Source: Terebella lapidaria (Eukaryota > Annelida > Polychaeta > Terebellida > Terebellidae). Taken from it: DNA of 64,000 nucleotides. Shown piece by piece: positions 1 to 64,000 of the stretch; position 1 is the first letter of the stretch, and the number at the start of each line of letters is the position of its first letter. The notes under the pieces are model-generated. The model was not told the origin of the DNA, searched no databases, and saw only the letters and a list, made by a program, of their open reading frames with translations. The stretch lies in NCBI GenBank assembly GCA_949152475.1, contig OX424557.1, positions 27,527,462 through 27,591,461 on the forward strand, given 5' to 3'. A program made the translations under genes and the position numbers.

Positions 1-225
1 AAGGTTTGTGCCGTGTTAAAAAGGTTTGTGCCCTGTTATAAAGGGTTGTGCCATGTTAAAAAGGTTTGTGCCGTGTTATAAAGGTTTATGCCCTGTTATA
101 AAGGTTTGTGCCGTGCTAGAAAGGTTTGCGTCATGCTAGAAAGGTTTGCACCTTGCTAAAAACGTTTGTGTCCTGCTAGAAAGGTTTGTACCGGGTGTAA
201 AGGGTTTGTGCTTTGCTAGAAACAA
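1..225. repeat. 20-bp minisatellite at window edge
   Basis: About eleven degenerate tandem copies of a 20-bp unit resembling AAGGTTTGTGCCGTGTTATA run from the first base. The array decays toward position 225 and probably continues to the left of the window. No coding potential is visible. Confidence 0.9.
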
Positions 226-934
226 GTTTCATAAATGAAAATAACTGTTTACTAACTATGAAACTTTTTGCAAAACTACTCTTAACTCAGGCATGAATAG
301 TGGCAGCATTGGGCCGCCGTAAATTTTTCTAGAAGGTTTCCTATTTTTAATTCCGCTAAAGTTTGGAACAAATGGTATGATTTAGTAAGCCGTGCTCGTT
401 CGCGTTATACACTGAAACGATCGTATGAAATTGAGTAATTGTCATCTTATACCGACTCTAAGAAATGCGATAATCCTATGTGTCCCGATTGCTTATCATC
501 TTAGACAAACAAATTCCACTTCACATTTCGAAATTGGGTATCTCGTGAATGCGAGTCTGTTCTTTCAAGTGAAATAATCAAGATTATACCACATATTCGG
601 TCTTTATGGGTCTGCATTCTTGCATTTTCCCCCACGTATTCGTCTCCATCCATTTTATTAATATTGGTTCGATTTCCTAAATGTTCTTTTTTGTTAGAAG
701 GGGCCGAACAGGAAGACAGCACACGCTATTGTTTGGTCCTCAATTTCCAATTGTGCCATCCGTCTATCATAAACTCATGTAATAATATTTTTGTTTAGGG
801 AATTGAAGTAAACTTCTTGTCTTGTCTTGTCTTATGCGATACACGTGTAATACGAACACAAACACTTATGTTGATAGAAACAATGTATCTAGCATGCGAA
901 GTGTCCACATATGAAAAGAAGACATGTGAATAGT
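226..934. other. Non-coding stretch, nothing recognised
   Basis: AT-rich unique sequence. Short open frames here show no recognisable protein and no splice context. Confidence 0.6.
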
Positions 935-1513
935 ATTATACTCTGATTTTTTCAACTCGTTTACACTGTTTTCCTCTGATAACTTTGCGATGCTACATGT
1001 TATCTTTCTATAACTTCGCATACTTCACTCAGGAGTCAAACGGCAATTTTCTACCAAATTTCAGACTTCTATCGCAAAAATTGAAGAATTTGGCAATCTA
1101 ACCCAATGTTGAATTTTAGGTGAAAACGGGATCTTGAGAATATGAGCATTTTCGAGGATTTAGTCTTGTTTATATCCACTAGGATTCGAAGTATTCTTGT
1201 AATTTGGAACGAGAAGACACATTGGGATGTATTCTACACAAACATGTTTATTTTAAAAGATTGCACCGCTACAAAACCGAGCAAATGCACAAAATTGTGT
1301 GCGGACTCAGAAAATAAATGACAGGGCTAAATTTAACATTGAGGTAGATTGCCAACTTTTCCAATTTTCGCGATAGAAGTCTGAAATTTGGTTCATGATT
1401 GCCGTTTGACTCCCAAGTGAAGTATGCCAAATTATAGAATGATACCATTTAGCATCGCAAAAATATCAGAGAAAAACAGTGTAAACGAGTTAGAAAAATC
1501 AGAGTATAGTAAA
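935..1513. repeat. Foldback (long inverted repeat) element, copy A
   Basis: The left arm (about 935-1140) and right arm (about 1310-1513) are imperfect reverse complements. Shared blocks include CTCTGATTTTTTCAACTCGT at the outer edge, GGAGTCAAACGGCAATTTTC, and CAAATTTCAGACTTCTATCG toward the loop. A ~170-bp loop separates the arms. No ORF is present. Related sequence occurs at 32050-32440 and 51181-51740, so this is a dispersed family of non-autonomous inverted-repeat elements. Confidence 0.8.
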
Positions 1514-2203
1514 GAGACATATGTATCATAGAATATAAATGGAATGTTATCCATTTCAGTCACCGACGTTTGACTCCCTTAAACCCCATGTGAACAGTTT
1601 TTTTTCCAGCTCAGGTGCAACTCAACTCAGGTGCAAAAATATCCTGCAGTTACTCCTATTTGCAATTATGACTAAAAAGGAGTCAGCCGGATTAAATTGC
1701 TTTCATTTATTAGACGAGTAGTATTATGGTGCAGCATACCCTACTTGGGCCCGTTTACGTATGCGTGCAACTCTATGTTCAAGAAAGATTAAATAGGTGT
1801 TACTGGTTCATTTAGTGGGATGATATGATGCATTGTCACACTTGTGCCCATGTAATGTAGACTACACTGATCCGTAATACTAGTCGTCGATTGAAAACAT
1901 TTAGCACCTAACACCTTTTTAATACTTACTGAAATCAGAGGAACAAGCTGAACATGTTACTTTGTCCGACACGTGTAGCACATTATACTCCACTAATACT
2001 ACTCCCCGACTGAATGAATACCATATGTAATGCGTCTGGCATATTTTCAATTGAATTAAGAACGAAAAGTTTCCTGTGATACATGGGCCCTTGGGCCCAG
2101 ATTTGATGTTCCTATGAATAAGCGCCTAAATCAATTATTTTAGCATACGCTGTTGTGGAGTTTTAACTCGTGTATAAATTGTGTTTATTTTACATGATTT
2201 TTA
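1514..2203. other. Non-coding stretch, nothing recognised
   Basis: Unique AT-rich sequence between two repeats. The 60-residue frame at 1539-1721 shows no domain and no splice support. Confidence 0.5.
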
Positions 2204-4209
2204 GGTTACCGGACCTTTGGTCCGATAACCTATTGGCATGGCGTTGCGTCCGGCGTCGTCGTCCGTCGTCCGTCGTCGTCGTCCGTCAACAATTTTATCT
2301 TTAAAGTTTACGATCGAATTTTTCTGAAATTTTGCACAAAAATGCCTAAAAATATTTCGAGAGGGAGGTATTTTTTAGTTTTTTGATTTTCGCATTTTTT
2401 CAAAATGGCGGCCGTTTTCGACGAAAAATGCCTGATTTTGGACTTTGGCGGCCATTTTCTCAAAATCTGTTCAGTAACTTTTTTTTTTATTGATGCATAA
2501 CACTCCTCATATGTACCCCTGTGACATGTATAAATTTCGTTGCCCTTGAATCGCTCGAAGTGGGCCATTTTGGGCCCAAACTCGGCCCAAATGGGACTTT
2601 CCCATGTTAAATTCTCCTATGCTTTATAATGGGACACATTAAAGCCTAATATCTCACTTAATATTGAGATTAGAGACTAGGAATGAATTGTGGACATATA
2701 GGAAATTATATATGCTGAATATTCTCGTGACCTTGAATTTGACCTTTGACCTCATTTTCAAGGTCACAGGACAAAATGACTAATATCTCGCTTATTATCG
2801 ACTTTACAGCTTAGGAATCAATTGTGAACATATAGGAAATGATATATGCTTAATATTCTCGTGACCTTGACTTTGACCTTTGACCTCATTTTCAAGGTCA
2901 CATGACAAAATGGCTAATATCTCGCTTATTATCTACTTTACAGTTTAGGAATCAATTGTGAACATATAGGAAATGATATATGCTGAATATTTTCGTGACC
3001 TTGAATTTGACCTTTGACCTCATTTCCAAGGTCGCAGGACAAAATTGCTAATATCTCGCTTATTATCAACTTTACAGCTTAGGAATCAATTGTGAACATA
3101 TAGGAAATGATATATGCTGAATATTCTCGTGACCTTGAATTTGACCTTTGACCTCATTTTCAAGGTCACATGACAAAAAGGCTAATATCTTGCTTATTAT
3201 CGACTTTACAGCTTAGGAATCAATTGTGAACATATAGGAAATGATATATGATGAAAATTCTCATGACCCTGAATTTGACCTTTGACCTCATTTTCAAGGT
3301 CACATGACAAAATGGCTAATATCTTGCTTATTATCGACTTTACAGCTTAGGAATCAATTGTGAACATATAGGAAATGATATATGCTGAATATTCTCATGA
3401 CCTTGAATTTGATCTTTGACCTCATTTCCAAGGTCACAGGACAAAATTGCTAATATCTCGCTTATTATCGACTTTACAGCTTAGGAATCAATTGTGAACA
3501 TATAGGAAATGATATATTCTGAATATTCTCGTGACCTTGAATTTGACCTTTGACCTCATTTTCAAGGTCACAGGACAAAATGGCGAATATCTTGCTTGTT
3601 AGCGACTTTGCAGCTTAGGAATCAATTGTGAACATATTGGAAATGATATATGCTGAATATTCTAGTGACCTTGAATTTGACTTTTGACATCATTTTCAAG
3701 GTCAACAGGACAAAATGGCTAATATCTTGCTTATTATCGACCTTACAGCTTAGGAATCAATTGTGAACATATAGGAAATGATATATGCTGAATATTCTAG
3801 TGACCTTGAAGTTGACTTTTTACCTCATTTTCAAGCTCAACAGGACAAAATGGCTAATATCTTGCTTATTATCGACTTTACAGCTTAGGAATCAATTGTG
3901 AACATATAGGAAATGATATATTCTGAATATTTTAATGATATTGAATTTGACATTTGACCTAAATTTCAAGGTCAGTCATTTTATTTTCAAAGTCAGATTA
4001 CAAAATGGCTTATATCTCGCTTATTATCAAATTTACAGCTTAGGGGTCCATAGTGAACATATAGGAAATGATGTATGCTGAATAGTTTGGTGATCTAGAA
4101 TTTAACCTTTGATCCCATTTTCACGGTTAGAGATATGGCGATTTCAGTGGTCACCTTGAATTTGACCTTCAACTTTCTCGGCTTAACAATGTATATTTCT
4201 CCGGTAACC
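2204..4209 (+). mobile_element. Tandem-core non-autonomous element, copy 1 (Pearl/Helentron-like)
   Basis: It begins with a 27-nt near-perfect hairpin (2204-2230) built from GGTTACCGGACC and its inverse. A GTCGTCCGTC microsatellite (2243-2290), a ~400-bp unique part and a ~134-bp tandem core follow. It ends at CCGGTAACC (4201-4209), the inverse of its first nine bases. The same arrangement, inverted, is seen at 26291-28967 and in degraded form at 23756-24330. An ACGG-type microsatellite beside a ~130-160-bp tandem core recalls the bivalve Pearl elements, which are related to Helentrons. That assignment is from memory and tentative. No transposase is present. Confidence 0.65.
2690..4100 (+). 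repeat. 134-bp tandem repeat array (core of copy 1)
   Basis: Successive occurrences of GTGAACATATAGGAAATGAT lie exactly 134 bp apart (2824, 2958, 3092, 3226, 3360), giving about ten copies. Each unit also carries GACCTTGAATTTGACCTTTG and CTCATTTTCAAGGTCA. Copies near the 4.1-kb end are the most diverged. Confidence 0.9.
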
Positions 4210-4439
4210 TTTCTAGCCCATTGGGCTAATTTTTCTCCTGGGTGGAAATTTAAAGTGATATTGGCATGAAAACTATTTTTTCCAAATCAATTACATATAT
4301 GCCTGTGATCTCACAAAAAATAGGTTACAAAACAAACTATGCTTGATCAGATGGATAAATCAAGCATATGACAGTACTAGCAGCCGCTTTTCTACGGAAG
4401 AGAGGATTAGAGCCACCAAACTAAAAGGTTTTTTTTCTA

Positions 4440-5480
4440 TTTGTCGACTTACGTAACTCGATAAATCGACTTACGTAACTCGATAAATCGGCTTACGTAT
4501 CTCGATAAATCGACTTATGGCTCAGACATTTAAAGTACAAGTAAAATGAATTTACATCGACCGTAATATAGTGTAGGGTTCGGCGACCCCACGATAAAGA
4601 GGTATACCCCATTACTGGAGTGTCACCGCATGTCTTATAAATCCGCCCACACTGCAGCATCATAACCGTGGTGTCACTACTCGCGCACACCACGTCACAA
4701 CGCTACAGTGCTTTCCCCTTTCGGAGAGACCTCGTCCCCGAGGTCAGCTATATTACACTGTTGAGCCAGATCACAAGCCACATCCATCCACACAAACATG
4801 GCGATGATGTGAGTCAACAGCGGGGCCGACCCGGGAGCGACGCCGAGAGAACCCAGTGGTTCGAAAGGTCAGGCACCAATGTAGGGTTCGGCGACCCCAC
4901 GATAAAGAGGTATACACCATCGCTGGAGTGTCACCGAATGTCTTATAAATCCGCCCACATTGCAGCATCATAACCGTGGTGTCACTACTCGCGCACACCA
5001 CGTCACAACGCTACAATAGGCAAGCCATATACCATTTCATTGGTTACCTTGGAAACGATAGGATAAAGAATATATACTGGTAACTCATACTGAAAATTAT
5101 ATGGAGTTTAAGTCGTTACACTAATCACTGAAATAATACCAAACTATCCAATTGAAGAAGCCGCTCCAGATAACGTTACGGATATACATCATTCCATGTT
5201 TAATAGCTAAATAATTTTTGAAAAACCAAACAATTATACCAATTTCATTCATGAACATGTTGCATCGTTTGAGGAGATATGATATAATAACTTCAGTATA
5301 GTTTTTATTTCGGTAGTTTGTTCTGTATTATTCAATATTTTAACGTGATAATGGGCGATCATATAAGCCTGCTCAATATAGTGTTCAATATAAATAATGT
5401 GACTCTAAGCATATTTCCAGTTTACTTGAATTTTAAATGCTTAAGACATAAGCCGATTTATCGAGATAACTAACTCGATG
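4440..5480. mobile_element. Possible inverted-repeat element with CTCGATAAATCG ends
   Basis: The left edge has three tandem ~22-bp copies of CTTACGTAACTCGATAAATCG (4448-4515). The right edge near 5450-5485 has the inverse, ATAAGCCGATTTATCGAGAT. Between them is a direct duplication of ~137 bp (4573-4713 and 4881-5017, both starting GTAGGGTTCGGCGACCCCAC). Small frames inside follow the duplication and look non-coding. The element boundaries are approximate. Confidence 0.45.
4573..5017 (+). repeat. Direct duplication of a ~137-bp block
   Basis: Blocks 4573-4713 and 4881-5017 differ at only a handful of positions. A ~170-bp spacer (4714-4880) separates them. Confidence 0.9.
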
Positions 5481-6641
5481 TAATTTGTTGTACGGCAGTT
5501 ATTTACTGATTCAATCAGGTTTAAAGTGGTAACAACTATATTTTACACACTGTCTGCCCTTGATGACGCCAGTGTATCTTTGAATGCAGTATTTGGTCTG
5601 GCTTTATGTAAAAATCACTATCATTTCATACATTCCATTTCATCCATATTTTGACATCTTTATATGCAATTGATAATGAAGAAAGCTCGTGCATGATGGA
5701 AACAAGACTACATAATAAACAGGACTGTACATATCTGTTAATTATTTCATGAAGTGTAATGTGTACAAAGTGTGTTGTTTATATTAGTGTTTTGGGAACA
5801 GTTCACGACAAAATAAAACAAACTGGGGATGATAACATCCCATCCTCATATTTTTGTGTATTACTTGCATCTTGATTCGCCAGTCGCTGTCGCATGTGAG
5901 GCAATAGATGTCCACTCTCAGGGAGCACCTGACCTTACACTCAGCGGAAGCTAGGTGTCTGTGATATTCACATGGATTTGACTTTGATACTATTGATACC
6001 ACTCGAATTTGACCACTTAATACTGATTTTGAAAATGTCTTTGGTTTCGGTTTCGGACCGAATTTCATTGTGCTAATAAATGACATAGTTCACTGGACTT
6101 GAAAATTTCAAATGATGAATAGCTAGGTAAGGTATATTCGAGGATAATACATTTGAAATTAATCGGTGGGCATTAACATGTTTTTTATCCGTATGTTAGG
6201 GTTAAGGATGTCTACATCTACTCACAATAGTGTAATATTTCTTGGCGGGTTCATGACCTCCTATACCACTTTGTTTATGGTATATTCAGTATAGCTGGTA
6301 TTGGTATTGATATCTTGGTATTGGTTATCTGATTACCGTCACAGTTACTTGGTACTGTGTTTCCATATCTCAAGGTTTACTATTCAAAATAATTATTCCA
6401 ATGTTAATACAACAGATAGGATATTATATTCCTTCTCGAAGAGACACCTGACACATCAGTGTTGGATGTATTTTAACCCCACCCCCCCCCCACCGGCCCA
6501 ACCTCAACCCCAATATGTACAGAAATAGATAGTTAGCAAACATCAATTGCGTGAATATCACTGCGAGTCTTTGAGACTCGGCCAGCCGTGTCTTGAATGA
6601 CGTGTGACCTTAAACATCTAGTGGTCTCGCTCTCTGTCAAA
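5481..6641. other. Non-coding stretch upstream of the MAM locus
   Basis: No recognisable protein. A C-rich run lies at about 6477-6495. The part just before 6642 is presumably the promoter and 5' leader of the first MAM-locus signal-peptide exon, but no TATA or other element is convincing. Confidence 0.5.
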
Positions 6642-7929
6642 ATGGTTCTGGTGATAGTTGTGTTTTCTCTGCTTCCCGGAATATGTTCTGCAGGTAAATA
6701 AATATATTGTTTTGTGAATTAATTCTGCTGTTGAATACCTGCACAAGTATATACATTAATCTACCACTAGACATTTCAACTGACTATTGCATGTGCCTAC
6801 ATCAGCACGATATGCCAGTCCTGTGGTCTCATGTATGTACGGTGCCCGTGATAGGCCATGATGAAAAAAAAACCTACTTCGATCGCACGAAGTACTAAGT
6901 CGTTCCCACGAAGTACTACTTCATTCGCACGAAGTACTACTTCGTTTGCACGAAGTACTACTTCGTTTGCACGAAGTACTAAGTCGTTCGCATGAAATAA
7001 TAAGTCATCCACATATCCATACATGGTATTCGAACATTGTAATAAGCATACGAAGTGATTGATCCTGGTGTTACCAATTAACCCTTTAATTACCATAGTC
7101 AATTTTCAGGGTCCACTCTATGTCCTAATCTGGATACCGCTATTTACATTTTATCAATCAACTCATAGAATAATGAATAGTCCATCGATATATATAAATT
7201 TACCTCAAATGATAGCAGAAGATTGTATTCAGTAATATCTATTTGATGAAGGTTTTTTTTAATTAAAATGACCACATTTTTGCTAGGGGAAGAATGGATG
7301 ATTTAGAGCGCCATGTGGTGCTTATGGAGATATAAGGCACCAAATTTGGAGCACCATGTGGAGCGCCATGTAGCGCTTGTTATTTAATGGGGTAAGATGA
7401 TGTAGAGGGGTTTGTCAACTATGTAACATTTGTACAGTAGTACTTCGTTCAAACGAAGTAGTACTTCGTGCAAACGACTTAGTACTTCGTGCAAACGAAG
7501 TAGTACTTCGTGCAAACGTAGTAGTACTTCGTGAAAACGACTTAGTACTTCGTGCAAACGAAGTAGTACTTCGTGCAAACGAAGTAGTACTTCGTGCGAA
7601 CGAAGTAGTATTTTTTTTCATCATGTCCTATCAGGGGCACCGTATGTATGCGAGAGATTGTGATGTAAAAAAGTGTGCGCGAGACCATTTATAATTCAAT
7701 TCAGTCATAAGGCAACGTTCAATCCAGCAGCGGAAGATATATGTGCTCATAACTAGGCCGATGTGTACATTTGTTTGCAGCCGTCCTCTGCTGTGACTTT
7801 GACAATGCAGCTATTAACACCACTTCGCTGCCGTGTCTCTGTTCTGGACAAAGTTGTGAATTTGATCAGGTGACTGAACAGTTTGCCTGGAGGACTTATA
7901 GAGGCAACACGCCGAGTGTCTCTACATAG
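6642..7929 (+). pseudogene. Broken first copy of the MAM receptor (signal exon + half MAM exon)
   Basis: Exon 1 (6642-6693) encodes a 17-residue secretory signal beginning MVLVIVVFSLLPG and ends in phase 1 before GTAAAT. The next homologous exon begins after an AG at 7781 and reads the start of a MAM domain. It hits a stop at 7927-7929 after about 49 residues, where all other copies continue into a TGP-DDHT block. Unrelated sequence follows, so the MAM exon is truncated by a rearrangement. The fragment ([24 protein letters not shown]) is closer to the first MAM domain of the - strand phosphatase at 54.8 kb than to the MAM exons of the neighbouring units. The signal exon could still splice to a later phase-1 MAM exon such as 9987. 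That is untested. Confidence 0.7.
6827..7657. mobile_element. Foldback-type element with minisatellite arms
   Basis: The outer ends are inverse to each other: ACGGTGCCCGTGATAGGCCA on the left and TGTCCTATCAGGGGCACCGT on the right. Next come poly-A/poly-T tracts, then arrays of a ~21-22-bp palindromic unit around ACGAAGTAGTACTTCGT (6880-7000 and 7437-7612) in opposite orientation. A ~430-bp unique centre lies between the arms. Terminal inverted repeats built from tandem units are the hallmark of foldback elements. It sits in the first intron of the broken MAM copy, and its right arm is the left boundary of the triplicated unit. Confidence 0.7.
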
Positions 7930-8660
7930 TCCAAGAGCCCAGAGGGTTTTATTTGAGTCGGAAGTGCCAAAAGGTCTGAGAGTTGATTCCAGACTGAAAT
8001 TTACTCAGGAATCCGAAAATGGACGTCTGACAAAGATCTGCCTAGATAAACTATCCAAAATTTCACTTTGAAGTGAGGTACCCTAAGTCACGATATCAAT
8101 TTTGCGTCATATTTCCATCTTCCAGTGTTTTGGTCTAACGATGATATATTTGTGTAAAATATGCTATTTGTTTTGTTTTATCCATGCTAGTGACCTTACT
8201 ATATATATCTTCTGATATAAAAACATAATCTGATTTGTCAAAATTTCAACTTGGCTGCCATTCAAGCACATATAAATATAATATGTAAGTATATTTAATC
8301 TGGTGAAAATTTTTGCGATCATCTCACCAATATTGAAGCAATTCAACCAGAGTGTGTGTTATCATTTGGTTTTGTATTTCTGATTGAACAAAATGCCAAC
8401 AACAATTCAGGAATCCAAAATAATTTATTTTGGACTGAACTGTTTGAAACTTTCTGGGATTCAATATTGCTAACGCAATTGAACATGATGGCTTTTCGTG
8501 CTATATTCCACATCATACGTACTTAGCTTGAACACTAATCAAATACTTATTACTACCTATTTTTTCTCATTACTTAGTATACAACATAAAACACAGGATA
8601 GTCAGTGGTAACAAAAGTTGTCTCCAGATTCATCAAACCCATATATTTGTTCCTTGCTCA

Positions 8661-9170
8661 TCATTGTCTTCTCGACCTAGGCAGACTCCACAGGCAATGT
8701 GTATCAACATGATCAATCATCATCGCCAACTGACTCGTCAACACCATACGTGTGTTCACCCTGGCTGACTTCTTCATCTTCAGCTTCATCTTCCAGAAGA
8801 GTGGAGCGTGAATGAGGATTCGTTTCGCTTTGAATACGTCGATCGGTAGCTGCTTCCCATCATACCAATCAAGTACGTACGCACCGTTTTCCAGCACCCA
8901 TCCATTCTGTTCAGGTTTGGTGTTGCAAGGGTTGTCCTTTTCAGCATTCTTCCACATGTTAGCAATGTAGTGCGTTCTACTTATTTTCTTCATTAGAACC
9001 TTGGAGCATGGAGGAAGAGCACTTGGATTGATCCCTTAAATCGCATGTAACGGGTTTTCCAGGTTCTTTGGTTCATAGGTACGCTGGAAGATGATGCAGC
9101 GTGCGGCATCGACACTGGTTTGGTTATTTTGTCCATACATATGACAAACGAACTTCTCACATGTTGACAT
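8661..9170 (-). pseudogene. Degraded ORF of an uncharacterised invertebrate repeat family (unit 1)
   Basis: One reading frame on the minus strand, interrupted by a single TAA near 9034, reads EKFVCHMYG, TSVDAAR, LPPC, THYIANMWKNAEK, then NGWVLENGAYVLDWYDG. The pattern FV..LYG, TSV..AR, LPP and GW....W is one I associate with multi-copy uncharacterised proteins in mollusc and cnidarian genomes, probably spread with mobile elements. That link is from memory. The internal stop and lack of flanking coding sequence mark it as a fossil. Confidence 0.45.
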
Positions 9171-9196
9171 TGTATCTCCAGACAATGAAAAAAAAA

Positions 9197-9566
9197 GTAA
9201 GTAAGTAAGTAAGTAAGTAAGTATAACTTTATTGATCCCACTCAAGGGAAACTGATTTGATTTGGTCGATTGCTCAACAATACCATATACAATCACATTT
9301 ATATTAGCAAACATATGTACAAAATGGACATTGTTAGATTACTGGGTATGGCCCCGACCATGCTGACTATTATGCAGACGGATTGCCCTCGGTATGAAGG
9401 AACGGAGGTAACGTGTTGCGGTCCTAGCTTTAGGAAGCCTCAGTCTCCCACTACGAGGCATGACCTGCTGAGACAGGGTGGTGTTCAGCGGATGGGTATC
9501 ATCTGTCCAGACACGTGAGAGTTTCGTACGGAGTAGGTCATCGTATATACCAACAACATATATGTA
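9197..9566 (-). mobile_element. 5'-truncated LINE 3' end (unit 1)
   Basis: The minus strand reads the C-terminus of a non-LTR retrotransposon reverse-transcriptase protein (SGRLRLPKART, then RSFIPRAIRLHNS) and stops at 9339. A short 3' UTR with GGGATCAATAAAG follows, then a (TTAC)n tail abutting 9197. The conserved RT-terminal pattern and the microsatellite tail identify it. The element is cut off exactly where the 5' leader of the MAM receptor begins (about 9567), so it lies immediately upstream of that gene. Confidence 0.7.
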
Positions 9567-9681
9567 TGAGTCACGATCGTTCATTCGTGCATTACATTTG
9601 GTGGCTCGGCGGCAGTATGACAACACGACAGGACGGCTAGAGTACCTGGCCCGGGTTATTTACTTCCTCCTTCACAGGAAC

Positions 9682-11154
9682 ATGGCGGCTCTAGGGATAC
9701 TCCTACTGCTCCTCCTACCCGGACTCTCTTCCGGAGGTAAGGATATATGTGTATGACAAAAATGCGCACAAGTCGTGAATTTTACTACATATTTACAATT
9801 CGTCCTTTCGATTGTACGACACATGTGAGTATTAGATTCAATTCGTGAAAATGAAAATGTCCACCAACAGTAAAATGGAAGACACTTTCTACCAGTCCCC
9901 TAAATATACACGAAAATCATGTTACATGATGACCAAAACGTCTGAATTACTGTTGTACAATTTTATAAAATGTGCCACTGTCGCAGCCGTCCTCTGTTGT
10001 GACTTTGACACTGCCACTGAGGGTTCCGCCGAGCTGCCGTGTCTGTGTTCTGGACAGAGCTGTATCTTAGATCGGGTGACTGAGAAGTTTTCCTGGACAG
10101 CTCACCAGGGTCGGACTCCAACTGCAAATGGAGGTTGGAATACAGGACCCAAGGACGACCACACGAGAGGTGACGGTTCAGGTCTCTATATATACACAGA
10201 AGTCTCTCAAGTCCCCACAGACTCCGTGGCCGAGATCCGGACACCAGAGCTGAGTCTGAGTGTGACGTCATGTCTGACTTTCTGGTATCACATGAAGGGT
10301 TTTCACATGGGCGATCTGGAAGTGCTAGCTACATACACTGACGGTACAACCTCCGTCATCTGGGAAAGAGAGGGAGAACAGGGAGGTAATGTGGGTTTGT
10401 GTACATGTAGAGTCACCGTCAAGCATTGTTTTTGGCGACATACCATGTCATTCATTTTAACATGAGCTGGTACATATGCATGTGATGTATTAATCAAACA
10501 CGAATCACTCTCCAGACAACTGGCTGTTTGCGAACACAACCCTCAGTCCCAGTGTCGCCCAGGTCACGTTCAGATCCACGAGGCGTGGGGACTCTGATCA
10601 GCCACACGGAGACATGGCTCTGGATGACATCAGGATTGAGCAGGCGGACTGTGACACAGATACAAGACTTATCCCCTGTACACCAACGACCACTACCAGA
10701 TCGTCTACAGCTGGCCAATCTACCACTGCAGCACCAACATCTACTACACCAACCACAGTAACAGGCCTGAATACATATTAGTAGCGCTATTTTTGGACTC
10801 GTCAGCCCAGCTAAACATGTCCCAGGGATTTTTTTTAGTAAACATTGATATGACTAAGTCGACATGTCTTAGGATTATTGTACAGTCAGCTTGTTGTAAA
10901 TTATGATTGCACCGAAATGCCTGCAAAGTATCTTTAAGACATCTGGTTTATTTAATACTATTTATTTTAATCAACTTAGTTGCATGTATAACACTTATAA
11001 ACTGGAATACTTCACCTGTGCGTATATTACAACAATGATTACTTTGTGATAAATTTTATCAAAACATTAGCTTCAAGATTTCGGTAAACAAACGGAAATT
11101 GGGACAACAATTTGGGGCATGTCTGCGCCTAACTTACCCTCATTTATTATCATG

Positions 11155-11194
<40 letters not shown>

Positions 11195-12037
11195 TAACAA
11201 TAATAATAATAATAATAACAATAATAATGATATTATTAATTAATATCCCCATATGATTTCAGCTGTCCATTGTGACTTTGACACTGCCACTGTGGGCTCC
11301 AACTTGCTGCCGTGTGAGTGTTCTGGACGGAGCTGTGAGCTGGAGCAGGTCAATACTGACCACATGGACTGGACGGTAGAGCAGGGTCAGACACCGACAG
11401 GTGTAAGTATCCGTGGATTAACAGGACCCGATAACGACCACACGAGAGACGACGGCTCAGGTCGCTACATCTACACAGAAATCACCAATGTCAACTATGG
11501 GTTAGTGGCAGAGATCCGGACACCAGAGCTGAGTCTGAGTGTGACGTCATGTCTGACTTTCTGGTATCATATGAAGGGTGAACACATCGGTGATCTACAA
11601 CTGCTGACCACCGACACTGATGGTACAAGCCTCGTCATCTGGGAGAGACAGGGAGAACAGGCAGGTAATATCTCATTTATCTATTTTACTAAACCCCTTC
11701 TGATATTCAAACGGAAATCACCATATAAGTATCATAATGTCATGCATAGAACAAAATTCCGATACCCTCTCTCCACCTCCACACTAAATGAATTCAATAC
11801 ACCTCACCATTTTGAGAACTGAGCCTATAGTTTGTGCCTGACACATCCAATGTCAATGTCATATTTGCATGTATTTATAAATCTGATATAGACAATTGGT
11901 TGACGGCGAACGTGACTCTCGACTCAATCATCGCACGAGTATCATTCAGGTCCATAAAGCGTTATGGACGAAGTGATCATTATGGAGACATCGCCCTGGA
12001 CGATATCGATATTGTCGGACAGTCGCAAACGAAGTAG
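9682..12037 (+). CDS. Truncated MAM-domain protein, unit 1 (possibly secreted)
   Basis: Exons: 9682-9736 (signal [18 protein letters not shown]), 9987-10385 and 10516-10764 (MAM 1 and a Thr-rich linker), 11263-11664 and 11892-12037 (MAM 2). All joins are phase 1 and the 1251 nt stay in frame, giving 416 residues. Exon 5 runs through the unit junction into the foldback arm and ends GQSQTK-stop, so linker, membrane span and tail are missing. The product would be a soluble two-MAM protein. No AATAAA was seen soon after the stop, so it may instead be a pseudogene. Exon 3 uses a GC donor (CAG/GCCTGA). MAM marks seen include [39 protein letters not shown] and ALDDI. Confidence 0.65.
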
Positions 12038-12230
12038 TACTTCGTGCGAACGAAGTAGTATTTTTTTTCATCATGTCCTATCAGGGGCACCGTATGTATG
12101 CGAGAGATTGTGATGTAAAAAAGTGTGCGCGAGACCATTTATAATTCAATTCAGTCATAAGGCAACGTTCAATCCAGCAGCGGAAGATATATGTGCTCAT
12201 AACTAGGCCGATGTGTACATTTGTTTGCAG

Positions 12231-12379
12231 CCGTCCTCTGCTGTGACTTTGACAATGCAGCTATTAACACCACTTCGCTGCCGTGTCTCTGTTCTGGACA
12301 AAGTTGTGAATTTGATCAGGTGACTGAACAGTTTGCCTGGAGGACTTATAGAGGCAACACGCCGAGTGTCTCTACATAG
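12231..12379 (+). pseudogene. Orphan half-MAM exon (unit 2)
   Basis: Copy of the truncated exon at 7781-7929, preceded by TTTGTTTGCAG and ending at a TAG. No signal-peptide exon accompanies it in this unit. Confidence 0.75.
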
Positions 12380-13110
12380 TCCAAGAGCCCAGAGGGTTTT
12401 ATTTGAGTCGGAAGTGCCAAAAGGTCTGAGAGTTGATTCCAGACTGAAATTTACTCAGGAATCCGAAAATGGACGTCTGACAAAGATCTGCCTAGATAAA
12501 CTATCCAAAATTTCACTTTGAAGTGAGGTACCCTAAGTCACGATATCAATTTTGCGTCATATTTCCATCTTCCAGTGTTTTGGTCTAACGATGATATATT
12601 TGTGTAAAATATGCTATTTGTTTTGTTTTATCCATGCTAGTGACCTTACTATATATATCTTCTGATATAAAAACATAATCTGATTTGTCAAAATTTCAAC
12701 TTGGCTGCCATTCAAGCACATATAAATATAATATGTAAGTATATTTAATCTGGTGAAAATTTTTGCGATCATCTCACCAATATTGAAGCAATTCAACCAG
12801 AGTGTGTGTTATCATTTGGTTTTGTATTTCTGATTGAACAAAATGCCAACAACAATTCAGGAATCCAAAATAATTTATTTTGGACTGAACTGTTTGAAAC
12901 TTTCTGGGATTCAATATTGCTAACGCAATTGAACATGATGGCTTTTCGTGCTATATTCCACATCATACGTACTTAGCTTGAACACTAATCAAATACTTAT
13001 TACTACCTATTTTTTCTCATTACTTAGTATACAACATAAAACACAGGATAGTCAGTGGTAACAAAAGTTGTCTCCAGATTCATCAAACCCATATATTTGT
13101 TCCTTGCTCA

Positions 13111-13620
13111 TCATTGTCTTCTCGACCTAGGCAGACTCCACAGGCAATGTGTATCAACATGATCAATCATCATCGCCAACTGACTCGTCAACACCATACG
13201 TGTGTTCACCCTGGCTGACTTCTTCATCTTCAGCTTCATCTTCCAGAAGAGTGGAGCGTGAATGAGGATTCGTTTCGCTTTGAATACGTCGATCGGTAGC
13301 TGCTTCCCATCATACCAATCAAGTACGTACGCACCGTTTTCCAGCACCCATCCATTCTGTTCAGGTTTGGTGTTGCAAGGGTTGTCCTTTTCAGCATTCT
13401 TCCACATGTTAGCAATGTAGTGCGTTCTACTTATTTTCTTCATTAGAACCTTGGAGCATGGAGGAAGAGCACTTGGATTGATCCCTTAAATCGCATGTAA
13501 CGGGTTTTCCAGGTTCTTTGGTTCATAGGTACGCTGGAAGATGATGCAGCGTGCGGCATCGACACTGGTTTGGTTATTTTGTCCATACATATGACAAACG
13601 AACTTCTCACATGTTGACAT
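13111..13620 (-). pseudogene. Degraded uncharacterised repeat ORF (unit 2 copy)
   Basis: Copy of the minus-strand frame at 8661-9170, with the same interrupting stop, carried by tandem unit 2. Confidence 0.45.
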
Positions 13621-13646
13621 TGTATCTCCAGACAATGAAAAAAAAA

Positions 13647-14012
13647 GTGAGTAAGTAAGTAAGTAAGTATAACTTTATTGATCCCACTCAAGGGAAACTG
13701 ATTTGATTTGGTCGATTGCTCAACAATACCATATACAATCACATTTATATTAGCAAACATATGTACAAAATGGACATTGTTAGATTACTGGGTATGGCCC
13801 CGACCATGCTGACTATTATGCAGACGGATTGCCCTCGGTATGAAGGAACGGAGGTAACGTGTTGCGGTCCTAGCTTTAGGAAGCCTCAGTCTCCCACTAC
13901 GAGGCATGACCTGCTGAGACAGGGTGGTGTTCAGCGGATGGGTATCATCTGTCCAGACACGTGAGAGTTTCGTACGGAGTAGGTCATCGTATATACCAAC
14001 AACATATATGTA
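13647..14012 (-). mobile_element. LINE 3' end (unit 2 copy)
   Basis: Same truncated LINE as at 9197-9566, with a shorter tail containing one GTGAG variant. Confidence 0.7.
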
Positions 14013-14127
14013 TGAGTCACGATCGTTCATTCGTGCATTACATTTGGTGGCTCGGCGGCAGTATGACAACACGACAGGACGGCTAGAGTACCTGGCCCGG
14101 GTTATTTACTTCCTCCTTCACAGGAAC

Positions 14128-15600
14128 ATGGCGGCTCTAGGGATACTCCTACTGCTCCTCCTACCCGGACTCTCTTCCGGAGGTAAGGATATATGTGTAT
14201 GACAAAAATGCGCACAAGTCGTGAATTTTACTACATATTTACAATTCGTCCTTTCGATTGTACGACACATGTGAGTATTAGATTCAATTCGTGAAAATGA
14301 AAATGTCCACCAACAGTAAAATGGAAGACACTTTCTACCAGTCCCCTAAATATACACGAAAATCATGTTACATGATGACCAAAACGTCTGAATTACTGTT
14401 GTACAATTTTATAAAATGTGCCACTGTCGCAGCCGTCCTCTGTTGTGACTTTGACACTGCCACTGAGGGTTCCGCCGAGCTGCCGTGTCTGTGTTCTGGA
14501 CAGAGCTGTATCTTAGATCGGGTGACTGAGAAGTTTTCCTGGACAGCTCACCAGGGTCGGACTCCAACTGCAAATGGAGGTTGGAATACAGGACCCAAGG
14601 ACGACCACACGAGAGGTGACGGTTCAGGTCTCTATATATACACAGAAGTCTCTCAAGTCCCCACAGACTCCGTGGCCGAGATCCGGACACCAGAGCTGAG
14701 TCTGAGTGTGACGTCATGTCTGACTTTCTGGTATCACATGAAGGGTTTTCACATGGGCGATCTGGAAGTGCTAGCTACATACACTGACGGTACAACCTCC
14801 GTCATCTGGGAAAGAGAGGGAGAACAGGGAGGTAATGTGGGTTTGTGTACATGTAGAGTCACCGTCAAGCATTGTTTTTGGCGACATACCATGTCATTCA
14901 TTTTAACATGAGCTGGTACATATGCATGTGATGTATTAATCAAACACGAATCACTCTCCAGACAACTGGCTGTTTGCGAACACAACCCTCAGTCCCAGTG
15001 TCGCCCAGGTCACGTTCAGATCCACGAGGCGTGGGGACTCTGATCAGCCACACGGAGACATGGCTCTGGATGACATCAGGATTGAGCAGGCGGACTGTGA
15101 CACAGATACAAGACTTATCCCCTGTACACCAACGACCACTACCAGATCGTCTACAGCTGGCCAATCTACCACTGCAGCACCAACATCTACTACACCAACC
15201 ACAGTAACAGGCCTGAATACATATTAGTAGCGCTATTTTTGGACTCGTCAGCCCAGCTAAACATGTCCCAGGGATTTTTTTTAGTAAACATTGATATGAC
15301 TAAGTCGACATGTCTTAGGATTATTGTACAGTCAGCTTGTTGTAAATTATGATTGCACCGAAATGCCTGCAAAGTATCTTTAAGACATCTGGTTTATTTA
15401 ATACTATTTATTTTAATCAACTTAGTTGCATGTATAACACTTATAAACTGGAATACTTCACCTGTGCGTATATTACAACAATGATTACTTTGTGATAAAT
15501 TTTATCAAAACATTAGCTTCAAGATTTCGGTAAACAAACGGAAATTGGGACAACAATTTGGGGCATGTCTGCGCCTAACTTACCCTCATTTATTATCATG

Positions 15601-15637
<37 letters not shown>

Positions 15638-16474
15638 TAACAATAATAATAATAACAATAATAATGATATTATTAATTAATATCCCCATATGATTTCAGC
15701 TGTCCATTGTGACTTTGACACTGCCACTGTGGGCTCCAACTTGCTGCCGTGTGAGTGTTCTGGACGGAGCTGTGAGCTGGAGCAGGTCAATACTGACCAC
15801 ATGGACTGGACGGTAGAGCAGGGTCAGACACCGACAGGTGTAAGTATCCGTGGATTAACAGGACCCGATAACGACCACACGAGAGACGACGGCTCAGGTC
15901 GCTACATCTACACAGAAATCACCAATGTCAACTATGGGTTAGTGGCAGAGATCCGGACACCAGAGCTGAGTCTGAGTGTGACGTCATGTCTGACTTTCTG
16001 GTATCATATGAAGGGTGAACACATCGGTGATCTACAACTGCTGACCACCGACACTGATGGTACAAGCCTCGTCATCTGGGAGAGACAGGGAGAACAGGCA
16101 GGTAATATCTCATTTATCTATTTTACTAAACCCCTTCTGATATTCAAACGGAAATCACCATATAAGTATCATAATGTCATGCATAGAACAAAATTCCGAT
16201 ACCCTCTCTCCACCTCCACACTAAATGAATTCAATACACCTCACCATTTTGAGAACTGAGCCTATAGTTTGTGCCTGACACATCCAATGTCAATGTCATA
16301 TTTGCATGTATTTATAAATCTGATATAGACAATTGGTTGACGGCGAACGTGACTCTCGACTCAATCATCGCACGAGTATCATTCAGGTCCATAAAGCGTT
16401 ATGGACGAAGTGATCATTATGGAGACATCGCCCTGGACGATATCGATATTGTCGGACAGTCGCAAACGAAGTAG
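14128..16474 (+). CDS. Truncated MAM-domain protein, unit 2 (possibly secreted)
   Basis: Exons: 14128-14182, 14433-14831, 14962-15210, 15700-16101 and 16329-16474. The protein is the same 416-residue two-MAM product as unit 1, ending GQSQTK at the unit junction. The 5' leader, introns and LINE fragment upstream are also the same, so any expression control should match the other units. Whether it is transcribed cannot be told from sequence. Confidence 0.65.
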
Positions 16475-16667
16475 TACTTCGTGCGAACGAAGTAGTATTT
16501 TTTTTCATCATGTCCTATCAGGGGCACCGTATGTATGCGAGAGATTGTGATGTAAAAAAGTGTGCGCGAGACCATTTATAATTCAATTCAGTCATAAGGC
16601 AACGTTCAATCCAGCAGCGGAAGATATATGTGCTCATAACTAGGCCGATGTGTACATTTGTTTGCAG

Positions 16668-16816
16668 CCGTCCTCTGCTGTGACTTTGACAATGCAGCTA
16701 TTAACACCACTTCGCTGCCGTGTCTCTGTTCTGGACAAAGTTGTGAATTTGATCAGGTGACTGAACAGTTTGCCTGGAGGACTTATAGAGGCAACACGCC
16801 GAGTGTCTCTACATAG
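16668..16816 (+). pseudogene. Orphan half-MAM exon (unit 3)
   Basis: Third copy of the truncated exon at 7781-7929, upstream of the intact receptor. Confidence 0.75.
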
Positions 16817-17547
16817 TCCAAGAGCCCAGAGGGTTTTATTTGAGTCGGAAGTGCCAAAAGGTCTGAGAGTTGATTCCAGACTGAAATTTACTCAGGAATC
16901 CGAAAATGGACGTCTGACAAAGATCTGCCTAGATAAACTATCCAAAATTTCACTTTGAAGTGAGGTACCCTAAGTCACGATATCAATTTTGCGTCATATT
17001 TCCATCTTCCAGTGTTTTGGTCTAACGATGATATATTTGTGTAAAATATGCTATTTGTTTTGTTTTATCCATGCTAGTGACCTTACTATATATATCTTCT
17101 GATATAAAAACATAATCTGATTTGTCAAAATTTCAACTTGGCTGCCATTCAAGCACATATAAATATAATATGTAAGTATATTTAATCTGGTGAAAATTTT
17201 TGCGATCATCTCACCAATATTGAAGCAATTCAACCAGAGTGTGTGTTATCATTTGGTTTTGTATTTCTGATTGAACAAAATGCCAACAACAATTCAGGAA
17301 TCCAAAATAATTTATTTTGGACTGAACTGTTTGAAACTTTCTGGGATTCAATATTGCTAACGCAATTGAACATGATGGCTTTTCGTGCTATATTCCACAT
17401 CATACGTACTTAGCTTGAACACTAATCAAATACTTATTACTACCTATTTTTTCTCATTACTTAGTATACAACATAAAACACAGGATAGTCAGTGGTAACA
17501 AAAGTTGTCTCCAGATTCATCAAACCCATATATTTGTTCCTTGCTCA

Positions 17548-18057
17548 TCATTGTCTTCTCGACCTAGGCAGACTCCACAGGCAATGTGTATCAACATGAT
17601 CAATCATCATCGCCAACTGACTCGTCAACACCATACGTGTGTTCACCCTGGCTGACTTCTTCATCTTCAGCTTCATCTTCCAGAAGAGTGGAGCGTGAAT
17701 GAGGATTCGTTTCGCTTTGAATACGTCGATCGGTAGCTGCTTCCCATCATACCAATCAAGTACGTACGCACCGTTTTCCAGCACCCATCCATTCTGTTCA
17801 GGTTTGGTGTTGCAAGGGTTGTCCTTTTCAGCATTCTTCCACATGTTAGCAATGTAGTGCGTTCTACTTATTTTCTTCATTAGAACCTTGGAGCATGGAG
17901 GAAGAGCACTTGGATTGATCCCTTAAATCGCATGTAACGGGTTTTCCAGGTTCTTTGGTTCATAGGTACGCTGGAAGATGATGCAGCGTGCGGCATCGAC
18001 ACTGGTTTGGTTATTTTGTCCATACATATGACAAACGAACTTCTCACATGTTGACAT
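17548..18057 (-). pseudogene. Degraded uncharacterised repeat ORF (unit 3 copy)
   Basis: Copy of the minus-strand frame at 8661-9170, carried by tandem unit 3. Confidence 0.45.
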
Positions 18058-18083
18058 TGTATCTCCAGACAATGAAAAAAAAA

Positions 18084-18449
18084 GTAAGTAAGTAAGTAAG
18101 TAAGTATAACTTTATTGATCCCACTCAAGGGAAACTGATTTGATTTGGTCGATTGCTCAACAATACCATATACAATCACATTTATATTAGCAAACATATG
18201 TACAAAACGGACATTGTTAGATTACTGGGTATGGCCCCGACCATGCTGACTATTATGCAGACGGATTGCCCTCGGTATGAAGGAACGGAGGTAACGTGTT
18301 GCGGTCCTAGCTTTAGGAAGCCTCAGTCTCCCACTACGAGGCATGACCTGCTGAGACAGGGTGGTGTTCAGCGGATGGGTATCATCTGTCCAGACACGTG
18401 AGAGTTTCGTACGGAGTAGGTCATCGTATATACCAACAACATATATGTA
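18084..18449 (-). mobile_element. LINE 3' end (unit 3 copy)
   Basis: Same truncated LINE as at 9197-9566, with a shorter (GTAA)n tail. Confidence 0.7.
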
Positions 18450-18619
18450 TGAGTCACGATCGTTCATTCGTGCATTACATTTGGTGGCTCGGCGGCAGTA
18501 TGACAACACGACAGGACGGCTAGAGTACCTGGCCCGGGTTATTTACTTCCTCCTTCACAGGAACATGGCGGCTCTAGGGATACTCCTACTGCTCCTCCTA
18601 CCCGGACTCTCTTCCGGAG
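18450..18619 (+). promoter_or_regulatory. 5' leader shared with the - strand phosphatase gene
   Basis: The stretch from GAGTCACGATCGTTCA to the exon 1 donor is nearly identical to the reverse complement of 55050-55219, including the ATG context GGAACATGGCGGCTC. Identical copies lie at 9567-9736 and 14013-14182. Upstream of it the receptor units have a LINE fragment and the phosphatase has unrelated sequence. Confidence 0.6.
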
Positions 18620-20037
18620 GTAAGGATATATGTGTATGACAAAAATGCGCACAAGTCGTGAATTTTACTACATATTTACAATTCGTCCTTTCGATTGTAC
18701 GACACATGTGAGTATTAGATTCAATTCGTGAAAATGAAAATGTCCACCAACAGTAAAATGGAAGACACTTTCTACCAGTCCCCTAAATATACACGAAAAT
18801 CATGTTACATGATGACCAAAACGTCTGAATTACTGTTGTACAATTTTATAAAATGTGCCACTGTCGCAGCCGTCCTCTGTTGTGACTTTGACACTGCCAC
18901 TGAGGGTTCCGCCGAGCTGCCGTGTCTGTGTTCTGGACAGAGCTGTATCTTAGATCGGGTGACTGAGAAGTTTTCCTGGACAGCTCACCAGGGTCGGACT
19001 CCAACTGCAAATGGAGGTTGGAATACAGGACCCAAGGACGACCACACGAGAGGTGACGGTTCAGGTCTCTATATATACACAGAAGTCTCTCAAGTCCCCA
19101 CAGACTCCGTGGCCGAGATCCGGACACCAGAGCTGAGTCTGAGTGTGACGTCATGTCTGACTTTCTGGTATCACATGAAGGGTTTTCACATGGGCGATCT
19201 GGAAGTGCTAGCTACATACACTGACGGTACAACCTCCGTCATCTGGGAAAGAGAGGGAGAACAGGGAGGTAATGTGGGTTTGTGTACATGTAGAGTCACC
19301 GTCAAGCATTGTTTTTGGCGACATACCATGTCATTCATTTTAACATGAGCTGGTACATATGCATGTGATGTATTAATCAAACACGAATCACTCTCCAGAC
19401 AACTGGCTGTTTGCGAACACAACCCTCAGTCCCAGTGTCGCCCAGGTCACGTTCAGATCCACGAGGCGTGGGGACTCTGATCAGCCACACGGAGACATGG
19501 CTCTGGATGACATCAGGATTGAGCAGGCGGACTGTGACACAGATACAAGACTTATCCCCTGTACACCAACGACCACTACCAGATCGTCTACAGCTGGCCA
19601 ATCTACCACTGCAGCACCAACATCTACTACACCAACCACAGTAACAGGCCTGAATACATATTAGTAGCGCTATTTTTGGACTCGTCAGCCCAGCTAAACA
19701 TGTCCCAGGGATTTTTTTTAGTAAACATTGATATGACTAAGTCGACATGTCTTAGGATTATTGTACAGTCAGCTTGTTGTAAATTATGATTGCACCGAAA
19801 TGCCTGCAAAGTATCTTTAAGACATCTGGTTTATTTAATACTATTTATTTTAATCAACTTAGTTGCATGTATAACACTTATAAACTGGAATACTTCACCT
19901 GTGCGTATATTACAACAATGATTACTTTGTGATAAATTTTATCAAAACATTAGCTTCAAGATTTCGGTAAACAAACGGAAATTGGGACAACAATTTGGGG
20001 CATGTCTGCGCCTAACTTACCCTCATTTATTATCATG

Positions 20038-20077
<40 letters not shown>

Positions 20078-21875
20078 TAACAATAATAATAATAATAATA
20101 ACAATAATAATGATATTATTAATTAATATCCCCATATGATTTCAGCTGTCCATTGTGACTTTGACACTGCCACTGTGGGCTCCAACTTGCTGCCGTGTGA
20201 GTGTTCTGGACGGAGCTGTGAGCTGGAGCAGGTCAATACTGACCACATGGACTGGACGGTAGAGCAGGGTCAGACACCGACAGGTGTAAGTATCCGTGGA
20301 TTAACAGGACCCGATAACGACCACACGAGAGACGACGGCTCAGGTCGCTACATCTACACAGAAATCACCAATGTCAACTATGGGTTAGTGGCAGAGATCC
20401 GGACACCAGAGCTGAGTCTGAGTGTGACGTCATGTCTGACTTTCTGGTATCATATGAAGGGTGAACACATCGGTGATCTACAACTGCTGACCACCGACAC
20501 TGATGGTACAAGCCTCGTCATCTGGGAGAGACAGGGAGAACAGGCAGGTAATATCTCATTTATCTATTTTACTAAACCCCTTCTGATATTCAAACGGAAA
20601 TCACCATATAAGTATCATAATGTCATGCATAGAACAAAATTCCGATACCCTCTCTCCACCTCCACACTAAATGAATTCAATACACCTCACCATTTTGAGA
20701 ACTGAGCCTATAGTTTGTGCCTGACACATCCAATGTCAATGTCATATTTGCATGTATTTATAAATCTGATATAGACAATTGGTTGACGGCGAACGTGACT
20801 CTCGACTCAATCATCGCACGAGTATCATTCAGGTCCATAAAGCGTTATGGACGAAGTGATCATTATGGAGACATCGCCCTGGACGATATCGATATTGTCG
20901 GACAGCCATGTGACACTTTAACAACAAAACAACCAATAGCTGTGACATCGACACCTCGGTCAACCACCACGAGGGCTTCCTACACCTCCGGCACCGCCAC
21001 AACGAACGAGCATGAGCCGAGCACGGCTGTACCAACGACTACACGGACCAGCACGGCTAAGACACGGACCAACGACAACCGTCCACTGCTGACCAGTACA
21101 AGCACAACAGAGGAGTTAACAGTGCTTTGTAAGCCGTTCCATCAGCATTTCATACAGTAAATTAAGTAGCCTTCATAATATTCATTTGATTCCAACCACA
21201 TCCTTCGTCATGCAAACATCATAAATTATGTCCAAAAATAACAATTCTGAATATTTTAAGGTGACCAATCATGTATTACTCCTTGGATCTTGTTCGGAGT
21301 AACACTCGCAGCACTTGTGGCGTCGATTGTTGTAATTGTGATTCTGTACAAGAGGATTCAACGTCTGCTTGCTACTGGAGCATCTCGATCAAATCAATCA
21401 CTCTACGTGAATGCTGATGTGCACACTCAGTTTGACGGTGTGAAAATCAACCAAGAGACCTGTAATCCAGCCTTCAGTCCAGACGTCCAGTACGAACCAG
21501 TTGGAGCGGATGCTAACAACAGAGCTCTGAGCGCGGATTACGTAAATAGCCCAGGAGTTCAGAAGTCCCCTCATGAAGACATCCCAGCAAACGGTACACA
21601 ATCCACAGTGGAGCGACAGAGTGATGATCAGTATGAACAGATGAAAATGGTAATCAGTTGGAATTAAACAAAATATGCAAAATGAATGGTCCATAATACC
21701 CTGATGTATTTTTTCAATTATACAATGAAAAAATAACGTTGTATATTTGGCGGTAATGAGGTACTGTACCCTAATGCTTACGGCATATTTCAGATACGAT
21801 TGTAACTGACCTATTGCGTCGTGTACATTGCAGGTTCGACTAGAGGCTCCTAATCCCTATGATGCATTGACCTGA
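18565..21875 (+). CDS. MAM-domain type I membrane receptor, no phosphatase
   Basis: Seven exons: 18565-18619, 18870-19268, 19399-19647, 20146-20547, 20775-21128, 21261-21649 and 21834-21875. They total 1890 nt, 629 residues. Order: signal peptide 1-18; MAM 1 about 19-195; Thr-rich linker; MAM 2 about 235-413; Thr/Ser-rich mucin-like stalk to ~486; membrane span about 496-516; cytoplasmic tail ~113 residues. The tail has Y535-VN, Y564-EPV, Y580-VN, Y611-EQM and Y625-DAL. YxN is the consensus for Grb2-type SH2 binding and YxxM for PI3K p85. No kinase or phosphatase domain follows. The ectodomain is paralogous to the - strand phosphatase. MAM domains mediate adhesion in type IIB phosphatases, so a cell-contact receptor or co-receptor is likely. 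The exon 3 donor is GC. Exon borders were chosen from phase continuity. Confidence 0.83.
20037..20113 (+). repeat. ATA/ATAACA microsatellite in receptor intron 3
   Basis: A run of ATA units interrupted by ACA. The counterparts at about 11158-11230 and 15600-15665 differ in copy number and account for most of the length difference between units. Confidence 0.9.
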
Positions 21876-23755
21876 ATTAGGATTGAAGTTCTCATGATAA
21901 AGGAGGTTATACCGAACATTTTGGCTATGCTACCTTTTTTGTCGCGATTATTATTTGTACAGCTTCCTCATATAAATAACACGAACATGACATCAAATAG
22001 TTAGGATATGGCAGATACACTTCCATGTACATAGAATCAAACGTCTCTAGCATGCGAAATGTTCATATATGATAAGACAACTTTACTATATTTACAAACG
22101 TTGTTTTGGGGGTTAGCACTCGTGTATAAATTATCTATATTTTATCTGAATTGTCTCCTGGGTGGAAACTTACTGGGGAATTTTACATATATTGTTATCC
22201 AAGTCCCCATGGTCTTGATGTATTTACATATTTCGTCAACTGAAAATGAATAAAATATATTTTAAATATCAGTCGTTATGCAAAAGTGGTACATATATGT
22301 AGATTTGTGTAATAATATTTAAATATATTTGGAAAGGAGTGGAATGTATATTTTGTACAAATGCCAAGCTTATGTCCTGATTCATGGATTTACCACGAGT
22401 ATCTTACATCACAAAATATATTATGATTATTAATAATAATATAATAACATCTCTGAAGTGTCCCATATTCGCGGTGGTTGACTTGATTAAAATTCCACAA
22501 TTATATTATGACAATTAACTCGATATACTAGTAATTTCAAAATCTCGATATTATGATGAAGTATGTCGATATAACGAGATATATAAATCGAAAATTCACT
22601 TTAAGATAAAAATATCATATTTCCTGAGTCAGCCATCGTAGAATTGTTAACTATTTTGAAATACTACATCAGATTCTGTACATCTGTATGGCTTTCTCTG
22701 TTGGCGTGATTTTCCATTCTTGTAGCGAGACATGATTTGCTGGTTTTCTTTTGCATATCGATGTGCAGATATTCCAGATGTAATGAAATCTTCCTAACCG
22801 AGTTCGCAGTTGCGAGTTAACTTTCATGAATACTCGATTTCTCCGCACGAGCAACTCAACATTCGCAGCCCTTGTTCTCAATAAATTGGCTTTTGTTATG
22901 AAGGACATACCCGATTCCTGGCCTGGGACGGCCAGCATATTGCCCCCAAGCCCCAATGTCATTCACATCGGATACCGATATTAGTGTGATATTTTGATAA
23001 CTTTTAGCAAGATTCCCAGATATGTAATCATTGAGCATGCTAAGGGAAGTCAGGCTATACCGAATACATGATTCATTATAATTATTTCATTCACTCAATA
23101 TTTGTTTAGTTTCCCCAGTTTTATGTTCACCTGAATACAACGGATGCTATTGCAAAATGAAGATGAGAATGTTGCATTATTCACATTTCTTAAATGTTTA
23201 GTATGTTTGATCAGATGCATGTAAAGCGCCACTTTAAAAAATGTCCACTTTGTGATGCTCATGGGGGCACATTATGATCTTTGGATACAGACTCAGGTCA
23301 TAACGTCATCCGGCGTCTTACTTGCTTTCGAAAAGTTGTTCCTCAGATTTTGAGGAAATAATATTATCAGTCGGAAAACATTCAAAATTGGCTTTTTATG
23401 GCTAATAGCATTTTAAAATAATGATTATAGTTTTGGCTCCTCTAAATCTCCCAATATTACAACTCACTTGGCTGAGTTAAACTGATCTTCATACACGTGC
23501 AAGACTCTGTATGAGTCAGTCTAGCTTTTCGTCTCCCAACTTCTCACCCTAGACCTACGTTGTATTTTGTCTGTTACAAAAGTCTCAATTATTGTTAAAT
23601 ATATCATGTGAATTAAAATTGAACATCCTTGTCTGTATTATTCTGTGTTTACTGTTTCATGTGGATGATTCTCATATGTGTTCATAGACAAATTAATGAA
23701 ATTTTCAAATAACCAATCATAAAAAAATGAAAAAATTAGCCTAAGTGCTACGACA
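21876..23755. other. 3' UTR and non-coding sequence
   Basis: AT-rich. The first ~380 bases are the likely receptor 3' UTR. TCGATATAACGAG-type short repeats occur at 22518-22590, like those at 56200-56320. No gene recognised. Confidence 0.5.
22249..22254 (+). terminator. Candidate polyadenylation signal of the MAM receptor
   Basis: AATAAA lies 374 nt after the receptor stop codon, in AT-rich sequence. It is the first canonical signal I see downstream. Confidence 0.4.
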
Positions 23756-24330
23756 GATTACCAGACAATTTTGGTTTTAAGCATTGCATGTGACATACAG
23801 ATACACGTATGATCTTGAGCATTACCTATCAAGTCATCTTCGTGAACTTCGTCATTAGGTGTGCTGCATTTGATTCCCTAGACATATGAGCTCTACCAAC
23901 AAGTATTTTATCTGCAGGAACCAATTCACACATTTTAGGTAAAGCGAGATTTAGCCTTCAATGTCGTCTAAGGTCAAGTTCAATGTCGCAAGATATGACT
24001 TCTTGTAAGTTTATAACACAATCCTAACCTCTGTGTACAAACGTTTAAGCCTTAGAGTCAACTTTACAAATTCCAATTGGAAATTTAGCACTCAAGGTCA
24101 TCCAAGGTCAAGCTCAAGATCGTCATTAGTTGTTCCATACACGACTTCCTATACGCTCATAATGGGAATATTAGCTCTATCTACAAGCATTTCGTCTGAA
24201 TAGGCAAATTTGGGCAAAATTTCATGAAACTTCGATCGTAGGCATCGAAGATAAAAATGTGGTCGATGGACGGATGGACGACGGTTGCAACGCCACGACA
24301 ATACGTTATCGGACCAAAGGTCGGGTTACC
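23756..24330 (-). mobile_element. Degraded tandem-core element, copy 2
   Basis: It begins AGATTACCAGACAATTTTGG, a diverged form of the AGGTTACCGGACAA end seen in copy 3. It ends with GGACGACGG-rich sequence and a CGTTATCGGACCAAAGGTCG hairpin (about 24304-24330) matching the hairpin ends of the other copies. The tandem core is reduced to a few degenerate units with AAGGTCAAG motifs. Confidence 0.5.
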
Positions 24331-25754
24331 TAACGAAAGTGTAGAGATAATAAATATTCTGACGAATATACAAATGCATCATGCCAAGAAAATCAAACAA
24401 CGTTCACTTACGGAAGATAGCCAAACTCTACTAAAAATAGTAACAACGCCGCTCAATTTAGTTTCACCGATAGCACAAAATTCATACATGCACTTCCTAG
24501 CCTTGACGTCAGACTCAGTTTAGAATAAGAAAATCCAGATGCAGCTAGTGATATAGGTAAATACGTGATGAACGTGAATATATCGCAGTTTCGTTTATTG
24601 GCCAATACAAAATATCAAGCTCTTTATCTACAATATATCTCTAGTTTATTTTTTTTATCACTCGTCAAAGGTACTGTCAATAGGCCTGGTTTTGATTAGT
24701 CACATTCATATTAAAACAATTCAATGATGATTGAAGTTTTGCAATGATGATTGAAGTTTTCAACATTTTGCTCAAATACTCAGCATGAGTATTAGTATAC
24801 AGCTATATGTCCATATCCCAAAATCTGGACCGAAAATCTGACTCGTTGTGGGTTGAATCTTTAGAAGCTAAAAGTAAATTGCCATTAAATTGGATGCTCA
24901 TAAGCAGATTTATGAATCATGTGCGTCGTTTTGTCACATTCAACAAAACTAGACAGAGTGGCGCTTCGCTTAGCATTACCAACAAATGCATTGTGTCAGA
25001 ATATCGTCTGCTTCATTCCCGCCAAATGAACATCGCCGTCATACAAACAAGCCACGTCAGGGACACGTGATCACCGACCCAGCGCACGTGCCGTCGAACG
25101 GGTGATTAATTGTGATTCCTTTGGATAACCAACTCCATCCACCAACATCAATTTACTCGTCTGAACTTTGAAGATTCCAATGTTTAAACGTTTTCTCCGC
25201 CACAAATTGTCGAACGGACAGACGTGGTACATACCCTCTGAGGCCCGAGGGGTACCGCCGTTTGCCTTCCACGGCAGGCGGCAGATGGCCCGAGGTGATG
25301 CCCAGTCGATCACCCATGACCACCACAGCAGCCCGGCTCATTCCGCCGGCCTGCCACTGATCCCAGACTAATGCAGGGTCAAGTGTCGAGGGGCTACACC
25401 ACTGTTGTTATTAAACGTTCCCGTACATCAAAGAGTCGGTAGTTTTCCCCCACAAGTCACGTGCAGGGAATGGGGGATCCGTGATATCTATTGGATCCTG
25501 GAGACACACCCCTGGGACTGATGTCCAACATTTGGACGAGCTTAATTTAGAAGTAACTGAATGCATAAAACGCAACATTGAAAATGATCAAATTTCGTGA
25601 AATTCGAATTGATGGTACCTATTCAAAATGTCTTTGTGTGTTAGGATAATTTTATTTCCTGAATTTTCTGCACTGACTCACAACGAAATCCCAGTAAACT
25701 TCTTTGAAAGAGCGTACATACAGCTGATCCACCATTTATTCGTACAATTATCTC
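24331..25754. other. Non-coding, with a GC-richer island
   Basis: 25060-25530 is noticeably richer in G+C than its surroundings and contains several 60-80-residue overlapping frames on both strands (25071-25371). None resembles a known domain. It could be a regulatory element, an old exon or a repeat; I cannot say which. Confidence 0.4.
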
Positions 25755-27170
25755 GGAGTTCACGAGTTCTGTGATTGAGTGATGTCCTCAGCAGGAGCAC
25801 ACGACACAAGCTGTCAAGTGTCGGGTCGCTCAGTAACAATCAATCCATCATATAATAAATGAAATACTGACGTCAACTATTATCGGTAAGGCCTACATAG
25901 TATATGTGTTACCGCAATTCATGCAGTCAATTGGCATCATGAATGAACCCATTTGGAGTACACCTACATGGACATATAACCACATATTAAAATATGTAAA
26001 TATCGGAATTCCACCCGAGTACATGTAGATTAACTTCTAGTTTCACTCATGGAGACATTTGACTGAACTGGAGTTTTGAGGCAGTTTTACCTCTGACACG
26101 CACGACATCCCAATAACTATGTCACCAGAAACAATAATCTAATATTTATACGAATACGATTTTATTTACATCATTTACATTGTACAAATTCGCAGTTGTC
26201 TATGTTTTCCATATGAATCTGTCTTGCGCAATATGTACATGTATGATAATTTGATTGCTAAATGAAAAATCAGGCCAAGGGCCAAAGATAGGTTACCGGA
26301 CAATATATGTTTAATATTTTAGATGTTAGCAAGGTCACTGGTTAAATTCAAGTCAAGAGAATATTCAGCATATATAATATTAAGCATATAATATCCACAG
26401 TTGATTGCTAAGCTGCAAATTCAATAGTCAGAGAGATATTAGCAATTTTGTCCTGTGGCCTTGGAGTTCACGAGTTCTGTGATTGAGTGATGTCCTCATC
26501 AGGAGCACACGATACAAGCTTTCAAGTGTCGGGTCGCTCAGTAACAATCAATCCATCATATAATAAATGAAATACTGACGTCAACTATTATCGGTAAGGC
26601 CTACATAGTATATGTGTTAACGCAATTCATGCAGTCAATTGGCATCATGAATGAACCCATTTGGAGTACACCTACATGGACATATAACCACATATTAAAA
26701 TATGTAAATGTCGGAATTCCACCCGAGTACATGTAGATTAACTTCTAGTTTCACTCATGGAGACATTTGACTGAACTGGAGTTTTGAGGCAGTTTTACCT
26801 CTGACACGCACGACATCCCAATAACTATGTCACCAGAAACAATAATCTAATATTTATACGAATACGATTTTATTTACATCATTTACATTGTACAAATTCG
26901 CAGTTGTCTATGTTTTCCATATGAATCTGTCTTGCGCAATATGTACATGTATGATAATTTGATTGCTAAATGAAAAATCAGGCCAAGGGCCAAAGATAGG
27001 TTACCGGACAATATATGTTTAATATTTTAGATGTTAGCAAGGTCACTGGTTAAATTCAAGTCAAGAGAATATTCAGCATATATAATATTAAGCATATAAT
27101 ATCCACAGTTGATTGCTAAGCTGCAAATTCAATAGTCAGAGAGATATTAGCAATTTTGTCCTGTGGCCTT
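25755..27170 (+). repeat. 708-bp direct tandem duplication
   Basis: 25755-26462 and 26463-27170 are nearly identical (for example TATGTGTTACCGCAATTC versus TATGTGTTAACGCAATTC). The duplication spans the GGTTACCGG end of tandem-core copy 3, so that end appears twice (26291 and 26999). Confidence 0.95.
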
Positions 27171-28967
27171 GTAAATGAAGGCAAAGGTCAAATTCAAGGT
27201 CATCAGAATATTTGGCGTATAATATTTCCTATATGGCCTTCATTGATTCCCACACTATGAAGTCAATAAGTGTGATATTAGCCATTTTGTCCTATCACCT
27301 TGAAAATCAGGTCAAAGGAAACTTGAAATAAGGTCATTGGTCAAGTATAGGTCACGAGAATATTCATCATATATCATTTGGAGTTTGACCACAATTGATT
27401 CCAAAGTTGTAAAGTTTATAATAAGTGAGATATTAGCCATTTGTAATCTGACCTTGAAAATGAGGTCAAAAATCAAGGTCATGAGAATATTCAACATATA
27501 TCATTTCCTGTTCACAGTTGATTCCTAAGCTGTAAAGTCGATAATAAGCGAGACATTAGCCATTTTGTTTTGTTCTCTGATCTGCAAAATGAGGTCAAAT
27601 TCAAGGTCACAATTATATTCAGAATATATAATTTCCTATATGTTGACAATTGAACTCTAAGCTGTTAAGTCGGTAATAAGCGAGATATCAGCCATTTTGT
27701 GCTCTGACCTTGAAAATAAGTTCAAGGTCAAATTCAAGGTCATCAAAATATTCAGTGTACATGTATATCATTTTCTATATGTCCACAATTGGTTCCCAAG
27801 CCATAAAGTCAATAGAGGAGCAAGATATTAGCCATTTTGTCCTTTGACCTTTGAAATGAGGTCAAAGGTCGAATTCAAGGTCATGGCAATATTCACGCAT
27901 ATCATTTTCTATATGTTCACAATTGATTCCTGAGCTGTAAAATCGATAACATGGGGGATATTAGTCATTTTGTCCTGTGCTCTTGAAATTTAGGTCAAAT
28001 GCCATATTGAAGGTCGTGAGAATAATCTGTATATATACTTTCCTATATGTTCATAATTGATGCCTGGGCTGTAAAGTCGATTTGAAGCGAGATATTAGCC
28101 ATTTTGTCCTGTCACCTTGAAAATTCGGTCAAAGGTCAAATTCAAGGTCATGACAATATTCAGAATATATCATTTCCTATATGTTCATAATTGATTCCTA
28201 AGCTGTAAAGTCGATAACGAGCGAGATATCAGCCATTTTGTCCTGTGACCTTTGAAAAAGAGATCAAAGGTCAAATTCAAGGTCATCAAAATATTCAGCA
28301 TATATCATTTCCTATATGTCCACAATTCATTCCAAAGCTGTAAAATCTATAATAAGCGAGGTATAAGCCATTTTGTGCTCTGACCTTGAAACTCAAGTCA
28401 GAGGTGAAATTCAAGGTCACGAGAATATTCAGCATATTTCCTATATGTCCACAATTGATTCCTAGTCTCTAATCTCAATATTAAGTGAGATATTAGGCAT
28501 ACTGTGTCCCATTGTAAAGCATAGGAGTATTCAACATGGGTCCCATTTGGGCCGAGTTTGAGCCAAAATGGCCCACTTCGAGCAGAAATACATAACGAGA
28601 TGTTTCTCTGATATTTCTGCTTCGAGCCATTCAAGCGCAACGAAACTTGTACACATCATAGGAGTACATATGAGGAGTGTTATGTATGAAAAAGAAGAAA
28701 AATTACTGAACAGATTTTGAGAAATTGGCCGCCAAAGTCCAAAATCAGGCATTTCTCGTCGAAAACGGCCGCCATTTTGGAAAAAAAATGCGAAAATCAA
28801 GAAAGTAAAAAATACCTCCCTCTTGAATTATTTTTAAGCATTTTTGTGCAAAATTTCAGAAAAAATTCGCCCGTAAACAAGAACGATAATAATGTGGACG
28901 ACGGACGACGAACGACGACGGACGCAACGCCATGCCAATAGGTTATCGGACCATAGTTTCGGTAACC
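26291..28967 (-). mobile_element. Tandem-core non-autonomous element, copy 3
   Basis: Inverted relative to copy 1. It starts AGGTTACCGGACAATATATG (a second copy of this end at 26999 comes from the local duplication). It then has roughly ten ~130-bp core units with AAATTCAAGGTCA and ATTTCCTATATG motifs (27170-28500), a ~400-bp unique part matching 2300-2640 inverted, a GGACGACGGACGACG microsatellite, and the hairpin GGTTATCGGACC...CGGTAACC (28941-28967). No transposase. Confidence 0.65.
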
Positions 28968-28996
28968 TAAAGAAGTATGTCCGGAACTGATGGAGA

Positions 28997-29645
28997 ACAT
29001 TCAGGGTTCGTGTCTGTCCATCCTGGGTGATGTCCCTGGATGCTGTGATGTGCTGTGTACGGGATGTCTAAGATCACAACAGTCGGGTTTCGTGTCTGTA
29101 CACCCTTGGCGAGGTCCCTGGATGCGGTGATATTCTGTGTACGGGATGTTTAAGATCACAACAGTCGGGGTTCATGTCTGTCCATCCTGGGTGATGTCCC
29201 TGGATGCTGTGATGTGATGTGTATGGGATGTCTGAAATCACAACAGTCGAGGTTCGTGTCTGTCCACCCTGGGTGAGGTCCCTGGATGCTGTGATATTCC
29301 GTGTATGGGATGTCCAAGATCACAACAGTCGGGGTTCGTGTCTGTACACCCTGGGTGGTGTCCCTGGATGCTGTGATGTGCTGTGTATGGGATGTCTGAA
29401 ATCACAACAGTCGAGGTTCGTGTCTGTCCACCCTGGGTGAGGTCCCTGGATGCTGTGATATTCTGTGTATGGGATGTCCAAGATCACAACAGTCGGGGTT
29501 CGTGTCTGTACACCCTGGGTGGTGTCCCTGGATGATGTAATGTGCTGTGTATGGGATGTCTGAAATCACAACAGTCGGGGTTCGTGTCTGTCCATCCTGG
29601 GTGAGGTCCCTGGATGGTGTGATGTTCTGTGTACGGGATGTCTGC
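28997..29645. repeat. 82-bp minisatellite
   Basis: The motif ACAACAGTCGGGG recurs every 82 bp (ACAGTC at 29079, 29161, 29243, 29325, 29407, 29489 and 29571), giving about eight units. Two alternating subtypes (CTGAAATCACAACAGTCGAG and CCAAGATCACAACAGTCGGG) suggest dimer-wise expansion. Its right end overlaps the last coding exon of the bHLH gene on the minus strand. Confidence 0.95.
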
Positions 29646-32600
29646 CCGGCGTGACTGGATCTTGGCCAGGTATGCCAACGCTGTGTCGTCCATTGAAGTT
29701 GAATGGCCATGTCTGCAAAATAAGTATTGATTGAATAATAGAATTAAATAATAACGATAACAAAAAATCAACAATGAAAATAATACAATTTCAAGTACAT
29801 TTCAAATAAATAGTTTCTGTAGGTATATTTTTCGGGGAACTAAAAGTAATGAATAGACTTATGTTTCCATAAATAATTTGCATATTCGTATTGTATTCAT
29901 CCTTGATCTCAAACTGGCATAATTCATCATCATTGCCTTATTCACACCAAGTAAAAAAAAAAGATGTATATTGGTTCTCAATGTGAACGAAATCGTGTGT
30001 TTACCTGATTCTTATGAACTATTTTTTTTTATTTAGCAAAAGTTTCAATAATTAATTATGTTATATACATGTACTCGATTTGAGAACAGTGTTGTGACTA
30101 ATTCAAACGTTGTCACTTGACATAAAATATTTTTCGGTATTTTTATAGGTCCGTCATTGTCCGTGTGAGACCACGCAGACCACATGTATATATTGATATG
30201 GATATTGAGCATATAATAAAACGAATATCATTGTGTCTCGGGAACGTAGTTATTTACCCCCCCCCCCCCTCCCCTCACCTCTCCGAAAAAACGTAATACG
30301 TATTCTTCGGGAGGGAAAATTAACTACGTATTTACCTCCTCAAAGGTCAGTATTAAATTTGTATTCAATAGAAAATAAAACAGTATCACAACAAATTTCA
30401 CGTATGTGATATCATTTATATATCTGTTACATCTTTGATACATGTATTATCATTCAAATATTCCGACCTTTTCAAAAAAACAAAATTTTGTGGATATGTG
30501 TATTTTTATATTTTTGCGACTAATTGGATTTTACCTGTTTTAATCACAAAAAACGTATAAAAGCTTACATCATCAGTTTCTGCCTATTGCTCCAGTTACC
30601 CATTCCATAAATGCTATCAGCAATACGCTTATCGGTTCAGATGTTATTAAAACCTTATCTGATAACCGTTGTGACTCTATCAATGTTTACGATCTGCAGC
30701 AAGTTGCCTGGAGTCGTAAACAAAACACGGCTGTAATCAGACGGCTGATTTGTCGCGTAATTACAATCCCTCGTCACCCCCGTCCGTACACAGCCGGTAT
30801 ATTTAGAGTCGAAACCCAAACAAACCGATAAACAAACCTATCAGGGACTGGAATGGTCAGATAACCAACGATCAGGCCAACAAAGGATCGAGTAGAGGGA
30901 CGCAATTCACCCGGAGCCTCGTTATCAGATCCATACGTCCTCGTGCGACCATGGTAACCGATTCGATTGGCATAAATGCGGGCGTGTAATCGGTTATCGC
31001 CCTGGGTAGGGTGTGATACGGCATGACGGACCGCGAATAGGACATATGTTTACAGACCTTGTATATAGACTGGCCAGAATCCACATGAATTGATTTGCCG
31101 TGAAATTCCAGAAGTCGGGAAATGTTTGATGTCAGCTTGTACATGAGTTTGGAATGTTGGGTTGAGTTGATGAACAAATTCTAGGAAAGCCAGACTCCAG
31201 AACTCGAAACTTGAGGGTGAATAATACTGAACTTCAGTCTTGCACAAGAGTAAATTCAATCCTATTCACAAGCACTTTCAACAGGACACGGATGAGCATA
31301 CTAAGTAGGCCTAACAGCGTATATCTGTTTAGTTTCTTTTGATGCAATCAATTATCTTTAGACCGTCAGTACATATCATATAGCGCTACAAATGTATAGG
31401 TATATCCCGATACGTGGGATATATCGTGTAATACTTTACACAATTATTTATATTCATTTTGGTATCAACGAAATAGATTATCTGATTGTTTTGTGTCGTA
31501 GGTAGCCTACGACACTCACCCGAAGCTATTTCGTTTCGGATGAATCCCTAAAGCAGAAAATACTTTGCATAACTACATAATTGAAACCACACATAAACAT
31601 GCGAGTACGTACGGGTGGCTTGAAATGAATAATGGACAGTTTTCGGTGTCCATGAACTGTGCAAAAAGGTGTAGAATTGTCTTGTCACCGATGTCTGTGT
31701 ATAGAGTCCTGTGATCAGACACGTGACGAGAGATATCGGGCTGTACGCGGGACTTCAAACGCTCAGGACAGAATGGTTAACATACAGGTTGTCAGTAGAC
31801 CTATATACTCAACATAAAAGCAGGCTCCATCTTCGCCTTCGACGTATTACCAAATGCCAAGAAAAGAAAGATTAATAATATTATGGTCGTCTACTATTCC
31901 TCCAAATCTTAGGCATATTGTTGCTTTTATGGTGATGATTTCGCGGATGTTGCTCAAATGGTATGGACGGAATGTCTCTTTTTCATAATTCGCACTCATT
32001 GACGTATATTTAGAGCTATAGTGAGCCTACAATATAGGTTACCCTGAATTTTCTAACAAGTTCTTATCGTTTTTTCTTTACTGCGATGCTAAATGGTCGT
32101 ATTATGACTTGACATACTTATTAATTCAATTGAGAATTCCAGATTACACAAAAATGTTGATTTGATTTACCACTATACAAAACCGAGAAAATGCACAAAA
32201 TCGTGTGCAGAACCAGAAATTCAACGACGGGGCTAAACTCAACATTGGAGTAGATTGCCAACTTTTTAAATTTTCGCAATAGAAATCTGAAATTCGTTAG
32301 AAAATTGCCGTTCGACTCCCATGTGAAATATTCTTTATATGGGATAGTTAATATAAGTTATAATACGATATGATTTAGCATCGCAAAAATATAACAAAAA
32401 AACGATGTAAACAAGTTAGAAAAATCAGAGTAGAAAATTGTCGTTTGACTCCCAGGTGTGAAGTTTTCTAAGTTACATATTTAGCATCTCAATAATATGA
32501 GTCGGAAAAGACGACAGAGTCTATGGTTCATAATGAATTACCGAGAATACCACGCACCAGACTGAGTGGGTGTCCGTACGCCGCCTCGCTGCCTCCGTTG

Positions 32601-32992
32601 TTCAGCGGACCGTCAGTCCGGCCCTCAGCGTCGAACTGTCTGACAGCTGACGTAATCTGACAGCGGGAATGCAGCTCCGAGTTCTGTGCGCACTCATCCG
32701 TGACGTCCGCTCGGCCCCCGGACGTGACATCACTGGTAGTCGTCAGCTCCACGTGGTCGTCCTCGGCCAGGATCTGGCGGAGGTGGGCGATATAACAGGT
32801 GGCCAGGCGGAGCGTGTCGAGCTTGGAGAGTTTGGTGTCAGGCGGCACCCAGGGCAGGGTTGTCTTGAGCTTGGTGAAGGCCTTGCTCAGCACCCGCATG
32901 CGGTCGCGCTCTCGCTCGTTGGCGCAGTTACGCGGTTTGCTGTCGTCACTGTCCGAGAGAGGCGGTAGCGCGTCCTTCCGTCGACGTCCCAT
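29566..32992 (-). CDS. TCF21/musculin-type bHLH transcription factor, paralog A
   Basis: Exon 1 (32558-32992) encodes 145 residues; exon 2 (29566-29712) encodes 48 more, giving 193. The bHLH spans residues 21-75 with [20 protein letters not shown] and [20 protein letters not shown], diagnostic of the TCF21/MSC (Drosophila HLH54F) subfamily. These are class II factors that dimerise with E proteins on E-boxes in mesoderm and muscle. The intron sits between HPLSL and TWPF, the position I recall for vertebrate TCF21, which confirms exon 2. Donor GTGCGT; acceptor TTTTGCAG. Residue 26 in the basic region is Glu (NERER) where paralog B and vertebrate members have Ala. From about 20 codons into exon 2 the frame runs into an 82-bp minisatellite, which supplies the C-terminus and stop. 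Confidence 0.9.
32050..32440. repeat. Partial copy of the foldback family
   Basis: It contains AGATTGCCAACTTTTTAAAT, CAATAGAAATCTGAAATTCG, CGTTCGACTCCCATGTGAAA and TTAGCATCGCAAAAATATAA. These match the right arm of the element at 935-1513, without a full opposite arm. It lies in the intron of bHLH paralog A. Confidence 0.7.
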
Positions 32993-35900
32993 TATCCAGT
33001 GTCAAGTTTATTAATGTAAGGATGTAAGGATCCAGCAGTATCACTTAATTGTATCCCTCATGGATTCAAAATATAGGCCTATAGGCCCTATTATTTTCCT
33101 CTATAAGCGTATACGTACACGATGTGATAATTGTAGAAGTGACACGCTGTTGATATAGAACCGATGATGAATGTAACTCGGGTATACATACACGGATTTC
33201 GCGTTTTTTGTCCCTGATACCACTTAATTCCTGGCCCTGGGATGTGGAGATCTATCAATGGCAGCTCTCCTGTCATCTCCAATTTCCGCAGCTATGGATC
33301 AGCTTCGGGTACTACTCAGAAATCCTGTGTGTACGTCTTTCAACCCGAGCAACCATCATTTTATATTAAAACAAATTGGCTGTGCCGTAATTAATCATAA
33401 AATCCGGTCCCCCTTTTTATTTTGAAACTCAGTAATGTGTAGCTACGTTAGTTCCTACATGCTTTTGGCAGCCTGCTACACGTCTTTCAGCCCTTGATCC
33501 GGAAGATTTTATGCCATGCGTGCACGTGTGTCCCGCTGACGAGGGCCGCGGTCGATCGGGAGCGCTGTGGTCGACCGGGAGCGGCTTTGTACTGGCAGCT
33601 CGGCCACTTGGCGCTATCGGCTGCCGAGATCGGCGCCCGCGGGGCCGGCTGTACACAGGCGGAGGTACCTCAGCCTTTGTGACAGATCACAGCCCTCCGC
33701 TCCCTCCGGATCGAAGGAAACGGACACAGGTCATTGGCGGAGTGCGACAAAAAGTGTATGGTATGAATACTAAGAGTACGCCTAGTAAATACCACTCAGA
33801 CACACAAAACTTGACTCTTTATAAGTGGGCAAAACTTTCTCGCAGATATGCATTTACAGAAACACGGATTTTTAGGGAAATCGTGAAAAATATATAACAA
33901 CGATAATGAACCAGATGTTGGGTCGCGAGTTTTGACAACATTGATAAATATTATTTAGCAGTGTCTCGATAGAGCAAAACAATGATGCAAATCAGCTACC
34001 GTAAAATAAAACAGGCCATAGAAACTTTCTACGCAGACACACAAGCTGAACCCTCTTGGTACTATCAGAGAAATTAATCTGGAAGGCGGTAATTGTGCTG
34101 GATGTACAGAGCCGTTGTCAGAAGTTGTATGTTCTGAGAGGCTCGTGCCCCCGGGCCATTATTGGTCCTTCTGGATCTGAGATCAAACCAATCACAGGTC
34201 AGAAAGCGGGAAGTCAGGGGAAGTGGAAGGATGATAAACACACTTACCCTGTTGATGTGGTTCAAATTCTATAAACAATTTATCTTTCTGAAAGAGTACA
34301 TTCAGTAAACTAGCGTTCCTAATATTTTCAATGTAGACATATGGGTTTCTGAATTCACGCCCTATATAAATTTGTTGAGAAAATCATCTTTAAATTCTCC
34401 GAATGCATTTCACATAGACAAGTATATGGTGTGCTCACATGCCATTACAATGACGTCATTGTTTTGAAGAGCGTGCCAAGAACAGTTCTGTATCTGGTTA
34501 ATCGTATACATGTATATGTCACTCTATAAAAAGAGGGCATTGACAGATTTGCTCGGTTACTGCCGATTCATACACCTTAAAACAATAATCGACTGGTCGC
34601 GTGTGTTTTGCCAGTTGTCCACCGCCCCAGACAGCAATACATTCAGGATACATTCAGGATAGAGTTTTCAGCGAGCGCTATCTCAGCACCCCCTGGAGTT
34701 GCTCCGTACCTCGGGCTATAATCGCACTGGCCTCTCAACAGGGGATATATATCCAAGCGAGAATATCCAGACGTCAACGCATTCTAAACGGCAGCCTAAA
34801 ATTTATAAAACTAATTTAATGTCAATGATAAATCAATAAATATTTAAATTAGATGCGTATCTCGTTCCGTCCACGTATGATAAATACATAACCCGGAGAC
34901 AAAGCACAGATTCATTCTGCCAGCCATAATAATAAACCGTGTAATTTGGTTGACCGATATATTATAGTTTTAGATTCGTCTACATTTTATCTAGAATGTG
35001 TTTTTATCAAAGGATACATCCAGTTTCACTCGCGCATTTTGGTGGTGTGGAAGTATTCTAATTCTATAAATGTACGCAAAATGTATCCTCAAGTGTAACC
35101 TAATTACGTATGAATTGTAGAATTTTTCTCCTTCGGAGAAACTTTCCTTGAATTGTGCGATATAACGTGTTGATAGGTGTACAGAAGACGCCTATATTCA
35201 GATAGCGAGTATGTTATCATATTGCACGAGGTGTTTAGAAGCAATTCTCAGGTGTCCGGTTATAAAATTAACTGCTGGATTGGGTTCCGCGCGTTAGTCA
35301 CGCCCAATTCTCGGGGGACCAAGATCTCGCTCCTGAGTCCGTGTGCTCAGAATGTTATAACTGAACATTCTGGTGGTTGGTGGTGGTGCATTTGTGGAAA
35401 TCTTAACAACATCGAGAACTGGTATAGGCTCAGTCATTTAACATAAAACCGTTTGCGGCATTTCTGCTTGAACATAAATATATCCGTATATCGCGATGTC
35501 AAACCGTTCTTTGGTCAAACCCACAAGGTTCAGTCTCATGATATACGTAATACGGCTGTAAGCGATCAGTCACGTGTCAGCCAAGCTGGTGTCCGCGTGT
35601 TTACACACCGATTATTGCCGGGTCCAGGTGTGGAATCTGGCTGTCTTACCACATGTTACCCGGCGTGACGGTCGGAATGATTTTTGGCAAGTACCTCTGA
35701 ATTTTGCGAATCTCTGAATATCTGGCTGACATCGCAATCGGACAAAATGTATAAAAACTCACGTAACTCGATGTTCATTTTTCAATATTTCAGTGAATGA
35801 ATTGCAAGATAATTTATACTGCTATTAATTAATTAATTTAGGTGCTAATGCCAAACGTTATCAACGTTACCATGAATAATATCAAAATTTCAGAATGAGA

Positions 35901-38900
35901 CATATATTTGTATTTCTGAAAACATACGTATGCATTCACAAATTTATGAAGATATTTTCGTAATTGACTAAGACATGGCTATGGTAACCAGACGAGTGTC
36001 TGAATTATCTATTGGGCCTATTTTTCCTTGCTCCATTGTGGTGCAAATATGACCCAGCATCCTGATCCAGGCACGTAAATTGCACAAACCCATTTCTCGG
36101 AATAAAACTTCAGAAGGTTTTATTCCAAACTGTGTGGTTAAATTTCACAATACTAAAATGTTTTATAGCATGGAACCCAAACTTATGGGCTTTGCAAGTG
36201 TCGTTACCATTTCTTCGGGGTTATATATATAAACTATCCGGACAGTTTATCATTCACACGTGCACATGTTACACAGTTTACAACATGGATTTTTGTTCTG
36301 GACTTTAATGTTGCTTTACATGGATTGATGCGAGAGAATATCGATGAATTCACAATCAATGACATGGATCCGTATAACAAAAGTTTCTGTCTGGGCAATA
36401 GGATGCACTAATTGGTAGCATATCCGTTGTGTTTATAAATACAATACAGGACATTGACACACGGGGCGTTTGTGTAACCTTCCACCAATCAAAACACAGG
36501 CGGAATGGGCGAGCTCATTGAAAAAGCCATTTCTCGACGGCATTTCACAATAAATGTCAGTGACTTCATTTAATTAGCAATATGTGGCACGTCAACTGAT
36601 GCCATGTACGTCAGAAACCAGACCGCCGTGCAAGCTGGCAGCGAATTCTAAGCGCTCGCTCGTTCATTCATCATTGAACAACTCCGCCAGCCCTGACAGT
36701 GATGGAATCCATTACAACTGTCGACCTCGTACCGACTGTCACAACACAGGCGAGCCAGGCCCGCTGATGGCCGCCTCCTGGCTCCAGACTCGGACAGAGC
36801 CGGCGTAATCTATTGCATGGACGTGGACACACCTTCCACTCCTCAAAAACCTCCTGGAAATACTCACAAGAAACCGCGTGGGAAAATTGCGAGGCTACCA
36901 GACTGGCCATCCATTCTACATGGGCGTGCATACTCCTGGTGCCAGGACAACCCACGACCAGGTACAATGGTTTTGTGCTTGTATAAGTTTACTAATAAAG
37001 CAGGAAATATTGTCCATTAATTTAGGGGATGAAACCCATTTAGTGAATCGTCTAATATTATATTTGACATGTTCAAGTGAGGGTTTAGCATATTGTGCCA
37101 GACATTAGATTTGATTTGTTTGATATTTTCAAATACGTTGTGATGTCTCTGTCATTGTGGAGTCGCCTTCTCGTAAACAAACAATCCACATACATGCGTG
37201 CGTTACCGTGTGAATGTTTTTCTTTAATAAGCGCATTCTAGCTGGATTCACGTGATGTATATCAGGCAATGGAGGGCAATAGGCAAAGAATCCTCATGAC
37301 GCATCAAAGCTTATAATATGTGATTTCACTCAAACCCTTGCATACCGATAACCTACTGTTATTCCAATGAGGTATATACATTGGGTATAATTGTCAACTG
37401 TCAGGGATAACCGAATCAAGATGAAAACATTCCTGTCGTCAGTAGCGAGTAGATAATTGATACATCGTGATGCCGATGATAAGATAATGCGTATCACCTG
37501 CCGCGTGTTCTGCGAGGATGAGTCGTTCTCCTCGGTACATTGCCTCTCAGGAATCCCTGATCCTTGTTACATCAAAGACACCGACGACACAGGTCGCGTC
37601 CCTTCACACATCCACGGGCACGGCTCTCTGCATCTCTCTAGCTCTTTTTCTCCCTCTCTCTCTCTCTCTCTCTCTCTGGTCGGGAACTGTTTAATCGATG
37701 GACGTGTTCCTTCAAAACCGTGTCATCTCTGCTACCCTGGATTCTCGAGCAGCATGACTGACAATTGATTTGTTCTCAGAAACATTTTAAACTACATTGA
37801 ATTTGATAAATACACACATTTAGTTTAAACAGAAATTTATACGTAATTTCTCTTGTGTATTCCTGGTTTAAAGTATGTACATGGGAGTATTAAAAGTATA
37901 GGCCTATTAATTGTTATAAACTCATGTTTTGGTAACCTTCCATTTCTATCTACATGTATCTATATTTCCATATAGTTATATGGTGACAGTAACTCCACAA
38001 CAGCGAGCACTACCACACTATCCCGCCACCCAAGCCGTGCTCGGACGAGCTGTCCATAATTACCAATTAGACTTGTATTAGCGCTACAAACTGGCACGTT
38101 TGCAGGGTTAACTGTGCGTGTCGACTGACGCGGCAAATAGCACACTCGCTTTACATCTGATGGCTGTCAGACGTGAAGATCCCGGGGCAGCTGCGACCTG
38201 ATTGTATCCAGACCAGCCACGGATCCCCCATGGATTCAACAAGTGGACCGTGCCAGATATGAAGTGGTTTGCACTCTGGAACCACCGGATTCCGGAATCG
38301 CCTCCAATTGTAGAGGCGGGGTAATGGAATTGCTAATTCGGCCGCTCTAATCAGAACTCTGACCAGGCGTGGAATCTATATAATATGGTGACTAACACAT
38401 ATAAATAAAGGACTGTTACCAGTCATGATGCGCAACTTGAGAGCGCCTCCCCGCATCCTTAATACATAAATACAATTAAAAGGATCAGTTTAACATCACA
38501 TCTGATTTATAGCTGTGTATAACGCGTGACATTTACCAGTCACATTTGTCTATTAAATACAGTTATTTAATTACGGACTTGAAATTAGACAGCTTCTCGT
38601 GTTATGTGTGAAAGTACACAAACAGCTTTCTGTCGGACGCTTCGCCACACAAACAAAGTAGCAAGGAACTGAATGGTTAAAAAATTAAATCATTGTATAT
38701 ACACATAAAATGGCGGCAAACTATACAGATATGGTCTGGAACTCTGGATAGACTCAAAGACCGATCACTCGCGAACGATCCTGACAAGCACTGCACAGAA
38801 TCGCTGAATAAACCACCTGTATGAACGACCAGACACCGTAGGATATAACGTTATAGCCGCATGGTGGCTTCCACAAATACCCGTGCATCGTGTGAGAAGA

Positions 38901-39397
38901 AATCTTCGGGACATGAAAAACAAATTAAAATCACAAATTCAAAATGCGTTTCACATTAATTTTGATACAGCTTTATTCACATAACACCAAAAACCTATAT
39001 GGGTTTATGATAACACCAGAAACCCATGTCACTTGTTATGGGTTTCTGCTCTCATTGGCAGTATACTAACTCTAAAAATATACATATATATTCCAAATGA
39101 TCTTCGTGCGCGAATAAATAAGCAGTACATAACCTAGTGACTTCTTTAAATTAATAGGCGTGTATTAGTACATGTATATGCGTTCAGAGTTGGACTAATG
39201 GAAATAATTAGAAGCAAATGTATATTCACACAAAGTAATTCCGCCGTGAGTCCTGACAACACTACAATGAAACTTTCGTTTTTCGCATATTTATGTAGGC
39301 TTCCATCAATATATAACCTGCAAAATGTCCAGGCACAACATCAACATACATCTCCTACTTCACCACAGTCTGTATGTTTGTTTTCAATTGACCTCGC
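32993..39397. other. Intergenic region upstream of bHLH A and downstream of bHLH B
   Basis: No protein recognised. GC-rich, CpG-rich patches stand out at 33480-33720 (about 500 bp upstream of the bHLH A start) and 36580-36960. Either could be a promoter-proximal or enhancer element. A (TC)n run lies at about 37653-37678. Several 60-128-residue frames in the GC-rich patches overlap on both strands and look like by-products of base composition. Confidence 0.4.
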
Positions 39398-39403
39398 TTT
39401 ATT
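39398..39403 (-). terminator. Candidate polyadenylation signal of bHLH B
   Basis: TTTATT on the + strand (AATAAA on the minus strand), 101 nt past the bHLH B stop codon. Confidence 0.45.
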
Positions 39404-39503
39404 ATACACTGAATATAAAACCGACGTTAAAGTCAATTTTACACATTTTTTCTGCACAGTGTTGCAGAGAGTTTTTGAGGGTACACAGGCCGTTCTGATG
39501 ACG

Positions 39504-41213
39504 TCACGAATGTTTGTTGACGGACATGGATTTAGTGCCAGTGTCGTAACCGTTGTCGCAGACAGATGTCCGACCGTTGAAGGTGAAAGGCCACGTCTGA
39601 AACAGCGAGAAGAGAGAAAAATAATTGAGAAATTATTGCTAATTTCGCGTGGATTCGTTTGTTTTCGTGAGCGTTTTAAAGAAACATATTTCATGGAAGT
39701 TTTCCCCTGCGTGATAAACAAAAAGGACCACTGGGTATTGAGAAAACACAGTATATAATACACGTCTCCCTCCCTGGAGGGCCGTTCGGTAACGGAATTA
39801 TATCGCACGATATCAGGTGTTGATTTGTCAAAAATTTTGAAGAGTTCCAGATCCGCTAGAGCACGGTGTCAAGTGCACGGGCGCTGAGTCACGTGTGCGT
39901 GCAATACAAGTAACACAACGCACGCTCCTATTGTGTTCGGCATACAGAACATGTCCCCATCCAAAATACTATAGATAAGGTATAGGGGAAATGGAACGGA
40001 CAAGGTATTTTGCTTGCCACACCCAATTAGTACAACATACGACTTACATGAGATATATACAATATGCTAATATGAATCCTATTCTATAACTGATCGAGGA
40101 TTATGGCCATATTTATGTGAAACATAATCTGAATAAAACTCTAAAAATCTGACAGTTCCATGTCTGTCTATTGTGGCCTAATGGAATATCTTGTGGTACT
40201 TGTGCTGGAGCTGGTGGTTCGTGATTGTTATGGTTTATACGTATCGTCACGGTTCATGTAAATATAGGTTAGGCCAGTCTATATTTGACATGCAATATGG
40301 ATGATGTATTAATATTTCTTAATGCACGGAGCACGATTATATTTCCCATTTTGATCCACATACAGTTTCATAAAATGGTAGGACTGATATTCATCACAAA
40401 TGTAAGTTAATAATGATAAAATAAAAAAAAAATATGTGTAGGCCTATAATAGTTATAGTATAATTATTTGATACATAAATTTGAACACTAGGGACATTTT
40501 TCGTGCGAGTCTATGGGAATGTTTTCAGACTACTACCAAAGAGCTCTATTCACTTGGGTGCAAGCTACAACTCCTTGACATTGTTGTCCAGATCAGCGCT
40601 TGATGGTGATGGTGAAAGTATGGTTAGGCCTATACGTTTTCTATGCTGACTGTATTAGTAGTGTATTTACGTAATCAGAATATGCAAGGGTAATTGTAAT
40701 AATGTTATGGACGGCCAATATAGTTTTGAGTATATATTTACATTTAATAAACGAAGATATAGATTACTGATTTGCCGGGAGGTTTTATAATTCAATAACT
40801 ATAATTTGTGACAATTACCATAACATAATACCAATTATTATACTGACCAATGTCATGGGGTGGAGGTTGCTGTTGGACTTGAGGTTTCTGGTGGCTATGC
40901 CGGCCATGACGGGCGAGTTCTCGGTGTTGTCCTCGTCAAGAATCTGTCGCAGGTGCGCGATGTAACACGAGGCCAGCTTGAGTGTGTCCAGCTTGGAGAG
41001 TTTGGTGTCCGGGGGCACCCAGGGCAGGGTCGTCTTGAGCTTGGTGAAGGCCTTGCTCAGAACCCGCATGCGGTCCCGCTCCCGGGCGTTGGCCGTGTTC
41101 CGCTGTGCCGGGTCGTCCTCCCGCGCGTCCTTGGCCAGGGGCTGTCCGTCCTCGCCTCCCTCCAACTTCAGGCTAAAGTCCGGGATCGAGTCCGCCTTTC
41201 GCTTCCGTCCCAT
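39504..41213 (-). CDS. TCF21/musculin-type bHLH transcription factor, paralog B
   Basis: Exon 1 (40848-41213) encodes 122 residues and exon 2 (39504-39596) a further 30, giving 152, close to the ~180-residue vertebrate TCF21. The bHLH spans residues 38-92 ([36 protein letters not shown]). The linker reads NLHPMTL before the intron, and exon 2 opens TWPFTFNG, as in vertebrate TCF21 and MSC. Donor GTCAGT; acceptor TGTTTCAG; intron 1251 bp. The N-terminus MGRKRK is shared with paralog A. It has the canonical Ala in the basic region, so it is probably the more conserved of the pair. The two genes lie in tandem on one strand ~6.5 kb apart, which points to local duplication independent of the vertebrate TCF21/MSC split. 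Confidence 0.93.
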
Positions 41214-44200
41214 TGTTCTGCTGTCAAATGGCTGCTGTTCCTCTTTCTCTATATGGAATTCTTTTATCGCGTGGTTAAATATATCAGTTCAGTTTCTTTT
41301 ATGACATGTGCGGTTTGTCAAACAGTACTGTTGTTTAATGAACTGAAAATATTATTTTTAAAGGCGTGCTGTTGTGCAATATGATCACCAAAATGTAAAC
41401 ACTATGGCAGTAGTTTTTATAGGACATACGTGTTGCAGTACATGTGTTGGATGTTGTCGTCTGTATAAGCTCTGGCAACCATAAGATCCAATTGTACAGT
41501 CTTGTACTCGTGTAGGAACAACACATTTCTTGTACTCGCCGCGTGTACCAATCTGTCACATCCACTGAACCTCGACCAACCGTACCATTGACTCTATCCG
41601 AATATTCACGGTCTGTACTCCCTCATTCACTCTTTGTGCCACTATTTCTCGCACAACTGTCGGTATATAATGAGACATGTACAGATTAACCGAATATCAT
41701 CGATATTTTGTCACGGGTTGCGGTGCGATCGCCATACCCAAGTATAGTTGACACCTCGCCCGGATGACTCTTCAGTCGGAGTGCGATCTGGATCAATCGG
41801 GATCGATGCCTCGAGCGTGTGGCGGCCGCTGTGGCCGGGATCTGGCTGTCAATCACTGCCTGATGGGGCTGCAGCCATCCACTCACAGCACGGCTCACAC
41901 CAAGCAGGCCATGCAGGGAAGCCACGGCGCTCGGTACATGCAGTGGTCATGCAGATATTGTCCGTGCAGTATTCTCTATTCTCTAGTGTCAGAATACAAA
42001 AAGAACACATTTCTGCTAGCAATTAATGCTAATCAACGATCTTCGTCACATTACAGTATAATTAAAATACTGTGCTGTAATCGGTATAAATAGATAAAAC
42101 GTTTTTTTTTTCACAAATAGTCCCATATAAATACGGGCAACAGTGTGATTTTTGTACGAGCTCCGAAATAAGTACGTTATATATGTTTTATATTTCCACC
42201 TGTAATTTAATTTAAAGTGCCAATAAGTTTCTGCAAGAAATATACTATGAGAAATACTCTTCTGTGTGGTGGCACTATATCGGAGGTTCGCGTGACCACA
42301 CCCATACACCAGGGGGCGGGTCTATATGTCTGTACTCGGGAACAGGCAGCGGTCAGCCTGAACACAGAAGTCGACAATCAAAGGCGAGCAAGACCGTATA
42401 TCTTCACTTCACCGATGCCAATGAATATGTGCAAAATTGACTAATTTACAATGACAATGGCAATACAACTCTGGTAATTTCCGCTAATACAATTGCATGT
42501 ACGTGTATGTATGTGTGGGCTTATTATTTTCGACATTAGGCCCTACATTGGTACAGCACTAAACCGCAATTCTACGAAGGTACAGGTGGGCATATATTTT
42601 GTCAAGATCCTGATGGAGGCAGGCTGAACATGCTGAATCACGTTATGTATATTGTGCCGGGTCAGCTGAATGCCCCAGGGGATAAGACAACTGCAAGTTC
42701 ATATTGCCCGCGGGAGTGAAGCAGTTGGTCATATTGCCCGCGGCGAAACGATTGTTCATATTGGCGGGGAAACAACTGCTTGGTCGACAACTGTGTGATC
42801 ATCCTGTCGGTGCCGCATTGTCTTGAGATTCACAAATGTATACATACAAAAATAAATTGCTCGTCAGTTTGAGTAATTTTTTTACATAACTCATGCAGGA
42901 ATTTTATTGTGTTTTTTAATTTGATACTTGATGAAGTAACGGAGAATACTCCAATGCAGGGCCTATACAGACAAGGCTAACAATACTATAAGTACACATG
43001 GTGTAGGGAATGCGTCTTAAGGTTAGAGAGGCATTGACTGTACACGAATGACATCGAATGTCGTCAAAATATGAGGTGCAATCACAAAAGAATTCAAAAT
43101 AAAAGTAGCGAATTTAAGCCTAACTGTTGTGCCCATCAAAAAGAAACAACAACGTATGCAATGTAAAATGTCATTCATACAATCATACGTTAGCCATAAA
43201 TATAAATGGAGGATGTTGCTAAAATTATTCTTTATCAATTTTGGCAGTTATTATTTATAGTAGTCCTAGATAACTGTTTCCTTTCCAAACAGCGATCAAG
43301 CACATGAACTGTGTCTCTTAGATCGTATTACACATATATCTTGGGCTAATATTAGGATAAACAGCTTCAGGGAATATTTTTAGCCCATGAGAAGAGTTTC
43401 GGAAGCTAAGTTTGTGTTTACTAGGCGGTAGTTATCAGATATACCGGAAAAGCCACCATAGCATCTGATTTCCGGATTAAATTGATACAGAGCCACTCTT
43501 GGCGGGAATCCAGCGTCCAAGTCAAATACTATAGCTCCTATAAATAAATATGCACTATTTCTTTGGGCGATTATACAAAACGCTCGCACTTGCTCTCGAC
43601 ACGTAAAGGTAACATTCGCAACTGAAAATCGCTCGTTGGAGGAAAGTGATCTTTGTTTTTCCGAGAGGACCCTAGCGCGGGATCGTGGCCGACCCCACTT
43701 GCCATCGGATCCCGGTTTGTGAACGGACACCGGGTAAATAACGGCGCGGCCGCCCCCGGCAGGCACGGAGTCCAGATGTTACGTGTCGTCGGGCGCGGGA
43801 GCGGGCGGTTTGTTGTCTTCCCGTGGCAGGGACCGGGACTGTAACCGCCCTAGCTTTTGATATCCTGTGATGATGATGGGCATCTGTGTATATACGGGAC
43901 GTGTTTACGTATAAAATACTCTTTATGTCGGAGATAAACTATAACGTATACCGGCCGGCGGGCAAATCCATGCATCGAGGCAGTTTGCGGGAGCGCTACA
44001 GGTAAATCGAGAGAATACTGGATTCAAACTGAAAACGACCTCATCACCGTCTGTCACCAGCAAGAAAATAAACATTACTCGATAATTACTCGTCAGCCAT
44101 ATGTATCAGTCAATGAATTCAGTTATTCATCGTCTTGGCGTGTTACTTTTCGTGTCCAGGGCTGACAAATGAAAGCGGTTTTAATTCCTGAATAGCATTT

Positions 44201-46103
44201 ATTTTTAAAATATGGACAATATGCGAAATACAAAACTATATGAAATCGAACACTGTTTGCTTCTCATCCGAAATATCCGATTGCATGTAAATGGCTTAAC
44301 AAAGTGTGACCCAGACACACGCCTAAAATATATGATTTATAAGATAGAAACCGTCTGAATTTTAAGTAGGCCTACATTATACATATCTAATCAAGGGAAT
44401 ATGACAAGCACATTTTGAAACATAAATGATTTCAGAAATCGGATTTTGGTAAATTAATTTAGACAAAGTGACAACAAAATGCCAATTGACGCAACAGCAC
44501 AATGTGTAATAACTTCTAAGATCAAAGGCATTAAGATTAAATGATAACAATGTTGTTATATCACAATTACTGTATTGGTTACGAGGATATCACATTACAT
44601 GTGTATATATTATTTATTCAATATTAACATTCCAGTTTTTGAGATGATGTCTGACATCAAATTTATATTCCAGTTTCCGTCCACTGTTTCAGCATGCATT
44701 TTAGACAAATGTTTCATGTACTCGCTTAGCAAGCTTTTTTGACAATTTTTTTAGACACTCTCTTAGTATGAACAAATATGATACAAGTAGTAATTTAGAG
44801 GAAGTTGGATGCAAATAATCTTTATATAATACACATTACACACACACGAACTGTTTGACAGCATTTTAAAACGACATTGACAACTGAACTCGCTCAACAA
44901 ACACCAATGCCGCAATATACAAAGGTCCTGGGATCATGTATTTCTGATTCCATATAGTGTTAATAATAAGCGCGGGAAAAATACATTCATGATTGTTACA
45001 CGAATGACAAGTGCGGCCGTCCGGTGCTACCGGTCTAATGAAAAACAACAATCGGTGGTAGAAATCGTGAAAATACATGAAATGTTCATCGAATATACAA
45101 GGATCCTATTATAAGTATATACGATCCTTGGTATATACATGAAAACCAAATAGTACTCTTCCAATAATAATATTCAAATGTAAACATACTGGATTTGAAA
45201 CGTGGGTTAAATCCGAGTAACATAAAAACATGCATATACACACACTTTTTTGTGAAATCACACAAGACAGCATTCATGGGTCATTGACATATATTCTTGT
45301 GCACAAATGCTTATAATGTTTGGAAATCTGGGTGAAATGGCCCATTCTCATGAAAAGAAACGATACACTTTTGTGACAGGAAATCTATCTGAATAACACC
45401 ATTATATTTTAGAAGCCAAAGCTGTTCTTTACCTTCCCTATACATGTGGATTTCGAAAGAGTGATCACAGACAATTCTGTTCGTGAACATTGAAAGAAAT
45501 AAATTGGCTCAAACGATGGCATGAAATATATCCGTCTGATCGCAGATCGTATTGTAATAAAACCGCTTGATGATATAGTGGTATATACAAGCCTGGCTAA
45601 GTATATCATAATGTACAAATGTATATTTTGGGAAAATGAGTTTGAACACCCACGTTTTTGGCCTCTCTTCCATGTCTGTATCTGTCATTCTTAGGAACCC
45701 ACCACAGTTGTAAGTAACAAAGCTGCAGGAACAATATGCATGCCTTTGTGAGACCCAATTTCTGCAATTTACTCAAATATGATCGACTTATGTTGCCAGC
45801 AACAACGATTACACAAGTACACATGGTTATTTGTTAAATCTGGTACTAGTATGCACTATAATAGGCCTACTACAACAAATAAACAACGTTCAGTATTGAA
45901 TTGAGAAAAGACATATGTACAGCAATAGTAACATAGAACGTCATAAACTCAGTGTTTCAAAATATAGTGGCATTAACACTTGTAAAAAACGTAGACCTAA
46001 CCATGAATAACAACACTGAGTGAAGCAAGCACCAGACCAATGAATATATGGCACAAAAGTTCACGTATCGCCTGTAGACCTGTTTTATGTTATATAACAG
46101 AGG
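41214..46103. other. Intergenic region between bHLH B and the phosphatase
   Basis: No gene recognised. GC-rich patches lie at 41740-41950 and 43640-43860; the second includes CGGCGCGGCCGCCCCCGG. They could be regulatory sequence for bHLH B. Short tandem CATATTGCCCGCGG-like units lie at 42700-42780. The last part before 46104 is the phosphatase 3' UTR. Confidence 0.45.
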
Positions 46104-46418
46104 CTATACGTTGCCGTACGGGTTGTCCGTTGGGCTTGAGCTACTGGTACTCTCCGACTTGGGTTTCTTCAAAATCCCCTTTTTAGGCTTGGTGTTGTTG
46201 TTGTCCTGGGGGTTCATGTCCACGACGGTGGTATTACCGTATGTGACCTCTGGAGTCCCCACGTTACCGTACATGGGCTCGACGTTACCGTACTCATTCT
46301 CCGCAGTTTGCACGTTACCGTACTCGTTCTCAGCCGTTCGCACGTGTCGTTGCGGGCTCTCCTGACTCGTGGCACCGAGTTGGTGTGCCGCCACCTCGTA
46401 CAAGTACTGGTACTCCTC
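46104..46418 (-). other. Phosphatase tail exon with five Tyr-Gly-Asn motifs
   Basis: After the last D2 helix ([14 protein letters not shown]) the tail carries ENEYGNV twice (Tyr1245, Tyr1255), MYGNV (Tyr1262), TYGNT (Tyr1272) and PYGNV at the very C-terminus (Tyr1313). pY-x-N is the core Grb2 SH2 ligand. Vertebrate RPTP-alpha has one such site in its tail. A basic [10 protein letters not shown] stretch (1291-1300) resembles the GILK docking motif of PP1 inhibitor-2. Confidence 0.9.
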
Positions 46419-49400
46419 CTGGGGATAGTACAATGTTTTATGCTTATCATATGATAATACATTCAAAATATGACACAATTAAACGGACACAATTGTCTTC
46501 TCCTTTCCGAATATGATCGATAGATGATATACATGTAGGTAGGCCCTAGTATGGAGCCATGTCTGGACTGACCAATGAGTTGAAGAACTGAGGCCGAGTT
46601 CGTGAGACGCTCCTTGCCGCCAGGAACGCGTCCACTTCATTCTCTGCCTTGAGCTTGTCCAGCATGAAACTGACGCCGCACAGCAGCCCGCTTGCACCCC
46701 GGCCGTTACTGAACGACGAGATAGGATATATGATGTATAGAAACAAGGATTGTCTGTCAATAATTAAATGTTTAGATAGTCTCCCTATCATTCAATAACT
46801 AATTAAAACTAGTGAAAATTATATTTGCATTTTGAAGAATGACAAAGCATGAACAGACCCAAATTGTCCCCTACAGTTTGCAATATAGGCCTATATTTTT
46901 TATCCAGCTGTTTTTGATTCCTGATGTTCAATTGTGAAATGTACAGTTTTATACGAAGCATAGAGTTACTGATGTAGATATCCACATATATATGCTCAAT
47001 TGTGACGGTACCGGGCGACCACGTTATGACTGATACTTAGAAGCAATGAACGACCACGTTATGACTGTGGATACTCACAAGCAGTGGACGAGCACCACGG
47101 GTGGCGATGCCTTGGTGGTGGACGCTCTCTGTTCCCTCCAGTTGTTGATGTGCTCCAGGAGGTCTGGGAGGGCAGAGATCCTCGGCGGCTTCTTGGAGTC
47201 CTCAGCCCAGCCCAGCAGCTGTATTTGCCGCACTCTTAGCTTGCTTTCGTCCTCCTGCATGGTGAAACATGGACAGATATGTCAAAACAGGCAATGTACA
47301 TGTACATGTATGGTAATTAGTATGCCACAGTAATGGACTCCGTGTCGGGTCCTAACCGGGTGAGCCTTGGTACAGACGACAAAGTCCCGACATATGACGT
47401 CATCCTGGAGCTCCTCAGCCCGGGTCAGCTCCACCAACATGGGGCCGTAGTTCTCCGTGGTCTGCTCCTCTTCCGGCCAGTACTGGGGATACAAAACATG
47501 GTCATTGGAGTCATAATCCTGTCTGTTGGTCAACTCGATGACAATTTTATCATAATGGGGCTAATTACTACTGGAAAAAGCACAGCTGGTGTTTAGAATA
47601 GAGTTTATTTTAAATTTATATTGGTGCTTTATAAATTATAAAATATTTATATATTGGATGTCTACGCTTCATCTGTTGGAACGCAGTTGTACCGTTTTGT
47701 CGGCGATGTCCAGTTCATTGAGCATGACGACGGTGTCGAGTTGACGGTCGTACACCAGTCTCCAGAAGTCCACGATGGTGTTTTGGAGGGGCATCTGGGT
47801 CACCACGAACCAGTCGTGGGCGTGGTAGCCCTACAATATATTACAGGATCCGACCAATCGCAGGTATTTATAGTGATTCATAGGCATTCAACATAATTCT
47901 GTGGAGCAATGTGACACCGACAATTATAAACGAGAGAAATGAATGATTGCAGAGTGACTCATATCTTCATTCAGCCTTTTCGAGTCCCAAGTGAACCATG
48001 TACCATGTGTTGTTTAAGTGTATGTCGTTGATACATGAATAGTTTGTTAAAACATTAATATAGCCCTGAATATATAAGTGTAGATATGTATAATGTGTAG
48101 TTAATTTCAGTTATTCAGTTAAATATTAGGCACCTATAGTTATCTATGCAGTGACCGTGTATTAACCATCTGTAGTCATACTACATTTAGATAGCCTACA
48201 GTGGGTGTTAGTGGTAGGCCTAAGCGTGGTGAATCCACACAACAATCGTCATGTTTCCCTCGTTATAAGTTTTTATGTGTGAAGCATTCGTCATGTAAAG
48301 CTGTCAGCTGTGGAACATATTAATACTGGTACATGTATTTTTGAATCTATATTAAGAAACACCCCTGGCCCGCCGATCATATTATTGGTTACGAGTGATG
48401 CCATCACTTCTGTGTTAGATCTATGCTACAAGTAGTACGCTGTCACCCAGATAACAACATTATCCTCACGTCGACTTGCACGGCGTTGATGTAGTCATTT
48501 CCCTTGCTATAGTGTGTCGACAGATAGGGCCTGTTGTTGTCATCTGTCAGCAACACACATACTATTCATGTAGCCAAATACAACTTGGTGGAACTAATAT
48601 CTATTACATGTACAGAGAGCACTTGTGTCCCACCAGGAACACCATTCTATCGTTGATGATAAAACCAGTAGCTGACTCAGACAGTGGGCCCGTGTGGAGA
48701 CACAGAGAGTGGGCCCGTGTGGAGAGGAGCCAGGTACGGACCTGGAATGAGCTGCAGGTCCCGGTTCTTGGTGGAGTTGACTGCGGTTCGACCACTCTTC
48801 TGGCTCTCATCCTCGACGGGCTTCAGCTCAGTCAGCAGCTACAGGGCGGGGCATATGTGCGACCAATAATTATCATATCCATGTACATTGCACCACTACA
48901 AGTACTATTCATCAATGATGATCAATGGCAATGTGGATATCCAACTAAAAGGTCAAATATATGTGGTTAAAATTACTTGATAGTGATATGTCTCTGAGAG
49001 AAGTTAATGTAATGAACCTTGAACTCTGCGGCAGATGCTGATTTGACGAGAGTGCGCTTTTTTGATGGGAAATCAATGGCACTGTATGATCTACCTCCAA
49101 CCTTGATGTTCTCGACCAGCAAGTCGTGTAGGAACACGTACTGGTCCTGTCAATGACATTAAATCTATTAGCAACACACTACCAATACAATGCATGATAT
49201 ATTACACGTTTTTTATGCGCCAATAATGTCTTCCCACAAACAGTGGACATATCGATACAGCTGATGCGTTCATCAGTCTATAAATTGCTGTAATACTGGT
49301 GGTGTCAGGATTGTAGCGATGCTAGCACCAGTTCATCTGCCACTACTACTGATACATCAATGACTCTTGTGTCAGAGATGGATGTGGGAGGTTGCGTCAT

Positions 49401-52400
49401 ATACTGACTCGCCCAACAGACACCTGTATCCCCCTAGAAGCTTACCGGTGTCTGTACGAGTTTCATCCTCTGCTTCCTGAGCTCCTGTACCGTCTGGTAG
49501 ATCTGGACCTGGTTCTCGTTGGTCAGCTGTCTGTTCAGGATGTCCAAGGCAATCAATGTCCCTGTCCTGCCCACTCCGGCACTACAGCGATATAGCGCAT
49601 CCAAGGAACAACATGAAGAAATTAATGGACTAACAGATATATAGGCCTAATATACATCTACAATATGATAACATAAACAGTGTTTTGTGATGTGAAATGG
49701 CGAATTGTTTTTAGTATCAGTAGTAGATTTATATAAAATTCCATATGACAGAAACGTACCTGCAGTGGACGACGAGTGGTCCTTTCTTGCCGCGGTCGTG
49801 TGAGTGGATCAGCCTGAGGAAGTTGTTCAGGGTGTGGGCTCCGTACCTGACCCTGCTCTTGTCAGTCCACGTCGTGAAGTGGAACTGAAGGATTTCTCTC
49901 GTCTCTTCCTCGCCCTGGCATCAGGTGATACAGGTCATCATAACGGTTTGAATTGCACTCGTCTCATAAAAACGACTCTCTTCAGCTGATAGTAGTTTTC
50001 ATAAGCCTGGCCTTGTTATGATTTGGTGGAGGTTTGAGAGGTCCACGTACCACTTTTTTGACGAGCAGGACCCTGACCACGGAATCTGCGATCTGCATAG
50101 CACTATGGACTGTCACTTCGTGTGTCTCATAGGACTCCGTGTCCCCAACACCTTCCGGCCAGTACTGCGCTACACGCTTCTGTACTCACAGAAACGAGAC
50201 GTCCATGGGTGAAAGGCCCCCAGATTACATGTTTAATAAAATAGACTTCATCCTACAGATGCTAGACCCACCCTGTACCCAGGCACCAGCAACGCTATGG
50301 AGACGCCCTGTAATCAACCAAACACTAGCCCCACCATGTAGCCATTCTTACCTTGCCATCCTCCTCCAGGTTGGCCAGCATCACGATCCTGTTGGCGCCC
50401 GTGATCCACACCATCCTCCAGAGGTCTGTCACTGTCGTCGGCTTGGGACCTGTACACAAAGATGATCTTTGCAATAGAATCACTACCGGTGTCTAATCTA
50501 GTCTGCATGTAACGTCTACAATTATATACCACATAACGGGTACACGAAGAGGAGGATTGCCCTGATAGTTTAGCTTACTATTGTTTACTTTATATTGAGT
50601 TAAATTTCACATTTAATATAATTTTATATATACAGACAATATATTTTTGTATGACACATTCCCAATGTATTGATATTCCATACCTTGTGACGCTATGTAA
50701 GCTTTCTCCTTTCCTCGGTAACCCTACGTGAATAAATTCATTTATTTCCAGAAACCACTCAACTGTGACTAGAGCAGGATCACAATGCAAAATTGAACAA
50801 TACAGAAATCCATGCAGTGCAATACCTTGATGTAGCTGGCGTTGATGAAACCATTGTCGTATTCATCATCAAGAATCACCCGCGTGTGATCATCTTTTCA
50901 GAGGAACATAATACGACAAACTGCACATAAATGCATATTCGAGCCAAAATATACTTACTTGATATATTTTAAATTTTTTTATGTGATTCTATAGTAAATG
51001 TAGTCTAGTGTGCCTTAAATTTCCGATATTCAGAGGCTAATAACATACATGGTAGAATGTCTTTGAAGCGGAGGTACTGTCTGTTCTGTGACAGGTTTGC
51101 TTCTGTACAGAGCTCCTTGTCATCGTCTGGCAGGGTCTGGAACAACGATATTTGGAAGAATAAACATTTGGTGGTATACTCAAGTTCAACACAAAACCTC
51201 ATATGATTTTCGGCCATAACTTCGTTTAGGATGGTCGGATCAAATTGAAATTTTATATATTTCCATTTGGCACAAAACCATATTTTTTCACCAAATTTCA
51301 GACTTCTATCTCGAAAACTAAAAAAGTTGGCAATCTACCCCAATGTTAAATGTTGGACATAAATCGGACCACAGAAAATCGAGCAATTATGGGGATTTCA
51401 TGCTCTTCATTCCGCTAAGAAACGTTATATGAGGAAAATTTTGGAGTTTGAAGAATCGTACAGGTGTTTTTTGATAACATATCATTCTTACAAAGTACTG
51501 TGCAATGCTAACCTCGTACAACATGCCAAATTATGTTCAGACTTGCAAATTTCCTGTTTGATGTGAAATTTAACATTGGGGTAGATTGCCAACTTTTTCT
51601 GTTTTCAAGATAGAAGTCTGAAATTTGGTGAAAAAATATGGTTTTATGCCAAATGGAAACAAACAAAATTTCAAATTGATCCAACAATCCAAAACGAAGT
51701 TATGGCCAAAAATCATATGAGGTTTTGTGTTGAACTTGACTTTAATGGTACGACAATTCGGATTCCACTTTCATTGGTCAGTGCTATGAAACTTTACCTC
51801 GTACTCGGCGTATAGCTCGGTCAGGTTTTCCTTTCGCTTCTTGACGTATTTCTCTAGTTGACCGGCCGGTATTGGCCCGGGCTCGGTGAATGGGGACACG
51901 GGGGATGTGGGCACGGGGATCAGGTCGGGGTCGGGAGCTTTCGTGTCAGAATCTGCCACAGACGCTGCTGACGGGCTCAAGGGTATACCTTATAGTAATA
52001 AATCGATATATTGAAACCGGCTTTGATTTCTTCGTGGATGGTGTGAATTTGAGTGGTATAAATACATAACTCATGTAACTCACCAAGTTCTGGGTCTTTC
52101 TTTTTATCTGCACCACTGAAATATGTAACCGGCCATTTCATGTATGATACCACCAGAGTCGCATTTATCTAGTACATTGGTAATTTGACTGATATATGAA
52201 AGGTAAAACACTATACATGCAATCCACCGGTATTCGCCGCTTCCAGATAAGGACAACGACGACGATGACGACGATACAGATGACAGCCACAGGGACGACT
52301 GAACCCGCCACCTTCTTTTGCAGTTCCCCTGTTTGTAACAATTTACAACAGTGTTACTTCTGCACCTTAACACGGTTACATATGACCATCTTCCTGAATA

Positions 52401-55104
52401 TATAGTGTAGAACGAGTTTCGTTCATTTCTGTGGAGGGTCGAGCAAGTTGAGCCACTTACTGCTTTCATCGGGGGATTGCGGGTTCTCCACTATACCCGT
52501 CGACCCTGTTTGCAACAACACAATCGGACTACTTATAGTGCGCAGAATATTCACATGGCGAAATGATTTTCAAAAAAGTTGAAGGATTTGCTGTTTAACT
52601 TGCCTATGCAAAGCGAAATATCTTGACGACTGCTTACAGAGCACATACGAACCTGTGGTTGACTCCTCTGTCGTGGCTGTACTAGTCAGTGATGGACGGA
52701 GGGTGGTGGTCTGTGTCTCCGCCGTGCTGTCCCGTGTAGTTGTAGGTGCAGCTGTGGTTGTGGCGGTGGTAGTGGTTGTTGTGACGGTAACGGGTGTAGT
52801 TGATGAGGTGCTGGAGGTGCTTGTGACGGTGACGGTGGTGGAGGGAGCCCTCGTGGTGGTTGTTAACTCTGGGGTCGATGTCACAGCGATCGGAGGTTCT
52901 GTTGTGTCAGTATCACAGGGTTGTTCAACAATATCGATATCGTCCAGGGCGATGTCTCCGTATGCCTCACTTTTTTCAGCACGTTTGATGGATCTGAACG
53001 AGACTCGTGAGACGCTTGGATCCAGAGTCGTGTTGGCGCTCAACCAGGTGTCTAAAGTTAAGTCAACGATATATTCAAAACTGTGTGTGATACGAACTTC
53101 TTCCCACTGTTTTTTCAATATTCATATCAGAAAAAATAACATGCCTGATGGTAGCAATACATCTCATGTTATTAGTTATACCATTTTTGTTCATGGAATA
53201 CGGTCTCGTGTGATACAAACAGCTAAACACAGATATATTTTTTGTATTCGAAACCATGGAGTAACGAATTTATCAATAATAAGAAACAAGAACACACTCG
53301 AACAAACACGACTCCGAATACATTCGATGTTCAGGATATGCTGAAGTTCATATATTGATAGGCTATACCTGTATATATGCTATATAACATACTTCCTCCT
53401 GCTCCCTGTCTCTCCCAGATGATTGATGTACCGTCAGTGTATATAGCTAGCACTTCCAGATAACCGATGTGTTCACCCTTCATGTGATACCAGAATGTCA
53501 AACATGACGTCACAATCAGACTCAGCTCTGGTGTCCGGATCTCTGCCACGGAGCCCCTGGGGACTTGAGTAATTTCGGTGTATATGTAGAAACCTGAGCC
53601 ATCGGCTTTTGTGTGGTCATCATCTGGTCCTGTGCGTTCCGAGGGTGTCTGACCCCTCTTCAGCGTCCAGTCCAAGTGGTCGTTAGTGACCTGCTCCAAC
53701 TCACAGCTCCGTCCAGAACACTCACACGGCAGCGCGATGGAGCCCATAGTGGCAGAGTCGAAGTCACAGTGGACAGCTGAAACAATTATAACACACTACA
53801 TGTATTATATTATTTCATTATTTTAGGATACTAATATCTATTTTTTATTATTATGCCGTACATGTACACTTGCCTGTTATTGGGGTGTCTCTCGTTGTCT
53901 CCGACATGGCGCTCGTAGTTGGTAAAGAGCTAGGAATTGGTGTCGTGGCTGGTGTAATAGTTTGTGTTGTGGTTGGTGTGGTGGTTAGTGTTGTGGTTGG
54001 TGTAGTGGTTGTTGTTGTGATTGGTGTATTGGTTAGTGAAATGGCAGGTGTAGGTGGAGATTCTGTAGGAGTTAGTTTTGTAGTGGTATGTTGACCAGCT
54101 GTAACCGGGTCAGAAAGTCCGGTGATGGTTGTTGGTGTACAAGGGACAACTGTTGTGCCTGAGTCACAGTCCGCCTCCTCAATCCTGATGTCATCCAGAG
54201 CCATGTCTCCTTGCGGCTCATCAGAGTTCGCACGCCTCGTGGATCGGAACGTGACCCGGGTGACACTGGGACTGAGGGTTGTATTCGCGAACAGCCAGTT
54301 GTCTGGGAGATGATTTGTGTTTTGATTAATACATAACATGGATACATGCATGTACTAGCTCATGTAAAAAATGACATTGTCTTGTGTCACTTACATAAAC
54401 CGTCATTAATTTCCTGTTGTCCCAATCTCTTCCAGATGACGGATGCTGTATCATTTGTGTATGTAGCAAGCACTTCCAGATCACCGATGTGTAAACCCTT
54501 CATATGATACCAGAATGTCAGACATGACGTCACACTCAGACTCAGCTCTGGTGTCCGGATCTCTGCCACGGAGTTTGTGGGGACTTTGGTGACTTCTGTG
54601 TAGATGTAGAGGCCTGAGCCGTCGCCTCTTGTGTGGTCATCATTGGGTCCTGTAGAACCACTCGGCGTACTGCCTTGATAGGCCCTCCAGGCAAACTGGT
54701 CTGTCACCTGATCGAATTCACAACTCTGTCCAGAACACAAACACGGCAGCAAAGTGGTGTTGATAGCAGCATTGTCAAAGTCACAACAGAGGACGGCTGC
54801 AAGAGTGGTGCATTTCATGGTGTTATACAACAGTAATGCAATCGTTCTGAACATCAAGTAATATGATTTTTCGTGTATTTTTATGTGACTGGCAGGAAAT
54901 GTCATCCGTTTTATTGTCAATACAAATTACCATCTTCACAAATAAATGTATTATATATGGTACAAGCAAAATAACTTCTAAAATATATGAATAGTAATAT
55001 TTATGTGTGCAAATGTTCATCATACATAAGAAGGCATATGATATTTTACCTCCAGAAGAGAGTCCGGGTAGGACGAGCAGTAGGAGTATCCCTAGAGCCG
55101 CCAT
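46104..55104 (-). CDS. Receptor-type tyrosine phosphatase with two MAM domains
   Basis: 24 exons, 3951 nt, 1316 residues, in frame throughout. Exons 5'-3': 55104-55050, 54796-54395, 54302-53874, 53776-53393, 53051-52653, 52505-52461, 52328-52217, 52115-52084, 51988-51798, 51136-51049, 50893-50826, 50723-50684, 50449-50352, 50176-50051, 49914-49760, 49581-49446, 49146-49018, 48838-48742, 48543-48470, 47830-47693, 47482-47357, 47254-47079, 46708-46573, 46418-46104. Order: signal 1-18, MAM 1, Thr-rich linker, MAM 2, Thr-rich linker, membrane span ~579-600, D1 ~690-915, D2 ~965-1210, tail. It would remove phosphate from phosphotyrosine at the plasma membrane. It lacks the Ig and fibronectin III domains of vertebrate MAM phosphatases (mu/kappa type). 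Intron 3 has a GC donor (CAG/GCAAGT). The start was chosen at the Met opening the hydrophobic signal. Confidence 0.93.
46573..49146 (-). other. Phosphatase domain D2 (pseudophosphatase)
   Basis: D2 keeps the fold signatures ([44 protein letters not shown]). The P-loop is HCFNGRGASG: Cys1166 remains but the phosphate-binding Arg is Ala1172. The WPD loop is [11 protein letters not shown]. It should be catalytically dead, as is common for receptor phosphatase D2 domains, which act in dimerisation and substrate recruitment. Confidence 0.88.
49446..51136 (-). other. Phosphatase domain D1 (catalytic, altered WPD loop)
   Basis: The ordered family motifs are present: [66 protein letters not shown], and the P-loop [16 protein letters not shown] with nucleophile Cys874 and Arg880. 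The general-acid loop reads W839-T840-D841-K-S-R where active family members have WPDHGVP: the Asp is kept, the Pro and the following residues are not. This may slow catalysis or change substrate preference. Confidence 0.88.
51181..51740. repeat. Foldback element, copy B, in a phosphatase intron
   Basis: Arms of ~180 bp (51181-51360 and 51561-51740) are near-perfect inverses, with outer edges CAAGTTCAACACAAAACCTC and its complement. Internal blocks ACCAAATTTCAGACTTCTATC and GGCAATCTACCCCAATGTTA are shared with the elements at 935-1513 and 32050-32440. It lies between coding exons 9 and 10. Confidence 0.88.
52217..52328 (-). other. Phosphatase transmembrane exon
   Basis: It encodes [20 protein letters not shown] flanked by KK outside and KRR inside, a single-pass type I anchor. 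The donor used is GCAT/GTATAG, because the closer GTGGAT site would put a stop into the next exon. The span is unrelated in sequence to that of the + strand receptor. Confidence 0.85.
52653..54796 (-). other. Phosphatase ectodomain: MAM 1, linker, MAM 2, mucin stalk
   Basis: Each MAM domain is split over two exons at the same place (before DNW/YNW/NTW) and every join is phase 1. The second exon of each pair also encodes a Thr/Pro-rich segment ([10 protein letters not shown] and [17 protein letters not shown] types), a likely O-glycosylated stalk. Family marks are [12 protein letters not shown] or [40 protein letters not shown] and ALDDI. The layout is the same as in the + strand receptor at 18.9-21.1 kb. 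Confidence 0.9.
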
Positions 55105-55219
55105 GTTCCTATGAAGGAGGAAGTAAATAACCCGGGCCAGGTACTCTAGCCGTCCTCTCATGTTGTCATACTGCCGCCGAGCCACCAAATGTAATGAACG
55201 ATTGAACGATCGTGACTCG
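55051..55219 (-). promoter_or_regulatory. 5' leader and signal exon shared with the + strand units
   Basis: The minus strand here, from GAGTCACGATCGTTCAATCG through TTTACTTCCTCCTTCATAGG to the start codon, is almost identical to 9567-9736 and its two copies. Similarity stops abruptly upstream. No TATA box is evident. Confidence 0.6.
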
Positions 55220-58200
55220 ATAGTATACATGTTCTTTTTTCTTGAATAATGTATTCCGCATGGCTTCCTCAGTGTACACGCCGTGTGGACTATTTGTGCC
55301 ACTGATGGGGAATACCTGTTTTTCTCTCTTTTTGATTTGATGAACGCCTAGATGTTCATTCGCGGTTCGTTGCACAAATTGTCTGGTGAAGAACGCGCTA
55401 TACCCTATAAGAGGGCATTAAAATTTTATAGGAATATTTTTTTTTTCATGGTAGTCAGTATCTACTAAAAAGTTTTTTTTACCGCTGGCTTTATTTCATC
55501 TTTCTGTTTCAAACATCACTAAATTAATCAGAGAAGACATGCAGGGAAGTATTCTGCTCATTTTGACACCTCATGCAAGTGCCTATGGCCAATATTGACA
55601 GAGCTAGGTGTAATTTGATCATGTCAAGAAATTGTGTCCGGACATCAACTCCCGAACACAGCTACATTATAGAACATGACAACTCTGCAATATCTTCCGA
55701 ATAGGTCCACACAAAGAACTTATGTGGGTTGTCACTACACAAAAACGTGTGCAAGAATATGGTATCTGGCATATGGCTGTATAATTTGCGTCGAGGTTCA
55801 TCCTTGAGGCTCCTTCGGACGGAAGGACAATTCTCTACCGGGTTTTAACCTGGTTCTGAACACGATTCTGTTAATTGTTTGGTTTTTTTTTTTTCAATCC
55901 ATCCGGATTAAAATATTTGGCTAGAATATATTCGAACCTGTTTTTTTCGTTCAAAAATATGACAATGCTTTTTTTACTCATGGGGTACCATTGTGAATAC
56001 ATGTAGAAACAGTTGTCTACGTTTGTTATCATCTGTTCAAAAACGAACCTCTGCATATGTTTTTGATGTTTTCTGTTGTATGTTGTCAAATTTAAGTAAA
56101 ATTTTGGAATTTTATGGATACTTGTAGCGGGAAAATTAGCATAGTGACCCCTTATTTAAAAAAACAAAAACAAAAAAACAAGCATAGGTACGGGAACTTC
56201 CTCGATATAACGAGTTATTTATCTCGATAATACGGAAAATGATCTCGATATATACGAGATAATTATATAGGCCTATATATAATAACAGAAAAATATCTCG
56301 TAATAACGAGATTGTTTCACGTGTCCTAAACCAAACACCATATAAATCAGTACAACGGTTCGTCGAGAACTAAACGAAATATCAGAGAAATAAATTCATT
56401 ATTTTTCATTAAATATTGGTTCGAATGTACAATATCGATGATTGTTTGAAAGTCTGAAAATCATCGAATGAATTTCAAATTTCAGCCCATCTGAGTGAGT
56501 TCATCTGTAGTGAACATCCTAATGGTCATTAGCACATGTGACATCGAATACAATTCAGAGCTTAATTTTCTACATATATTTGGTTAGATATAGGCCTACT
56601 GAACATACCCGGCTGGTACTATTTATGAATTATGAATATAAATCATGTGCTGAATAGAGTTATCCCATGAAAACATGTGTGGTGGGCGCCATAACATATT
56701 ATTATAATGTCGTAGGGCTATTGCCTTTAGTGAGCACAGTGTGTATAGTATGTCATGTAAGATTATGATGTTGCCGAAATTACATATAGGCCTAAATTAA
56801 CATTTACGTGTATATCATTCATATTTCATTTCAGTCATTAAAACTTAAACAAAAACAAAAAATCTCTGGGTAGCTCTTCGGACCATCGTGGACCACCCGT
56901 ACTGTTCACAGACCATCCTGGCTTGACTACGGTTTCTATGACTGTTCTCCACCGTGTGGCTATGTTGTGCAACACCTGGATGCACCGAGAGCACTATCTG
57001 TGGCTGAATCGACTGAACTTTTTTTTGCTTTTGGTTTTTTTTTTCCAAACTCGTACTTTCTATGCAAAAATTAACACACATATTATTGAAAACAGTGTAT
57101 GGCTGACAGTGTGGCGCAAATAGGGCTTATATACACAAGACAGGAATTGATCTGCATGTAAAGTACCGGTATAATGATAACAAGAAGCTAACTGCGGGGG
57201 ACGACATTAGAGCTCGAGCACATCATCAGCACCACGACAGTATATTATGATGAAAAACATAGGCTCACTTCATTCATATTCCTAATAAGTAAACATTTAA
57301 TTTGAACTCAATGTAACAGATACGCCTACTAAAATGGTATTTCGTTTAAAAAATATATATATATATATATAAAATATTGGAAACCATGAGAAAAATATCT
57401 GCATCTGATATCATGATACATATGCCTACTGGGCGAATTGAAAGGCCAGCTTAAAATAAAAATTCGCAACCCCGCACGGAACACCTTAATTGTCATGTGA
57501 TACAATACGTCAAATTACGGTAAATTTAGCCGTGGCGTCGCAGACGAATCATCGTGTTTACTTCATCATAGCGCCAGAGAATGTTACACGCAAGATGATG
57601 TATGCACGCACGTATTGCTGCACAGAAAATTGTGTGTTCCAAAGTACGCGTCATTGCGGTAAAATTTGCTTTGCATTCTGGGAACGTCAATTTCCATCGG
57701 CTCCGCCATTTTGGACGTTTTTGGATAATTTGAGGATTTTACGTTATTTTCTCAATCCTAACACATCGATTTATGCATTATACATCTGTGGAATATTCAA
57801 AGTTTGCCATCAATTCGACAGATTTTATGTCAAAGACGATGAAAATCCTCATTTGGAGTAGGTGTCTAAACGTTTACCTGCCAAAACGGGCGTCGATAGT
57901 TTGGCATGAAACCTCCATGAAAAAGTCAGCACATAGACATGTAGAGGGTTGGGAGCTTCGCCCCCAACGCTCTAATGTCAAAAATTCCCAGACAGTGATT
58001 TGAACAAATGGTCGTACACATATTTCACTGCAGAGTAGGAGGTATTCGCACAAATTGACCACAGAATAAAATTGAGAAGTAAAATTGACTAGCATATCTA
58101 CTGTACCATATTCAATTACAGTGCAATCCCGATGAGAAGTAGGCATGGATCTATGTACTAATGAAAACATAAGAATATGAACGTGCGTTAAATTAGCCCA

Positions 58201-58657
58201 TTCAATTAATATTTAATTTCATTTGATGTGAACCACCCCGCACATTTGTCAGGTAGATTTCGGATCTACACAGATGGGCATAAAATAACATGTATCTTAA
58301 TGAGGGGCACATATAGGCCTATATATAATATTGGATGAGAAAGGTCTACCGGAAGGCTATACCTTTTTGAATGGAAAAAAAATGAATTTAATTGAAAAAT
58401 TGAATTTGAGATATTGCTTTTTATGCGAGTGTATGTTCTTCAGAGACTTTGTGCTAATTTATTTTGAGTTTGTTCATTATGTTCGTTGTGCTGTCATTGC
58501 CCACTGGCACCTCTTGCAGAAATATTGAAACGTAGTGAGACTGGAGTCTAACTGTTTTCATATAGTGAGACTGGGGCCTAACTGATCACAGCGCCATCGG
58601 TCGAATATCCATGAAACTACAGGCGTACAAAACCAGAAATTCTAAAGAACTGAAAAG
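55220..58657. other. Intergenic region between the divergent phosphatase and RPF1 genes
   Basis: Non-coding as far as I can see. 56196-56320 holds several TCGATATAACGAG/CTCGATAA units in both orientations, another short inverted-repeat family. An AT microsatellite lies at 57345-57372. The 123-residue frame at 57490-57861 has no recognisable domain. The last few hundred bases should contain the RPF1 promoter. Confidence 0.5.
56196..56320. repeat. Cluster of CTCGATAT / ATAACGAG inverted units
   Basis: CTCGATATAACGAG, TCTCGATAATACGG, TCTCGATATATACGAGAT and TCTCGTAATAACGAGAT are packed within ~120 bp. Similar motifs occur at 22518-22590 and 4448-5485. Confidence 0.6.
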
Positions 58658-61600
58658 ATGTCGGATTTTGGCGACGCTGGGCCTTCTGGAAACAACTATG
58701 AGGTTCCCAAACCAAATATATCGAGTATTAAAAACAAACAGAGGAGGACAGAACTCTACAGGCAAATGAAAAGGGAACAACGAAAGGTGATTTTCATTAT
58801 ATTCTCCTATTATCGCTCATGTAAATAACGTGGTCCTTGATAGGGCCTCCACGAGTACCCGGCTACCCGACCACGGGTCGGGGCAACGTGTGACCCGGGT
58901 CAAAACTCGGCAACCCGTACACGTGAACGTAAATTTATGAGTTGTCTATTGTTATCTAAACTTATTTTTAAGTGGTTAGATCTAGATCTATATGGGTCTT
59001 GTTCGATTAGATATGGTCACCCATTTTGAAAGACTAAACCTACACAGAAAGTGAACTGAACATACCATGAGAAAGCTGAGAATCTCAGTATTTCAGATCT
59101 GTTTTTGTTTTTACTCTACCTTCGAAATTGACAAAGTTACAGAATTTTGAATGACAGACCCGTAGGTCCCCAAAATTGGTCGAAGAGTTAAAATTTGGCC
59201 CAAAAAATGTTTTGCAATGTAGATAGTGAAAATATTTATTTTTAGTCATCATCACTATACTAGTTTGAAGCACAGACATATACTGAATTGAAAAAATACC
59301 AGGTTATGTGGAAATGTTGATACTGAGAGTCTGTATACACCCAAGAGTACAGGTACCCTCTCAAAATTTTGAGCACTGTTTGTTTAAAAATAGAGAATAA
59401 TATGTTTGTTCCACCACTTTTTGCCGTTTTTGTCACATGATACAATACAGAAGTAAGGTTAAACACTCAAACATGACATTTCAGGGCACTGAATAAAAAA
59501 GTAACCAACAAAAGCCCCCTTTTATCTGTGTTTATAACAAAAATATGAAAAAAACAGAAACAAATAACTGTCTTTCAAAAAAACATTTGAGGAAATGCAT
59601 GAAAAAATTGTGTAGTAATATAAACTCGATCCAAGAGGCATGGGCATAGAATGATGATGTTTACAATATTTCCCAAGCTTGTTTCAAATATTTTTTAATC
59701 ATCCTGAACAGCATACATTGAGTTCATGTGGGCCTCGCATACCACACCGCGGGTCCAACGTAACACATAAACTCCGCTCAAAAAAAAACGTTCCCCAAAA
59801 CGGCCTACCCCCACCAACCTCAAATGCCAAATACGGCAAAAGCGCTGAAAAGCGCTAGCTAATTCTTGGCAAATAGTTCACTGAAATATTTAACTTTGTT
59901 GTATATATGTCTCCACAATGTGAAATACTGCGAAGTTGTTAAATTTTGTCAATTTCCAACATTTTACATTGTTGTTCTCACTTTCGCTGCTCACCATGTG
60001 GAAGTTTGACTGTGTACACAAGTTTCAATGACGTATACACATGGATCAATATCTTCTGGAATTGATTAATATGACCTTGTTATACCTACATCAAGGGGAA
60101 CACCCAGATTTCCCTCCCAAAATGGCCCACCCATTGGACGCCATTTTCGTCACTTGAAGGGGACACTTTCTGGCACAAAAAAAATTCCGCGATGCAAGCG
60201 CTATTTGACGAACGCGCCCATACCTAGTTCGATCTATGCATTTCGATCTAGATCTATATCGGCATTTCATCCTCAATCAACACATCAATATGTCATCAAA
60301 ATATTTCATCAAAATGTTGCTGCACGGTAGCTGCAATAGACCGCGCAGTTTTTGGAATGCACTACACGATAAATATGCCTTAAATACTTCGATCAAAATT
60401 TTCTGGCAGCCATTTAGTCGGCACAGCGATGTATATCAATACTGCACTTGCACAGTAAAGCCTAAACTATTTATAACATGACGGTCATCCAGGTTCGGGT
60501 CGGGTGTTCATGTACGGGTACCCGAGCAGGGCTGGGGTCAAATACACTTAATCAAATACAAATACAAATATTTTTATTTTCATATTTCAAATACGAATAC
60601 ATTAACTTTTATTTATCAAATACAAATACAAATATCATGTCACAAATACAAATACAAATATCATTGTTTTTGTCAATATGTGGTCAGGATGTGGTCAGCA
60701 TGTCCCAGTGCAAACATACTTTATACTGGCATTCACACCAGTCGGCCAGCCTTTGATCCTGGGCAGATGCCCAGAGGTCTCACAATGGAGATAGGAAATG
60801 ATAGGGATCTGGAATGTGATGTAAGGGACTAAATTATATGGCTGGTTATTCTCTGAGGTTTGTTTTAGTCCTGGTGATTTCTGAACATTGTGAGGCAGGG
60901 GTCCTTGTCAGTGCCATTCTGTGGCGTGTGAGCTAAGTTTGTATGAGCTGAACATCCTTGTTTCATTTCAATGTATTTTATTAAATATTTTAGCAAATAC
61001 ATTAAATACAGCAATCAAATACAAATATGATATTTTATTCTATTCAAATACAAATAAAATACAAATACGCAAAAGTGCTGTATTTAAATACAAATACAAA
61101 TACAAATACGTATTTGACCCCAGCCCTGTACCCAAGTACATTTTTCTTGACTCATGGGGGCCCTAGTCCTCGGGTTCTCGGAAGCACATGTCATAACACA
61201 TGTAGGATGAAGTGCCACTCTGGGCAAATGTGGATGTGACGAATAAGTGCCATCCTATCTGCACCATGTGACCAGTTTTGAAGCAATCACACCTTATGTC
61301 TCAGATTGTCCACATTATTGTACATCCAGTCTTGTTCTGGTTACCACGCAATAAGGCTGCCAAAGCGATCAGGCCACATATAAGCGAGATCAGCATTCCA
61401 GAAATTGGTGGATTAACAAGAGCACATGGTTGATATTACTCACATTCAAATCAGATCTGAGACAGTAGAATTATCTGCCAAGTGATCATCCAAGTGATCA
61501 TCACACTGGAGCTATGTACCCAGGTACCTGTCCTGTAAAAATTAACCTGTCTTGCAATCAGCGAACTAGGGATTTCTATTGTTCTTTCATTTTCATGGCA

Positions 61601-63944
61601 AACATGTGCCCGAAATCTGGCAACAGCAAACTGTTGCAAAAACTTTTCTGTCACTGAACGCAAAGCTGTTGAATTTCACAAAGAGTTTTAGGCCTGGTTA
61701 GACCTAACTTCCTACAGTTAAAGCTGCTGCCTTCGAATGTATGTAATATTTTTGTCAAAACCAATTTTTTGTTAAACAAATCTAATGCAATATAACAAAA
61801 GGTGTGCTCAATGATTTTGATGATAACAGTCAGTCCGAGTTGTCTTTTCATCTGTTTAAGTGCCCATTTTGTTCCGGTTTCGTAAATAAACAAACGAAGT
61901 GTATCCATCAAACCCGAATAAAAAAAAAAAAGCTCAAATCGCACTTTAAAGCCCACATCGAGTATATTTTCCAGTTCGTATGTGCATATAAAGTGTAGTT
62001 GTGAGAAAATAATCAGTGATATACCATGATGTGCGTGGAATTGTCGCTCTATCTCGCACTTCTATGCTTTGTTTACATCTGTATGTGATGGATACAGTTC
62101 CTGTATTTGCGTGAGTACCGCCTGTTTAAATGAGCAAAATGTCCCTGAGGACTGTATATTTTCAATACATTTGATGTGAGTATGTATGTTCCATTCAGTT
62201 AGTTTAGCTTGTTTAATATGCAATATAATTTTCAAAACATATTGACTGGCAGCTGCTTTAAGTGTCCATGAACTGCAGTGTCTCATGACAGCGTTTGAAG
62301 TTAAATTTGTGCCTACTTTCGAAAATTCATAAATTAAACTTTGAATTACTGTTGTTGCAAAAACTTCAAAAGTCTGTCTGTTGTGCAATAACTTCCTCTC
62401 ATACGAATTAAATTGACCAAGCACTTTCTGATTGAATTATGAATCGTATGCATCAAGAAAGTACCAATGCAGTGTGGGTGACCAGTATAGTCGGATTCCA
62501 AAGTGGCAATTGAATGGGATAGATAAGTGTTCATTATCACACTTCAATTGGTGTTTGCATATGTATTAGTTAGTCATTTTGTGTTCCTGATAAACATATC
62601 AGTGCCATTTATAATCACATTGGAACAAAATTACCTGCCAGATTTGAGAGATGTGCTGACTACTTAGTATCATGACTATATTTAAAATCCCTGCAAAGCA
62701 TTTCGGACTCTACCTGTAATACCAGATACAGTCTGGTTCATAGTTGTAAGAAATTTATTATGAAATTGTCTCAAATTCTGGGGAAAAAACTGAGTTTATA
62801 GGAGGAAGATGCCTAGCAGGCTATCAACACACTGGGACAAATTATAGTGGCTCCATACTCACTACAAATTGTGTATACTAACTTTACTTACTGAGAGTTA
62901 TTTTTGCTATCTCTCGCAGGATTGTATTTCATGATGATCAGCAAAGAACTGGAAAGCAGAAGAAGGGACATAATTCATCCTGAATCTATGTTGTATCCAG
63001 GGAACATTTTAACTGGCGTCACATCGTTTGCTATATATTTTTAGGGTTTTGCTAAACAATATTCATGATATTGAAAGTGCATCTCAGTAACTGTGGCCCA
63101 ACTGCTACACAAGTTTCAACTTTGTCCAAATGGTGGCACCGATCATGTCATGTTAAACATGTTAAAGGGGCACTATTTATAGAACAAAACGTCAGATGAC
63201 CTTTTTGACCTAGGATATCTGCCGAGCCAACCTGGCTGATCTGACCAGCCGCTCGGCAGAGATCCTGGGACAAAAACGTGATCTTACGTTTGGTTCTATG
63301 AATAGAAGCATCGGGAGAAAAATCTTGGAAATCCCTTAAAAACAGAATCCCATATAGTGCCCCTTCAAATAATGTTATGAAGACTTGCCAGATTCATATA
63401 TGACACAGACTCGTGAAATAAATTGCTGTGCAACTTTGGGAAATTAGTATTCACTATGGCTTTTGTATGGCATTATTGTAGCAACTTGAAAAAGTAAAAT
63501 GTTCCCTGGTTGTATCTAGTCACACGTTAGACTGTTCGGGTAATCGGTCATATAAAAAATGTATATATCCAGAAGCCTTTATTTTTTCCCAACAGGTGAA
63601 ATTGAAAGAGAAGAAGAGACGTCAAGAAGAAAGAGAAGCCCTCGGTGAAAATGTAAATACACTAAAAAATACACTTGAAAGATCTACCAAAAGATATAGT
63701 TACACGTCATGTACATCATCCAAAATCCCGGTATACTGGGATTTGAATTGTGTCCATATATTCATTTTTCATGAAACATTATAGGCAATCCCTATTTGAA
63801 CATGTTCAAATGATTATAGGGCTTTGTTCATTAACTGGTAATAACTATTTGCAACATGTTCAGGCGCCCCCGAAGCCGGTTCCCAAGACGATTGAGAACT
63901 GTCGAGTGCACGATGAGACCATGGTCAGCACACAAGACGAGGAG
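58658..63944 (+). CDS. RPF1: Ribosome production factor 1 (Brix-domain), 5' part
   Basis: Exons 58658-58786 (43 residues), 63596-63652 (19) and 63864-63944 (27), all phase 0. The gene runs off the window after GAG/GTAATT. Exon 1 gives [10 protein letters not shown] and [10 protein letters not shown]; exon 2 [19 protein letters not shown]; exon 3 [12 protein letters not shown] and VHDETMV. These match the N-terminal region of animal RPF1 (BXDC5), notably the IKNKQRR, EREALG and [10 protein letters not shown] blocks. RPF1 is a nucleolar protein required for large-subunit (60S) pre-rRNA processing. Its Brix domain lies further downstream, outside this window. Intron 1 is 4.8 kb, enlarged by nested mobile elements. 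Confidence 0.93.
58841..61165. mobile_element. hAT-like element hosting a nested MITE
   Basis: The ends are inverse: TAGGGCCTCCACGAGT on the left, and ACTCATGGGGGCCCTA on the right (14 of 16 positions agree after inversion). The 8-bp flanks GTCCTTGA and GTCCTCGG agree at 6 of 8 positions, fitting an old hAT-type 8-bp target duplication. Subterminal CCCGGGT-type motifs occur at both ends. No transposase frame remains. It lies in RPF1 intron 1. Confidence 0.6.
60527..61128. mobile_element. hAT-type MITE with AAATAC hexanucleotide arrays
   Basis: Terminal repeats are CAGGGCTGGGGTCAAATAC and its inverse GTATTTGACCCCAGCCCTG, flanked by TACCCGAG and TACCCAAG, an 8-bp target duplication with one change. 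CAGGG termini with 8-bp duplications are typical of hAT elements. (AAATAC)n arrays lie just inside both ends. It is inserted near the right end of the older element at 58841-61165. Confidence 0.78.
61166..63163. other. RPF1 intron 1, unique part
   Basis: AT-rich intronic sequence. The frames on both strands (for example 61651-61956 and 62062-62424) show no known domain. Confidence 0.5.
63164..63365. mobile_element. Palindromic ~200-bp MITE-like element
   Basis: The ends AAAGGGGCACTAT and ATAGTGCCCCTT are inverse. An inner pair, ATATCTGCCGAGC and GCTCGGCAGAGAT, is inverse as well, so most of the element can fold. It lies ~230 bp upstream of RPF1 exon 2. Confidence 0.65.
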
Positions 63945-64000
63945 GTAATTTGTGTTGTAACTTTTGTGTGAACTACATATAGCAAGTTATTTTATTACCG

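Follow-up and report, generated by a model that had tools for sequence, protein, structure and literature searches.

A MAM-MAM ectodomain module on a receptor tyrosine phosphatase and on short tyrosine-motif tails: a candidate receptor pair in a Terebella lapidaria gene cluster

The best-known examples of paired receptors with opposite tails come from the vertebrate immune system. In the SIRP, LILR and FcR-like families, linked paralogous ectodomains sit on tails of opposite sign and exchange rapidly, and the inhibitory member recruits SHP phosphatases through an ITIM. In the Terebella lapidaria locus described here, linked paralogous ectodomains are likewise joined to different cytoplasmic parts, but one of these parts is itself a phosphatase. 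A likeness among invertebrates is Draper of Drosophila, a receptor of EGF-type ectodomain on which two opposed tail forms occur. Draper-I carries an activating (ITAM) tail and Draper-II an inhibitory (ITIM), phosphatase-recruiting tail (PMC4503800, cited, like the other PMC articles below, from an excerpt); unlike the genes studied here, the two forms arise by alternative splicing of one gene, and the phosphatase, Corkscrew, is recruited rather than built in. The fester co-receptors of Botryllus form an invertebrate multigene family whose tails carry ITIM, hemITAM and Yxx[ILV] motifs; they differ in their Ig and sushi ectodomains, and the excerpt of PMC12065747 describes no phosphatase with the same ectodomain. 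MAM-bearing invertebrate receptors include the class C scavenger receptors (dSR-CI, MjSRC), and in shrimp MjSRC, which combines CCP and MAM domains, MAM binds the target and uptake proceeds through clathrin (PMC5222524, excerpt). Finally, the type IIB receptor phosphatases (PTPRM, PTPRK) join a MAM-bearing ectodomain through a transmembrane (TM) segment to two phosphatase domains, D1 and D2; their ectodomain holds one MAM, one Ig and four FN3 domains, and their MAM domains participate in homophilic adhesion through an interface of MAM-Ig against FN1 (PMC9800333, excerpt).

In the window, that is, the whole 64,000-nt stretch analysed, a short-tailed receptor gene (rec1) and a receptor phosphatase gene lie as neighbours on opposite strands and encode near-identical ectodomains (Table 1; the gene models were built by hand). 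The two share a leader, a signal peptide, two MAM domains, Thr-rich stalks and exon phases, the first five exons of each ending in the same phase. In their TM and cytoplasmic regions the two are unrelated. By Pfam, each protein contains a pair of MAM stretches; a pair of Y_phosphatase stretches is found in the phosphatase alone. When the ectodomains are aligned, 134 of 174 residues are identical in MAM1 and 127 of 173 in MAM2. This similarity is far above chance expectation, establishes the genes as paralogous over this part and supports common descent of the two ectodomains. The 173-nt stretch of leader and exon 1 stands out at 96% identity, against 82-87% for the coding arms, and has four matches in the genome, namely the three rec1 units described below and the phosphatase. 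An earlier note on this DNA had proposed paralogous ectodomains, a 5' leader common to both genes and unrelated membrane and cytoplasmic parts, and all three proposals are borne out.

Table 1. Positions of the features within the window
Feature	Position	Strand	Remarks
Tandem unit 1	7575..12024	+	leader, exons 1-4, truncated exon 5; lacks TM and tail
Tandem unit 2	12025..16461	+	like unit 1; reading ends [20 protein letters not shown]
Tandem unit 3	16462..20905	+	runs on into rest of exon 5, TM and tail
Phosphatase-type MAM exon 2 fragment near the start of each unit	7775..7926, 12225-12376, 16662-16813	+	88% to 54802-54651
rec1, MAM-MAM-Thr-rich stalk-TM-tyrosine tail receptor	18565..21875	+	629 aa, 7 exons (18565-18619, 18870-19268, 19399-19647, 20146-20547, 20775-21128, 21261-21649, 21834-21875); frame open over all junctions
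Leader and rec1 exon 1	18451..18623	+	96% identical to 55218-55046 (-)
rec1 MAM domain 1	18870..19535	+	exon 18870-19268 and start of exon 19399-19647
rec1 exon 3 donor	19645..19653	+	CAG/gcctga (GC); 5/9 U1 matches
rec1 MAM domain 2	20146..20911	+	exon 20146-20547 and start of exon 20775-21128
rec1 TM segment	21284..21346	+	dN/dS 0.14 against rec2
rec1 YVN 1	21404..21412	+	DVN in rec2
rec1 YEPV, ITIM-like (VQYEPV)	21491..21502	+	YETI in rec2; YEPV in C5a
rec1 YVN 2	21539..21547	+	within deletion in rec2
rec1 YEQM, first half of ITAM-like pair	21632..21643	+	kept in rec2
rec1 YDAL, second half of ITAM-like pair	21858..21869	+	last exon; YDGL in rec2
MAM-MAM receptor tyrosine phosphatase	46104..55104	-	1317 aa, 24 exons; open frame
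Phosphatase C-terminal stretch with five YGN motifs	46107..46322	-	
Phosphatase D2 exons	46573..48838	-	P-loop HCFNGRGASG, lacking the CX5R Arg
Phosphatase D1 exons	49018..51136	-	[10 protein letters not shown] intact; WPD-loop sequence is WTD; Q-loop retains Gln

The short-tailed gene has company. At 3.5-7 kb before the start of the window there is another open copy, rec2, which repeats the seven-exon plan and phases of rec1; C5 holds further relatives, as do other parts of C3. A C5 gene with a homologous tail carries YEPV and YVN, and the c36 MAM gene carries YSNI and YDNM; another C5 copy, C5b (C5:32602121-32603555), is in pieces and looks decayed, and was omitted from the motif, tree and selection counts. 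Related TM segments and tails are found in rec2 and in the C5 gene, for which reason we rejected the reading of rec1 as a lone chance fusion. Among the C3 matches listed, inspected by eye, no other phosphatase match has a MAM match within 50 kb.

The pattern of similarity among rec1, rec2 and the phosphatase is a mosaic. In its leader (18441-18600), rec1 shows 88-98% similarity to the phosphatase and 39-42% to rec2, rec1 exon 2 is mostly nearer to rec2, and at 20761-20920 the phosphatase and rec2 form the closest pair. In the MAM tree, none of the six inner branches is starred; rec1 MAM1 groups with rec2 MAM1 (87/91), as do the three MAM2 domains with each other (81/98). Branch dN/dS (bootstrap intervals in brackets) is 0.27 for rec1 in both MAM1 (0.10-0.65) and MAM2 (0.15-0.50), 0.73 (0.35-1.91) and 0.36 (0.15-1.08) for rec2, and 0.36 (0.21-0.63) and 0.59 (0.33-1.31) for the phosphatase. 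At the level of sequence, these ratios show the rec1 MAM domains to be under purifying selection, and those of rec2 less clearly so. Between rec1 and rec2, dN/dS over the 26 TM codons is 0.14, and the tail as a whole has no detectable constraint (1.12, 0.66-1.93), so that a constrained whole tail had to be rejected; the C-terminal 22 codons give 0.90 with a very wide interval.

The explanation we prefer as a whole, with the balance standing about even, is that MAM-MAM receptor genes with a single membrane pass form a recombining cluster at this locus. One module of leader, signal peptide, two MAM domains and Thr-rich stalks is mounted on two cytoplasmic kinds, a two-domain phosphatase and the putative docking tails, short and with tyrosine motifs, of rec1, rec2 and their relatives on C5 and C3, and exchange between neighbouring genes would have produced the mosaic. 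Counting against this explanation are the unconstrained tail, the less clear selection on both rec2 MAM domains and on phosphatase MAM2, several features of the tail motifs described below (no YVN in rec2, M in the first half of the ITAM-like pair, neither YxN nor YxxM in c32) and the splice donors of rec1, of which that of exon 3 is poor and that of exon 5 ranks with the weakest of the 35 sites scored.

A different view of rec1, one we hold as a serious possibility though short of even, is that this copy is failing and yields a secreted fragment or nothing, leaving only rec2 and the phosphatase functional. Its exon 3 donor has fewer U1 matches than those of rec2 (7) and the phosphatase (8), and, if intron 3 is left unspliced, the frame stops at 19662-19664, directly after TTVTGLNTY. 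The ends of tandem units 1 and 2 in exon 5 and the unconstrained tail point the same way. Against this, every rec1 frame is open, both of its MAM domains have the low branch dN/dS given above, rec2 and the phosphatase also use a GC donor at intron 3, and 13 GT donors among the 35 sites score lower at other positions. GT alternatives to the exon 3 donor were sought by hand; the in-frame one after 19560 likewise looks weak and would delete the Cys after MAM1.

Upon examination of the tails, we found the YVN, YVN and YEQM motifs of the earlier note in the 629-aa model of rec1. The YxN/YxxM docking tail that it built on them fared less well: the YVN sites are absent from rec2, whose tail has no YxN at all, and shuffling of the rec1 tail places neither YxN (P 0.07) nor YxxM (P 0.10) beyond chance. 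We therefore rejected YVN conservation as the main support. What rec1 and rec2 have in common is YEPV/YETI and an ITAM-like pair, DDQYEQM-x10-PYD(A/G)L. Shuffles reach this pair in 0.12% (rec1) and 0.02% (rec2) of cases, with the pattern extended to M post hoc; judged by eye against the strict ITAM, Yxx[LI]-x6-12-Yxx[LI], the spacing and second half fit and the first half has M instead. By shuffling, Yxx[LIVM] is in excess in both tails (rec1 P 0.008, rec2 P 0.0095). Elsewhere in the family, YxN is enriched in the tails of C5a (P 0.007) and c36 (P 0.035), and the c32 tail contains neither YxN nor YxxM.

These motifs also fit a reading that we consider rather unlikely, in which the short-tailed genes encode receptors for scavenging or phagocytosis, MAM binds microbes or debris, YxxPhi drives clathrin uptake, and the like ectodomain of the phosphatase is a by-product of recombination with no pairing. 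The three tyrosine motifs retained in both rec1 and rec2 are all YxxPhi, the Yxx[LIVM] excess agrees with this reading, the shrimp class C receptor is a precedent for MAM-mediated binding and uptake, and one of the nine PDB chains that match the rec1 ectodomain comes from an SR-C-like scavenger receptor. However, the Pfam search found no CCP domain here, MAM being the only extracellular domain at E 0.001, and the shrimp receptor has CCP (PMC5222524, excerpt); the YxN enrichment in C5a and c36 likewise argues against it. The Yxx[LIVM] excess itself cannot separate uptake from SH2 docking because YxxPhi overlaps SH2 motifs.

The 5' part of rec1 is a 4.44-kb unit present in three near-identical copies, which differ by only three substitutions and two internal indels. 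Such closeness could mean an assembly error or a polymorphism of the sequenced individual, and the c36 MAM gene, where another tandem duplication is near-perfect (99.96% over 2605 bases), points the same way. We find this doubtful, since the copies are not identical and the units break cleanly, at points within exon 5 and within a 21-nt repeat.

The phosphatase D1 retains the residues with catalytic roles in a receptor-type classical PTP (Cys and Arg of the P-loop, Asp of the WPD loop, Gln of the Q-loop) and looks intact; D2 looks inactive. All five tyrosines after D2 lie in YGN motifs, so the phosphatase also carries Grb2-type sites. RPTP-alpha, a phosphatase without MAM, reportedly has a C-terminal Grb2 site at Tyr789 (den Hertog 1994), a single site compared with five YGN here. 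A genome search with the C-terminal tail of the Terebella phosphatase returns one match at E 0.1, the tail itself.

In overall plan, with MAM followed by TM, D1 and D2, the phosphatase resembles type IIB, though two MAM domains and Thr-rich stalks stand where type IIB has its single MAM, single Ig and four FN3 domains (PMC9800333, excerpt); its catalytic region is nearest to PTPRS and LAR among PDB chains. Mutual MAM-mediated binding of phosphatase and receptor, by the type IIB homophilic analogy drawn earlier, is very improbable: the known interface is MAM-Ig to FN1 (PMC9800333, excerpt), neither Ig nor FN3 is found in the phosphatase, rec1 or rec2 (Pfam, E 0.001), and the solved MAM domains nearest to the rec1 ectodomain, the only MAM query used, belong to enteropeptidase, MDGA1 and neuropilin-1, PTPRK being the weakest of the nine PDB matches.

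Returning to the recombining cluster, nearly equal ectodomains together with a short-tail family in the genome mean that phosphatase and receptor could sense the same thing with different intracellular effects, which makes them a plausible candidate antagonistic pair. When its ectodomain is engaged, a short tail would be phosphorylated by a Src-type kinase, and the YEQM-x10-YD(A/G)L pair may then recruit SH2 proteins, either PI3-kinase p85 or a Syk/Shark-type kinase. The phosphatase, assuming a common or related ligand, would strip phosphate nearby, and its own YGN tail may serve to dock Grb2. The reading of the earlier note is supported in part, by the common descent of the ectodomains, an intact-looking D1, a type of tyrosine-motif tail that recurs in the genome and the purifying selection on the rec1 MAM domains. 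The opposite effects on tyrosine signalling that it proposed for the two genes are too simple because the phosphatase itself bears the five Grb2-type sites. As the present-day partner of the phosphatase, rec2 appears sounder; rec1 may yield a soluble or impaired form, on account of its poor exon 3 donor and of the truncation in its tandem copies.

A bolder and improbable extension, drawn by analogy, is a true invertebrate paired-receptor system in which the phosphatase itself is the inhibitory partner, recombination keeps its MAM-MAM ectodomain and promoter leader like those of ITAM-like docking receptors, and secreted MAM-MAM copies act as decoys. A literature search by title found no paper on a MAM phosphatase paired with such a receptor. 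If true, the locus would be an invertebrate case with the opposing enzyme built into the receptor, and one with signs of exchange and unequal duplication. In the Terebella lapidaria genome, a family of MAM receptors with tyrosine tails coexists with a large expansion of receptor phosphatases.

Two genes in the window, which spans C3:27527462-27591461, carry one ectodomain plan on different cytoplasmic parts. The plus-strand receptor (rec1) runs from a signal peptide through a MAM domain, a Thr-rich linker, a second MAM, a Thr-rich stalk and a transmembrane segment (TM) to its tail, and the minus-strand phosphatase follows the same ectodomain plan before a different TM, two phosphatase domains (D1 and D2) and a tail. 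Pfam assigns two MAM domains to rec1, and two MAM plus two Y_phosphatase domains to the phosphatase. The two proteins agree at 134 of 174 aligned residues in MAM1 and 127 of 173 in MAM2, and a 173-nt stretch of leader and exon 1 is 96% identical between the genes, with four matches in the searched genome (761.6 Mb, 438 contigs): three rec1 units and the phosphatase. The earlier note was thus right that the ectodomains are paralogous, leader included, and that the membrane and cytoplasmic parts differ. Two paralogous bHLH genes lie between receptor and phosphatase, and the two 134-base repeat arrays are mutually inverted and ~82-87% alike.

Features of the window and the neighbouring receptor; all gene models were predicted by hand from splice sites and reading frames
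Feature	Position	Strand	Description
rec1	18565-21875	+	7 exons, open frame, 629 aa
Phosphatase	55104-46104	-	24 exons, 1317 aa
rec2	C3:27520411-27523924		649 aa; positions 12950-16463 of L009 and L010 joined
Tandem unit 1	7575-12024		~4.44 kb
Tandem unit 2	12025-16461		~4.44 kb
Tandem unit 3	16462-20905		~4.44 kb, holds 5' part of rec1
124-aa frames, one per unit	8661-9035, 13111-13485, 17548-17922	-	
bHLH gene	32528-33001	-	Pfam HLH 3e-17
bHLH gene	40815-41288	-	Pfam HLH 5e-17
134-base tandem repeats	2507-4129, 27099-28486		
82-base tandem repeat array	28914-29705		

A second receptor, rec2, lies 3.5-7 kb upstream of the window; its seven exons and their phases match those of rec1, with which it shares 141/178 residues in MAM1, 134/179 in MAM2 and 49/100 in the tail. 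When the rec1 TM and tail were searched against the whole genome, three matches were returned: rec1, rec2 and C5:32779683. The last belongs to a receptor (C5a), whose exons we infer to form one gene, with a MAM (start not located), a TM like that of rec1, one FN3 barely above the Pfam cut-off (25.1 vs 25) and the tail motifs YEPV, GYVN, EYDN and EYVN. A broken, decayed-looking copy of this tail, in pieces far apart and 81-85% identical, occupies C5:32602121-32603555. Two single-MAM genes lie elsewhere on C3: c32 (32.52 Mb) has a TM like rec1's over 32 residues (41%; E 8e-4, from a small local search) and a tail without the rec1-type tyrosine motifs, and c36 (36.76 Mb), whose MAM and TM we infer to be one gene, differs in its TM and carries YSNI and YDNM in the tail. 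Given these relatives, the predicted docking receptor belongs to a small family.

The rec1 tail reads YVN, YEPV, YVN, YEQM, YDAL; at the same places rec2 has DVN, YETI, a deletion, YEQM and YDGL. The YVN, YVN and YEQM described in the earlier note are therefore present, but the YVN sites are missing from the nearest paralogue. Common to both tails are YxxPhi motifs and the pair DDQYEQM-x10-PYD(A/G)LT, which is ITAM-like but has M where L or I is expected; the pattern [DE]xxYxx[LIM]-x6-12-Yxx[LI], widened to M post hoc after the sequence was seen, occurs in 0.12% (rec1) and 0.02% (rec2) of 20000 shuffled tails. By shuffling, YxN reaches P 0.07 in rec1, 0.007 in C5a and 0.035 in c36, and the rec2 and c32 tails contain none. 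All five tyrosines of the phosphatase tail stand in YxN, which 0 of 20000 shuffles reach, and a genome search with this YGN tail matched only itself. Because YxN is a Grb2-type motif, the phosphatase may dock the very adaptor proposed for the receptor.

Branch dN/dS values (three-sequence Nei-Gojobori, bootstrap intervals), which copy-to-copy exchange can distort, were 0.27 (0.10-0.65) for MAM1 and 0.27 (0.15-0.50) for MAM2 in rec1, 0.73 (0.35-1.91) and 0.36 (0.15-1.08) in rec2, and 0.36 (0.21-0.63) and 0.59 (0.33-1.31) in the phosphatase, so that three of the six intervals span 1. Between rec1 and rec2, the TM gives 0.14 over 26 codons and the tail 1.12 (0.66-1.93); thus no constraint is visible on the tail as a whole.

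D1 retains a ten-residue motif, QTPDQ and the Asp of the WPD loop, which here reads WTD. The D2 P-loop, HCFNGRGASG, lacks the CX5R Arg, so that D2 looks inactive, as D2 domains often are. D1- and D2-related exons are numerous in the genome, many on C3; receptor-phosphatase-type exons on C3, C4 (41.1-41.7 Mb) and C15, with at least 170 matches (150 of 395 candidates scored), suggest a large expansion.

Compared in 80-base steps, the three genes form a mosaic. In the leader (18441-18600) rec1 is 88-98% like the phosphatase and 39-42% like rec2; exon 2 is mostly closer to rec2, the start of exon 3 closer to the phosphatase (91% vs 79%), and at 20761-20920 phosphatase and rec2 are 85% alike, with rec1 62-76% like either. 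This pattern fits exchange between neighbouring genes. A MAM tree built from nine domains groups rec1 and rec2 MAM1 (87/91) and the three MAM2 domains (81/98), but no branch is strongly supported. By eye, no other phosphatase match on C3 lies within 50 kb of a MAM match among the matches listed (at least 116 MAM matches, 150 of 215 candidates scored; at least 170 phosphatase matches in one search, 85 listed in another), which speaks for a possible capture of the MAM-MAM ectodomain by the phosphatase. MAM and phosphatase matches at C1:43638539-43639540 and C1:43696918-43697730, on one strand and 57 kb apart, are perhaps another MAM phosphatase; on C8 such matches lie on opposite strands, 44 kb apart.

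Between the three tandem units there are 3 substitutions and 2 internal indels, the latter in simple repeats; the repetition could reflect misassembly or a polymorphism. Units 1 and 2 hold the leader, exons 1-4 and a cut exon 5, and lack TM and tail because the breakpoint falls inside exon 5; read on, their frame stops after a 16-residue stretch, and if spliced they would encode a soluble MAM-MAM protein. Each unit has a phosphatase-type MAM exon 2 fragment near its start, and its 124-aa minus-strand frame has no Pfam match at E 0.01. Another MAM gene (L012/L013, ~C3:36.76-36.77 Mb) carries a second near-perfect tandem duplication (2605 bases at 99.96%, 1748 at 100%).

The intron 3 donor is GC in rec1, rec2 and the phosphatase alike, with U1 matches of 5/9 (gcctga), 7/9 (gcatgt) and 8/9 (gcaagt), respectively, and in rec1 it may fail. 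Were the intron retained, the frame would stop after TTVTGLNTY, leaving a secreted protein with a single MAM domain; if exon 3 (249 bases) were skipped, the reading frame would stay open but MAM1 would be broken. Against failure, 13 GT donors among 35 sites have lower scores over the remaining seven positions; they include the rec1 exon 5 donor, which ranks second from the bottom of all 35.

The shared YxxPhi motifs could alternatively serve uptake, as in the MAM-bearing class C scavenger receptors described in part of PMC5222524, or receptor and phosphatase might not be paired at all. Homophilic adhesion of type IIB phosphatases, the analogy drawn in the earlier note, is a poor model, since the interface, as described in an excerpt of PMC9800333, involves Ig and FN1. 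A limited search of open-licence literature brought up no title on a phosphatase and a docking receptor that share an ectodomain. Invertebrates do have activating and inhibitory tyrosine tails, as sections of two papers describe for Draper-I/II (PMC4503800) and the Botryllus fester co-receptors (PMC12065747). For the two genes described here, the parts themselves are observed; in the likeliest reading, engagement of the MAM-MAM ectodomain would cause the short tails to be phosphorylated and to recruit SH2 proteins, and the phosphatase, bearing the same ectodomain, would act at the same sites on the membrane.
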